Shown: positions 1-64,000 of the stretch, in pieces
Position numbering within the stretch: position 1 is the stretch's first letter
Layout of the letters: every line of letters begins with the position of its first letter
Assembly: GCA_964058845.1 (NCBI GenBank)
Contig: CAXKVR010000029.1
Coordinates: 1-64,000, forward strand
Length of the DNA: 64,000 nucleotides
Source of the DNA: Carex sylvatica
Lineage: Eukaryota; Streptophyta; Magnoliopsida; Poales; Cyperaceae
Reading direction: 5' to 3'
Made by a program: the position numbers and the translations under genes
Notes under the pieces: model-generated
Seen by the model: only the letters and a program-made list of their open reading frames with translations
What the model was told of the DNA's origin: nothing
The model's database searches: none

Positions 1-1414
1 TGATGGATATACTCTTTCTATTTTTCTTTCTTATTTTATAATATTTTCTACGAATGAAAGTTTCTTTAAATATTTTTATTATTATTAGTATTAGTATTGG
101 TATTATTACTCTAATTTCATAGTCCGAATAATCAATCTTTAAATATTTTTTTATTATTGGTATTAGTATTGGTAAATGTGATTTTATAGTGATGCTAATA
201 TTACAATCAGTACTATGGACTCATTCTGTTTTTAGAGTCTCAACTGCATGTCCATCTTTAAATATTCTTTTATATTATTTGAAAATTACTTATTTTGGGC
301 GGTTCAAAATATTTAAATAAAGTGATTTATTTATCTATCAAAAACTACTTAAAAATAATTTAAAAAAAATATATGAAATTTGATTTTTACGTATATTTTT
401 ATGTAGAGATTATGTTGAGCGGGTATATCATTATAACATCATTTTATTAGTATTATTATCACCGAAAAAATTCAGAACTTCCCATTAATTAAAGCAAAAA
501 AATAAATGTTACCACGTGCGCACGCAGTACGTAAGTGCGTATGATAGTCTGGATCCCACAAACTCTAAATTTAGTTCAAATTGAATTGAAAACAAACATT
601 ACAAACTCCTACGTCACGTGGTAACATATGAATTTTGTAGAAATCAAGATTAGACTTTTGTAATATTAAGGTGGTAATTAAAAAAAATTGGGTTAATAAT
701 GAACTAAGAAAGCATGACAATTGTCATGTGAAGTTACAATGAAGTTACATAATTGAAGGAGATTTACGCGGCATTATTATTATATTAAATAAGGCACGCG
801 TTGATACTTTGACAACCTAGTCCTTTATTTATTTTTTAATTGTTTCTAATTAGCATCCCATAGGAGTCTTCTTTGCTTTTCATACTCTCTGACTTTGTCG
901 GTGTTCCTTTTAATTTCTACTATCCATATATTAATCTTCTTATACCATGTCTAATTACACCGTTTCACTGATTTGTGGGTCCTCATGGGTGTTATTAGCA
1001 TTACTAAAACTTGTTTAAGAAAACAATGGTTTGGATTCTAAAATATAGAAAAAAATGTTGACTGGTTCATCATTCTAGGTCATAATTTTGCTTCCGTTTC
1101 CGTTATTCTTTCTGTGGCAGGAATGTTGTAGTACTATGTGTAACGTTTTAAATATGGTGTTAAAAATATAATTAAATGTTTGTTGTTTCCAAGTGCTCTC
1201 TTCGGTTTATAGCTTTTTTTGTATAACCTAAATTGTCGTTTAATTGAAATTGCTCTAGTAATACATTCATTGTTTGATTGCATATATATTTAATTTAATA
1301 GCTAGTACTAGAATAAATACAACTGAGTCCTCTAAGTATTGATAATATGAGAAAATGTTCAAACTATATATTATCGTTGTTACAAAAGTTTGTTATTATT
1401 ACATTGTTTTTGGT

Positions 1415-1461
<47 letters not shown>

Positions 1462-3016
1462 GACTCTTATAGCATTGCTCGAAGAACAAACAAGTTAATC
1501 TATATGAGTATTTTTATTTATTATTATTATGATACTTGCATCAATCACATGTAGTTATAGATGAAACTTCTTAAAACACTATATGAAGAAATAGTAAATA
1601 AATTTGAATTGGAACAAGTATATTAACCTCTTTAGGTATATATTTTCATTATGATCATTCTTAAATTTTTCGATAAGCAATTGCAACTTATATTTTAATT
1701 GATGTTTTCAAAGTGAAATTTGATAATTTTGAGATGCCTAGTTCATGAATGCAATGAATATACTTTTAAGAGTTAAAGAAAGTACTAAGACTTATTTTTT
1801 TAATATTTCATCAAAGTTATGCAGAAGATTTCAAACTTGTGTCTTTTACACATAAAATATTGCCTTCAGAATTTAACTAGAATAGTTGTTTAGAATTGAA
1901 AAAAAAAAAAAAAAATTTGTATATGTATTAAAATCTGTCTCTGTTTTAATTCTTTTTGTATCTGCTTTGTAATTGACTCGCAACATGAAATAGCTGTTAT
2001 AGTTTGGGACCTCGTGCAAGAAATGGACCCCTCTTATGTGGGGGCCACATTCTGAAACGGTATTCATAGGTGCCGGCTACTTCGGTGTACCGTGGACTTG
2101 GTCTAAGAAATTCTCTCTTTCCATTAGTCTCAGTTAATATACTATATTTCTGTTTTAATTTATCAGAAAATTTTCAACATATAATTTTTTTAAATTTTAG
2201 TTAGTTTATATTTTATTAATTTTAAACAACTTGACTGTGTACTAAATTAATTAAAAAACTTATAAATTTAAAATGTAAATGTATTACTATGATGTATATT
2301 GGTTTTAGCATTTTGTATTCTTCATTTGAAACCAATTCAGTAGGTTCATGAGTTAAGCTTATTAAGAAACTTGATGTGTTTAAGAATACCTTGGTCATTA
2401 TAAACTGCAAATTTAAACATATTTCTTTTATAAAAACAAATTTAACATATTTAAGAAAGCTTATGTACATCTTTATCAAAAACTAAACCATATACTATAA
2501 ATGTCTACTCTTCAGAAAAAAAAATAGTAATTAGATGGAGTAGTGTTCAATAAAAAAAAAATCAAAACTTTCTAACATATTATAGTAAAAGTGAAATAAA
2601 AGCACTTCTAAATACTTTATCTCGACATTGATGTAATTGCTAGATAATTCGTATGGTATGTATTATTTTGAGTTACTGTAGAAAAAATTAGGAGGATGAT
2701 CTAATATGCATTGACACAAATATTAAAAGAGTTTTTGTGAATTTTGTGAGCAAAATTTGTCTGAATTTTGATTGAACGATTCTGTTTCAAGCTCAAAAGT
2801 ATTAAAGGAGTTGCTAGATGAGGGATAAGTATGTTAACAGAGCAGTTTTAACTTCATACAATACACAAACTATAGAATGATAAATAACAATGCTGCATAT
2901 ATAATTGCGCTGCTTGAAGCCAAAATGGTTCTGTTAATATCTTCACTCCTAGACGAGGCTGTTAATTCCAATTAAAAAAGAAAACAAAGCAAACGTGAAC
3001 GAGCACATACAACAAA
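1..3016. other. AT-rich intergenic spacer
   Basis: No convincing gene is seen. The short open frames here are low-complexity and lack recognisable domains or splice structure. The stretch holds A/T runs and one extraordinary G homopolymer, listed separately. It lies upstream of the epimerase gene. Confidence 0.6.
1417..1458 (+). repeat. Poly-G homopolymer, 42 bases
   Basis: An uninterrupted run of 42 G residues in otherwise AT-rich sequence. It could form stacked G-quadruplexes, or its length could be an assembly or sequencing artefact. Confidence 0.95.
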
Positions 3017-3480
3017 TGAATCTTCTTAATTCTAAAATAAAAGATAACAAGGAAAGATGAGTAAATATTTTCACAGAGCAGGTTGATGTATATGCAACAC
3101 TGCATAATATATTCAACATATAATTCGTGCACTGCATATAGTGAAACCTAATCTCTTAAAATACTTACCAAAATGAATCTTAATTCTAAAATAAAAGATA
3201 CCAAGGAAAGATGAGTAAATATTTTTACAGAGCAGGTTGATCTATATGTAGCACTACATAATATATACAACATATAGTTCGTGCGCTGCATATAGTGAAA
3301 CCTACTCTCTTAAAATACTTACCCAAATAAATCTTAATTCTAAAATAAAATATAACAAGGAAAGATGAGTAAATATTTTAACAGAGCAGGTTGATCTATA
3401 TGCAGCGCTGCATAATACATTCAACATATAGTTCGTGTGTTGCATATAGTGAAATCTTCTCTCTTAAAATACTTACCCAA
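3017..3480. repeat. Tandem repeat, three copies of about 155 bp
   Basis: Three head-to-tail copies share the phrases CTTAATTCTAAAATAAAA, AAGGAAAGATGAGTAAATAT, ACAGAGCAGGTTGAT and CTCTTAAAATACTTACC. Copies begin near 3017, 3174 and 3330 and differ by scattered substitutions and a small indel. The array ends about 250 bp before the epimerase start codon, so it lies in the promoter or 5' leader region. Confidence 0.85.
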
Positions 3481-3699
3481 GAACAAAACAAATTAGAAGA
3501 TTAGCACACACAACAAATGCAACACCAGATCCATTCAAAAACCCAGTGTCATAGGTTACAGTTTCCAAATACATCGCCAGATCTACGTTCTCTCTTCCCT
3601 TCTTTCTTCTCTTCTTTCCCTCCTCCTTCCCATCTTCTTTCTCCCTCTCTCTAAAATCCATCCATTCTTCCTTCCTTTCTTCCATTCCACCTCAAGATC

Positions 3700-3727
3700 T
3701 CAACCTCTCTCTCTCTCTCTCTCTCTG
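3700..3727 (+). repeat. (CT)n microsatellite in the epimerase 5' leader
   Basis: A pure CT dinucleotide run ends 8 bases before the start codon at 3735. Pyrimidine-rich CT tracts are common in plant core promoters and 5' untranslated regions. Here it most likely lies in the transcribed leader. Confidence 0.7.
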
Positions 3728-3734
3728 AGGTCAA

Positions 3735-6700
3735 ATGTCAAAATCGATACTGGTAACGGGGGGAGCGGGGTACATTGGAAGCCACACGGTGCTTCAGCTA
3801 CTCCTCTCCGGTTGCCACGTGGCCACCATAGACAACCTCGATAACTCCTCCGAGGTGGCTATCTCTCGTGTCAGGCATCTCGCTGGTGACTCTGGCAAGC
3901 ATCTCTCTTTTCACAAGGTATATATATTCCTTTCTTAATTTGTCAAACTTGTCAGATTTGCTGCCCTTCGGAAACCCAATTGCAAAGCAAATTTCTTTCC
4001 TTTGAAGTGATGACACAGTGATTTTGGATTGCATTTTCAAAAGAAAATGCCAAAAATAATCATTACATTTTTGTAATTTGAGGTAATTTGGTAATTTCAG
4101 CTATGATATGTGGTAATTTGGTAATTTCAAATTTACTCATGGTTCAATTCAACAAGGGTGAAAGGACACAAATTAAGCTTCTTTTCATTTAATGCACCAT
4201 CTACTCTCAGAGGGGAAAATCTGTAATTTAGTGATTTTTGATTGTATAATGTTCAAAAGAAAATGCCAAAAATTACTATTAATTTTTTTTAGTGATTTTT
4301 GATTGTATAATGTTCAATCCATGTAACACACTTCACTGGTGTTAATGTACAAAGTGAGATGTGGTAATTTGGTAATTTCAGCTATGATGTATGGTAATTT
4401 TGTAATTTCAAATTCATACATGATTCAATTCAACAAGGGTGAAAGGAGTCAAGGACACAAATAAAGCTTCTTTGCAATGCATCAGCTACTCTCAAAGGGG
4501 TAAAATATGTAATTTTCTTATCTGCCTCAAATAATAAAATAATTTGTATTTTTCTTGTGTAGATTGATCTAAGAGACAGACCTGCACTAGAAAAAGTTTT
4601 TTCATCAAAGAAGTAAGCTTTTCCTTTCTTGGTTTCAAATAAAAACATAAATAAACAAAGATAAAAAATTACTGATAGAAAACTCTTTCTTAAATTGTAG
4701 GTTTGATGCAGTAATTCATTTTGCGGGGTCAAAAGCAGTTGGAGAGAGTGTTGCAAAACCATTACTTTACTATAACAATAATGTCATTGGTACGATTATT
4801 CTTCTAGAAGTCATGGCTGCCTATGGTTGCAAGAAGGTGCTCTTTTTTTTTTTTTTTTACATTTCTGAGAAGTTTTTGCTTTGATCTCTTTTTACTAATC
4901 CCACGCACATTTTTTTGTACTGGCAACTATATCTAGTGCTTTTGGGTGTATCAAAATATGGCTACTTATACCCCCAATTTCTATTTTATCTCAATTTAAA
5001 TATTTTCACCACAGTTCAAAAACTGGTTGCAAATATGGTAATTTTTTTTTTTTTTTTTTTGTGTAAAGGATTCAATAATGTTGGTGCTTAAGTATTTATC
5101 CTTAATTATGTTTTGTTTTGTTTTGTTTTAAATTTAGTTGGTTTTTTCGTCATCTGCATCGGTTTATGGGTCACCAGATAGAGTACCATGCACAGAGGAT
5201 TTCCCTCTTGCTCCTATGAACCCTTATGGTCAAACTAAGGTGCTCTTTCTCTCTCCTTATTTTGTGCCACTCATAAATTTACATATTTCACCTTAACATA
5301 ATCTAGATTAAGTACAAATTTAATGTAGTGATGTTATCAATATCTACAAGGCATGTCAAAAATACTCCAATAAAAAAAAAAATAGTGCAAAACTGAACCC
5401 AATTATCCTCAATTTACACATAGACTTGCCATAACTGTTCCAAAATTATTTTTTACAATTGTGCCTCTTTTGCAATTAATTTAAGTCTAAATGTAACCTC
5501 ATTTAGCCTTATGAGGCTCCTTTCCAATTTCAAAATATGAGTGCAGTAAAAAAATAAAGAGCACGAAAATTAATCTTATTATAGCAACCTTTTGAACTCA
5601 GCTTATGGCAGAAGATATATGCCGGGACCTACACCGGTCAGACCCAGAATGGCAAATAATGCTACTTAGATATTTCAACCCGGTAGGTGCCCACCCAAGC
5701 GGGTTATTGGGTGAGGACCCGCGTGGCATACCCAATAACCTCATGCCATATGTTCAACAAGTGGCTGTTGAAAGAAGGCCAACACTCACCGTTTTTGGAA
5801 ATGACTATTCTACTAAGGATGGCACTGGTGTATGTTATATTCTCAATTTTGTTAATTCATTTATTTATTTTGTTTTCCCGATATAGTTTAACATATTTAT
5901 CTCACAATGCAGGTAAGGGATTATATACATGTAGTGGATTTGGCTGATGGACATAATGCCGCATTGAATAAGCTTTTTGAAAAGGACTCCAAAATAGGTA
6001 CATCAATTAATTTTTTTGTTTCAAAATTTCAGAAAGAATAATAAATTGTACTAACATGAAAAGTTACTGTAATTAATAGGATGCGAGGCGTACAATTTGG
6101 GGACAGGAAAGGGTACATCGGTCTTGGAAATTGTTTCTGCTTTTGAGAAGGCTTCTGGCAAGGTTTTCCTTCTATATTTAATAAAAAAATGCCAGCTGTT
6201 AATTATTAATTGTCTTACAACTGTTCATTTGATGTTTTGCTTTATTTTTTTTTCTTTTTGGACCACATTTCATGTGAGAAATATTGAAGTTTTTAAATAA
6301 TATCCTCATAATAAATTATAGTTTGAAAAATCTCTCTTTGTATAGAAAATTCCTTTGGTCTTTGGAGAGAAACGACCAGGCGATTGTGAGGTTCTTTATG
6401 CAGCGACTACCAAAGCTGAGACACAATTGAACTGGAAGTAAGCATTTTTATTTTTTTACTGATATTATTTCTGAAACCCTAAATTGGTTTACTGCTTCTC
6501 ATTAATTTTGATATTATGTTTTTTTTTTTTGTGTGTATTTAGAGCAAAATACGGGATAGAAGAGATGTGTCGGGACCAGTGGAACTGGGCATGCAATAAC
6601 CCTTATGGCTATGGCAAATCAGACTCTAATGTAAAGAAACCCTAATTTTCCGACCACACAAAAGTAACATTAGTATGTTAACTAGCTAGTTAATTAATTA

Positions 6701-6813
6701 GTTGATTAATTATATACTTTTGTTCGAAATATATACAGACTGAGGATGAGATTACCAGCACTAAAACAAAGGCGAACGACTCGTGGTTTAGCGATATTTG
6801 TATTACTTCTTGA
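3735..6813 (+). CDS. UGE: UDP-glucose 4-epimerase (UDP-galactose 4-epimerase)
   Basis: NAD-dependent enzyme interconverting UDP-glucose and UDP-galactose for cell-wall and galactolipid synthesis, normally cytosolic. Exons by reading-frame continuity and GT-AG borders: 3735-3917, 4563-4612, 4701-4836, 5138-5239, 5602-5829, 5913-5997, 6080-6162, 6346-6437, 6543-6630 and 6739-6813. The predicted product is 373 residues. The extended-SDR signature is complete: Rossmann loop GGAGYIGSH (residues 9-17; GxxGxxG at 9, 12 and 15), the SSSASVYG segment at 127-134 with candidate catalytic Ser129, and active-site YxxxK at Tyr153/Lys157 (NPYGQTK). [12 protein letters not shown] and [17 protein letters not shown] are also typical of the family. 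If the last intron is retained, translation stops at 6645, giving 353 residues, closer to the usual length of about 350. The frame is intact throughout. The paralogue number within the UGE family cannot be assigned. Confidence 0.95.
4085..4515 (+). repeat. Duplicated segment inside epimerase intron 1
   Basis: A segment of about 150 bp occurs twice in the intron, near 4085-4240 and 4360-4515. Shared phrases are GGTAATTTGGTAATTTCAG, TTCAATTCAACAAGGGTGAA and, with small differences, an AAGCTTCTTT-containing tail. A smaller unit, AGTGATTTTTGATTGTATAA, is also doubled near 4230 and 4291. Confidence 0.75.
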
Positions 6814-8463
6814 GCCGTCTCTATAGAAGCTACAATTTGTTGGTTTTTCTTGGAGCAAAATTAATATTGCCTGCTATTGTATTTTATTGGTTATAGTTTA
6901 GTGGCTTGGCTATTATATTAGTAAGTAATCAAAGAGATATCTATTTATTGTTTTGATTACCCATTTATTTGATTCAATTATAAGGCATGTATGTGTTGTA
7001 GTTTACTCGCGAGCATCGATTATTGTGCTAAGTGCTAACAAATTATACTTTTGTAGACAATTTCTTAGTAGTATTATTCAACCTAAAAAATCAGAATTAC
7101 ATTGGGATTATAATATTTTACAAATGAGAGAAGGTGAGAACTGGACAGAAGAGTTTGCATTGTGACCTGAGAAGTAAAGAAATGAATTTTTACTCAAAAG
7201 ATTTAATCTTATCAATCATGATTGACCTGATGGCAAAAACATGAATCTCTTATCATTACAAAAATTATTAGAATTTTATTTAACCTTCAAAAATTGAAGT
7301 ATGATGCTTGAAAGCCCATAATATTTATATCTCCATCAATCTGTAGTGCACAAATATTTGTTATGGGCTTTGTGGGCCGCTTCAACCATCTTTCTCATCT
7401 ATTCACTCTAAATTTCTCTCTCGTATTATTTTTGAGGTCTGGTATTTCTCCTTTTTAAAGGAAGTTGAAGGTCAAAACCGTTATCTCATAAATTGAGATA
7501 GGAATTTGTTCATAGTCATCAAACCTTTTAATTTTTTATAAGATTTTTTATTCGAATTTCAAATTTGCGACGTTCCACATAGATTTATGGGCTGTTCATC
7601 AACAAGGGATTAAGTTTTCTTAAAGCTTGATCCGTTTCCTTTAACTTCCTTAGCCTTTTAATCCTGCCGAACATTGATTCTTTAGCACGGATTAAAATCA
7701 ACTCCTTTAGCTTCCTTTTGCTTGGATCTTAATCCTTTGTCCGGATCTTAAGGCAGTTCTACTCCTTCCTTTAGCAATTCCTTAGCTTTTATCCATGAAT
7801 TAAGACAACTAAATAGATTCCTTAGAGCTCCTTAAGATTTTAATCCGTTGTTGTCACAGAAATATATATATATTTTTTTTTTAAATTCACAAAGATTTAT
7901 GTTAATATTTAAGTAATAAATAGCTTTATATCCTTCCGGGGCTGTTACTAATTGTCTCATCTTATCTCTACAGCGGTTTGAATGTGATTATAAGATGAAA
8001 CTGAAGCTACGGTAAAAAGTAAAAACTTGTGAACTTCATTGACAGAACCATGATAATTAGTAATTACATACAATAATTAATCAGTTCAGACAACATTTCC
8101 TATTACATAGTTTCCTCACTACATTTACTGATTTCTAAAGATAAAAGTAACTTAAAGTAAGGCTTAGTTAATTAAGATGAACAGTCCTTGTTTATGTAGA
8201 AACCATGAACTCAAATGAATAGGCAGTTAAACAACTTTTCCTTAATTAGAATTTCCAAATAATTGAATGAATCCCCCTCCTCTCTGTCCCTAAATATAGC
8301 CATCTTTTTTCACATTACATGATAATAATAATAAAAAAAAAGAATCTCTCAGATTTTCAAGGGGCTGTCATGGTGCCCTAGCACACTAAAACCACCTAAA
8401 TCCAATTCAATTTCAATCCATTTATGAGAAAATAATCTAAAAACCAACAACAAATCAAACGAT
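6814..8463. other. Intergenic region with a TCCTTTA/AATCC-rich patch
   Basis: Contains the presumed 3' untranslated region of the epimerase gene and the promoter of the next gene. Between about 7610 and 7860 there is a patch rich in short imperfect repeats of TTAGCTTCCTT and GATCTTAATCC, which may be a decayed MITE. No coding region is supported. Confidence 0.5.
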
Positions 8464-10346
8464 ATGAGGAAGCTATGTCCGAATGTTGACCAAGAGAATG
8501 CGCTTGAGACAGTGCTAGAAGTGCCGATACCCGAGGAAATGTATAATGGGCCCATCCCTGAAATGCAAGCCTGGCTCAAATCTCAGGCATTTGACAAGGC
8601 ATCTGAAACCGATGCCTGTGTTGCACTAGACTCCAATGGTCCCTCTAGGTCCGCCGGTCAAATGGCACGCATATCTGAGATTCATATGCTTATGGTACTT
8701 GGCACTCCGCTCATTCCTTGCGCCATCCCTCATGACTGTGCCTTTTCCCGGTCCATCCATGATCGCTCCATCGTAAGAACTTCATTGACCTTTTTAAGAA
8801 ATAAAACTTCTCAATTTGAGTGATTTAGATATTCATTTGTATTTTTTTTAAAAAATAAAGCAAGCATCAACGGCGAGGTATATAATCCAGCAGTACATAG
8901 CGGCAACAGGAGGGCAAGAGGCGCTACAATCGGTGGAGAGCATGTATGCAGTGGGGAAGCTCCACATAGCTACATCGGCATTCTATACAGACATGGAGGA
9001 AGGAGGCATGCGACCAAAGGGAGGCGGTGAGTACGGCACCTACGTGCTCTGGCAGAAAAGCCCTGAGTTGTGGTACTTCGATTTAATCTTGGCTGGTTGT
9101 ATGCTTACCATGGGATGTAACAGCCACATTGCCTGGAAGCAGTCAACCATCAAGCGGTCGTGCATTACCAAAGGCCCCCCACGGCCTCTCCGCCGATCAC
9201 TTCAGGTAAATATAAAAACTAATTTAATTTGTTTTTTTAGTAGGGGTTCAAATGCCTCGTCTCTTTTACATATGCCACATTCATGCCTTTTTGTCAAAAT
9301 CCAAATAGTTGATTCGAACTGCTCAATATGATCTCTATATTAAAATGGGCTTAGAGACTAAATTTTAAATTTTTCAGAAATTTTTTTTACTGTTTTTTTA
9401 AAATAGATATAAAATTATTATTTATGAATGGTCCTGGAATAGTGATCTTTTACCTCTCTAGCAATATAGTAACACATTTCCAAAAAATATAAAATTTAAT
9501 CTCCAAACACATTTTAATATGGAGATCACCTTTACTGATTTGGATCGACTATTTGGACCTTAGAAACAAAGATATGAGACACGAATGACTCATGAAAGAC
9601 ATAAGACATTTAAACCTCCTCTTGTTTAATTACTTCCACTCATTACAAATTGGCAAATCCTTCACTGTCTAATCTTAATAAGAAATTATCACTGTATAAA
9701 TAAATAAATAAAAAAATAAGCAGGGATTGGATCCACGAGCCACAGCGAATATATTCTCAAGTGCGGTGTGTATCGCAGAGAAGACGATAAGGGAGGACGA
9801 ATGCTTCATTTTAAAACTAGACGCAAGTCCTGCAGCATTGCATGATCTCAGCTCGGATGGGGTTGAGGTGATACATCACACCATTTGGGGCTGCTTCAGC
9901 CAGAGAACCGGCCTTCTCATGCAGCTCGAGGACTCTCAGCTTCTCTGTATGAAGAATCCTACCAGGCTTGGCCCCTCTCGTGATGGCGGCGACAGCGGGG
10001 TCTTTTGGGAGACCCATTCGGAGTCTGTTATTAGTGATTACAGGTACACACTGACACACTGTGACCACACACTGATAAAATGACTTCATTGATCATATTT
10101 TATTAAAACTATGTGAATCTGAGATAATGGTGATTAACTAGCAGTATATTTTTTTTCAGGAATATAAATGGGATAAATATTGCACATACTGGACACACGA
10201 CTGGTACGATGCTACGGTACGGCAATGGCTCGGTAAACCACAAGTTAAAGGTAGAGGAGACATGGGTAATTGAAGAAGCTGATTTTAATTTGTGGGGCCT
10301 CACGCCGGAGTATTTCTTACCGCCGGCTGACCTTAAATGGGAATGA
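8464..10346 (+). CDS. Plant protein of unknown function, 386 residues
   Basis: Exons joined by open-frame continuity and GT-AG borders: 8464-8772, 8861-9205, 9724-10043 and 10160-10346. The start fits a MRKLCPNVDQENALETVLEV N-terminus. The predicted product is soluble, with no signal peptide or membrane segment. Visible features are an acidic N-terminus, a run of small and charged residues around MRPKGGGEYG, an aromatic patch (KSPELWYFDL) and a C-terminal section rich in Gly, Trp and His (NIAHTGHTTGTMLRYGNG; WVIEEADFNLWGLTPEYFLP). It gives the impression of a conserved plant-specific protein, but I cannot name the family or assign a function. All exon frames are open, and codon usage is more GC-rich than the flanks, both supporting a real gene. 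Intron 2 carries a fold-back MITE. Confidence 0.85.
9300..9570. mobile_element. Fold-back MITE in intron 2 of the 386-residue protein gene
   Basis: The left arm (about 9310-9393; TATTAAAATGGGCTTAGAGA, then AAATTTT and TTTACTG) is the inverse of the right arm (about 9471-9556; AATCTCCAAACACATTTTAA, then ATGGAGATCACC). Arm sequence resembles the MITEs at 48865, 58095 and 59191, so they belong to one loose family. Precise ends were not resolved. Confidence 0.6.
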
Positions 10347-11114
10347 GTGCAAGTGAATTAAAAATCAAATGACAAGGCATGATATAGAGCAGCATGCATG
10401 ATCAATTTTGTTTCTCAAGTTGTATATTCTTTTTTGGTATGTTAATAAATAAATAAAACAATTATTGTTTTACTCTGTATTAGAGAAAAAACTAGCTCCC
10501 ATGGCCACATTGGACATGAGAAATTAATTAATAGAACCCTATATATGTATGTAAATATAGGATCATTTCAGTTCTGAAAATTCAAATGCATGCTCTAAAT
10601 ATTGTTCAACGTTTTATGAAGGATATATATTTAAAGAAGTGATAATTTCTTGACATGCAATGACTTATATATCTTGACAATTATGATAACAACTTCTCAA
10701 ATAATGTAAAAAAATTTCCAAAATAAAAAACTTATAGACACACACACACACACACACACATATACGATTTGTTATTCATTTTTATCTCCCCTATTTACAT
10801 TGGAGAGAGACTGAGGAGTTTTACATAGGGGAGGTCAAAGAGGGTCAAAGGGGTTGGAGAGGTTTTCACCATGCACAGCCGAGTGGCAAGGGATGCCACG
10901 TTGGCTTTATTTTTTTTCTTTTCCTTCTCTCTACTTCTTTTCCAAAGGATAAGTATATTCTTTTGGCATATTAAACCATCATATTTTATAATATCATAAT
11001 TAAGTCCAAAATAATTTGTAGAAAAACAATATGAAAATTACCCGGGAGATACAGTGTGTGTATGTATTGTCATTAGAAGAGCATATTAATAATATTTATT
11101 GTATTTTTTTTTCA
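10347..11114. other. Intergenic region with an (AC)n microsatellite
   Basis: Holds the presumed 3' end of the upstream gene. A CA-repeat run of about 24 bases lies at 10739-10762. No gene is seen. Confidence 0.6.
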
Positions 11115-11714
11115 ACATAATAGTTATGTGGATATTCTTAGAGAGTACAATTTAATTTTGAAATTGGTGGGTGTTTGTCTTGTTTTGTGGATTAGTATCT
11201 TCATAGAAAGACTTGTTTTAACTTTAGTCCCAGGTTTGTGGTATTGATTTTGACACTGTTGATGCATATTAGGATGATTATGTGTTTTTTAACACTACTT
11301 CCATTTTCCTCAATAGATAGTGATTGTTGTTCACAGGAGAAAAGATGGCAATATATAATACCAATAGATCATCCTTTTGCTTGTTCCGACAGAAAAGAAT
11401 TAAAGATTTGTACTTCCAATTTTTTTTATTTTTGGAAGTAAAATATATTTTACCTGGAATCAAATTTAATTTGGTAAACCACCAGGTTCGAGGTCATATA
11501 TAATACCAATAGATCACATCTCGGAAATGATAAAACACTTGATAGACCAAGAAAGAATAATTTGACACAAGGCTGTGAAAATTTAATAAATGTATGTCAA
11601 TAGGTGTCTACTATAGAGAAGAACGTACATTGAAGAAAAGAGAAACCCACTGGAAATCCTTCTCTGCTCTGAACTTTAACATGGAGCGATTCGCCTCTCT
11701 TGAGCATCTGGACG

Positions 11715-11745
<31 letters not shown>

Positions 11746-12184
11746 GATCCATAAATCGAGCAAATATTGACTTTCAGCTTAATCATTCTCAAGTAGAGAA
11801 GCAATGAAAGAAAAAAAAAAAAAGAGTAAAGGAAAAATACAAAATCAACGAAAATGAGTACACACAAGCAAAGTAAATTCGTTCCATTTATTACAAATCA
11901 TATAATAAATGTAATAGTAAATTTATTTCTTTCGAAGGTCTTGGAGGTGACTCCTAAATGTTCCTTGTCAGCGAAATAAAGACATCATCAAATAAAACCC
12001 CTGCAAAAAAAGAATAGGCAAGAGCTTAATTAGGTAGCAGCAACAAACAAGTAATATAAAAATGAAATATTTGTTTGTCAAAAATTTTCAGTGGTACGTC
12101 TAATTAAATCTAAATATTCAAATAATAATAATTCTAATAATAATAAAATTACGAACCTGATTTGATTTATTGTAGATCCCCAAT
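11115..12184 (-). other. 3' flank and terminal non-coding exon of the NLR pseudogene
   Basis: On the minus strand, TTTTTTTGCAG followed by GGGTTTTATTTGATGATG marks an exon starting at 12000. A matching donor (ATCAG, then GTTCGT) sits at about 12157, so the last intron probably lies just after or over the stop codon. The same arrangement is repeated at 38150-38300 and on the opposite strand at 57221-57412. The outer flank down to about 11115 is also alignable with 37330-37700. Confidence 0.6.
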
Positions 12185-14635
12185 TTAAATGTTAGGGCAG
12201 CCGCAGTTATGAACTTTCACATAACACGAATGCCCTGATGGAATCAACCCATTCGGCAGAACACGAAACAAATTACAGAAACCAATTTCCAGCCTTGTAA
12301 GTGATGAAAGGCTCTGCTGGCCGATAAGTGGCTTTTCCTTAGAGCAATCACCAATTAGCTCAGTAGGTTCCACCAACTGCAGTCCATCCATCGTTATTGA
12401 TTCCAGGACGCCACAAGCTGAAATATTCAGTGTAGTTAACTTATCCAGATTCCCTAGTCTGGTAATCAACTCCAGGTGGCTACAAACAAAAATCTTCAAT
12501 TCTTCAAGCTGGGAGGGTAGCTGCTCCAGTTGCAAAATTCGGATACTATTACATCCATTAATTGTGAGCTGCTTGAGAGTACTGTGAAGATTGCAGAATG
12601 GAAAAGAATGAATATTTCTTAAAAAATTTAACTATACTTCCTGAATTGACTGCAACGAAGATGGATCACTCATCCATCCCGGTACTGTGAAAGAAGAATA
12701 TTCAAATACTTGAAGTTTTTTTATGTTAGAATGTGGCTGGAGGGAATTTAACAAAAAAATATCTGTACCATCGATACCAACCCACTCATCCTCACAAACT
12801 TTTGGTTCGAGTTTTAATTTCAGCCATGATTTCTCAGTGTTATCAAATGTGTGAAAAAGAGGATTCCAGTATAATTCCAAAGTTTCAAGTTTGCATTTAT
12901 TTCTCATGTTAGCACGCTGGGCATCTTTTAAATTACTCACTCCATAAATAGAGAGATTTCCTTCAAGGTCCGTCATATCCTTTAACCAAGCTATAGTTTT
13001 AACTCTCAAATTGGCTCTCATTGTCTTTATTGCAGGAAAATTAACAAGCCCATGCAGGACATAATCCAACAAACCGTGAGATTGAATATTTAAAAACTGT
13101 AAGTGAAGAAGACCACCAATGGATGATGGCAATATTTCAAGATAATCATCCGAAGTAATACTAAGATAGGCTAGATGTTTCAACTCGGAAATGGAATCAG
13201 GAATCCCTTTCAAATCACGCTCTTTCCATTGCAATACCCTGAGTGCTTCAAACTTAGGGAGGTTCCTTAAGGATAGCTCGTAGTAACATCTTAGATCCGT
13301 AAAAATAGTTCTTAAACCCTGATTTTGATGAAGAATTTTCTTTACATCTACCATTGAATTACATGCATATACATGGTATGCTTCTCGCAGAATTTTTATC
13401 TCTTGAATACCTAGTGGCTGACTGACATCTATTGAATAATGTTCATTTTCAGATTTAAGTCGAGCAAGGTCATGAATTATATCATGCAACTTGCAGTATT
13501 CTGGAGATCGATCTGATACATCATCAAGAAAGGATCTTCCTTTTAACTCCTTATAATATTGAACACCAATTTCTCTAATCCCTTTTTTGGCCCTAGGCTC
13601 GATGTAGCCATGAGACATCCATAACTCTATCAAAGTTTTCTTTTTCAACAAGTAATCTTTTGGGTACATGGAGCAAAACAGGAAACATGGCTTAAGGTGA
13701 GCAGGTAGATGAACATAGCTGATCTCAAGTGCTGGGAATATCGCTTCTTTTGATTCCTGTATTTCCCAAAGGTCACTTTCAAGAATCTCTTTCCAACCTT
13801 CTTCATCTATTTCATGTCGAAGGAGGCTTGCAATCGACTTCACAACCAATGGCAACCCACCACACTTTCTCATTATCGCCCTTCCCATTTTTACCAAGTG
13901 TGGTGGCATAGTGTCACTTGTACCACGAAATGCATAATGCTGAAACAACTGCCAGCACGAATCTTTAGGTAAGTTAGTTGGCCTAAAACAGGTTTGCATG
14001 ACATCTGCAACCTTTGTATTTCTTGTTGTCACGAGAATTCTGACCAGCTTTGCTTCTTTAAAGGGAACCCTTAACAACTCCCAAAGACTCTGATTTTCGT
14101 TCCACACGTCATCTAAAACAAGCAGTATTGTTTTTCCCTTCAATGTTTTTGCAAGCTTCTCTTGTAATGAACTCAATTTCACTCAAAGTGCAATTGATTT
14201 TGGAGACTGATTCAATAATTGCTTTAGTGAGTCTCTCAACATCAAATTCATCAGAGACACATACTCATCCAAATAAATTAAAGCACTGAGTTACCCTTTC
14301 ATCTTTGTAGACCAGTTGGGCAATAGTGGTTTTTCCGAGACCACCTTTGCCAATAATTGAAAAGACCGAAAATGGCTTTTTGTCTCCAGATCGTAAGAAA
14401 TCAATGATCTCCTTTATTTCAGCATCTCTCCCAAAAATGCTTGCCTCATCTACCATGTGACCCGTTGGGGGTCGTAAAATTTTATTGTTCGGACGCCTTG
14501 CCCCATCACTCTCCTTTAATTGAAGAGCCTCACGATCCTTCGCTATTTCATCAAATTGGCTTCTTATTTTCTTAAGCCGATCAACCATGCCTTCAGGAAT
14601 TGGAATGATGTACTCATTGTACTGGCAAGAAAAAA

Positions 14636-16700
14636 GGGGAAAATTAGTTATTTATCACTCCAAAATGTTAAAATTTGAACAATGCCATTCCGAAATTAGA
14701 AATCATTCTAATGCCACTCTAAACTTAGTTAATTTTTAATTTTGTCACTCTAAATAATTAATGACTAAAATACCCTCCCCATCTCTTTTCCCTCTATCTT
14801 TCTTTGAATTATGGGGTTGGCAATTAGTTTTCCCTCCATGTGGTTTCTTCACCAGACCAGTGCCACCACCTACAGGTAACTGCACTGGCAGCAATTGTAA
14901 TGGCTAATTTTTCTTTTCGTTTCAAAAAACTCATTTAAATGTTTTTTTTATATTATTGCAGTTTTGGGGTCGCTAAATAAGATACCTCTTTCACTTGCAT
15001 TCTACTTTTGCATGTTCCTACTAGCATCAAGAACGCCATGAGCATACTATTCGGCAATTTTTCTTTCTTTAATCTTAGTAAAAGTGTTATTATCTTGTAC
15101 ACTAGGTTAAAGAGTCAGTGTGGAATAAGCCTTCAGGTTCTCAAGTACCTTTATTGTCTTGCATTATAAAATATTTCATTTCTTAAATAGTAAATGTGGG
15201 TATTTCTGAAACCCTCCCCCAACTTTTGTGTTCAAAATTCACTACTACAGAAACGGAGCTTGCACACGGACATAAATTGGAGAGCTACACGGATTTTCTA
15301 CCGTGTATAATGTGAGGGTTTAGAAATCCCTGAATAAATTACATACATATATTTATCCGTGTATAATTATGGAGAGCTACACGGATTATTACATAAACAA
15401 CCGTGTACAATTCCTTGCTAAGTAGCATTCTCCATAACCGAGCTACACATATTATGACATAAACAGCCGTGTACGATTCTTCTTTCTACACCCACTTTTA
15501 TATTAACATCCGTGTACAATTATTATTTCTACACGGCTTATTACATAAAAAACCGTGTACAATTCCTGGATAACTATAAGGATTATTACATAAACAGCCG
15601 TGTACAATTAATGGAGAACTACCAGTTTTACATAAACAGTCGTTTACGATCACTCTTTCTACACGTACGTCTAGTCTAATATCCATGTAGAATAACTATT
15701 TCTACACGGCTTATTACATTAACAGCCATGTAGCTCTCTTATATTTTTATATGCTCTTTAAATAGTACCTTTCTACACGGGCTTTGGTTAAATATCCATA
15801 TAGAATGGTCTTACTTCTTTTTTTTTTTCAAATTTTTTTTTCGGCTAGCCTCCAGTTTGCTAGTCATTTAAAATCAGATCAAATCCAAAACAGAGAATTT
15901 AAAAAATCAGAATACCAAAAACCCCTAAATAAAATTATACAAATTTGATGTACACTAAATTACAAAAATAATGCAAAATTTATTTACACTAAATTATACA
16001 AATCCATATTCTGGTTTACAAAATTCGGATCAAAACCATCTTGCCCACATACATCTAAATTCATCTATCTACTCCTTGGAGTAATTATTTGTCTTTGATG
16101 TATACTACAAAAATTCAAAATATATAAGTTACAAAAATACAATATAGCAAGTAAATCTCTATTTTGATTTATAAAAATAAATATTGTAATTATACAATGC
16201 AACTAATAAAACAAATTTAGTAGAATAAAATATTAGAGGAAATAAATAGTAATTATATGGACAAGTCAAGGCAAACATATGAATTACATACCGGATATTG
16301 TGGCCATCTGAAGGAAATTGCTGGAGGGGTAAAATGAGCATCTGAAGGAAATTGGAACTTCTGGGTTTGGGAAAAAATTATAAGTTCTGAAGGGGTTGCT
16401 TTATCCAATAAGGGTCTCAGGTTACAAAAAGTATAGGTCTTGATTTGAAAAGTTTACATCAGAAATGCAAGAAATAATGTTATTACTAATTTTATATTTC
16501 ATGATGCAGGGCTTTTGGCCAGTATATTTTTTTACAAAGAAAGAGGAAAAAGAGATGGGGTGGATATTTTAGTCAATAATTTTTTGGAGTGGCAAAATTA
16601 AAAATTAACTAAGTTTCGAGTGGCATTTTGATGATTTCTAATTTTGGGGTGACATTTTTCAAATTTTAAGATTTTGGAGTGGCAAATAACCAATTTTCCC
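14636..16700. mobile_element. Mutator-like element with long terminal inverted repeats in the NLR intron
   Basis: The left end (14636 to about 14805) and right end (about 16535-16700) are inverted repeats of about 165 bp, alignable almost throughout, starting GGGAAAATT(A/G)GTTATTT. Both carry TTAGTTAATTTTTAATTTTG and GACTAAAATA. The flanks AAGAAAAAA (left) and AAAAAAAAA (right) are a possible degenerate 9-bp target duplication, as expected for Mutator-like elements. No transposase was recognised, so it is probably non-autonomous. It sits only about 14 bases from the exon 2 acceptor. Confidence 0.8.
15238..15800. mobile_element. CACTA-like terminus with ACACGG/CCGTGT subterminal repeats
   Basis: Begins CACTACTACAGAAACGG, the style of a CACTA-superfamily terminus. 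About ten units of a palindromic motif follow: ACACGG, TTATTACATAAACA, CCGTGTAC, with spacing of roughly 60-70 bases, as in CACTA subterminal arrays. The opposite terminus was not found. It is nested in the Mutator-like element or part of its cargo. Confidence 0.6.
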
Positions 16701-17221
16701 AAAAAAAAATGTATTATTTAAGTATGCCAAATTTAATAATTTGTTAACATAAAAATGACAAATAGATTGAAAATGTATTATATGATGTGACCACTCTGAT
16801 GTTAGATTGGAAAATCAGATAATATAACAATTGACCACTCCGGTGGATAACTTTCTAGCCAAAAAAGAATAAAAAAATTCAAGCATTCTCTATTAAGTTT
16901 TAGTTACAACATGGTTTGGAAAATCGGCCGATTTCGAGTTGACTCGGCTGAGTTGGACTGGAATTGGCCGGAGGCGAGCCAATTTTTTCCTCTAGTTGGC
17001 TCGGTTGTGCGAGTTATGTGCAAAAAACCGATAAAATCGATGATGAATCAAAACAATCATCCAAATTTCCTCTATTTCTCTTTCGTTTAGAGTCAAATTA
17101 AACTGTTTTGATTGTTAAATCGAAACAATTTGTGTTTTTCCATGGATGTCGAAGAAAATTGGGGAAAAATAGATGCGACTCGGAGAAGAGAAGAAGCTTT
17201 TAAGGATCATAAATGTTAGAT

Positions 17222-17400
17222 AGACTTGGTGTACATGAGGTGTACTGTTATATTTTGACAATATAATTGTTTGACAGTAGACATGTTCATATCATCTCCT
17301 ATATACATAAATGATTCGAACGGATTGTTGTAAATTTGTAATGTTTTACTGAATAGAGACAAGGGTGTTGTCAACAGTACACCTCATGTACACCAAGTCT
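17222..17400. mobile_element. Small MITE with 27-bp terminal inverted repeats
   Basis: AGACTTGGTGTACATGAGGT, then GTACTGT, at 17222-17248 is the exact inverse of 17374-17400. The element is 179 bp with no coding capacity. It lies in NLR intron 1. Sequence just inside the left arm (about 17300) is echoed in inverse just outside the right arm (ATCATTTATGTATATA), so a larger fold-back may be present. Confidence 0.8.
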
Positions 17401-18450
17401 TCCATTGACCTCTATTAATCATTTATGTATATAAGAGATAATTGCTGAATCGTATCCGTTCGAATCTTGACACTCGACTTTTTTTTTTGACTAAATTAAG
17501 GGATGGGAGTATGGGATTAACCTAAAAATTCGATTGTTATGAAAAATATAAAAGTTGAAATTAAAAAGAAGTATTTCTCCTGTAAATATTAGTTAGTTTA
17601 TTATTATTTTATTTAAAATTAAATAAGTTTTATTTATTTAAGAAATATCAGCACAAATTTGATTGTTATTATATTAATGTCTTTATTATTTGAATCAGTA
17701 CAACAATATCCTCTTTATATTTCAATACACAGAATAACGAGATGATTCAGCTAGGTCGTAGAGCTTTTGATAGTAAAAAAAAAAATGTTTTAGTTATAAT
17801 ATTTGTATTATATTATATTAGTGGATTATTTGAGTATAATATTTTATCTTAACATAATTTTTTTGACAAATTATTTTTTATCATTTTTTTCTATTTTTTA
17901 TTACAAAATAAGCTTTCATTAAAAAAAATCCGAGTTTCCGATTTGATTCAGCCGATTCGGTAGATTTATTCGATTCCGAATCAACAGTCAAGTGACTAAT
18001 TATGATTCCAATTCCGATTTTCAGAATCATGGTTCCAAACAAGAATAAAATATAACACTGGCACAAGATAATTTTTAACATATATATGCAAGAGGTACTA
18101 ACCTCCATCTTCTTTCTCTCGTGAGAACCTGAAGCTTCAGAAGCCTTTCTTGCTTCTAGTTGGACACGGGTGACCTCATTTTGGTACTCGCTGAGCACAT
18201 CCTCGGCATCATATGTGACCTTCTTCAGCTCCTTGAGCCATAGCTTTACAGAGCGGTCTCTGATCTCCCTCTCCTCAGCATCATACAGTGTGGCCTTGAT
18301 CCGCTCCAGAGTTCGCATCAGCTGCTCCAGATCCTCCTCAACATCTCGAGCACTCCCCCTTTTGCAGTTATTAGAATTTGATGAAGAGGAAGGAGCCTGC
18401 GCAGAGGCGGTAATTGAGGGGAGCAAAGAGGTTATCAAATACCCTGCCAT

Positions 18451-19764
18451 TTTGCTCTGTAGATTTGTGTGGAGAGGCTAGGAAGAAAGAACCTTAGATA
18501 TGAGTTGTGAATATGAGAAATTTGTAAAGAGTAAAGAACAGCAGAATGTTGAGATCTGACGAGATAAGTTCTTTGTACAGTTTTCGATGTTTATTTCACG
18601 ATTTATTTTTCTTTTATTTTTTATATAACGAAAGTTGATATGAATACTTTAGGTGGAGTGGGGTCAATAGTTATTCCGTTGTCGAAAGCTCTGTAGTGAT
18701 TAAAATGAGAAGTGAGTAAACAGCGAGTGTGTTGAGATCTGAGGGGTAAGTTAAGCTCTTAGAATTGGCGTGTACAATGCTTATTTAACTTGTATTATTT
18801 TTTTTCTTTTTCACGAGAGTGATTACTTTCAGTCGAGTGGGGTCACTATGTCTATATGTTTTGGTGCTTTAATTTCCTTTTGGCTCTTATGTTCACAAAA
18901 CATTCACTGTTACTTAAGTCACATGCATTGGTACTGTAGCATGGCACTACTAGCTATTCATTCATGTACGTATACAGAAATGAACTAGGGTGATTGAAGG
19001 AAGTTGCAATAATTAGAGATTTTGCTAAGGAAATTACTTTTACTGAGAATTTGCTACAATCAAAATTAGAGATATTGAATTCGTTAATTAATTTCTTGTT
19101 ATTACGTCTAATTAGATACAATACTTTTTATGTATATTCTCGTTCGCTATGTATGCTCTGTCCTTAGATCAGACTTGTAGAAATGAGAAATGAGTAAAGA
19201 GCAGTAGAATCCTCTGATCTGAGGGCTAACTGGTAAGCTATAATATAAGTAAAAATTTTAAATTCCAAGTGGTTTCTGATTTCTCAATTAACGCACTGGT
19301 GTAGTGGTTGGATGGCTAATTTAACCTGCGACCCAAAAAACGCTGTATTTCTTTTGTATTATTTGATTATGAAATAATTTATTTTTGGTAAATGAAAAAA
19401 ATTGAATTGATAAAGCAGCCTTTGATTGCATCCACCGTAAACAAAAAGTTGCTTTCAGTACGGATCACTAAGTATATTTCTTTTACAGGTATTAGATCTC
19501 GTTTACAAGTATGATGCATAAATAGTTTGGGTTAATCACGGACAGTATACAAATTTAAATTTTATATATAGTTTACACTTATAGAAATAAAATTAATGCT
19601 TGTAATTAACATGACATAGGTTAATTAATTGCACACTTTACAACATTAATATATCAAATCCACTCGGGATTTCCACCGAGAACTTATTATTTATACATGT
19701 ATACATAAATGCGTTGTTGTATTCTTCTTGCTCTGACTCTTTCATGTAACCAGACATCATTCTT
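18451..19764. other. NLR 5' flank and spacer, partly duplicated at 22.1-23.0 kb
   Basis: Contains the putative promoter of the NLR pseudogene. Segments recur downstream of the second NLR fragment, including GTTTACAAGTATGATGCATA at 19501 and 22951. A tRNA-like phrase (GTGTAGTGGTTGGATGGC) near 19302 hints at a SINE scrap. No gene is seen. Confidence 0.5.
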
Positions 19765-20117
19765 CTATGGCTTTGCTTCAGGAGGATTACAATTATAAAT
19801 CTTACGGCAGGGTCTAGGGTAAGGCCCGCCTTTGGGTGATGGCAACGCAGGGTGATTTGGATTTAATGCCCTCCCATTAATTGCTGAAAACGAGGAGATG
19901 ACAAAGTAGATTTCCAATTTAAAATTGACAAATAAAAGAAATACAGAAGAAATATTTGTCACTTTATCTATTACTAGAAATTTCGACGTACCATCATTTA
20001 AAAGATATATAACTTTGATAAACTCTTCTTCTTGTACTGGTTCGAGTTTCATTGAATTATCATGTAAATTAAAGTCTCAATACTTCCTTTAGAAAAAAGA
20101 ATACAATAGTATTAATT

Positions 20118-20158
<41 letters not shown>

Positions 20159-20278
20159 CTTACAACCAGCCTTGTTCTCTTCCAGGATTCGAGCAGCCTC
20201 GGTACAAGGCAATAGGAGAGAGCTAGTGAAAAATAGGAAGAGAATGCAGAGAACTGGGAGAGCTTTTGTTGTTGACAT
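19765..20278 (-). CDS. Secreted cysteine-pair peptide A, RALF-like C-terminus
   Basis: Two exons, 20278-20164 and 19883-19765, with a 280-bp phase-1 intron, encode 77 residues. Residues 1-28 are a signal peptide (MSTTKALPVL, a Leu/Phe core, ending PCTEA before AR). A short pro-like segment ILEENKAG follows. Exon 2 encodes a basic, Pro-rich tail with GGPYPRPCRKIYNC then NPPEAKP. The PY-x-R-x-C-x5-C pattern resembles the C-terminal half of RALF peptides, which bind CrRLK1L receptor kinases at the cell surface. The first RALF cysteine pair and the YISY-type motif are absent, and RALF genes are usually intronless, so membership is an inference. The intron holds a (GA)n run. The start is supported by an identical MST start in the paralogues and by the promoter position. 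Confidence 0.8.
20120..20155. repeat. (GA)n microsatellite in the intron of peptide gene A
   Basis: A near-perfect AG dinucleotide run next to the donor site. A shorter imperfect version occupies the same place in gene B (about 26773-26790), and CT runs sit just inside the donor in genes C, E and F. Confidence 0.85.
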
Positions 20279-20328
20279 TTTGGAAATTTATTTTATGATG
20301 CAGCTGGTACCCTCCAAGGATTCATTCC

Positions 20329-20421
20329 TATATATAGACTTCCTAAGGCAATTATTACAATTAATTAAAAATATATATGGATACGATTCAGCAATTATCT
20401 CTTCCATTGACCTCAGGTCAA
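20329..20421 (-). promoter_or_regulatory. Promoter of peptide gene A: TATA box and W-box dyad
   Basis: A TATATATA box lies at 20329-20337, about 50 bases upstream of the start codon. The palindrome TTGACCTCAGGTCAA at 20407-20421 holds a W-box core (TTGACC) on each strand, the binding site of WRKY factors. Confidence 0.65.
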
Positions 20422-21775
20422 TGCAACTTTTCAGCACACTTGTCGTTAGTTATGGTGCATTTTTTCAATTTTTGGTAATGCATGTACAAGTCAGGATCAT
20501 TTTAGTTTGACAACGATCGTGGTTTTAATTTGTTGGAATAGTTTACTGAAGATATTTTTCATATTTTTGGTTGGACCATCTTTCAGTGTTTATCTCAAAA
20601 CCAATGGGTCAGCTGGGCCGGCTCAAATAAATTTATACTTTTATTTCTACTAATTCTTTCATCTATACAACCAATTACTTGACTAAAGTTCCCACAAATC
20701 TTTGGTTCCAATTTTAATTTGTTTATCGCACGACAATTGTTTTACATCTTATCTGGTGGATCGACTGTTTGTTTACTTACTATGTTTTTTCATTTAGTAT
20801 TTTTTAATTGAATAGTGTCTATTATACTATGTTGATCTTAGTCAAAATGAATGAGGTGCACTGGAAGAACCTGGTTTATTCTATAATATCTATGCAGGTT
20901 TTTGTTTTCAATGGAAGAAAAGTTCATTGAGGATATTATAAAATGTTATTTCTGTATTAGTTTGGTGGTATTGAAAAACATTTAATTAATCTCATTTTCT
21001 TAAATGAAAGTTATATCATATTACATTGTTTGTACATAGTAGAAAATTAATTAATATATGTTAAGTTTTTTAATCTTTATTGACTATATCTCAGACAAAA
21101 TAATAAGAAACTATTAATAAGAAGGAATTCAATGTTGCCTTCAAAAAAGAAACAATATCAATGTCCCTACTTTTTACTTACGTTATACATCATAGATATA
21201 TAATCATTAAAATTATTGTATCTTAGACGTAGTTACAAAAAAAAAAAAATTAATTCAATATCTCATGAAATATACATACTGAATCAGAATGACAAATTCA
21301 AATCACCTAATATAAATTAATTAAATACACATTATGTCCATGAGTAGTCATTATTTCTCATGCATGTCATTTTATTGAACAATACGAGGACACATCAAAA
21401 TACGCTTTCAGATTGAATTTAATATTTTAGTAATATTATTTGGAATTTGAAATTGTGTTATTAGCGGTGAAAAAAATATATCGGATTATGAATATTTTTA
21501 GTAAGATTTTTGTATTAGTTATTTAGTAATCTACGATTGAAAGAAAAAAAAATGAAGGCAATTTTGTCCAGGCTCTTTATCAATTGACCTATGTCATGTT
21601 ACTTGCGACCATTTTTTGTTTCTAAAGTGTTATTTACAATCATTTATTAATTGACCTATGTCATGTTATTTACAAGCATTTTTTCTTTATCAATTGACCT
21701 CTATATGTAATTAAATTTGTATATTGTCTGGGTTAACGCAAAGTATGAAACAGTAGAGTAACCCACAGATCTTAA
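20422..21775. other. Spacer shared with the flank of gene B
   Basis: Most of 20430-20900 is alignable with 27075-27480, for example TTATCGCACGACAATTGTTTT and GTCAAAATGAATGAGGTG. Part recurs again near 28560-28830. It is a duplicated upstream flank of the peptide genes. No coding region is supported. Confidence 0.6.
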
Positions 21776-22071
21776 TGTGATACACGTGTAACCTTGTACC
21801 GGTACTCGCTGAGCACATCCTCTGCATCATAAGAGATCTTCTTCAGCTCCTTGAGCCACAAATTGATGGAGAGGTCTCTGATCTCTTTCTCCTCAGCATT
21901 GTACAATGTGGCCTTGATCTCTCTCTAAATCCTTCTCAGCAGCACAAGCACATTCTTTTTGTGAGTTATTAGAATTTTAAGAAGACGAAGAAGGAGCCTC
22001 GGCAGAGGTTGTGATTGAGTGGAGCAATTTGGTTCCTAGAGATAGCAAAGAGGCTTTCAAATTCCCTCCAA
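21776..22071 (-). pseudogene. NLR coiled-coil exon fragment, second copy
   Basis: The minus strand is clearly related to NLR exon 1 at 18450-18103: AAGGCCACATTGTACAATGC and the stretch encoding WLKELKKISYDAEDVLSEY are recognisable. The expected ATG is TTG at 22071-22069, an internal stretch matching LEQLMRTLER is lost, and frames are broken. Homology continues into the 5' flank to about 22340. No NB or LRR part follows. Confidence 0.8.
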
Positions 22072-23882
22072 TTTAGCTCTGTAGATTTCTGTGGAGAGGG
22101 AGGAAAGAATCTTAGATCTAAATTATGATATTAGATAAATTACAGTAAATTTATAAAAAGTTGTTTTGATACTATTTCTAAAAATTCCACCAATTAATTA
22201 TTTTTCTTGAGAAGACTTGACAGTATGTAGTCAATGCTTAGTTCACTTTTTCTTTTAGTTTTTCTTGGAAGTGGCGCGGAAGTGGAATGGAGTACTTTAG
22301 GGGGAATGGGGTCACTTTGTCTCTAGGAAGCTACCTTGCAGTTTGCAGTTTGCTGTTTGAAAGAAACCACCTCCACCTGTTAACGATTTTCTTGATATAA
22401 AGCGCTACCACCTATTAAGCAATTGCCCATTCTTTCAACTTTTTGGTGCTCTGATTTTGGGAAAATCTTATATAGAGTGGATTAAAAATTGACAGGGAGC
22501 ATATAATTGGGCGAGCTTAAAAGTCTAATAACTGAGTTCAAAGATACGAACAAAACAATCGTACCTGTTCATTAAAGCCAAATCTACATGCTTTTCTTAT
22601 TTCTATTGTAACCTTTTTTAAGGAATTAATTCCTCATATACACCTCAATTCTACATGCTTTTCTTATTTTTTCTTCTACTCTTCAAAATTTCTTATACTT
22701 GCGACTTAACATCTGTAAATATTTTTTTTATATACTCATCAGATCATTACTATAAGTTTAATTACAATTATTTTCTTACACAAATATTATTCAATCTTAT
22801 ATCTAAAATGAAATGACAAATGACAAATATGCCCCTCTTATTCCTACTTTAGGGGGGGGGGGGGGGGATGGGGGGCAACTTCCTCCTTGGATTTTGAAAA
22901 GTAATTTTGCAGAGTGCAAACAATGGAAGAAATAATTTTATTTGGATCTCGTTTACAAGTATGATGCATAAATAGTTTGGGTTAATCCTATGCAATCCGA
23001 TGCCATTATCTCGATGTAGTACATATATTTTCAGAATTATATTGTTGCTAAAATATTAAATTCAATTTGAAAGTGACGTGGAGAAGACTTAAGAGTACAG
23101 TAGTCAATGCTTAGTTTACTCTTTCTTTTACGTTTTTTTTCTTTTTCACTTTTTCTTGGAAGTGGCGTGGAAGTGGAATGGAGTTTAGGGCAAATGGGTC
23201 ACATTTTCTATAGGGTATAAGAGACTATTTTTGTAATTTTTTATTATGTAAGGGACTATATATGTTATTTTTTATGTACTATCCAATTAATTCTTCTATT
23301 TGAAGACATTTGAACCCAAAAGTCCAAAATCCAAGGAAATTATTTCCATTTCCTACAAATATCGTTTGTACCAATGTTATAAGAATGAACAAAAGATATA
23401 TGATTTTTTAAATAAATTAGAAAATAATTGCAAGCATTCTGACTGAACATAGGTATGTCAACTTTGTCTTTATTATCATTAACAAACTTTATTTTAAATG
23501 GACGTAGGCATCATCAACTTTGTATATATTATCATTAACAAACTTTATTTGTTGGTGCTCCATTTACTAAAGTTCTAGGCATCATCAACCAACTTTATTG
23601 TTTGTTTGATTGCACGGTCATCTATCTATTATCATGTTATTATCTTCTCAACAATTCGAGCAGCTACTTTTATTATTAGCTTTATTAGGCCTGAAATGAA
23701 TCCGGTACACTCCGTCTGAATCCGTTCCGTATAAGAATCCAAATATGGATAAACGCAACAGATAATTTTTCGGTTCCGAATTCGGATATTAATTAAATAC
23801 AGAAAATAAATCTGAATTCTATTAGAGATCAATAGAACGGATGTACGGATTATCAAAACCAGTTTTTTCTATTAGAGATAAA
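22072..23882. other. Duplicated NLR 5' flank and AT-rich spacer with a second G run
   Basis: 22080-22340 and 22941-23000 match the sequence upstream of the main NLR. AGTGGCGTGGAAGTGGAATG-type sequence also occurs twice locally (about 22270 and 23162). A G run of about 16 bases begins at 22852. No gene is seen. Confidence 0.5.
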
Positions 23883-24569
23883 TAGGGGTGTTCAAATAGT
23901 TCGGTTTATTTGGTTTTTAACCGAACCGGAAAAATTCGGTTTAAATGGTTCGGTTTTTCAGTTTAATTGGTTTTGTTCTATTTTTGGTGTTATTCAGTTT
24001 TTGTTGTTTGGTTCGATTTAGAAAATTTTAAAATCGGTTGAACCGAACCGACCAAATTGTTTTGATATATCGCGTTGCTTCTGTTGGGTTTAGGGTTCGC
24101 TTCATTTGAATCTCCGACTCATTTTTCTTTTTTCGCCTTTGTCTCTTCTGAGATTCTATCACCGCCTCCATTTGAATCTCTGAAGGAAACAAATCAAAGA
24201 AATCCACCTCCTTTTATATGCTCAACTAAGATCTCATTCTCTGCCATCCGATTTCAAGGAATTTTCTCAATCTTTTGTCTTTTCTCTACTCATTTTCTTT
24301 CTGTGTAAGTTTTGTGTGATTTGTGCAATGCACGAGAAAAGCAGGACATATCAAAGAATTTGAAGACTGCCTTTTAATTTTTTGATCTAGTCTATCAAAT
24401 TTCGGTTTAACTGAACAAATCAAAATTTACATTAGTTTGTTCGGTTCGGTTGTAATTCGGTTTAAAAGTTTAGTTCGGTCGGTTTGGTTTTATTTTTTCA
24501 AACCGAATAAAACTTTGGTTTGCAAAAATTAGTTCGGTTTCAACCGAACCGATCGTTTGAACACCCCTA
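23883..24569. mobile_element. hAT-like element with GGGTGTTCAAA ends and a possible captured gene fragment
   Basis: Ends are TAGGGGTGTTCAAA and TTTGAACACCCCTA, a hAT-style inverted repeat. Subterminal regions are rich in CGGTTT/AACCGAAC in both orientations. The centre (about 24075-24320) is different in composition, pyrimidine-rich like a 5' untranslated leader and open for 77 codons before a GTAAGT-like donor, so it may be captured host sequence. No target duplication was found. Confidence 0.6.
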
Positions 24570-25239
24570 CCATTGTGAGACTAACTTAAGATTCTGGACC
24601 GGAGCAAGTATTTTTTTTTTTTAGCATACTAAAAACAAGTATGTTTTGATTATAATATATGTATTATATTATATAAATGGATTATTCATATAACTTAATT
24701 ATTCAAAAATTATTCGCTTCATATCCGTATTCATAGATTGCCCATTCCATATCCGTATTTGTTGAAGGTAGATTTGATTTTAAATGATTATACCCTTTTA
24801 CTATCTGTGTTCGTGTTTGAATGGTGGAACAAATTTGGTATCATTTAGCATTATCCACTTCACAATATTGTTAAAAATCACACATTAGCATTTCACAACC
24901 CAATACAAGTACTTATATTAACTGAGTAAGCCATAAAAACAATTAACACCAAAAATTTATCACTACGCTTCATGATCACATTTCTCAAGTTTATTGTAGT
25001 CCCTAATTTGAACTTACAAAGATAAGTCTACTCAAAATATGCACCTACATCTACACCCCTTTTATTATCACAGCGGCAAATGTTTCCATACAACGATAAC
25101 TTCACGATCACATTACCTAAGTTCATTATAGTCCCTAATTTGAACCTACAAAGATAAGTCTACCCAAAATATGCACCTATGTCTAACAAGACATGCCTTG
25201 TTCTTAGCTGTGTGTGCACGTACGTATACTCGGCATACA

Positions 25240-25450
25240 GTGCTTTTGCAATACACTAGTTAAGAGGTGTAAGTAGATTGGATACGGATATATAAAAGCT
25301 AAATCGTATCCATATGTATTTTAAATTAATTGAAATAATTGCCTTGAAAAGTCTTTTTTGTGAAATGAATCCTTGGAGGGTACCAGCTGCATCATAAACA
25401 AAGCATGATAAAATAAATTCCAAAAATGTCAAAAACAAAAGCTAAGAACA
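25240..25450 (+). pseudogene. Truncated peptide gene: promoter plus the first six codons
   Basis: The family promoter landmarks are present (ATCGTATCCATAT, CCTTGAAAAGTC, AATGAATCCTTGGAGGGTAC, GCATCATAAA). They are followed by ATG TCA AAA ACA AAA GCT near 25424-25441, then an abrupt jump into sequence normally found far downstream of the genes (TTTAAGTAAA, then TTTATGATGTAAAAAC). The deletion removes nearly all of both exons. The TATA region reads TCTTTTTTGTG, so the TATA box is also lost. Confidence 0.8.
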
Positions 25451-26434
25451 AATTTAAGTAAAATAATTTATGATGTAAAAACAAATTTAAGTAAAAAATA
25501 TCCTTAAATTTTTATTGTATGAACTTTTGGCTGGATCCAAATTTATTTCTAAATTGAACACCATCTGCTAATTTATTAATTATACTGAGTCATCAAATAT
25601 AATTAAGGGAAAAAATGATCATGCTCAGTGGCTAAGATTCTCATACTACTTTTTGAGAATAAAATGCCCTTGCCACCCCATCTCTATCTCAAAAAGAGAG
25701 AGCAACGACTTGAGTCAACTAATCCAACAATCTTAAATCTCGATGTTCATCTACAAAACAACCAAATAAAGTACATTGGTTTGAATGGTTTGAATTAGGG
25801 ATAGAGAAAGGGTGGCAAGGAATTGGTCTGCGTTTTTTCTCAAAAATTAGTTTAAGAATCTGAGCCTTTGAGCATGAGCATTTTTTTTCCCTCCATTATA
25901 TTACACGACTCAGTATAATTAATAAATTAACAAACAGTGGGTCATCTTTAAAATAAATATGGATGTAGACAGCAGTTAATATTTTAATTATTTAATGAAT
26001 TGAGAAACTGGGGAACAGACCATTGTAGAGAGTTAGTTTTGAGTAATTTTTACTATTTCAAAATTCAGTGTGTTGTAGAGAATAATTCACAGAGGTCAGC
26101 TGCAGCAGAGTCCATGATACTTAACAATTATTTATTTCGACCAAAATAATTACTTCAGCATAGCAAAATTAGTATCAAGTGGGATTACTTGACCGCTCTC
26201 CTTGTTACTGCATGCAAGTCTATATAACTCTATTAATTAATTACATGAACATTATTTTTTGACACAAATCTATATAAAGTCCATTACTTAATTGCACACT
26301 TTACAACATTAATATATGAAATTCACTCCTTACTTGGGATTTCCACTAAGCACTTATTATTTATACATGTATACATAAATACGTTCTTGCATTCTTCTTG
26401 CTCTGACTCTTTCATGTAACCAGACATCACTCTT
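25451..26434. other. Duplicated downstream flanks in opposing orientation
   Basis: 25500-25880 matches the downstream flank of the plus-strand peptide genes (for example AGAGAGAGCAACGACTTGAG). 25980-26330 matches the same type of flank in reverse, belonging to gene B. This creates an imperfect inverted repeat between the truncated copy and gene B. Confidence 0.6.
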
Positions 26435-26913
26435 CTATGGCTTTTCTTCAGGAGGATTACATTTATAAATCTTAGGGCAGGGTCTAGGGTAAGGCCCGCC
26501 TTTGGGTGATGGCAACGCAGGGTGATTTGGATTTAATGCCCCCCCACGAATTGCTGAAAACGAGGAGATGACAAAGTAGATTTCCAATTTAAAATTGAGA
26601 AATGAAAGAAATACAGAAGAAATCTTTGTCACTTTATCTATTACTAGAAATTTCGACGTACCAAAATTTAAAAGATACATAACTCTATCAAACTGTTTTT
26701 CTTGAATTATCATGTAAATTAAAATCTGAATACTTCCTTTAGAAAAAAGAATACAATAGCTAATAATTAAGATAGAGAGAGAGACAGAGATTACTTACAA
26801 CCAGCCTTGTTCTCTTCCAGGATTCGAGCAGCCTCGGTACAAGGCAATAAGAGAGAGCTAGTGAAAAATAGGAAGAGAATGCAGAGAATTGGGAGAGCTT
26901 TTGTTGTTGACAT
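26435..26913 (-). CDS. Secreted cysteine-pair peptide B, RALF-like C-terminus
   Basis: Exons 26913-26799 and 26553-26435 with a 245-bp phase-1 intron encode 77 residues. The signal peptide is almost identical to A (MSTTKALPILC, ending TEA before AR). Exon 2 ends GGPYPRPCPKIYKC then NPPEEKP. It differs from A mainly by INGR to IRGG, Arg to Pro after the first exon 2 cysteine, Asn to Lys before the second, and Ala to Glu in the tail. Two-exon structure, donor (GTT, then GTAAGT) and acceptor (GTTTTCAG, then CAAT) are conserved. A and B are close sisters in the same orientation, about 6.6 kb apart. An apoplastic signalling peptide is likely; a specific receptor cannot be inferred. Confidence 0.8.
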
Positions 26914-26978
26914 TTTGGAAATTTATTTTATTTTGCTTTGTTTTATGATGGAGCTGGTACCCTCCAAGGATTCATTCC

Positions 26979-27071
26979 TATATATAGACTTCCCAAGGCA
27001 ATTATGACAATTAATTAAAAATATATATGGATACGATTCAGCAATTATCTCTTCCATTGACCTCAGGTCAA
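26979..27071 (-). promoter_or_regulatory. Promoter of peptide gene B: TATA box and W-box dyad
   Basis: TATATATAG complement at 26979-26987 and the palindrome TTGACCTCAGGTCAA at 27057-27071, in the same arrangement as gene A. Confidence 0.65.
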
Positions 27072-27515
27072 TGCAACTTTTCAGCACACTTGTCATTAGT
27101 TATGGTGCATTTTTTCAATTGTTGGCAATGCGTATTTATCTCAAAACCAATCCTGGTCAGCTCAATGGGCCGGACCCATTGGTGCACCCAACCCAACCCA
27201 TTGGGCCGTCTCAAATTAATTTATACTTTTCTTTCTACTAATTCTTTCATATATACAACCAATTACTTGAGTAAAGTTTCCACAAATCTTTGGTTCCGAT
27301 TTTAATTTGTTTATCGCACGACAATTGTTTTGCATCTTATCTGGTGGATCATCTGTTTGTTTACTTACTATTTTTTTTTTCATGTAGTATTTTTTAATTG
27401 AATAGTGTCTATTATACTCTGTTGATCTTAGTCAAAATGAATGAGGTGAATGAGGTGCACTGGAAGAACCTGGTCCTGTGGTCTGTTACTCCTTTAATGA
27501 TATATTCTATACGAC

Positions 27516-28330
27516 CCAGCCCGTGCCTTTATCTCCACTTAGACTCTATTTTCTTTCATATCTTTAGCCCAGAGAACACTACTAGAATCTGCACTTTTTC
27601 CGTGGGAAGATTTAGCTTTTTCCAAGGGTAAGAGAGGCCCTTGAAAATAAAATGGTGTTTTCTGACACACTTAAACATTTTCAACGGTAGGCTGATGAAA
27701 ATAGTTGCGCATGAAAATTCCTGTTGTCTACCCTTGGAAATGTCTCATATCTGCCCATGAAAATACTTCTGGATGACCCATGACCCGCCAAACAAACCAA
27801 ATATTATTTTTTATTGATAGCCCATGGAAATAGTTGATCCCATGCCCTTGAAAATATTTTGAAAGTTGTCACATATATTATTTCCATGAGCTACCCTTGG
27901 AAATGTTTTGATTATTATGTTTATATTATTTTATAAGGAATGCCCATGAAAATACTTGGCTACTATGCCCTTAAAAATGTTTCATTGATATAGTTAATAT
28001 TATTTTATAGTTATACTAACTATTTCTATGAAGCTACCGTTGGAAGTGTTTAGCTCCTGAAAACATAAGCATTTCTATTTGTTGAGATCTCCCTTTAAAT
28101 ACAAAACTAAATCACAGAAGCAATCAATATTTAAAATGAAACATTTAATTGAAATCTTAAGTATAATTTATTGCATTTATTCATCTCTTTAATGATTTTT
28201 GCTAATTGTTTTTAATTATAACTGTTAGCGTATCGTTAAGAATTTTTGCTAATTGTATACGAGCCAGCCCGTGCCTTTATCTCCACTTAGACTCTGTTTT
28301 CTTTCATATCTTAGCCCAGAGAAGCCCACA
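27516..28330. mobile_element. CACTA-like insertion with subterminal repeats between 60-bp direct repeats
   Basis: CACTACTAGAATCTGC at 27577 looks like a CACTA terminus. From 27600 to about 28070 there are at least ten short units alternating CCCATGAAAATA and CCCTTGGAAATG, typical of a subterminal array. The host segment CGTGCCTTTATCTCCACTTA, then GACTCT and TTTTCTTTCATATC, occurs just before the element (27523-27575) and again after it (28269-28322), so the inserted block is bracketed by a direct repeat of about 55-60 bp. Confidence 0.6.
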
Positions 28331-28864
28331 ATAATAAATTAATAGTCCAAAAATAAAATAGTCAACCAAATTTTTTTTTTTTTTCGGATTTCAAAATACC
28401 TGTCCGTTAATTAATCAATCTATTAATCCAACTAAATTCGACGCAAGACAGGTAATTTTCCAATCAAATTTGAATCATATTGTTTTGTGCACTTTTAGAA
28501 AAGTCGTACAAAAAAAATAAATTCAAACTTTCATTAAAACATAGCTAAACATGCTCAGTCCTCAGTTCCATTAATTGGAAGAAAAGTCAGGTTTTTGTTT
28601 TCAATCGAAAAATATATTATAAAATGTTATTTCCGTATTAGTTTGGTGGTATTGAAAAAAAAAAATTTAATCTCATTTTCTTAAATAAAAATTATATCAT
28701 GTACGTAGTATAAGATTAATGAATATATGTTAAGGTTTTTAATCTTTATTGACTGTATCTTACACAAAATTATTAAGAAACTATTAATAAGAAAGAATTT
28801 AATGTTGCCTTCAAAAAAGAAACAATATCAATGTCCACAACTCAGATTTAAAGAACAGAGCATA

Positions 28865-29093
28865 ATGGCATGGAATATGAAAACATCTCTGCTTTCTCAA
28901 TTTGCTCCCCTCAATTACAGCCTCTGCACACGCTCCTTCTAATAACTCCGGAAGGGGCGTGTTTGCGCCATTGAGGAGGATCTTGAGAGGCTGATGCGAA
29001 CTCTAGAGCCGATCAAGGCCACACTGTACGATGCCAAGGAGAGGGAGATCAGAGACCGTTCCGTCAAGCTCTGGCTCAAGGAGCTCAAGAAGG
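28865..29093 (+). pseudogene. NLR coiled-coil exon fragment, third copy, on the plus strand
   Basis: Starts ATGGCATGG and is alignable with NLR exon 1. GCTCCCCTCAATTACAGCCT matches the main copy, and after a frameshift near 28965 the frame reads EEDLERLMRTLEPIKATLYD then EREIRDRSVKLWLKELKK. Homology stops at about 29093. It is opposite in strand to the other NLR copies, so it was inverted as well as truncated. Confidence 0.85.
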
Positions 29094-29326
29094 TTTTTGC
29101 TTCCATCTTTAATGGAGCCTTCCATCGCACACATCTCGATGCAACACGCATCTTATAATTACCTGCTCTCATTTCCAATTGCGCTCCCCCCCCCCCCAAA
29201 CAGTGCCTTCATTTCTCAGGTCTCACCTACACTATAAATGTACTCATTACTCAATATAGTCAATTACAAACTAAAGATTCTGTATCCCTCTCTAATCCCC
29301 GTCTTTCTCTCTCTTTTTCATAGGGA

Positions 29327-30084
29327 TAGGCCTGCTAAACGAGTTGGGCCAACTCATGGACTTTTTCGTTGGACTCTTAAATTGGTCAAATTAAGTTGAG
29401 CTCAATTCGAGTTCAGCCCAAACTCGGCCCTGACTTAAAATTATTCATCTCGATCCGATCCGAGCCGGGTTGAGTTTTGAGCGGAAGCATTCCCAAACTT
29501 TCTTCGTTTCTTCCCCTTTTACAAACACAAATAACCCAAGAATCGCCAAAAAGGATCCCAACTCATCTGATAAACAAAGACACCGCTATAGCAATTTAGC
29601 ATAAAACAAATAAACAAATAAAAATTAAAAATATAGGAATTTTTTTTTTCAATCAACTTTGACCATTCAACCTATTTTGATTGGTCATAAAAAAATGAGG
29701 GCCCACAATTTTTTTTTTGTCCGCATGGAAACGAGAAAAACCAGAAATTCCCATTTGATAGTTCATAACAGCTATTACTACAAGCTCTTTCTCTCTCTCT
29801 AAAAGCTGCCAAGTAGTGCTCTCTCTAACTTTGGCAGAGAAAGCTGCCAAGTCGCTCTCCTTTTTAGTAATTTATACTTCAATTTTATTTCTTCTCCTTG
29901 GCGTCAAACATGGACCAATAGTCCAATACCAAACGATCAGCACAAAGATTAAATTGGATTTGTTCGATCCGTGCTGAGTCTATCCGAGCCGAAAGATCAA
30001 ACGAGCTGCGTCCAAGTTGGGCTTTTTTCTTCTTTAAAATGAGTTGATCTGAGTTGAACCAAGGCCCGCTCATTAGCAGGCCTA
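29327..30084. mobile_element. hAT element, 758 bp, with perfect 8-bp target duplication
   Basis: Terminal inverted repeats are TAGGCCTGCTAA on the left and TTAGCAGGCCTA on the right, continuing imperfectly inward (GGGCC, CAACTC). CATAGGGA flanks both sides (29319-29326 and 30085-30092), the 8-bp duplication diagnostic of hAT transposition. No transposase is seen, so it is non-autonomous. Confidence 0.9.
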
Positions 30085-30379
30085 CATAGGGAGGTACGAG
30101 TCTGAGCTGTTTCTTTACAAATGCTGTTGCCAACTGGTTATTTTGGATGTTTCTCACAATTTTGGGCAGTCGTTAAATGAGATTTTCTGAGAATTATGTA
30201 TAGAAATAAGGTTTCTCAGATATCTCTGTAGCTTAATGGCTGGGATTATAGTGGCAGATTGTTGGCACATGCATATCATGTGCACGTACATCACTTGCTT
30301 GACTAAATTCCTCTGCGAAATTTAACTATGAAGCGAGTCAAGATCACAATAATCTTGTATATTAAACATTTGTTGTTCA

Positions 30380-31640
30380 GTACTGTCGATAAATTGTGAT
30401 GAGAATGAAAATATATATTGTATGTTAAACATTAACCTCGTTGCGTTGAATCTATATGTTGACAAATCTGATGCTTATGGACGTCTTAATAGCGTTACCA
30501 TTTTTTGTTATATTTTTGTAAGACAGGAGAAAAGAGATTTAAGAAAACAACTTATTATTACATTCTTATTTTTCAGCTTAATTTACAAGTGTCTCTATTT
30601 ATAGTTACATTTTGTTATATTTTTGTAAGACAGGAGAAAAGAGATTTAAGAAAATAACTTATTATTGCATTCTTATTTTTCAGCTTAATTTACAAGTGTC
30701 TCTATTTATAGTTACAAGGCAAACAAACAAGGCGTTGGAATACACTATTCCCTATTGTTATTAATTACAAGACACTATTTTCTATTCTATTAAATAAACT
30801 AGTTGTTGCAATTTGAATTCTATTTATATTTCAACACTTCCCTCAAGCTAGGAATGTATATATCCTACAATCCTAACTTGTTTGTAATTTTCTCAAAAGG
30901 ACTCAGATCCAACCCTTTGATGAAGATATACGCGAGTTGATTTTCACTTTTTATGTATGGTGTTTCAGTTCCTTTGCTTGAACATTTTATCTAATAAATT
31001 GGCAAATTGAAGGTATATGTCGTGCCGAATTGTTGTCACAATATATTTTTATCGGTTCTTTACTTTTAAATTCCATGTCTAATAGGAGTTGCTTGATCCA
31101 AGTTGGTTCACTTGCGGTTGATGCCATGTCATGATATTCGGCTTCGGCGCTTGATCGTGCTACAATATTTTTTTTTCTTACTTTTTCATGTGACTAGATT
31201 TCCGCTTATAATTGTGCAAAAATCGGTTGTCGATTTTCTATCGGATCTTTCAGCTCAGTTTGCATCGGAATAGTCACACATATCATTAGAATTATTTTTT
31301 TATCAAAATACCCTTACCGGGATTACTTCTTTTGCACCTCAGAATTATATTTATAGCTTCTAAATGTGTTCTTAATGAGTGCATAAACTTACTAATTTGG
31401 CTTACGGAAAAAGAAATATGCAAACAAGTAACCGTTAGATAGATCAATTTTCCTATAAGTCTCTGAAATTGATTTGTTTTTTAAAAATTCACAATCTTCA
31501 CTATTTAATTTGGCCTTGTTATCAACTAGAGTAGAGGTCGGTTTACATTCTAACTTTCCGGTTTCTTTTAATAAATCAAGTGTATATTTTCTTTGAAAAA
31601 TAAATAATCATTTATCAGAAGAAACTGCCTCTATTCATAA
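30380..31640 (-). mobile_element. Ty1/copia retrotransposon 3' fragment (RNase H end and LTR)
   Basis: On the minus strand the RNase H region reads NLVT, stop, KSKKKNIVARSSAEAEYHDM, then WIKQLLLDMEF and YCDNNSARHI, the classic copia RNase H block, broken by stops. It is followed by a purine-rich tract (GAGGGAAG at about 30836-30843) and the LTR start TGTTGAAATATA (about 30834 leftward). The LTR part contains a tandem duplication of about 107 bp (30503-30609 and 30610-30715). A related fragment lies at 41420-42490. Confidence 0.75.
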
Positions 31641-31896
31641 AAAATATTTAAGATATCATAAATCTTTTAAGAAAAATAATGGTCCAACCATTTTTACATG
31701 TAGAGAAAAATTGCAGGCCAATCCCTTGCTACCCTATCTAAAGGAGAGAAATATCTGAAGGAGAAAAATAGAAGGCCAATCCCTTACAATGTAAGATTGC
31801 AATCGTTATCAAACAAGAAAAATCCTGACTTGTTCATGCATCGCCAAAAAATGAAAAATGCATCATAACTAATGACAAGCGTGCTGAAAAGTTGCA

Positions 31897-32016
31897 TTGA
31901 CCTGAGGTCAACGAAGTAGATATCATTGTAGAAAAGTCCAGAGGTGCTATATATCGTATCCATATCTTTTTTTTTTTTAATTAATTTCAATAATTGTCTG
32001 GGAAAGTATATATATA
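31897..32016 (+). promoter_or_regulatory. Promoter of peptide gene C: W-box dyad and TATA box
   Basis: TTGACCTGAGGTCAA at 31897-31911 and a TATATATATA box at 32007-32016, about 70 bases before the start codon. Confidence 0.65.
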
Positions 32017-32082
32017 GGAATGAATCCTTGAGAGTACATACTGCATCATAAAGCAAAGCTGGATAAAATAAATTTTCATAAG

Positions 32083-32573
32083 ATGTCAACCGCAAAAGCT
32101 CTCCCAGTTCTATGCATGCTTTTCCTATTTTTCACGAGCTCTCTCCTATTGCCATGTACTGATGCTGCTCGAACCTTGGAAGAGAGCAAGGCTGCTAGTA
32201 AATAATCTCTCTCTCTCTTAATTAATTGCTAATGTATTCTTTTTTAAATTAAGGAAGAATTCGGACTTTAATTGACTTATAATTCAATGAAACTTAATTG
32301 AACCAGTACCTTTTAATTTGCTCCTAATTAATTATTTAAGTGGCAAGTTGATTTTTTTTGTAATAGATGAAGTTATAGATATCTTCCATAATTCTTTCAT
32401 TATTAGTAAATTATTGATTGCAAATCTACTTTGTCATCTCCTCATTTTCAGCAATCACCTATAGACCTATAGTAAATCGATCACGACCTATAGTAAGGCC
32501 ACCAGGCCCTCGACCCTGCAGTAAGAATAATCCTAAAAGTTGTTATCGTTCTCCTCCTGAAGCAAAGCCCTAG
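32083..32573 (+). CDS. Secreted cysteine-pair peptide C, divergent tail
   Basis: Exons 32083-32197 and 32452-32573 with a 254-bp phase-1 intron encode 78 residues. The signal peptide is MSTAKALPVLCMLFLFF, ending PCTDA before AR; the pro segment is TLEESKAA. The exon 2 product begins TITYRPIVNRSRPIVR, an internal near-repeat of RPIV, then PPGPRPCSKNNPKSC and a tail ending PPEAKP. Cysteine spacing is C-x7-C instead of C-x5-C, and the PY before the first cysteine is replaced by GP, so the RALF resemblance is weaker here. The donor is GTAAAT. The gene sits directly downstream of a copia fragment, and the whole block is duplicated at 41.4-43.6 kb. Confidence 0.78.
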
Positions 32574-34700
32574 AAGAATGATGCTTGGTTACATGAAAGA
32601 GTTAGAGCAAGAAGAATGCAACAACGTATTTATGTACGTGTATAAATAAAAAGAAGAGAGATTTATGTATGTGATTGGTTGAAATCTCCATTATGGAGGG
32701 GATTTAATATATTAATAGGTTTGTGCCAAAAACTAGTGTTCATCTAAATAAATCTGCCCATGCCCTCTACAACTCTTGCATGCAGTAATTAAGGACTGCT
32801 GCAGCAACACCACTTGACCCTAATTTTATTATCGTTAAGTAATTATGTTGGTTGAAATGAATGATTGTGATGGATCATGGACTCTGCTCAAGCTGACCTC
32901 TGTGAATGATTCTCTACAACACACATAATTTTGAAATAGTAAAAATTATAAAACTAATTCTCTATAATTAATGTCTATTCCCCTGTTTTTCAATTTATGA
33001 TGTAAAAACAAATTTACATATTAACTCTGGCTTGATACAATATTTTTTTTCCGAAGTTGACCACTATCTACTAATTGATTCTACTGAGTTTTGAGGCTGA
33101 TAGCATGAGACTACTTTTTGAGAAAAAACGCAGACCAATTTCTTGCCACCCCAACCCTATCCCAAAGAGAGAGAGCAACGACTTGAGTCAACTAATCCAA
33201 CAATCTAAAATCTCGCTGTTAAGCTTCAAAACATCCACTTGTTGATATATTGACAAAAGGACAATTTTACTGAAACTTCACTTTGACCAGAAGTAACAGA
33301 AAAAATAAAATCATTGAAGAAAATAATAAAAGGACTTGACAATACGTAGAATTTTGATCTGCAATGGAGAAATTTGAACCAACATTTTTATCCATATATT
33401 AAAAATTCTTCTTTTCCATTGAAAACCAACATTTTGATCTGAGCATGCTTAGCTAACTTTTAATGCAAGTTTGAAGTTTTTTTTGTTGTACTAATTTTCT
33501 AAAAGTGCACAACACAATATGATTCAAATTTGAATGGAAAATTCCCTGACTTGCATAGAATTTCATTGGATTAATGGATTCATTAATTAACCGACATTCA
33601 TATTGAAATCTGAAAAAAACAAACAAAAGATAATTCATTGAATATTTTGTTCTTGGGCTATTGATTTGTTAGTGTGGGCCTCTCTGGGCCCAGATATGAA
33701 AGAAAACAGACGTCCAAGTAGAATCATATTGACTAAGATCAACACAGTATAGAATCATATTAAAGGAAAATAACAGAACACGGAACCAGATTCTTCCAGT
33801 GCACATCATTCATTTTGACTAAGATCAACAAAGTATAATTGACACTATTCAATGGAAAAAAAAAAAAAATACTAACTAAATTTTTTTTGTAGTGTGATAA
33901 ACAAATTATTAAAATCGGAACCAAAGATTTGCGGAAACTTTACTCAAGTAATTGGTTGTATAGATGAACGAATTAGTAGAAAGAAAAGTACGAATTAATT
34001 TCATTAGTTCGGTTCGGTGTGGCACACTAATGGGTCGGGCCCAGCTAAGATACGTTTGTATGGTACCATTTACTTTACAATCAATTAGTGTAAAATGTAA
34101 ATATACCAGGTCTAATTGGCGTGTCCGGAACGAGGTCGTGTCGTGCTAATACATCAGAGTTTATAAATATTCTACACAGAACCTGAGATGAATACAACAC
34201 ATTTAACGGCACAACACAGTTTGGTATCACATGCTTTGAGGTTCCTTGCTGGTACTTAGATGTACGGTGCCGGTTTATTTATTTTTATTTTTTTAAATGT
34301 TGATAATTTGTTACTTTAATAATGTGCGCTAATATTAAAAATTCTGAAAAATTAAATTATATATCATTTTGTAAATTTTAGTTTCTTTAAATACAATTAT
34401 TTTGTAGTATTTTTGTTTTGCAATAATTTGAGAAAGTATTACTAAGGAGTAAAAATATGAATTTTTATTTAAACGTGTTGTGTTTTATCTGTGTCTTGCT
34501 GTACAACGTGCTGTGCCCGTACTTAGATGTGTCGTGCAGTACCTTTTGTGGATGTGCCGGGTTAGAAAAATTAGGACACAACACGTCTAATAAGGCATGC
34601 CACGTTGTTCTGTGTCCTTAGCCCTGTGTGCCGGCACATGTACCTGGCATGCCATGTTTTTGCAATACACTAGCTAAGAGGTGTAAACAGATTGGTTACG
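32574..34700. other. Shared downstream flank of gene C and a repeat-rich stretch
   Basis: 32590-33660 is the conserved 3' flank also seen after genes D, F and G. 33960-34640 contains the phrases GTGTCGTGCT and GTGTTGTGTT together with inverted-looking CGTGTTGT/ACAACACG units, suggestive of a decayed MITE placed just upstream of gene D. No gene is seen. Confidence 0.5.
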
Positions 34701-34750
34701 TACTAGATAATAGCTAAATTGTATCCATATCTATTTGGCCTTGAAAAGTC

Positions 34751-34759
34751 TATATATAG
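34751..34759 (+). promoter_or_regulatory. TATA box of peptide gene D, without a W-box dyad
   Basis: TATATATAG in the conserved context AAGTC before it and GAATGAATCC after it, 64 bases before the start codon. Homology to the other promoters ends near 34660, so the dyad found upstream of A, B, C, E, F and H is missing. Confidence 0.65.
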
Positions 34760-34814
34760 GAATGAATCCTTGGAGGGTTGCAACTGCATCATAATAGAAA
34801 CCACAGTTTCAAAA

Positions 34815-35176
34815 ATGTCAACAACAATACCTCTTCCTGTTGTCTGCATTCTCTTCCTATTTTTCACTAGCTCTCTCGTATTGCCATGCACCGAGGCTGC
34901 TCGAAACCTGGAAGAGAGCAAGGATGGTAGTAAGCAATCTCTCTTTCTTAAATGAAACTTGAACCAGTATCTTTTAAATGTTGGTAGTTTAAATTTCTAG
35001 TAATAGATAAAGTAACAGATTTATCTCCCGTATTTCTTGTATTTTCAGCAATCGGTGTGAGATCATTAAATCCAAATCAACCTTCGAGTCGATCACCCCG
35101 AGGCAAACCTTACAGACGACACTGCAGTTACAAGTATAATTGTTCTCGTGATCCTCCTTCAGAAGCAAAGCCATAG
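34815..35176 (+). CDS. Secreted cysteine-pair peptide D, RALF-like C-terminus
   Basis: Exons 34815-34929 and 35049-35176 with a short 119-bp phase-1 intron encode 80 residues. The signal peptide is MSTTIPLPVVCILFLFF, ending PCTEA before AR; the pro segment is NLEESKDG. Exon 2 encodes TIGVRSLNPNQPSSRSPRG, then KPYRRHCSYKYNC and SRDPPSEAKP. The PY-x-R-x-C-x5-C pattern is kept, and SLNPNQP parallels ALNPNHP of A and B, so D is nearer to A and B than to C, E and F. It has a different upstream region from the other intact genes (no W-box dyad), so its expression may differ. Confidence 0.8.
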
Positions 35177-35269
35177 AGAAATGATTCCTGGTACATGAAA
35201 GAATAAGAGCAAGAATAATGCAACGAAGTATTTATGTATGTGTTGAAACAATATGTAAGATGTATAATT

Positions 35270-35410
35270 GTGGTAATTATTGTCCTTCTCAAGCAAACCT
35301 GTAGAAGAATGATTCCTGGTTACATGAAAGAGTCAGAGCAAGAAGAATGCAACAAAGTATTTATGTATGTGTATAAAGAATAAATGTGATTTATATATAT
35401 GTGCTCGGTG
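35270..35410 (+). pseudogene. Duplicated 3' end of peptide gene D
   Basis: About 115 bp after the stop, the end of exon 2 and its 3' untranslated region recur: TGT CCT TCT CAA GCA AAC CTG TAG, then AAGAATGATTCCTGGTTACA and the usual GAATGCAACAAAGTATTTAT. Only the last few codons are represented, with KP changed to NL. Confidence 0.7.
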
Positions 35411-37329
35411 GAAATCCCAAGTATGGATGGGATTTCATATACTAACATTGTAAAGTGTGCAACTAATTAATAGAGTTATATAGATTTGTGCCAGAACTAC
35501 ATTACTTGCATGCAGTAACAAGGAGAGTAGTCAAGCAACCCCACTTGACCCTAATTATATTATGCTCAAGTAATTATGTTGGTTGAAAATAAATTATTGT
35601 AGTTGACCTCTATTTGAATGATTCTATACAACACACATAATTTTGAAATAGTAAAAATTACTTAAAACTAATTCTCTACAATGGTTTGTTCCCCAGTTTC
35701 TCATTTTATGATGTAAAAACAGATTTAAGTAAACTACAATTCATTAAATTATTAAATATTAACTTCTGGCTAGATTCATTTTTTTTTTCCAAATTTGACC
35801 CCTATCTGCTAATTGATTCCACTAAGCTATGATGTATAATTGATGGAAAAATAATGCTCATGCTCAGAGGGTGAAAGCATGAGACTATTCGAAAGAGAGT
35901 GAGCAACGACTTGAGTCAACTAATCCAACAATCTAAAATCTTGCTGTCAGGCTGCAAACATCCAAATAAATTTGTTGATATATTGACAAAAGGACAATAT
36001 TACTGAATCTTCACTTTGACCAGAGGTAACAGAGAAAATGAAATTATTGAAGAAAATAAAAAAGGACTTGACAATGCGTGGAATTTTTATCTGCAATGGA
36101 CAAAATTTGTAACAGCAATTATATGAGGAAATGTTTTCAAAGTTCTAACATGATACTGACAGATATGGTGTTGACCTTATCATTGGACTACAATTCTATT
36201 GTATTTGTACCTATATTTCATGTCAACATCACTAAAGATATATAAAATTATGGAAGGAATAGCAGATTGCAACTACAACAAAACTAAGCATATATATCAG
36301 ACTAAAAACATAATAATAAAATATGTAAATTAAAAAATTGATAATAAATCATTATATTCTGTTTGATGTCATAATCCTTGTAATTAAAAGGAGTTTGGAA
36401 AATTCCATTCCAAAACTCTATCTGTCAAACACAACAAACTTTATGAGTTGCTCACTCATAAATATAAAAACTCACATGCATCATGTCTGTTCATTTAAAT
36501 TTTAAAAAAAAGAAGCAAAAAGAGGCTATATATAGAGCCGATTACAAAACATTGGGGCAAATGCAAGCAGTGATTCCAAAAAATTTGGTTTGCACTCCTT
36601 TTTCTTTTTCTAATTTAAATAATAATAGTGTATGTCATTTCTTATACCAATTGGAAAAAATATTGAGTGGGCTCAGAAAGCTATCAAATAAAAAAGAAAG
36701 GAAATTCTATCGTATGAAAATGGATTACTTATTTTATAGTTGGACTATTAACTAAGGTAAAAACGCTGGGCTCCTAGAAAATAAATTAATATGGCCTTTT
36801 TTGCGCTAATATGTAAAATTAGTAAATGTTTTGTGGGCCCTGAGACCACCTATTGGGCTGCTCTTGGAGGCCCTGATTTGCTATTTGGAACATTAATTCA
36901 TACCCAATGTTATCAGAATCAGACCGGACATTGATTCGATAAAGCTCCAGGTCAACGGTTTATTGGCCATACCACTTTTTTTTTAATACTTACATATTTA
37001 TGAGATATAAGTAATATTACAAATAATCATGTCTGATAGAGTGAAAATTTTTATGTACGTATTAAATATTGTGCTATAAAAATAAATTTATAAATTATTA
37101 AAATTGCAAAAAATATATTTTTTTCAATTTCAAATTAAGTATTACTTATTCTTAGAATTATTCAAATAAAACATCGTAGGAATTCTTAATTGTGTTTTAT
37201 ATTTTGTGCGTTTGTGTGTGTTTATGTATTAATTGTTTATATTCTTAGAATTATTCAAGTACAATTATTTAGATTTAAATGGAAAATCAGAGTAATCACA
37301 TTTGTCCTAGGTTTTTTTTTTTCTTTTGA
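35411..37329. other. Downstream flank of gene D and AT-rich spacer
   Basis: 35430-36120 repeats the conserved peptide-gene 3' flank. 36120-37329 is AT-rich spacer. Short open frames near 36483 and 37190 have no supporting features. Confidence 0.5.
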
Positions 37330-38474
37330 CAGAAGACCTGTGGTTGTTTTTAGGGAGTACAATTTAATTTTTGCAATTAGTGGGTGTTTGTCTGGTTTTA
37401 CGGGTTAGTATCTTCACATAAATACTGGTTTCAACTTTAGTCTTAGGTTTGTAGTATTGATTTTGATACTATTGATGTATGTTAGAAATATTTTTTAACT
37501 ATTTAACATCTCTCTGATGGATGTAAGTGACAGGAGAACATGTTTGTATTTCTGGTTGTCATTATGTTTTGCTTGATGTTGCATTTGACAGTTAAGAACT
37601 TCAGATTTGTGCTTTAAATTCCTTTTGGTTTTCTTGGAAGTAAAATATTATTTCAGGGAATCAAATTTAATTTTGTAGAGCATCAGCTTTGAGATCAATA
37701 TATAACAGTAATAGAGCACATCTCGGAAAATATAGAAAAATTCAGAGACTAAAAAAGAAGAACATTGGAGATTGCCAATTACAACGCACAACACAAAAAT
37801 AATGCCACTTTTTTCTCTCTAGGTAAATTGTTGGACTCAAAATGATTTTGTCACCCATTAGTAACCCAATGCTGTTACAAATTTCAAATGTAGATTATCA
37901 AAGTGCTGTTTAATCAATTAATTTGATGTCTAAAAATGAGAACCAAATAACGACAAAAAATTAGTAGAGATCCAAATAACGAAGAAAGATGAAAATCGGA
38001 GATAAAGAAGAAATAAAATAGTAGAGATCCCAATAACGACCAAAAATTAGCCAATAAAAAAATTGACTGTCGGCTTTCTTAATCAATCTTTAAGAGGAGA
38101 ATATTTGAAGAAAAAAAAATACTAAATCGATGAAAATAAATCCCCATGAGAAAAGGAATTTCATTACATATATTACAAAACATATAATAAAATTGAACAG
38201 TAAAATTATTTCTATCGAGGATCTTCGAGGGGACTCCTAAATGTTCCTTGTGAGCGAAAGGAAGACATCATCGAATAGAACGCTGCAAAAAAAATGGACA
38301 AAAGCTTATGTATTGGCAACAAACAAGTAATGTAAAAATGATATATTTATTTGTCAAAACAGCAGCAGCTTGATTAGTCAACCAATCCTACCAAGGTTTG
38401 TAACATAAAAACAAAAATGTTCAGTGTGGTCTAAATCTAAATATTCAAATAATAATAAAATTCCGAACCTTATT
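37330..38474 (-). other. 3' flank and terminal exon of the second NLR copy
   Basis: Alignable with 11115-12184 (for example GAGTACAATTTAATTTT and GGGTGTTTGTCT). The terminal exon acceptor TTTTTTTGCAG on the minus strand, followed by CGTTCTATTCGATGATGTC, lies at about 38283. Confidence 0.6.
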
Positions 38475-39617
38475 TTATTTATTGTAGATCCCACTTTTAA
38501 TGTTAGGGAAACCGCAACCATAAAGATTCACATAACACGAATGCCCTAATGGAATCAACTCATTCGGCAGAACACAAAGCAAATAACATAACTGAATTTC
38601 CAGCCTTGTAAGTGATGAAATGCTCTCTCCATTAGAGGAATCACCAAGTGGCTCAGTAGATTCCATCAAGTGCAGTCCATCCATCGTTATTGATTGCAGA
38701 ATTTCACAAGAGTAAATCCCCAGTGTATCCAACATATTCATATTTCCTAGTCTGGTAATCAACTTCAGATGGGCACAACTTACAATATGCAATTCTTCAA
38801 GCTGGGAGGGCAGCTGCTTCAGCTGTAGAACTTGGATACTATCACATGTATCAATAGTGAGGTGCTTGAGAGTGTGAAGATTGCGGAATGGAAGAGATTC
38901 AATATTGAAACAACAATCTAACCAGATTTTCTGTATTGATTGCAACGAAGACGGATCACTCATCCATCCCGGAAATCTGGCAGAAGAATAAAAGCTTAAT
39001 TGAAGAATTTTGAGGTTAGGATGTGGCTGGAGGGATTCCAACCAGGAAAAAGCTGCATCATCGACACCAACCCACTTGTCCTCACAAGCTTCTGGTTTGA
39101 CGCTTAATATCAACTGTGATCCCTCAGGGTAATATGATACCTCGAAATCAGTTTCCCAGCTTAAATTCAAAGTTTCAGGTTTGCATTTATTTCTCATGTT
39201 AGCACACTGGGCATCTTTTAAATTAGTCATTCCATAAATAGAGAGATTTCCTTCAAGGTCTGTTATATCCTTTAACCAAGCTATATTTTTAACTCTCAAC
39301 CTTGCTGTCATTTTCTTTATTGATGGAAAATTAGCAAAACCATGAGGGACATATTCCATTAAATTATCTCCAATAACTAATCTCAGTAAGTTACTAAGAA
39401 GATCACCAATACTTTCAGGTAGATATTCCAGGATAGAGCAATTGAGAACTAATATCTGTAGGTTGTAAAGGACACCAACGGATGATGGCAATATTCTAAG
39501 TAATGGAGAAGTAATACTAAGATAGGCAAGGTGTTTCAACATTTCAAGGTTGCCAGGAATCTTTGTCAAAATATCCTTTTCAATTCGAATACCCTGAGTG
39601 CTTCAAACCTAGTGAGG
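38475..39617 (-). pseudogene. NLR fragment: leucine-rich repeat region only
   Basis: The minus strand is open for 364 codons from 39569 and is a paralogue of the LRR half of the 12-18 kb NLR (LAYLSITS, ARLRVKNIAWLKDITDLEGN, GNLSIYGMTNLKDAQ, LPSQLEELHI). It retains QKIWLDC where the other copy has a stop. Upstream, FEALRV is still readable, but a missing base near 39580 breaks the frame. Homology ends sharply at 39617, so the coiled coil, the NB-ARC domain and the first repeats are absent. It ends with GCGFPNIKSGIYNK. Without an NB-ARC domain it cannot be a canonical receptor; an LRR-only transcript is possible but unsupported. Confidence 0.9.
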
Positions 39618-40510
39618 TTACATATGGACCGTCCAGTGCAATTTTTCAGCGAAATTTGAAATCAGATAAATCTGATCAAGCACGAATCAACAAAATAGAT
39701 CGATTGGATGGTTTAAAAGTTCATTGCTCCATGCCCCACGAACAATCGTTTTGATATTAGCCTATCTATCTATCTATCTATCGATCGATCTATTTATCTA
39801 TATATGTATATAAATTCCAAGAACAAAAATAATCAATCAATTATTTTTTGTTTTTTTTTTTTGGATTTCATAATTTCCGTCGGTTAATTAATCAATCCAA
39901 TAATCCAACTAAATTATTTTACAAAAGTCAGGTAATTTTCCAATCAAATTTTAATCATATTGTGCTGTGCACTTTTAGAAAAATTGTATAACAAAAATAA
40001 ATTGAAACCGGCACTAAAAAAATTATATCCTTTTATATAATTACGCTCAAATAGTAACCCATATTTTTTTTTATATATTTATAGTAAATAATTCAACTGA
40101 TACATTGTTTGTACGTACGTAGTAGAAGATTTAATGAATTAATATATTTAAAGTTTTTTAATCTTTATTGACTGTATCTTAGACAAAACAGTAACTATTA
40201 TAATAAGAAAAAAAATTCAATAATTTGGGTAATAAGAAGCAATATCAATGTTGCCACAATAGATATATAAATCTTAAAATTATTTTATCTTTGACGTAAT
40301 AACAAAAAATAATAAACGAATTGAATGTCTCTATTTTTTACTTGCATTATGTACGACTTACTCATGAAATATACATAGCGAATGAGAATGACAAATTTCA
40401 ATCACTGAATATTAAATATGAACATGGTTTCTATTTGGCATCTGTGTATTATTAAGGAAAACATACATAGTTTGTTATTTAAAATCATGAAGATTTCTTA
40501 TTGAAATTTG
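39618..40510. other. Spacer with a (TATC)n microsatellite
   Basis: Holds a TATC/GATC tetranucleotide run at 39760-39800 and peptide-flank-like sequence (about 39860-40200 resembles 28370-28800). No gene is seen. Confidence 0.5.
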
Positions 40511-40674
40511 TACAACAACAAGGTAGGCACTTTTCGCGAGAGTAAAAAGTGACTTTTCGCGACGGAATACCGTCATAAATATATTTTTTCTATTAGTGAT
40601 GGTACTTTTCGTGACGGAGTAGCATCATAAATGTATTTTTTTCTCTCGTAAAAAGTGCCTACCTTGTTGTTGTA
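40511..40674. mobile_element. Fold-back MITE, 164 bp
   Basis: TACAACAACAAGGTAGGCAC, then TTTT, at the left end is inverted exactly at the right end. Internal units TTTTCGCGACGG and CTTTTCGTGACGG alternate. No coding capacity. Confidence 0.85.
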
Positions 40675-41419
40675 TTGATTTATAATTGGTTAGCATCCAT
40701 ATTTAGTTATTTACTATCCAATTTCATAGTATCCATATTTACTATCAAAATTCAATTTATTATTGGCTATCATCCATATCTCCATCTCCATTTCATTATT
40801 AAGCACGTTGGGTGTCCGATCCACCAACGGATACGATTGAAAGATGTAATTTTGAATTTAATCTCCGCTCTCCAATCACATAATCTGTATTATTTTGATT
40901 AAATACATATGAATAATGTGTAGAAGTCTAAATTTAACTAAAAAAATACTCGCCACACTTACCGCCGCACGATACATTAAAATTAAAATTAAACAGATTC
41001 TGAAATTTAGCAATATAATTCTCTGTTTTCTTCTTTCTTTGTTTCCTTATTTCTTCCTTTCCAATTGAACCGGCTCTATCTTCCAATTCGATTTATGAGG
41101 CTCTTTTTTCTCCAGTGAAGAAGCGAACTTTCAGCTTGATCCCAGGCTCCCAGCGGCTCAACCAAATGAAGAAGCGAAATAGGCAAATAGCGAATGAGGA
41201 TTTTTTTTGTTTTGCTCTCTGATTCTAGCGGAAATAACCAAATGAAATGAAGCCTTTTTTGTGTGTTTTACTTCCTTGTCCGGTTGTCCCAGCGGCTCAA
41301 CAAAAGGAAAGTATTTTGTTAATCAAATATTTTTTAATTAGCCAAGATGGCAAGATGCGAACTGTAGTCGAAGATGCGGTAGCGAAATTTTTTCAGCCAG
41401 TAGGCAGCACTATTTCGGA

Positions 41420-42490
41420 TTATCATTCTTTGTTATTTTTTGCAAGACAAAAGAGAAGAGATTTAAGAAAACAGCTTATTATTGTATTTTTATTTTTCAG
41501 ATTTACATGTCTCTATTTATAGTTACAAGGTAAACAAATTAACCGTTGGAATACACTATTCCCTATTGTTATTAATTACAAGGCAATCTTTTCTACAAGG
41601 CACTATTTCCTATTCTATTAAATAAACTAGTTGTTGCAATTTGAATTCTATTTTATATTTCAACACTCCTCTCAAACTAGGAATGTATATATCGTACAAT
41701 CCTAGCTTGCTTGTAATTTTCTCAATTGGACTCGGATCCAACCCTTTGGTAAAGATATCCACGAGTTAATCTCCACTTTTTACGTATGAAATTTCAATTT
41801 CTTTTGCTTAAATATTTTCTCTAATAAAGTGACAACCTACTTATATATGTTTTGTTTGCTCATGGAACACGAGATTTTAAGCTATATGTCGTGCCGAATT
41901 GTTGTCACAGTATATTTTTATCGGTTCTTGAGTTTTAAATCCTATGTCTAAAAGGAGTTGCTTGCTCCAAGTTGGTTCACTTGCGGTTGATGCCATGTCA
42001 TGATATTCAGTTTCGGTGCTTGATCATGCTACGATATTTTATTTCTTACTTTTCCATGTGACTAGATTTCCACCTATAAATGTGCAAAAATTGGTTGTCG
42101 ATTTTCTATTGAATTTTTCAGCCCAGTTTGCAACGGAATAGCCACACATATCATTATAATTTATTTTTTTCATCCAAATACCCTTACCGGGATAACTTCT
42201 TTTGCACCTCAGAATTATATTTATGGCTTAAATGTGACGTTCTTAGTGAGTGCATGAACTTACTAATTAGACTTACGAAAAAAAAATATATCCAAATGAG
42301 TAACCGTTAGATAGATCAATTTTTCTAGAAGTCTTTGAAATTAATTTATGTCTTTTAAAAGTTCACAAACTTCAATATTTAATTTGCACTTGTTGTCAAC
42401 TGAAGTAGAGACCGGTTTACATCTTAATTTACCAGTTTCTATTAATAATCAAGTGTTTATTTTCTTTGAAAAATAAAGAGCCTTTTATCT
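41420..42490 (-). mobile_element. Ty1/copia retrotransposon 3' fragment, second copy
   Basis: Same LTR end and RNase H region as at 30380-31640, including GGTTCACTTGCGGTTGATGC and ATTTCAACACTCCTCTCAAA (a purine tract on the minus strand). It has stops and indels. It precedes peptide gene E exactly as the first copy precedes gene C, showing that both were duplicated as one block. Confidence 0.75.
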
Positions 42491-42755
42491 GCAAAAGCTA
42501 CCTCTATTCTTAAAAAATATTTAAGATATTCTCAATCTTGTAAGAAAAATAATGGTCCAACCATTTTTACTTGTACAGAAAAATTGCAGGCCAATCCTTG
42601 CCAACCTATCTGAAGAGAGAAATCTCTTCAGTCAACTATTCAAACAAATTAAGATTGCAATCGTTATCAAACTAGAAAAGATCCTGACTTGTTCATGCAT
42701 CGCCAAAAAATGAAAAATGCACCATAACTAACGACAATCGTGCTGAAAAGTTGCT

Positions 42756-42870
42756 TTGACCTGAGGTCAACGGAGAAGATATCATTGTAGAAAAGTCCAG
42801 AGGTGCTATATATCGTATCCATATATTTTTTTAATTAATTACAATAGTTGCCTGGGAAAGTCTATGTATA
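42756..42870 (+). promoter_or_regulatory. Promoter of peptide gene E: W-box dyad and altered TATA box
   Basis: TTGACCTGAGGTCAA at 42756-42770. The TATA position (42863-42870) reads TATGTATA instead of TATATATA, which may weaken it. Confidence 0.6.
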
Positions 42871-42936
42871 GGAATGAATCCTTGAGAGTACCAACAACAT
42901 CATAAAACAAAGCTGGATAAAATAAATGTTCCAAAA

Positions 42937-43409
42937 ATGTCAACAACAAAAGCTCTCTCAGTTCTCTGTATTCTCTTCCTATTTTTCACAAGCTCTCTCA
43001 TATTACCTAGTACCGATGCTGCTCGAACCCTGGAAGAGAGCAAGGATGGTAGTGAATAATCTCTCTCTCTTAATTAATTTATGGTGTATTCTTTTTTAAA
43101 TTAAGGAAGTATTCAGACTTCAATTGACTTATAATTCAATGAAACTTGAACCAGTACCTTTTAATTTGCTCCTAATTATTTAAGTGGCAAGTTGAAATTT
43201 TTTGTAATAGATAAAGTGAGAGAGATATATGTTCCGTAATTCTTTCATTATTAGTAAATTATTAATTGCAAATCTACTTTGTCATCTCCTCATTTTCAGC
43301 AATCAACTATGAACCACTCCCTAGTGCAAGGCCACCAGTCCCTCGACCCTGCAGCAAGAAGAATCATCCTAAAGGTTGTCATGGTTCTCCTCCTGAAGCA
43401 AAGCCGTAG
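42937..43409 (+). CDS. Secreted cysteine-pair peptide E
   Basis: Exons 42937-43051 and 43300-43409 with a 248-bp phase-1 intron encode 74 residues. The signal peptide is MSTTKALSVLCILFLFF, ending PSTDA before AR: the usual Cys five residues before the Arg is Ser. The pro segment is TLEESKDG. Exon 2 encodes TINYEPLPSARPPVPRP, then CSKKNHPKGC (spacing x8) and HGSPPEAKP. The donor is GTGAAT rather than GTAAAT/GTAAGT, still a GT but probably weaker; together with the TATA change this may lower expression. E and F differ by few residues and arose by tandem duplication. Confidence 0.72.
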
Positions 43410-43738
43410 AAGAATGATGCTTGGTTACATGAAAGAGTTAGAGCAAGAAGAATGCAACAACGTATTTATGTACGTGTATAAATAAAAAGAAGTGAGATTT
43501 ATGTATGTGATTGGTTGAAATCTCCATTATGGAGGGGATCTAATATATTAATAGGTTTGTGCCAAAAACTAGTGTTCATCTAAATAAATCTGCCCATGCC
43601 CTCCACAACTCTTGCATGCAGTCAACTATTCCAACAAATTAAGATTGCAATCGTTATCAAACTAGAAAAGATCATGACTTTTTCAAGCATCGCCAAAAAA
43701 ATAAAAAATGCACCATAACTAATGACAAGCGTGTTGCA

Positions 43739-43855
43739 TTGACCTGAGGTCAACGAAGAAGATATCATTGTAGAAAGGTCCAGAGGTGCTATATATCGTA
43801 TCCATATCTTTTTTTAAAATTAATTGCAATAATTGTCTAGGAAAGTCTATATATA
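43739..43855 (+). promoter_or_regulatory. Promoter of peptide gene F: W-box dyad and TATA box
   Basis: TTGACCTGAGGTCAA at 43739-43753 and TATATATA at 43848-43855. Confidence 0.65.
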
Positions 43856-43922
43856 GGAGTGAATCCTTGAGAGTACCAACTACATCATAAATCAAAGCTG
43901 AACAAAAATAAATTTCCAAAAA

Positions 43923-44398
43923 ATGTCAACAAGAAAAGCTCTCCCAGTTCTCTGCATTCTCTTTCTATTTTTCACTAGCTCTCTCATATTGCCTACTACC
44001 GATGCTGCTCGAACCCTGGAAGAGAGCAAGGCTGGTAGTAAATAATCCCTCTCTCTTTTAATTAATTTCTGGTGTATTCTTTTTCAAATTAAGGAAGTAT
44101 TCAGTCTTTAATTGACTTATAATTCAATGAAACTTGAACCAGTACCTTTTAATTTGCTCCTAATTATTTAAGTGGCAAGTTGAAATTTTGTTGTAATAGA
44201 TAAAGTGAGAGAGATATATGTTCCGTAATTCTTTCATTATTAGTAAATTATTAATTGCAAATCTACTTTGTCATCTCCTCATTTTCAGCAATCAACTATG
44301 GACTACTCCCTAGAGCAAGGCCACCAGGCCCTCGACCCTGCAGCAAGAAGAATCATCCTAAAGGTTGTCACGGTTCTCCTCCTGAAGCAAAGCCCTAG
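43923..44398 (+). CDS. Secreted cysteine-pair peptide F
   Basis: Exons 43923-44037 and 44289-44398 with a 251-bp phase-1 intron encode 74 residues. The signal peptide is MSTRKALPVLCILFLFF, ending PTTDA before AR; the pro segment is TLEESKAG. Exon 2 encodes TINYGLLPRARPPGPRP, then CSKKNHPKGC (x8) and HGSPPEAKP. Compared with E, the mature part differs around EPLPS/GLLPR and V/G before PRP. The donor (GTAAAT), TATA box and dyad are all in good condition, so of the E/F pair F looks the more likely to be expressed. Confidence 0.77.
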
Positions 44399-44600
44399 AA
44401 GAATGATGCTTGGTTACATGAAAGAGTTAGAGCAAGAAGAATGCAACAACGTATTTATGTACGTGTATAAATAAAAAGAAGTGAGATTTATGTATGTGCT
44501 TGGTTCAAATCTCCATTATGGAGGGGATTTAATATATTAATTAATATTGTAAAGTGTGCAATTAATTAATAGTCATATATGATTTTGCCAAAAACTAGTT

Positions 44601-46260
44601 TTAATTCACCTAAATAAATCTGCCCAATGCCATCTACGTCCCTTGCATACAGAGAGGTCAAGCAACTCCACTTGACTCTAATTTGATTATCCTTAAGTAA
44701 TTATGTTGGTTGAAATAAATTATTGTGACGGATATAAATTAGTTAAAACACACAATTTTGAAATAGTAAAAATTAGTTAAAACTAATTCCTCCGGGTTTG
44801 TTCCCCTCTTTCTCAATTTATAATGTAAAAACAAAATTAAGTAACCTCAAAATCATTTAAGCATTAACTTCTGACTACATTCAATTTTTTTTACCCAAGT
44901 TGACTCCCTGATCTGCTAATTTATCCTATGAGCCATGATATATAATTGAGCAAAAAAATGCCTTGCTCGAGGCTCAGAGGCTCAGATTCTCAGAATACTT
45001 AATTTTTGAGAAAAAAGCCAGACCAATCTCTTGCCACCCCAACCCTATCCCAATTAAGGAGAGAGAGCAACGACTTGAGTCAACTAATCGATCACAGTTA
45101 AGCCACAAAACATCCAAATAAACTTGTTGATATATTGACAAAAGGACAATATTACTGAAACTTCACTTTGACCAGAGGTAACAGAGAAAATGAAATCATT
45201 GAAGTAAATAACAAAAGGACTTGACAATGCGTAGAATTTGGATACGCAATGGAGAATTTGGACCGACATTTTATCCATATCTTAAAAGTTTTTTTTTTCC
45301 ATTGAAAACCTGTCTTTTGTTCCAATTAATAGATCTGAGCATGCTTAGGAAAGTTTTAATACAAAGTTTGAAGTTATTTTTGATGTACAATTTTTCTAAA
45401 AGGGCACGACACAATATGATTCAAATTTGATTGGAAAATTACCTGACGTGCGTAGAATTTAGTTGGATTAATGGATTTATTAATTAACCAATGGGCATTT
45501 TGAAATCGTAAACAACAAACAAAAAATAATGGACATATTATTTTGTTCTTAGATTATTGACTGATAAAGGTCCCAACTGCAGAGGACGTATAGAATGAAG
45601 AGTAAAAATAAATTAATAGACACCATTGCAGTGGACCTCATGATTCATTATGACTGAGATTGATAGAGTACAGTACACACTATTGAATGAAAAAAAGACA
45701 AAATTTTGAACAAAAAAAAAAAAGTCAAAAAAAAGTCAATCAACCAGATAAGATGCAAAAAAATTGTCGTGCGATGAACAAATTAAAATTGGAAACAAAG
45801 ATTTGTGTAAAATTTACTCAAGTAATTGGTTGTCTAGATGAACGACTTAGTAGAAAGAAAGTACGAATTAATTTGATTAGTTCGGTTCGGTTGGGTGTAC
45901 TAATGGGTCAGACCCAGCTGACACGCATTTGCATGATATCATTTACTTTACAATCAGATCTAAATTGGAGCTAAACACCGGAAGTCCATGCAAACAATTA
46001 GTGTAAAATATAAATATATCATGCCGAGCAAATTTAGGGTAAAAAAAAATAAAAATATGGTCCAAGCAAATTTACTTTCCAGAGAAAAAAACATAGGCCA
46101 ATCCCTTACCACCCTATCTGAAGGAGAGAAATGTCTTCAGTCAACTATTCTAACAAATTAAGATTGCAATCGTTGTCAAACTACAGAAGATCCTGACTTG
46201 TTCATGCATTGCCAAGGATTGAAAAATGCACCATAACTAACGACAAGTGTGCTGAAAAGT
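44601..46260. other. Downstream flank of gene F and upstream flank of pseudogene G
   Basis: 44690-45540 and 45700-46000 match the flanks around genes C and D. No independent gene is supported. Confidence 0.55.
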
Positions 46261-46403
46261 TGCATTGACCTTAGGTAAAGGGAAGATAAATCATATCTGT
46301 TTTTAATTAATTGTCATAATTGACTGGGGAATTAGTCTATATATAGGAATGAATCCTTGGAGGGTACAAAGCAGGATAAGAAGGGTAAAATAAATTTCCA
46401 AAA

Positions 46404-46746
46404 ATGTCAACAACAAAAACTATTTTTCACTAGCTCCCTCATATTACCTTCTACGGAGGCTGGTGTGTATATATATATTTTTAAAAGTATTCAAACTTTA
46501 GTTGACATGATAATTCAAAGAAACGAGAACCACCCTGCAGTATTACAAATCTGGTGTACATCTGCTGTTTTTCTTTCATTAGTTATTAATTTTAAAATTA
46601 CAAATCTACTTTGTCATTTCAGCAATCAGCCCCAGAGTATTACAGCCAAAGCCTTCCGTTCCACCAGGCAAGCCCCGAGGCAGCCTTACACTGGGAGGTG
46701 CACTAGGTTATATAGAAAAAAATGTCCTCCTGAAGCAAAGCCCTAG
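46404..46746 (+). pseudogene. Broken peptide gene G
   Basis: Exon 1 starts ATGTCAACAACAAAAACT, but about 26 bases of the signal-peptide region are missing, so the frame meets TAG within ten codons. The pro segment is also deleted (CTACGGAGGCTG runs straight into intron-like sequence). Exon 2 (46623-46746) is recognisable after TTTCAG; its first half reads ISPRVLQPKPSVPPG, then a one-base slip leads to QPYTGRCTRLYRKKC and PPEAKP. The W-box dyad upstream is degenerate (TTGACCTTAGGTAAA at 46265-46279). Confidence 0.85.
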
Positions 46747-48829
46747 AAGAATGATGTCTGGTTACATAAAAGATTAAGAGAAAGAAGAATGCAACAACGT
46801 ACTTTTGTGCTTGTATAAATATTAAGTGAGAATTATAAATAAGTGCTCAGAAGGGGATTTCATATATTAATATTGTATTGTGTACAATTAATAGTTACAT
46901 ATGTTTATGCCAATGCCATCTACATTGTTTGCACGTGGTAATAAGGAGAGTGGTCAAGCAACCCCACTTGACTCTAATTTCATTATCCTGAAGTAATTAT
47001 GTTGGTTGAAATAAATAATTTTAAATGACCTCTATGTGAATGATTCTCAACTACTATGGGTGTCAATGATACCCTTCTAGCCATTTATCCAACCCGTACC
47101 GTATTCGATAAAGCAGGTATGGGTAAGATTTTTTTCGTTAGCTAAATGGTTAAGGATACGGGTAACAACTATTTCCTACCCATTACCCTATAGGGTAATT
47201 ATATAAAATATAATAATATGATAATGTTTGAGCAATAATTAGTGAGTACATTTGTAACATTCCGTCACGTTCAAAAAAATAATTGAGTCATTATTATTAT
47301 TTTGTTAAATTATTTTTGTATTTATAATATTGAGTATACTATATGTGTCTGTTGAATAAAAAAAAATGTTTCTGAATTAATACACCTGTTAATAAAAAAT
47401 TATAAATTATAAGAATGAAATAATAGAATTGTAATTTTTATCTGGTTCCTAAATTATGGATTTGGCCAAGTTTATTTTATTCCCTTTATATTGCTTTTAA
47501 TGATAACCATATATTTTATGATCCAACGATTAGGAAAGAAATCAAAATTAAGTCTCCAATTATATATTACAGTGCCTTCTTTGGAGAAATTTACAATTTA
47601 ACTCCAGCTGAACCTAGTTTATTTATCCTCCAAATACATCAATCAAATTATAGAAATTATCATAGCAATCACCTCTAATTACGCCTCCTATGATATTTGT
47701 CCTCCACCGAAATTTTTCATCAAATCTCTCTTTCCCTCCGCTGCTGCTGGACAAATTGTTCTCATTTCAAACCATCCAGAAATTACCAAGGTAATCTTGA
47801 AATCAATACTTTAAATTCCAATATTATTTTATTTGTTCATTTCTTAGAATAAAATTCTTGAGTTTGAGTGACCTCAATCTAGAACAGATGAAGTAACATT
47901 TAAAATGGATTGATACTTGAAATTATTCTTTTTCGTTTTCTTCTTCTTTTATTTTAATTTAAATATTGAGATAAACTAATCCAACATCTTAAACTAAACC
48001 AACGACTTGAGTCAACTAATTCAACAATTTAAAATCTGTATGTTAAGCTACAAAACATTGAAATAAACTGGTTCATATATTGATAAAAGGACAGTTTTAT
48101 TGAAACTTCACTTTGACAAGAGGTAACAGAGAAAATGAAATCATTGAAGAAAAAACAACAATACAAACTTTATTGCTGGACTACAATTGTATTTGTATTT
48201 TGTATTTGTAGATGACTACAGATATATAACAGATGTGCAACTCCAAAAAAAAAAAAGCATTTTACAATAATAACATAAAAATTAAAATTAAAATTAAAAA
48301 AATTTAATAAATCTGTATCTGAAAATTGTGGATCATCAAAAACTGTTCACACTTTTGATAAATTTTCTTATGACAGGGATGTTGTTTAAAAATATTTTAA
48401 AACCAAAGTACATAGATTTAATTTTTCCTCGAACTAAATTTCCTTGGCAGATACAGCTAACTAATACAGCTGTTAAATTTACTCGAAACTCAATTACAAG
48501 ATTTAGGATTCACCAATATGATAATACTACAGCAGCAATAACACGAAGGTTTAACCTTTACAATTTAAGATTTAAGACTTATGATTAATATTATTAATCA
48601 GTAAGGCTAAACCCTAAATCCTAAACCCTAAATTTTTCTGAAAATCACTGATTTTGAAAAATACTAAAAAAATAGTAAAGAATTTCCAAAAAATATAAAA
48701 TTTGGTTTCCGTGCACAATTTAATATGGATATCAACTTGAACGGTTCAGATCGACGTTCTGAACTTTGAAACTAGAGATATAAGTGCAAATTAAAAATTC
48801 ACTTTAATTTACAAAAAATGATAACCTTA

Positions 48830-48860
<31 letters not shown>
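46747..48860. other. Peptide-gene 3' flank, half of a hAT element and telomere-like scrap
   Basis: 46760-47040 is the usual 3' flank. 47055 to about 47250 (GGGTGTCAATGATACCC, then GGTATGGGTAAGATTTTTTT) matches one end of the hAT element at 49616. CTAAACCCTAAATCCTAAAC at about 48607 resembles plant telomere repeats, but only three units are present. An 86-codon open frame at 48328 has no recognisable features. Confidence 0.5.
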
Positions 48861-48864
<4 letters not shown>

Positions 48865-48867
<3 letters not shown>

Positions 48868-49290
48868 GTTGGCTACTATGCTTATATAAGCATATCCCCA
48901 CATATGCTTATAACTCATTTTTGTGTTTTCAATCTCCAAATGGTCGATCGGAACCATTCATATTGTTCTCCATATTAATATGTGCTTGGAAACTAAATTT
49001 TACATTTTTATGAATTTTTTTACTATTTATTAAGCCACTTTGAAAATCGCTGATCCAACGGTGGCTGCACAAAACAGTAAAATCAGCAGCCACCGTTGGA
49101 TTAATAATTTTCAAGTGGCTTAATAAATAGTAAAAAAATTCAGAAAAATGTAAAATTTAGTTTCCAAGCACATATTAATATGGATAACAAGATGAACGGT
49201 TCAGATCGACCATTTGGACATTGGAAATATAAAAATGAGTTATAAGCATATGTAGGGATATGCTTATATAAGCATAGTAGCCAACCTCTA
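48865..49290. mobile_element. Long fold-back MITE, first copy
   Basis: GAGGTTGGCTACTATGCTTA, then TATAAGCATATCCC, begins the left arm, and the mirror image ends the right arm. The arms are about 200 bp each and nearly identical, meeting at GGTGGCTGC, a short loop, then GCAGCCACC. It is flanked by TA dinucleotide runs, suggesting insertion into TA-rich sites. RNA from it would form a long hairpin. Confidence 0.9.
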
Positions 49291-49615
49291 TATATATATA
49301 TATATAATGGTAGCCTTACTCTATCTATCTATATATATATATATATATTTAATACATACAGTAATGATAAATCTCTGACAGGCCCACACTGAAACAATAA
49401 TCAAGAGCCCCTGGTAGCTGCCAAGAGTAACGGTTCTGGCGTTTGTGGCCCCATATTTGGTACATACTATGCTTTATTTTTATTTTCATATCTGTCTGAG
49501 AGAAGTTTATTTTCGGGCAAAGCCTAAAGTGACAAAGATTGTTTGGCGTCTGATTGAGCTATATATATTAATGGTTGAACATGTCAAAGTCGCCTCACAC
49601 GATACTGAACACAAA

Positions 49616-50264
49616 TAGGGGTGTCAATGATATCCGTTTACCCTACCCGTATCGCATTTAATAATATCGGTATGGGTAAGATTTTTGTTTTTTTTCGTTA
49701 ACTTATTGAATATCGGTATGAGTAAGAATTTTTTTTCATTATATAAATAGGTATGGGTACGGATAAATGTTATTTCGTACCCGTTGGATAACGGATAATT
49801 TTATAAAATAAATTACATAATGAGAAAATATATGCATGTTATTGTTAAAAGAATATTATGCTAAACATGTTATTTTTTTATTTGAATGTTTTGTTATTTA
49901 GTTACAAAATGAATTTGTTAGAAGAGTTATTTGTGATTTTGATTTGTTTTACTCTATTAAAAAAATATTATTTAGAATTGATTGTATATTTATAATTTAA
50001 TTTTATATATTAGTAATTGTGATTGCATATGACATGATAAATTTTGATAGTTTATTTGTAAAAATAATAAAACTATTATATTTGTATTATTTGTTATTCG
50101 TTTACTACCGTTTTGTTACCCGCTAATTTTAACAGGTAAAGGTATGATAGGGTAATGTAAATTCTTAACGGGTATGGGTAGGATATTGGTAAAGACAATT
50201 CTTAGTGGGTATGGGTATGAAAATACTTTCACTCTACCCGTATCGCATCCATTGACACCCCTAA
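49616..50264. mobile_element. hAT element, 649 bp, with perfect 8-bp target duplication
   Basis: Terminal inverted repeats are TAGGGGTGTCAATG and CATTGACACCCCTA. Target duplication AACACAAA lies at 49608-49615 and 50265-50272. Subterminal regions are rich in GGGTA/TACCC units (GGTATGGGTA). No transposase; non-autonomous. Confidence 0.92.
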
Positions 50265-50491
50265 ACACAAATGGTTTTACTAAAAACTTTCTTCAAATGA
50301 TGAACGGTTGTAGTAAAATAGAAAAGAAAAAATAAATATCCAAATTTTCTTAGTAAGTTCCGCTACTGAACTAATATTTAACCAATCAATACAAACAATA
50401 CTGATACATCAAACATCTTTTAAATGAGGAAGGTCATCCTCAGAGTCGTCAGAGTAATCCTGTAAGGTGGAGGCCGGGGCAGTAGCGAACT

Positions 50492-51559
50492 TCAGAGTCC
50501 ACAGAGCAAACCAAGCACTCGGGGCACTCTACGGAGCAAATCAAGCACTCGGGGTGGATGATGATTAATTCCACAAAGCAAACCTTGCAGCTCGGATTCT
50601 GGTGGGTTGGAGAAATTCACAGATTCTCTAAGCGAGAGCAAATCAAGCAGCGGTGCAGGCTGGGAGGGCTTCACCCGCTCAAATAATGCCTCTTTGGCTT
50701 TTCGCTGCATGGCCATTATTGGAACGAACGTGAGTGCAAAAAGTAACACCAATGCTTCTGCGAGTGCCAGGCCATAAAAGACATTTAAAACGAAGTCCCG
50801 AGCCATCTGATTTGCCACTTCTGTTTGGCCAAAATCCTGTGAGGCTAACCGCATTATAGAGAGAACAACACAAGTCATGGCAGAGACGAGCTTGTACCAG
50901 TAAAAGAATCTGACGATGGAACGAATCGGGAGCGCCAATTGTTGGATATCGTTTTCTATACTCAAGTTGTCCGCCGACAAGGACTGAGTAGCCTCTGTTA
51001 AAGACCTTCAAATATTGACATGAAAAATTAAAGAGCCATTTAAAATTAATTTCAGCAAAAAGTTGTCATATATATATACATACCAAATGGCTTGGGGGCA
51101 GAAGTAGCCCCAGTAGCGGAAACATACTAAGAAAAACAACACAGTGACGAACACACGATCCTCTGTTTCCACGGTGGTGACCATCCCACCTTGCACCATC
51201 ACCGCCACCGGCAACCCACACACCAGAACTCCCAGAATTCTGGCCCCCATCTCCAGTAGCGCTGTTATTGGGACGAGCTTTTCCTGTGATCCTACATCAG
51301 GCGACAAAAGGCATCTGCCATTGCCATTAATGTTCTGTGTCGAGCCTGATGAATCCTCCTGCTGATGGGTGGTCATTTCAATTGTTACATGAGCCCTGCT
51401 GTCGTCACCATTATTGTTCTGTGTCGAGTCTGATGAATCCTGCTGCTGAAGGGAGGTCATTTCATTTACATGCACCCTGCTGTCGTTGCCGTTATTGTTC
51501 TGTGTCAAGTTTGATGAATCCTGCTGCTGATGGGCGGTCATGTCAATTACATGCGCCAT
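50492..51559 (-). CDS. Four-helix membrane protein of unknown function with N-terminal tandem repeat
   Basis: Exons 51559-51084 and 51005-50492 joined by GTATGT and TTTGAAG (frame continuous: TG plus G makes Trp159) encode 329 residues. Residues 5-81 are three imperfect repeats of about 25 residues built on MT-x-x-Q-Q-Q-D-S-S and TQNNNG-x-D-S-R, hydrophilic and probably disordered. Four hydrophobic segments lie near residues 99-125, 135-155, 187-212 and 229-257. A basic stretch (QRKAKEALFER) follows, then a Leu- and Pro-rich tail with the near-repeat RVLDLL/RVLGLLCGL. GC content is above the surroundings, supporting a real gene. I do not recognise the family; a faint resemblance to the membrane part of plant ARM-repeat membrane proteins is only a recollection. 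The tail may be truncated or altered. Confidence 0.75.
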
Positions 51560-53215
51560 ATATGCTGAGAGAATATTACATGTGTATAAAACTCAAAGAA
51601 TATGCAACTGAACAAATACATTGAGCCAGTACCGCTTGTGGCCGAGGAGGGGAAGGTCCAGTCGATAACATAGTTGAGAGTTGCGGTTTGTTTCACTGTG
51701 ATGTTCCTCTTCTTGTTGCTCTTCCCCTGACGTTTGTGCTTATTTCTATTGTTTTCCACATCAATTTGCACTTACTGGAATAAAAATTGGAAAGAAGAGA
51801 TGGGGAGGTGGAAGAGGGGACGTGAACAGAAAATCCGAATGGAACTTTTTGCCATCTTAATTTATTGAAAACGCGTTCATTAATTTGATGAAAGCTTTCA
51901 AAATTACAAATGACAGACTTTTGAACCAGTGTGGGGCCCTCCTATTTGTTTTTCAACGACGATTATGAATGACATCAGTGCTTGCCGGATTGCAAGTGAT
52001 ATTCTGTCATTTGCAAAAAAGAAAAAAATAAAGAAAAAATAAAGAAAAAAAGAAGTCATATTCTGTACTGTGATATCTTTGGACTATATATTTGCAGCAG
52101 TGGATCAGTAAGAAATAACCATCTAAATAAATCTATCATTATACAGTTTCGGCGTTTCTGCTCTAATCAGTCCCTTTCAAATATGTAAATGGAAATTTCC
52201 GGTGAATGGTTTTCCTCCCTTAGTTAGTGTCATCTTTCCTATTTGCTAAGATGACACTGACAGATATGGTATAAACCTTATCGATGGACTGCAATATTAT
52301 TTGTATTTTATTGGTATTTGTAGATCAGTACAGATATATAAAGGTATATACGAAACCAATAGCAGAGGTGCAACAACAGAATAATTAATAACATAAAAAT
52401 ATAAAATATAAATCATAAAATTGACATTAATAAATCTGTGTAATATTTTTGATATTCGTAATCCTTTGTTTTAATAAAATGAAATTGACTAATTCAATGC
52501 CAAAGCTCCATCTGACAAACAGAAAACTTGCAAAACTTACAATCCGAATTTCAAATAGTAAAAATTAGTTTAAACTAACACAATTTATGATGGAAAAACA
52601 AGTAACCAAACTTACATATCAAAGTTTAAAATATTATTAAGTTTTTTGAGTATTAGTTACTAATGAATAAGTATCAATCCTAAATTTGTAAAGTATCATT
52701 ATCAATTAACAATTGCTGATCAAATTTAAAAAAATTTACAAATCATTTATTAACTTCTGATTTGGTCCAAAATTTTCTCCCAATTTGACCCCCTATCTGC
52801 TAATTAACTGTCCTGAACTATGATATCTCATTGAAATAATAAAAAAAACCTTAGAATAATTAGTAAAATTCCCTAATTATCAGCAATATTTCTTTTTTAT
52901 TAACATAAAAGAATATTTGTAGAACTGTAATTTACTTTATGCTCGTAAAAAAGGTGTATCAGCTTTTCATCAAAAGGAGATATTAAGTTAATGGATTAAT
53001 AGCCAAGGGGTATTTGAAATTCAAAATAAGCACAAAAATAAAAATCACTAGTTGGACTATACTAAGTGCTAACTTAGGTCAAAACACTAGGCTCGGGTTT
53101 TTTCTTTTTTTTTGAAAATGCTGACAGTGGCTGTCAGTTATAGTTCATACAAAAAAATAATAATAAAAAAGAAAGAAAAATACATCAAAGATACTACCAA
53201 CCAACAACACTAGGA
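51560..53215. other. Promoter region of the membrane protein gene and AT-rich spacer
   Basis: 51560-51850 is less AT-rich and probably includes the 5' leader. 52080-52830 resembles the peptide-gene flanks (AAATTTGACCCCCTATCTGC-like at about 52780). No further gene is seen. Confidence 0.5.
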
Positions 53216-53345
53216 AATTAAGTTAACAATTTTGTATTAATAGTGTGCGTTCTTGCAGTATGCACTCTTCAATAATTTTGAGTAGTGTTTCCTTACTCTC
53301 AAAAATCTTCTTATTTCGTCGCTTCCAAATTGACCAGCTAGGCTC
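53216..53345 (-). mobile_element. Fragment of a LINE-type reverse transcriptase ORF (C-terminal end)
   Basis: The minus strand reads SWSIWKRRNKKIFESKETLL then KIIEECILQERTLLIQ. The W-x-I-W-x-x-RN-x-x-x-F pattern is typical of the region after the zf-RVT domain in plant non-LTR retrotransposon ORF2 relatives. Only about 40 codons are preserved. Confidence 0.65.
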
Positions 53346-53459
53346 TTGTAAAAAGAGGTTCAAATTAATATGGGCTTCTCTGGGCTATAATATGAAGGTC
53401 CCTGATGGACACCTATTGGGCTGCTCTCAGTGGGCTCAATCACTTAGCTGTATGATTTA

Positions 53460-54089
53460 AAAGTGTTGTGTCGCTGACAATGTGGTCCCCACTATAAGGC
53501 TTATTCCTTTTTTAAGAAGCTCAAATTAAGAAGGAACTGATGTACTGGGACCTATTGTTACTAAAGAATATCCAATGGCTCCCCCAAATGTATGATATTA
53601 TTTATTCAATAGTATTTTTTTGGAAACAAGCGAGCCACAAGCTACGTCAATGTTGGCTCGTTGCCATTCGGATGGCAAAAAAACATGCTACTCGTGGTTT
53701 GCTTGCCAAAAACTCACTTGTTTTTTACTTGGTCAAAAAACAAGGGAGCATGAACCATGAGCCAATTTTTTAGCTTGAACTGTATCATTAGCTCACTTGT
53801 TTTCAAACCAAGCGAGCCACAAGCTACCCCTAGCTCGCCTCAGCTTAGCTCATTGCCAGCCCTAATAGGAGCCATGAAAATACTTTAAACCTTGACGGTG
53901 GGCTAAGCTTCTATAATTTTGAAAGGTTCCATTTTAACCCTTGGCCCGTTCTTGACAGTTGATATCTCGCAAACTTATCTATATTCCAATATGTATTTTG
54001 TACCCAAACCTGTGTTTAAATAATTTAATCAGTCGTATGTCATTAAAATATCTATAGAATGTGGTACTGCTGTAAGTTTGTTCTTATTT
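53460..54089. other. Repeat-rich spacer with duplicated GCGAGCCACAAGCTAC
   Basis: AAGCGAGCCACAAGCTAC occurs at 53629 and again at 53801, with related AGCTCGCCT/GGCTCG units between, suggesting a decayed transposon end. No gene is seen. Confidence 0.5.
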
Positions 54090-56935
54090 TGCAGGAATGA
54101 GATGAAATCGAGGAGAATCTGAAATTTGAGAAGTCTTTACATGACCCATGTACCACCTTGTGCAGGTCGTATCAACCTTGACTCGACCACAAACACGACT
54201 GCTGACTCGACTTCAGAAGAGATACAGGCATACGGCCCGTACATGATTTTATACGGGTCGTATTAGACAAATCCAGAAATAGATCCAGAAATTAGAAACA
54301 AGACCAATTGAAGGAAGGTCGGCTAGAAAAGCATATAAGCGGAATTTCTTATAGCAAGAAAGTCATTCTGGAGCAGAGAAACATTTCTAGGATTTTGGAT
54401 TGGCGGCTATTTCTTGGAGACGAAGTTGAGAAGCAAAAGACGTGAGTTTTGTTGTGGATCTACTTTGTACTTCGGATTTTATAATGAATTCTTATTCCTT
54501 TATCTTTGTTATCTGTTTTAGTATTATATTTGAGTAGTTTTATTTATTTCTAGGATTAAGATGTAATCGAATGTTTTGTTTTGCATCTAGTTATTGGATT
54601 TTAGCGTTGAAATTTGTGTTTGCTTGATTGTGTTTGATTTTAATTGGTTTTACCATTAGATGCATGATCACATCTAAAAGGTACTGTGTCCATTACCATC
54701 TCTCAACCAAACTAAGTACATGAGGTAGGATTAGTGATCCGAAAGGTGAAACCAACTAGTAGCCGAAAGGTGAACATTTTCTCTTATCGACGAATAAGAG
54801 GTTATCTTTAGTATACCAAACAAGTAACTAGGTAACTCGGACCAATATACGAAAATTGAGGTTTAGAGCCCAAAGATGGTAGATATTGCAATTCCATACC
54901 AAGTTAATGAACCAACATACAATAGTTGAGGTTTAGAAACATTAGGTCTAGTCAGTTGAACCCTACACAAAGAAACCACGCAAAGAAACGGTAACTGGTG
55001 CATTAACTCGAAGTCCACACGGACCGTGTACGACAGTACACGACCCGTGTAACCTGATACGACCCATATAGGAAACTACACGGTCCGTGTCAGGGACTGA
55101 GAGACAGAACTGAGATAAGTCTGAAATCCTGAAAATGTCTTTTATTATTAATTTAACCAAGTTTATTTACTTCCTTTCATTTAATTACTGTCATTGAACT
55201 GATTAGGAACTTAAATACCAAAAACTAACATTTTCTCACTTCTAGTCTTTAACTGATTTAAGTAGAGTCCGGTTTAGATTTGAACCATCCCTGTGATTGA
55301 TACCCGACAATATACTACTCGATAGGACTGTGCACTTGCAGTCTGAACCAAAAGTGTATTCAAGGTTAAAATGTACATCTTGCTGTACTGAAATTTTGTA
55401 CCATACGTTTTTATGTGAACAAGTTTTTGGCACAGTTGCCAGAGACGGCATCATTTATTTTCTGGATTTTTGCTTAATTTAGTTAATCTAGATTTTAATC
55501 TATATATTTTTTGTTCTTTTTACCTCTCATCACAGGGACAAGCTGGCTTTCGTACCTCCACCCAAGGGTGATTACAGGCTGAGGAGCACAGGACCGCTTC
55601 CTGACACGGAAGTCCTTCTCAGCCCAGCAGTTCCTGCACAACCACCTCTTAACACAACCCGTGTTAGATTTGGCACAACCCGTGTCAACGACATGCGATC
55701 CATGCACTAAGCTCCTGTTTACTCAACAGTTGAAGCTACCCGTATCAACCTGACACGACCCGTACAACCTGAGAGCCCTGAGCAACCGAATCCATACGAG
55801 ATGAGCAACCAAAGCAAAATCGGGGATGATGATAGGCAAGACAACCTGACTGATCTGGAGGATGAGTACATGAGTGCCTTCGCACCACCAAGGACTCTTT
55901 ACGAGTTCAATGTGCCTCGAGCTGGAGACGTGAGGGGTGCAATCAGGCTGCCAAGAATTTCAGGGCAACAACCTGCCTTAATTCCGGGCATTGTCAACAT
56001 TGTGTAGCAAAACACTTTCAATGGCTTGGATCATGAAGATCCACACGCTCACCTCCAAACTTTTCTTGAGTATTGTACCACCATGAAGTACAATGGGGCA
56101 CAAACCGATTACATTAAACTTGCTTTATTTCCTTTCACACTTAGGGATAAGGCCAAAAAATGATTAGGGTCATTACCAATGAATTCTATTACCAGTTAGA
56201 GGAAATTGTCTGATTTATTTTTAACTAGGTTTTTCCTTCATAAAAGAACTACCAAGGTGAGAACCCAACTGACTGGCTTTCGGCAAATATCTGATGAACC
56301 CCTGAATGAGTCCTGGGAAAGGTTTAGGGAGTTACAGTATTACTGTCTACACCATGGCCTTCCTGATTGGTTGCTGATCAAAACCTTTTATGACGGCTTA
56401 ACTGAAAATACTTGTATATCTATTGATGTTGTTGCAGGTAGAGCGCTTATGTCAAGGGAACCTCGCGAGGCTATGCATTTGATTGACAACATGGGTCAGA
56501 ATTAGCAATGGTCCGGCCGCGATAACACTCGACCAGGAGGTGGAGGCAAATTCGAAGTTTATCAGATCACAACACTATCTGTCAAGCTGGATGCCATGCA
56601 GAAGGCTTTTGACAAGATGAGTGTGAAGGCAGTCGGCAACCATCAACCACAATCATTTGTCATGTATGGAGACAAGGGGCACTCTTATGAGTATTGCCCA
56701 CTGGTACAAAGGGATGAGAAAACCAAGCAAGTAAACTATCTCAACAATGGATCATCTCAATTTCCAAGACCACCATTCAACAATCTATCGAGCAGCAACA
56801 ATAACAACCGAAACTTCTACCATAATGCTTCATTTCCCATCTCAAACAACCAAGCATCTCAATCTGGTCCTCCCAAGCCATATATCGCTTCCGCTGTGAG
56901 TAATTTCGTGCTGTCCAAAACTCAATAGGCTCGGT
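54090..56935 (+). mobile_element. Decayed Ty3/gypsy-type retrotransposon, 5' LTR to gag
   Basis: A probable LTR ends near 55421, followed at 55424-55445 by TTTTTGGCACAGTTGCCAGA, a degenerate relative of the TGGCGCCGTTGCCGGGGA primer-binding site found in plant Athila/Tat-type elements. The leader is rich in CGACCCGTGTA/TACACGGTCCG units. The gag remnant follows. The polymerase part is absent. The left LTR boundary is uncertain. Confidence 0.65.
55801..56926 (+). pseudogene. Gypsy-type gag polyprotein remnant
   Basis: Fragments in successive frames: ATG at 55801 to a stop at 56005-56007; then EDPHAHLQTFLEYCTTMKYN and LALFPFTLRDKAKK with stops near 56159; then SDLFLTRFFLHKRTTKVRTQ, GFRQISDEPLNESWERFREL and HGLPDWLLIKTFYDGL to 56505; then a basic, Asn-rich tail to 56926. 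These are hallmarks of the retrotransposon gag domain. The zinc-knuckle position reads FVMYGDKGHSYEYC, where both leading cysteines of C-x2-C-x4-H-x4-C are replaced (Phe and Tyr), so nucleic-acid binding would be lost. At least four in-frame stops make it non-functional. Confidence 0.85.
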
Positions 56936-57220
56936 CTCTATGTTCCCCATTTTTCTCTTCTCCATCCAAATTCTAACCTAGCCGCCCCTCCTCTTCCTCA
57001 TCCCTCTCTATTCTATTTTTCTCACCTCTTCTAGGTCTCAACTCGACAAAGTGATTTTTTTTTTTTGAATATTTATATTTTAGACCACCTAGCGTTTTTT
57101 ACTCTTATGTAAGCATAACCCTTGATAGGATTTGTTCTCTAATCAAACTGCTCTCATATTTCCACAAATAAACATTTCATTCTAATACTTGCTCGTCTCT
57201 GCTACATAAGCTCTTATCCA

Positions 57221-57412
57221 ATTATTTTGCAGCTTTTTTGATGATGGTTTCCTTTCGCCCACAAGAAATAATTTGGAGCCCCCTCGAAGACCCTCGGTAG
57301 AAATGAATTTATTATTCAATTTATTATAAGGTTTGTAATAATTAAACTGAAAGAACTTTCTTTGCTTGTGGTGACTCATTTTCATCGATTTTGTATTTTT
57401 TTTCCTGTTTTT
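57221..57412 (+). pseudogene. Relic of the NLR terminal exon and 3' untranslated region
   Basis: TTTTGCAG, then TTTGATGATGGTTTCCTTTC and CCCCTCGAAGACCCTCG, TAGAAATGAATTTATTATTC and TTTTCATCGATTTTGTATTT parallel, in order, the last exon of the NLR copies at 12.0 and 38.3 kb, but on the plus strand. No coding NLR part is present next to it; gypsy sequence lies upstream. Confidence 0.75.
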
Positions 57413-58090
57413 AGTGGAGTTCATAATCGTATCCTCTGTGATATCACACATTTTCAGCTTATCCAAATCTAGGTCAAACTTTTATCAATATTCATTCAGA
57501 ATGCCGCTAGTCATTATTATTATGCTTCGAGATTTGTGCATAAAGAATTTGAATGGCCCAGATTTTCCACAGATCAATTCAAAGTCTGAAATATCTCAGA
57601 AGTTGTGAATTCATTCAGAAATTTTTATTCACAGAAAAATGAAAAAAGAAAAAATTAAAAATATAAAATGTTGCGTAGTCATATATGTCATCTCCATCTC
57701 TTATTGTCATGCTTGATGCTTACAGATGCTACGTCCGTTTCCCATGTCTCATGCTGATCATCTATTTACCAATACATTGAGGGCTAATCATATTATTAAA
57801 AATATTAATAAAGTGAAAAAAACTTGAGGGCCTGTTTGTTATAGATAAACCCATGTGACAAATTCTTTGACATTTTAATGCATGGGAGCTCCCTGTCAAT
57901 TAAAAACAAACATTTTAAATTTGCCCAAAAAAAAAATCCTGACCTTAATTATATAACACCAATGAAAGTTCATTCAGAGAGTAACATGTGATTCCATGGA
58001 CGCAAAAACTCAAAACTCTACAAATTATATATAGAGAGGGTTCCAAAATACTCGTACCATTCATATCTCAGCATATCTCATATTTTATTA
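57413..58090. other. AT-rich spacer
   Basis: No gene, RNA or clear element recognised. Confidence 0.5.
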
Positions 58091-58094
58091 TATT

Positions 58095-58375
58095 ATGGTT
58101 TTAATAGTCTAAATTATCGGCCCGAACTTCTTAACATGATTCATACTATAATATGCTTAGGATTAAATTTATAATTTTTCAATTTTTTTTACTATTTTTT
58201 AAATAGATAGAAACTAATTGTTTTGGAACAGTATAGAAACATTGATTTTGTACGTATCTTAAAAAATAGTAAAAGAATTGCAAAAAATTATAAAATTTCA
58301 ACTCCAAGCATATTATAGTATGGATATCATGCATGCTGAGCGGTTCGGATTGACAAATTGAACTTTAAAAACAAA
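58095..58375. mobile_element. Degenerate fold-back MITE
   Basis: The left arm (about 58114-58207) and right arm (about 58258-58363) are imperfect inverted copies, centred on TTTACTATTTTTTAAATAG and CTTAAAAAATAGTAAA. Composition and core match the MITEs at 9300, 48865 and 59191. Confidence 0.65.
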
Positions 58376-58439
58376 GAAATAAAATATGAAATTTGATGAT
58401 GTAGGAAAAGAATAAGGTATTGAAACCTTCCTCATAAAT

Positions 58440-59185
58440 TATAAAAAATAATATAGGCTGGATAATATATAGCCTGCCTTGAGATTTTAATTATGTAGAG
58501 AAAACCTAAAACTTTATCGGTTCTTGTCAGCATTCTAAACGAATTGGAAGTTATTTTCGTTTAATTCTTGTACGTAGTTACGGAATATATTGTTTAACCG
58601 AACTTTAGATTTTGGTTCCTTCTGTTAAAGAAAAATTTGTATACAATTAATCCATTACGCTGTATTAATTTTTATATTATTTATGAATAAAAATACTGTA
58701 TTTATACGCCAGCTATGCAGCTTTACTTCTGCAACTTTTGTGAACAGATCTTCTGTGGTTTAAACTCTAGGAATGGAACATGTTGCGGGTGAAATGTAGA
58801 GAGAAACCGGGTCAAAGAATTCATCACTACATAAATCTTGTACAATATCGACATAGGAAACTAAAAAAGAAGGAGAAAGAATTAGTGGGCCTCATGTGCT
58901 TTATGCGCTCCTGCAACAAGGTGACACGTAACAGGTCTGTTTTGGCCGCGCATACAGGGATCAGTTGTGGCTGCATTTCTATAACTATTCACGTTGAAGT
59001 TGATATTTATTTGATTACTCACATGCTGACATGCAACTTTAGTTGCAAAAAACTTCCAATAAAGTTTTCCATGCTAAAAAGTCTTGAAATTATATAAATT
59101 GTAGTATTTAAGTAGCACATCAGTATTTTTATATTTTAAATATGTATATTTCATAACACACATATACACACACACATATATATAC
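58440..59185. other. AT-rich spacer
   Basis: No supported gene. A 105-codon frame near 58780 has no recognisable domain, signal peptide or splice support. Confidence 0.5.
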
Positions 59186-59190
59186 ATATA

Positions 59191-59615
59191 TATGAGGTTG
59201 GCTACTATGCTTATATAAGCATATCCCCACATATGCTTATAACTCATTTTTGTGCTTCCAATGTTCAAATGGTCGATCTGAACCGTTCATCTTGTTCTCC
59301 ATATTAGTATGTGCTTGGAAACTAAATTTTACATTTTTCTGAATTTTTTTACTATTTATTAAGCCACTTTGAAAATTATTAATCCAACGGTGGCTGCTGA
59401 TTTTACTGTTTTGTGCAGCCACCGTTGGATCAGCGATTTTCAAAGTGGCTTAATAAATAGTAAAAAAATTCAGAAAAATGTAAAATTTAGTTTCCAAGCA
59501 CATATTAATATGGAGAACAAGATGAACGGTTCAGATCGACCATTTGGACATTGGAAGCACAAAAATGAGTTATAAGCATATGTGGGGATATGCTTATATA
59601 AGCATAGTAGCCAAC

Positions 59616-59622
<7 letters not shown>
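59191..59622. mobile_element. Long fold-back MITE, second copy
   Basis: Same arms as the element at 48865 (GAGGTTGGCTACTATGCTTA, and its mirror at the right end), again in TA-rich flanks. The loop (GATTTTACTGTTTTGTGC) is in the opposite orientation to that of the first copy. The arms are nearly perfect inverted repeats. Confidence 0.9.
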
Positions 59623-59652
<30 letters not shown>

Positions 59653-60698
59653 CATACATACATACATATATATATAGAGGAGGGATCCAATTACACTATT
59701 TTTCTTAACACCGAATTACACTCTATATTTTTGAAGTCTAAACAGTCGATTCAAACCGTTCAACATGATGAATATATTAAAATGTGCTTGCAGATCAAAT
59801 TCTCACAAATTCTCACAAATATAAAGATCAATATAAATATAAAGATTATCAATACAATATCCAATTCTCACAAATTTACAAGTTGCACATCTGCTGGTTC
59901 CGTTGTGTACCAAATTCCTAGACATTGTCAAGTAGTCCTTAATTGTTGTTATTTTATTCAATTAATGATTTCATTGTCTCTGTTGACCTCGAGTACGTCA
60001 AAGTGAAGTTTTAGTAAAATTGTACTTTTGCCTAACAGCGAGATTTTCTTTTGTTGGATTAGTTGACTCGAGTCGTTGGGCCTCTAGCTCCTTGGGATAG
60101 GGTTGGGATGGCAAGGGATTAGTCTGCGTTTTTTTCCCTCAAAATTAAGTATTCAGAGGCTCTGAGCAAGGCATTTTTTTCCCTCAAATATGTACCATGT
60201 CTCAGTTGAGATAGCAGATATATGGGGTCAACTTTGAAAAAAGTTGGATATAGCCAGAAGATAATATTTAACAGTTTAATGAATTGTATAGTTTTGTTAT
60301 ATATGTTTTTAAATCATAAATTGAGAAACACGGGGACAGGCCCTTATAAATAATTAGTTTAAACAAATCTATAGTATTTCAAAATTCTATGTGTTGAAGA
60401 TAATCATTGACAGAAGTCATCACAATTATTTATTTCAACCAAGTGGGGCTGCTTGACCTCGATCTCTACTTTGTGACTGCATGCAAGCACTTTAGATGGC
60501 ATTGGCAGATTTACTTACATGAACACAAGTTTTTGGGACAAACCTATGTAACTATTAATTGTACCCATTACAATATTAATATATGAAATTCCCTTCTCAG
60601 CACATATATATAATTCTCACATATTATTTATACAATACATAAATACGTTGTTGTATTCTTCTTGCTCTTAATCTTTCATGTAACCAGAGATCATTCTT
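59623..60698. other. Spacer, then reversed 3' flank of peptide gene H
   Basis: TA and TACA runs at 59620-59675. 59690-59820 carries half of a MITE (AACAGTCGATTCAAACCGTT). 59985-60660 is the conserved peptide-gene 3' flank in minus orientation (GACTCGAGTCGTTGGGCC, GTGGGGCTGCTTGACC). Confidence 0.55.
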
Positions 60699-61117
60699 CT
60701 ATGGCTTTACTTCAGGAGAACAGTTTTTTTTATATAACTCATTGCACCTTGGTCTAGTGTAAGGCTGGCCTCGTTGAGGAACGCCTGCCGGGTTGCGTGA
60801 TGGCAAACCTGCATAAGGATGGCCTGCTATTCCTGCATAAGATTTCTCTCTCACTTTACCTATTACTAAAAATTTCAACTTACCACTTAATTAATTATGA
60901 TCAAGCAAATTAAAAGATATTGGATCTATTTTAATTGAATTATCATGTCAATTAAAGTTTGAATCTTCTTTTTTTTTAATAAGAAAAAAAGAGAGTACTT
61001 ACCATCTGCCTTGCTCTCTTCCAGGGAACGAGCAGCCTCAGTACAAGGCAATATGAGAGAGCTACTGAAAAATAGGAAGAGAATGCAGAGAGCTGGGAGA
61101 GCTTTTGTTGTTGACAT
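60699..61117 (-). CDS. Secreted cysteine-pair peptide H, RALF-like C-terminus
   Basis: Exons 61117-61003 and 60832-60699 with a 170-bp phase-1 intron encode 82 residues, the longest of the family. The signal peptide is MSTTKALPALCILFLFF, ending PCTEA before AR; the pro segment is SLEESKADG. Exon 2 encodes GIAGHPYAGLPSRNPAGVP, QRGQPYTRPRCNELYKKNC and SPEVKP. QPYTRPRC links it to pseudogene G (QPYTGRC); cysteine spacing is x7. The acceptor is CTTATGCAG rather than the ATTTTCAG used by A to F; a second in-frame-shifted CAG lies just downstream, so the acceptor choice is the main uncertainty. Confidence 0.75.
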
Positions 61118-61183
61118 TTTTGGAAATTTATTTAATCCTGCTTTGTTTTACGATGCAGCTGGTACCATCCAAGAATTCATTCC

Positions 61184-61341
61184 TATATATAGACATTCCA
61201 AGGCAATTATTACTATTAATTAAAAATAGATATGGATTCGATTCAGCTATTATCTGTCCCTATCCGGTTTACCATGATATCTATATATTTACACCTCTAG
61301 ACCTTTCTACTATGATATCTCTTCCGTTGACCTCAAGTCAA
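61184..61341 (-). promoter_or_regulatory. Promoter of peptide gene H: TATA box and W-box dyad
   Basis: TATATATA at 61184-61191 and TTGACCTCAAGTCAA at 61327-61341, which still contains a TTGAC core on both strands despite one changed base. Confidence 0.6.
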
Positions 61342-62519
61342 TGCAACTTTCACCACGTTTGTAAATGATATCAACAAGATGCGCATCACCAGTGCCCGAG
61401 AAACTGACTGATCAAATTAATTCATACTTTTCTTTCTACTAATTATTCGTTCATCTATACAACCTATCACTTTTTTTCTTTTAATTTGTTTATCGCACCA
61501 CAAAATTTTAATTTGCAAATTATCTGGTCGTCTGTTTTTTACTTGGGGTTTTTTCATTTAATTAGTATTTTTTGTCATCATATTCATGTCTATTATACTA
61601 AGGTGCATTACTTGGAAGAGCCTGGTTCTCTGGTCTGTTATTTTCCTATACGTTCTATGCAGGTGGGGCCTTTATAAGTGGCCTAGTCCATGCCTTTAGG
61701 TCTACTTAGTTAGACCTAGATCTGAAAATTAATTTTTGTAGAAAAAGTTGACTGCCCCATGTTTGGACGGTCAAGGTATTTTAAAATTAATTTTTGTGCG
61801 AGGACATATTTTATAATTCTTTTTTTTAGGGAACTAATAAAAATCTCGGGTTTAAAACTACTGAATCCTTAGACGTAATAACAAAAAGTTAATAAACGAA
61901 TTCCATATCTCTATTTTTACTTGCGTTATATACGATTTACTCACGAAAGAAATATACGTACATAGCAAATAAGAATGACAAATTTAAATCCCTGAATATT
62001 AATTATGAACACATTATGTCCATAAATAATCATGCATTATTTCTCAAGATGAGTGTTGATTATATTGAGCATTTTAAGACACATCAATATCATCTTAACC
62101 ATTATACTGATATGATATTCATAAACCCATAAAAACAAGCAGTTTTTTTTTCAGAGAACTAGCCATGCATTTGTCTAGTGGCAAACGCACATGTTCTCTA
62201 TGTGATAGGTCATGGATTTGAAACTCAAATAAAAAAAATCTTTTTTTTTGTAATTAAAGATGTATTAAATAGTTGGATGACTTGATCTCCAACCATTACT
62301 AAAAAAAAGAAGTTCTTCTCAAATTCAATATTTTAGTAATTTTATTTGGCATTTCAACTTGCGTTATTAGCAGTGTATAAAAAAAATTACACTTGTTTGG
62401 GATAGTGGCATCGGATGCACATTTTCTTATTAATTAGTAGGAACGAAGGAAATAGTATGTTGTCAAACTATGAAAAAAGAAGAAGAAAAAGCTAACCTCC
62501 CAAACGAAGCGCGGAATGA
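61342..62519. other. Upstream flank of gene H and spacer
   Basis: 61400-61660 is the duplicated upstream flank shared with A and B. The rest is AT-rich and includes the SINE candidate listed separately. No gene is seen. Confidence 0.5.
62155..62265 (+). mobile_element. Possible tRNA-derived SINE fragment
   Basis: TCTAGTGGCAAACGC resembles an A box and GGTCATGGATTTGAAACTC a B box, about 30 bases apart, followed by A- and T-rich tails. This is the layout of plant tRNA-derived SINEs. No target duplication was established. Confidence 0.4.
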
Positions 62520-63750
62520 TCGAAAAAGCTAACAGGCCCACATTTGGGCAGTCAGGGTATTTTTAAAATTAATTTTTGTACGAGGGCATATTTGATAATT
62601 CTTTATTTTTTTTAGGGCATTAATAAAAATCTGGGGATGAACACTGGAAGTACATAAAAAACAATTGTGTATGTATACTGTGTGGTCCATATCTAATTGA
62701 AAAGGAAAAAAATGATGGTCCAACCAATTTTACTTTTAATAGAAAAAATAGGAGCCAATCCCCTGCCACCCTAACTGAAGCAGAGAAATGTCTTCAGTCA
62801 ACTAATTCAGCAAATTAAGATCGCAATCGTTGTCAAACAACAAAAGATTCAGACTTGGTAATGAATTGTCAAAAATTGGAAAATGCACCATAATAACTAA
62901 CGACAAGCGTGCTGAAAAAATGCATTGCCTAGATAAAAAAATTACAATCTCAAAACAGATAAGTCATTTTGTTATCATGGTCTCGTACATATTAAGTCAT
63001 TTTGTTTTATGGTTGAAATTTAACAAATAATCTTTATTAAAAGTTGATCTATAAAATATTGATATATTAAAAGTTAACAAATAATCTTCATTAAAAGTTG
63101 AGATATAAAATATTGATATATTAAAAGTTAATAAATAATCTTCATTAAAAGATGATATATATACAAACTTTTGATGTATACTTCTCCATGCTTTGAAAAA
63201 TATTGCCAAAGCAACGCAATGTCTCTTTCTAGTTGAAAATATTAAAATCTCTAAAAAAGAAAATTAAAAAAAAAATAGTGTAGCCCCACTATTGGGCAGT
63301 TTGTTAAAAAAAATAAGAAAGGAAGAATAAGTTGACCTCCCAAACGCGATGCGAAATAATCGAAAATCTGATAGGCCCCACTTTTGAGCGGTCAGAGTAT
63401 TTTTAAAATTAATTTCTGTACGAGGGCATGTTTGATATTTCATTTTTTTTTAGGGCATTAATAAAAATCTCAGGATGAACACTGAAAGAAAGATGGTCCA
63501 ACCAATTTTACTTTTACTAGAAAAAATAGGAGCCGATCCCTTGCCACCCTATCTGTAGGAGAGAAATGTCTTCAGTTAACTAATTCAACAAATTAAGATC
63601 GCAATCGTTGTCAAACAACAAAAGATCTAGACTTGGTAATGAATTGTCAAAAATTGGAAAATGCACCATAACTAACGACAAGCGTGCTGAAAAAATGCAT
63701 TGATCTAGATAAAAAAATTACAAACTCAAAACAGAGTCACAACGCATGAA
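62520..63750 (+). repeat. Two orphan copies of the peptide-gene upstream region
   Basis: 62520-62935 and 63355-63720 are related copies (AAGATCGCAATCGTTGTCAA, then CACCATAA and CTAACGACAAGCGTGCTGAA). They match the sequence upstream of C, E, F and G, but homology breaks at GCATTG just where the W-box dyad would be, and no exon follows inside the window. Confidence 0.75.
63022..63165. repeat. Tandem repeat, 54-bp unit, about 2.7 copies
   Basis: AACAAATAATCTT(T/C)ATTAAA with GTTGA and ATATTGATATATTAAAAG recurs at 63022, 63076 and 63130. Confidence 0.8.
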
Positions 63751-64000
63751 AAATATATAGTATATACGCCCCTACATGTATGGCTTGGTACTGGAATGTA
63801 ATGGTTAACTAGATAAATCTACATTTTTTTGTCAGTTTCCTTTAAACACTGCTTTAAAAGTTAGCTATAAAATTATTTAGATATTGCTTTTAAAATATTT
63901 AGAGCAATGGCAAGAATTCATTGGAAAATGTTTCACGCATTATCAGGTGTTGTATCCACACAAAACATAAATATTCCAATGTATGGCTATGTCTTTGTAT

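Follow-up and report, generated by a model that had tools for sequence, protein, structure and literature searches.

The window analysed here, a stretch of 64,000 nucleotides of Carex sylvatica DNA, carries part of an array of small two-exon genes that are probably expanded, fast-diverging members of the WIR1 family, with products that would be pathogen-inducible, secreted, RALF-related peptides. WIR1 (wheat-induced resistance 1) is a cereal defence marker, usually termed a membrane or wall protein. Each array gene would encode a pre-pro-peptide, in which exon 1 supplies a conserved signal peptide and pro segment, while the basic, proline-rich part comes from exon 2.

Searches of the window using nhmmer with family models recovered seven full copies of exon 1 (E 1.6e-35 to 9.3e-40), along with seven of a matching exon 2, a pattern far beyond chance, and together with the spliced models these confirm the seven intact genes of two exons each, and the pair of broken copies, proposed in the first-pass annotation (Table 1). 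The constant exon 1 and fixed intron phase described there are likewise found in all seven genes (exon 1 of 115 nt; phase 1 introns of 119-280 nt, bounded by GT..AG; proteins of 74-82 amino acids), and one intron phase is common to all 22 spliced models from the assembly. The conserved C-terminal tail is also present, as a KP end in 7/7 window genes and 18/19 array models. Exon 1 encodes a predicted signal peptide and a short pro segment (TLEESKAG), and exon 2 a peptide of 32-45 amino acids with one cysteine pair; all 19 array peptides are basic (charge +2 to +8), proline-rich and contain two cysteines. The gene at 61117-60699 (-) has the acceptor ATGCAG, the other six window genes having TTTTCAG, and shows an intron gap relative to its nearest relative, which makes the assignment of its exon 2 less secure.

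The array exceeds the window: across the 64 Mb of the same assembly examined, exon 1 was located at 27 places, 22 of which gave complete models (15 of these on the window's contig). Frame, splice sites and both cysteines are kept in 19 array models, these having been chosen as intact; copy number may include haplotypes, because exon 2 is identical at C29:257264 and C373:4188. Pieces of NLR (disease-resistance) genes surround the window genes.

Table 1. Genes, broken copies and promoter elements of the array within the window
Feature	Position	Strand	Details
Intact gene	19765..20278	-	exon 1 20278-20164, intron 280 nt, exon 2 19883-19765; 77 aa
Intact gene	26435..26913	-	exon 1 26913-26799, intron 245 nt, exon 2 26553-26435; 77 aa
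Intact gene	32083..32573	+	exon 1 32083-32197, intron 254 nt, exon 2 32452-32573; 78 aa; PYT motif lost
Intact gene	34815..35176	+	exon 1 34815-34929, intron 119 nt, exon 2 35049-35176; 80 aa
Broken copy	35254..35384	+	solely duplicated exon-2 end and 3' flank (nhmmer)
Intact gene	42937..43409	+	exon 1 42937-43051, intron 248 nt, exon 2 43300-43409; 74 aa; PYT motif lost
Intact gene	43923..44398	+	exon 1 43923-44037, intron 251 nt, exon 2 44289-44398; 74 aa; PYT motif lost
Broken gene	46404..46826	+	exon-1 remnant 46404-46467, exon-2 region 46619-46826 (nhmmer)
Gene with atypical acceptor	60699..61117	-	exon 1 61117-61003, intron 170 nt, exon 2 60832-60699; 82 aa
Inverted W-box pair	20407..20421	-	upstream of gene at 20278
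Inverted W-box pair	27057..27071	-	upstream of gene at 26913
Inverted W-box pair	31897..31911	+	upstream of gene at 32083
Inverted W-box pair	42756..42770	+	upstream of gene at 42937
Inverted W-box pair	43739..43753	+	upstream of gene at 43923
Inverted W-box pair	61327..61341	-	upstream of gene at 61117

Profile searches placed Carex littledalei proteins nearest to the array, followed by those of grasses and the magnoliid Asimina, and a sedge-only profile matched Carex, Asimina and Eragrostis proteins; the description of the family as lineage-specific is therefore not borne out, since homologues occur in grasses and Asimina. Among these homologues are a WIR1B-like protein of Lolium (1.9e-9, with a profile built without that protein) and a WIR1A-like protein of Miscanthus (1.2e-20, the profile here combining three grass sequences with one sedge and one rice-relative sequence), matches that indicate homology to WIR1-named proteins, the names being the sources' own and the proteins two in number. 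The splice junction of a Carex protein is equivalent to that of the array genes. A profile excluding sequences from the window's genome and from Carex gave at least 13.4 bits for 19/22 models, and three of the seven window genes scored -1.0 to 5.8 bits against this non-sedge profile. Common to the cereal WIR1 proteins (WIR1A/B/C) and the sedge genes are a short precursor, an N-terminal hydrophobic segment ending near GR/AR, a PLxPG..P.PRGxPYTxxxC-x5-C core and a proline-containing tail. The sedge genes differ from WIR1 in their longer exon 1 (including the TLEESKAG segment) and KP tail, and PYT is lost in three window genes. The published TaWIR1 element, given as -46..-1 plus 50..261 from the ATG, is in two parts, which we take to mean that its coding region also contains an intron.

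WIR1 genes are described as recurrent among the rust- and Fusarium-induced transcripts of wheat, barley and rye, and WIR1A expressed in wheat epidermis is reported to confer resistance to powdery mildew (PMC3637676, PMC5797473, PMC10863301, PMC4158134). Array promoters share a conserved TATA block, and W-box cores number 38 against 12.1 expected across 19 promoters, these being copies of common descent; an inverted W-box pair occurs in 11/19, W-boxes are absent from 3/19, and none was found within 600 nt upstream of the gene at 34815..35176 (+). The earlier suggestion of a defence-type peptide is thus supported indirectly, through the WIR1-named homologues and these promoter elements.

Evidence for a relationship to RALF comes from several comparisons of the peptide part. 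RALF was the sole Pfam family matched by the 22 mature regions (4/22, best 7.1e-4, below cut-off), and as the reversed sequences gave RALF in 0/22, composition alone does not yield the match; even at E 10, RALF was not matched by 18/22 mature regions or 35/39 full members. The PF05498 gathering score of 22 bits was not reached, the best values being 21.0 bits for a trimmed Oryza brachyantha relative and 17.4 bits for the family in this genome. Against PDB sequences, RALF provided the first three of five matches to profile A3. The RALF4 score (19.0 bits) was equalled by 0/3000 shuffles with Cys and PY fixed, and the RALF8 score by 120/3000 (385/3000 without sedge sequences). With profile A7 an unrelated toxin chain ranks above RALF4, and the same bacterial chain, through a short proline-rich stretch, heads the weak PDB matches of a sedge-only exon-2 profile, in which RALF stands second, third and fifth (E 5.7-9.7). 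The divergent paralogues C72:7828 and C767:38620 each carry four cysteines, and the RALF profile is matched over positions 13-65 by four-cysteine relatives from this genome and from Oryza brachyantha. Among three RALF matches, one (L028) shows a readable RALF-like stretch in the frames examined; no such stretch is visible in those of L027 and L029.

The array peptides resemble clade IV RALFs (PF05498), which are described as lacking RRxL as a rule, in being short and basic and in having no RRxL cleavage site (0/19 models). A degenerate xIxY start is seen in 9/19, and of the C-terminal PYxRxC-x5-C, PY is seen in 16/19 and the cysteine gap of five residues, as in RALF4 and RALF8, in 10/19 (4-8 in the rest). 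The array peptides differ in lacking the first of RALF's two cysteine pairs, all 19 models having two cysteines only, in sub-cut-off scores throughout, and in their one intron, most RALF genes being reported as intronless. A two-cysteine state is also described for FveRALF14 of strawberry, a RALF-domain protein with two of four cysteines, although strawberry RALF genes other than FveRALF15 are said to be single-exon, whereas the array genes have two. The exon-2 peptide appears to be related to RALF, a relationship that is supported but lies below curated thresholds. In the literature searched we found no paper treating WIR1 and RALF together.

These same sub-threshold scores, and the intron, would also fit WIR1-family genes that are not derived from RALF, in which PYxRxC-x5-C is convergent and the products are wall-associated or membrane-wall adhesion proteins, in line with published portrayals of WIR1a as integral membrane proteins with an effect on wall structure and as reinforcing adhesion between wall and membrane. 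Given that reversed sequences yield no RALF, that four-cysteine relatives align with it and that the RALF4 score withstands shuffling with Cys and PY fixed, we consider such an origin unlikely. Secreted antimicrobial peptides that act directly on microbes and diversify in an arms race would account for basic, proline-rich, Cys-paired products, clustering and a variable exon 2, but are highly improbable, as Pfam antimicrobial-peptide families were unmatched and conservation of the PYxRxC core across grasses and Asimina better fits receptor or wall binding; the RALF-like end likewise favours a signalling over an antimicrobial peptide. NCBIfam gave three single weak matches, without meaning.

Two further families were considered and rejected. 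CTNIP/SCREW, a first lead suggested by the two C-terminal cysteines, also comprises small secreted, frequently unannotated proteins, but the filter for its candidates is a cysteine spacing of 9-11 amino acids (PMC9191895), whereas 4-8 residues separate the cysteines in 19/19 array models (2/19 would reach 9 were spacing read as position difference). The name epidermal patterning factor-like is carried by a single UniRef entry (P0011), which has two cysteines after its signal segment, as do 19/19 array models in total. Six or more are expected in the mature peptide of an epidermal patterning factor-like protein. An AlphaFold2 model of the grass member P0035 was poor (mean pLDDT 58.8): it contained two helices, and the peptide part showed no fold.

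Rates of change were compared in nine near-independent close pairs, hand-picked (171 possible, 13 listed), one of which, C29:153762 with C29:75389, stands alongside the related pair 20162/26797. The nonsynonymous rate of exon 1 is below that of the intron (0.036 against 0.063, p 0.006), and exon 1 is under constraint. The nonsynonymous rate of exon 2 exceeds the intron rate (p 1.4e-4), which bears out the expected contrast between a signal/pro exon under constraint and a peptide exon that changes fast; it does not exceed the synonymous rate of the same exon (p 0.40) and, at 0.108, is close to the 3' flank (0.099). Positive selection on exon 2 is accordingly suggestive only. That the array consists mostly of decaying duplicates of little function, carried by NLR-cluster rearrangement, is the least probable reading, for although broken copies occur inside the window and outside it (C29:78207, with a stop), one gene has an atypical acceptor and the two exon-2 rates are indistinguishable, exon 1 is constrained, the TATA block is conserved and 19 models remain intact, this last argument being partly circular because models were selected as intact.

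Under the favoured reading of RALF-related WIR1-family peptides, attack would most likely induce the genes through their W-boxes, and the peptide, which would retain a degenerate xIxY and the PYxRxC-x5-C loop with the first cysteine pair missing, would then most likely be secreted and closed by one disulfide. Within the wall it would most probably serve either as a RALF-like signal or as a wall-binding peptide, the partner presumably being, as a first guess, a CrRLK1L/LLG receptor or LRX/pectin, and the paralogues may diverge under selection or by recombination. More tentatively, the WIR1 family as a whole could be a RALF-related branch of secreted peptides without the first disulfide, whose expansion in sedges gave rise to a fast-diverging, NLR-linked array. 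If so, the resistance effects of WIR1 would be RALF-type wall-integrity signalling, a proposal that synthetic peptides and the known receptor mutants could put directly to the test. The RALF-like ends of the array peptides suggest a testable role for both the array and WIR1, and the naturally varying copies of the sedge array would lend themselves to mapping the peptide's binding target.

Gene models and a profile search of the window bear out what the first-pass annotation described: seven genes of two exons each, all intact, together with two broken copies. The same holds for the fixed length of exon 1 (115 nt in 7/7) and the fixed intron phase (phase 1, with GT..AG ends, in 7/7). Introns are 119-280 nt long and the predicted products comprise 74-82 aa; the acceptor ends in TTTTCAG in six genes, whilst that at 61117-60699, unlike the others, has an ATGCAG acceptor. 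The peptide genes are interspersed with pieces of CC-type NLR genes, which are listed below with other elements of the window.

Coordinates of NLR gene pieces and other elements in the window
Feature	Position	Strand	Basis or remark
Two open frames, parts of one spliced gene	8852-10083	plus	match to DUF620 (PF04788)
CC-type NLR pieces: NB-ARC, winged-helix, LRR	12185-14651	minus	domain matches
CC-type NLR piece: Rx_N	17881-18450	minus	domain match
CC-type NLR piece: LRR	38475-39569	minus	domain match
MITE-like element, two copies	48835-49306; 59194-59648		long near-perfect inverted arms, 94-98% complementary
Two adjoining open frames	50492-51592	minus	hydrophobic stretches; no Pfam match
81-nt tandem repeat	51321-51554		inside the open frames of 50492-51592
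Orphan 5' flanks, two	62698-62893; 63476-63671		extra copies of the segment that precedes array genes at 42.5 and 46.0 kb; no exon 1 detectable behind them in the window

Searching the assembly (64 Mb, 950 contigs) gave 30 matches. Exon-1 places account for 27 of these, the window's contig C29 having 16 (out to 257 kb), C373 five, C767 three, and C176, C66 and C72 one each. Complete models could be built at 22 of the 27, i.e. 19 close array genes (C29 15, C373 3, C66 1) and three divergent ones (C72:7828, C767:21476 and C767:38620), these copy counts being lower bounds to which haplotypes may contribute some copies. The place at C29:78207 has an internal stop and no exon 2 was seen there, the search pattern recognised no exon 2 behind C373:14771 and C767:12959, and C373:45746 and C176:53883 are interrupted by contig ends. 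The cluster is thus real, and bigger than first described.

The family was initially taken to be lineage-specific, a view that does not hold, since profile searches match grass and Asimina proteins. The proteins nearest to a profile of the 22 models are three from Carex littledalei (E 2e-20 to 3e-17), followed by three JGI proteins (E 2e-10 to 3e-8) and by Asimina triloba and Eragrostis curvula (E 0.02-0.35), a ranking that makes a sedge the most probable source plant. Enlarging the profile with some first-round relatives brought in more grasses and more Asimina proteins, none of them in the profile, including 'protein WIR1B-like' of Lolium perenne (E 1.9e-9, likewise not a profile member), and a third profile matched 'protein WIR1A-like' of Miscanthus at E 1.2e-20. 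Against a profile without window-genome and Carex sequences, 19/22 sedge models score at least 13.4 bits; window genes 32083, 42937 and 43923 score -1.0, 5.8 and 1.5 bits; these three have lost the PYT motif, and it is their exon 1, their intron and their 3' sequence that place them in the family. The Carex protein P0001, a gene prediction, agrees with our models in being spliced at the equivalent junction. The array probably represents WIR1-family genes that have expanded in a sedge. P0050 and P0051 are grass-type exon 1 frames that continue into other sequence once the signal peptide is passed, which suggests an intron there in grass relatives, some 9 residues earlier than in the sedge genes. 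The PYTxxC peptide unit occurs twice in P0007, P0016 and P0026 (Asimina triloba) and P0013 (Aristida), resembling a multi-peptide precursor. WIR1A transcripts are reported as induced in stripe-rust resistance (PMC3637676), FHB lines (PMC5797473), Fusarium-infected barley (PMC4158134) and rye leaf rust, the paper on the last terming the proteins integral membrane and affecting the wall (PMC10863301).

Of four models scanned singly, the only Pfam match at E<=10 was that of the four-cysteine C767:38620 to RALF (17.4 bits, E 0.0098). RALF was also matched by 4/39 full-length members, the most of 13 families (best E 0.0013), and was the sole family matched by the mature regions (4/22; best E 7.1e-4, 21.0 bits), being absent from the Pfam matches of the same 22 regions reversed. 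Against 177,635 PDB sequences, the family profile A3 placed RALF4, RALF4 and RALF8 at ranks 1-3 of five (E 0.067, 0.24 and 1.5); the 22-sequence mature profile had an unrelated chain at rank 1 (E 0.25), with RALF4 at ranks 2 and 3 (0.34, 0.79), its reversed form had no RALF in six matches, and a sedge-only profile gave weak matches. In a control in which sequences were shuffled 3000 times while Cys and PY kept their places, the score of RALF4 against a 62-sequence mature profile (19.0 bits) was reached by 0/3000, that of a RALF remnant of the same genome (13.4 bits) by 6/3000 and that of RALF8 (12.3 bits) by 120/3000; with the sedge models alone as profile, RALF4 scored 14.6 bits (6/3000) and RALF8 10.1 bits (211/3000). 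The alignment sets the family xIxYxxL against the RALF YISY region and PYxRxC-x5-C against the C-terminal loop, skipping the first RALF cysteine pair. As every RALF score lies below the curated 22 bits, the peptide half of these genes is best described as probably RALF-related, rather than as a member of that family. Four-cysteine relatives (C72:7828 and C767:38620 here, P0030 in Oryza brachyantha) look like intermediates. A RALF-like stretch of the same assembly (L028, G000:C312:89047-89175) carries YISY and the last cysteine pair without the first, and a stop interrupts the frame that gave the match; judged by its sequence, it is a canonical RALF remnant minus the same piece that the array peptides lack. 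Among the open-access full texts searched, no publication joined WIR1 and RALF, or 'wheat induced resistance 1' and 'alkalinization factor'.

All 19 array peptides have two cysteines and a net charge of +2 to +8; RRxL occurs in 0/19, xIxY in 9/19, PY in 16/19 and a KP end in 18/19. Clade IV RALF-related peptides, in Campbell and Turner's account, are short, almost devoid of RRxL and variable in YISY, with cysteine 2 missing in many, and a RALF with 2/4 cysteines has been recorded in strawberry. The intron of the sedge array genes is a difference from the strawberry RALF genes, which are reported to be single-exon save one.

Pooled dN/dS over all 171 array pairs was 0.48 for exon 1 and 0.81 for exon 2, i.e. 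not near 1 in both, so that the original finding withstands the check proposed for it. Across nine near-independent close pairs, differences per site were N 0.036 and S 0.080 in exon 1, N 0.108 and S 0.087 in exon 2, 0.063 in the intron and 0.099 in the 3' flank. N in exon 2 is higher than the intron value (p 1.4e-4) and than N in exon 1 (p 4e-8), does not exceed S of the same exon (p 0.40), and lies numerically near the 3' flank value. These comparisons show purifying selection acting on exon 1, with exon 2 either relaxed or diversifying; for exon 2, they go no further than to suggest positive selection.

W-boxes bind WRKY factors in defence. Within 600 nt of upstream sequence per gene, the 19 array genes together have 38 W-box cores (TTGACY, both strands) vs 12.1 expected from dinucleotide-block shuffles, although the promoters, because of shared descent, are not independent copies. 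An inverted pair, TTGAC(C/T)nnnGGTCAA, lies upstream of 11/19 array genes (6/7 in the window), no W-box occurs in the 600 nt upstream of 3/19, and a TATA block is conserved. The best-supported reading is that the genes would be inducible, and that their product, predicted to be secreted and closed by one disulfide, would act as a peptide in wall signalling.
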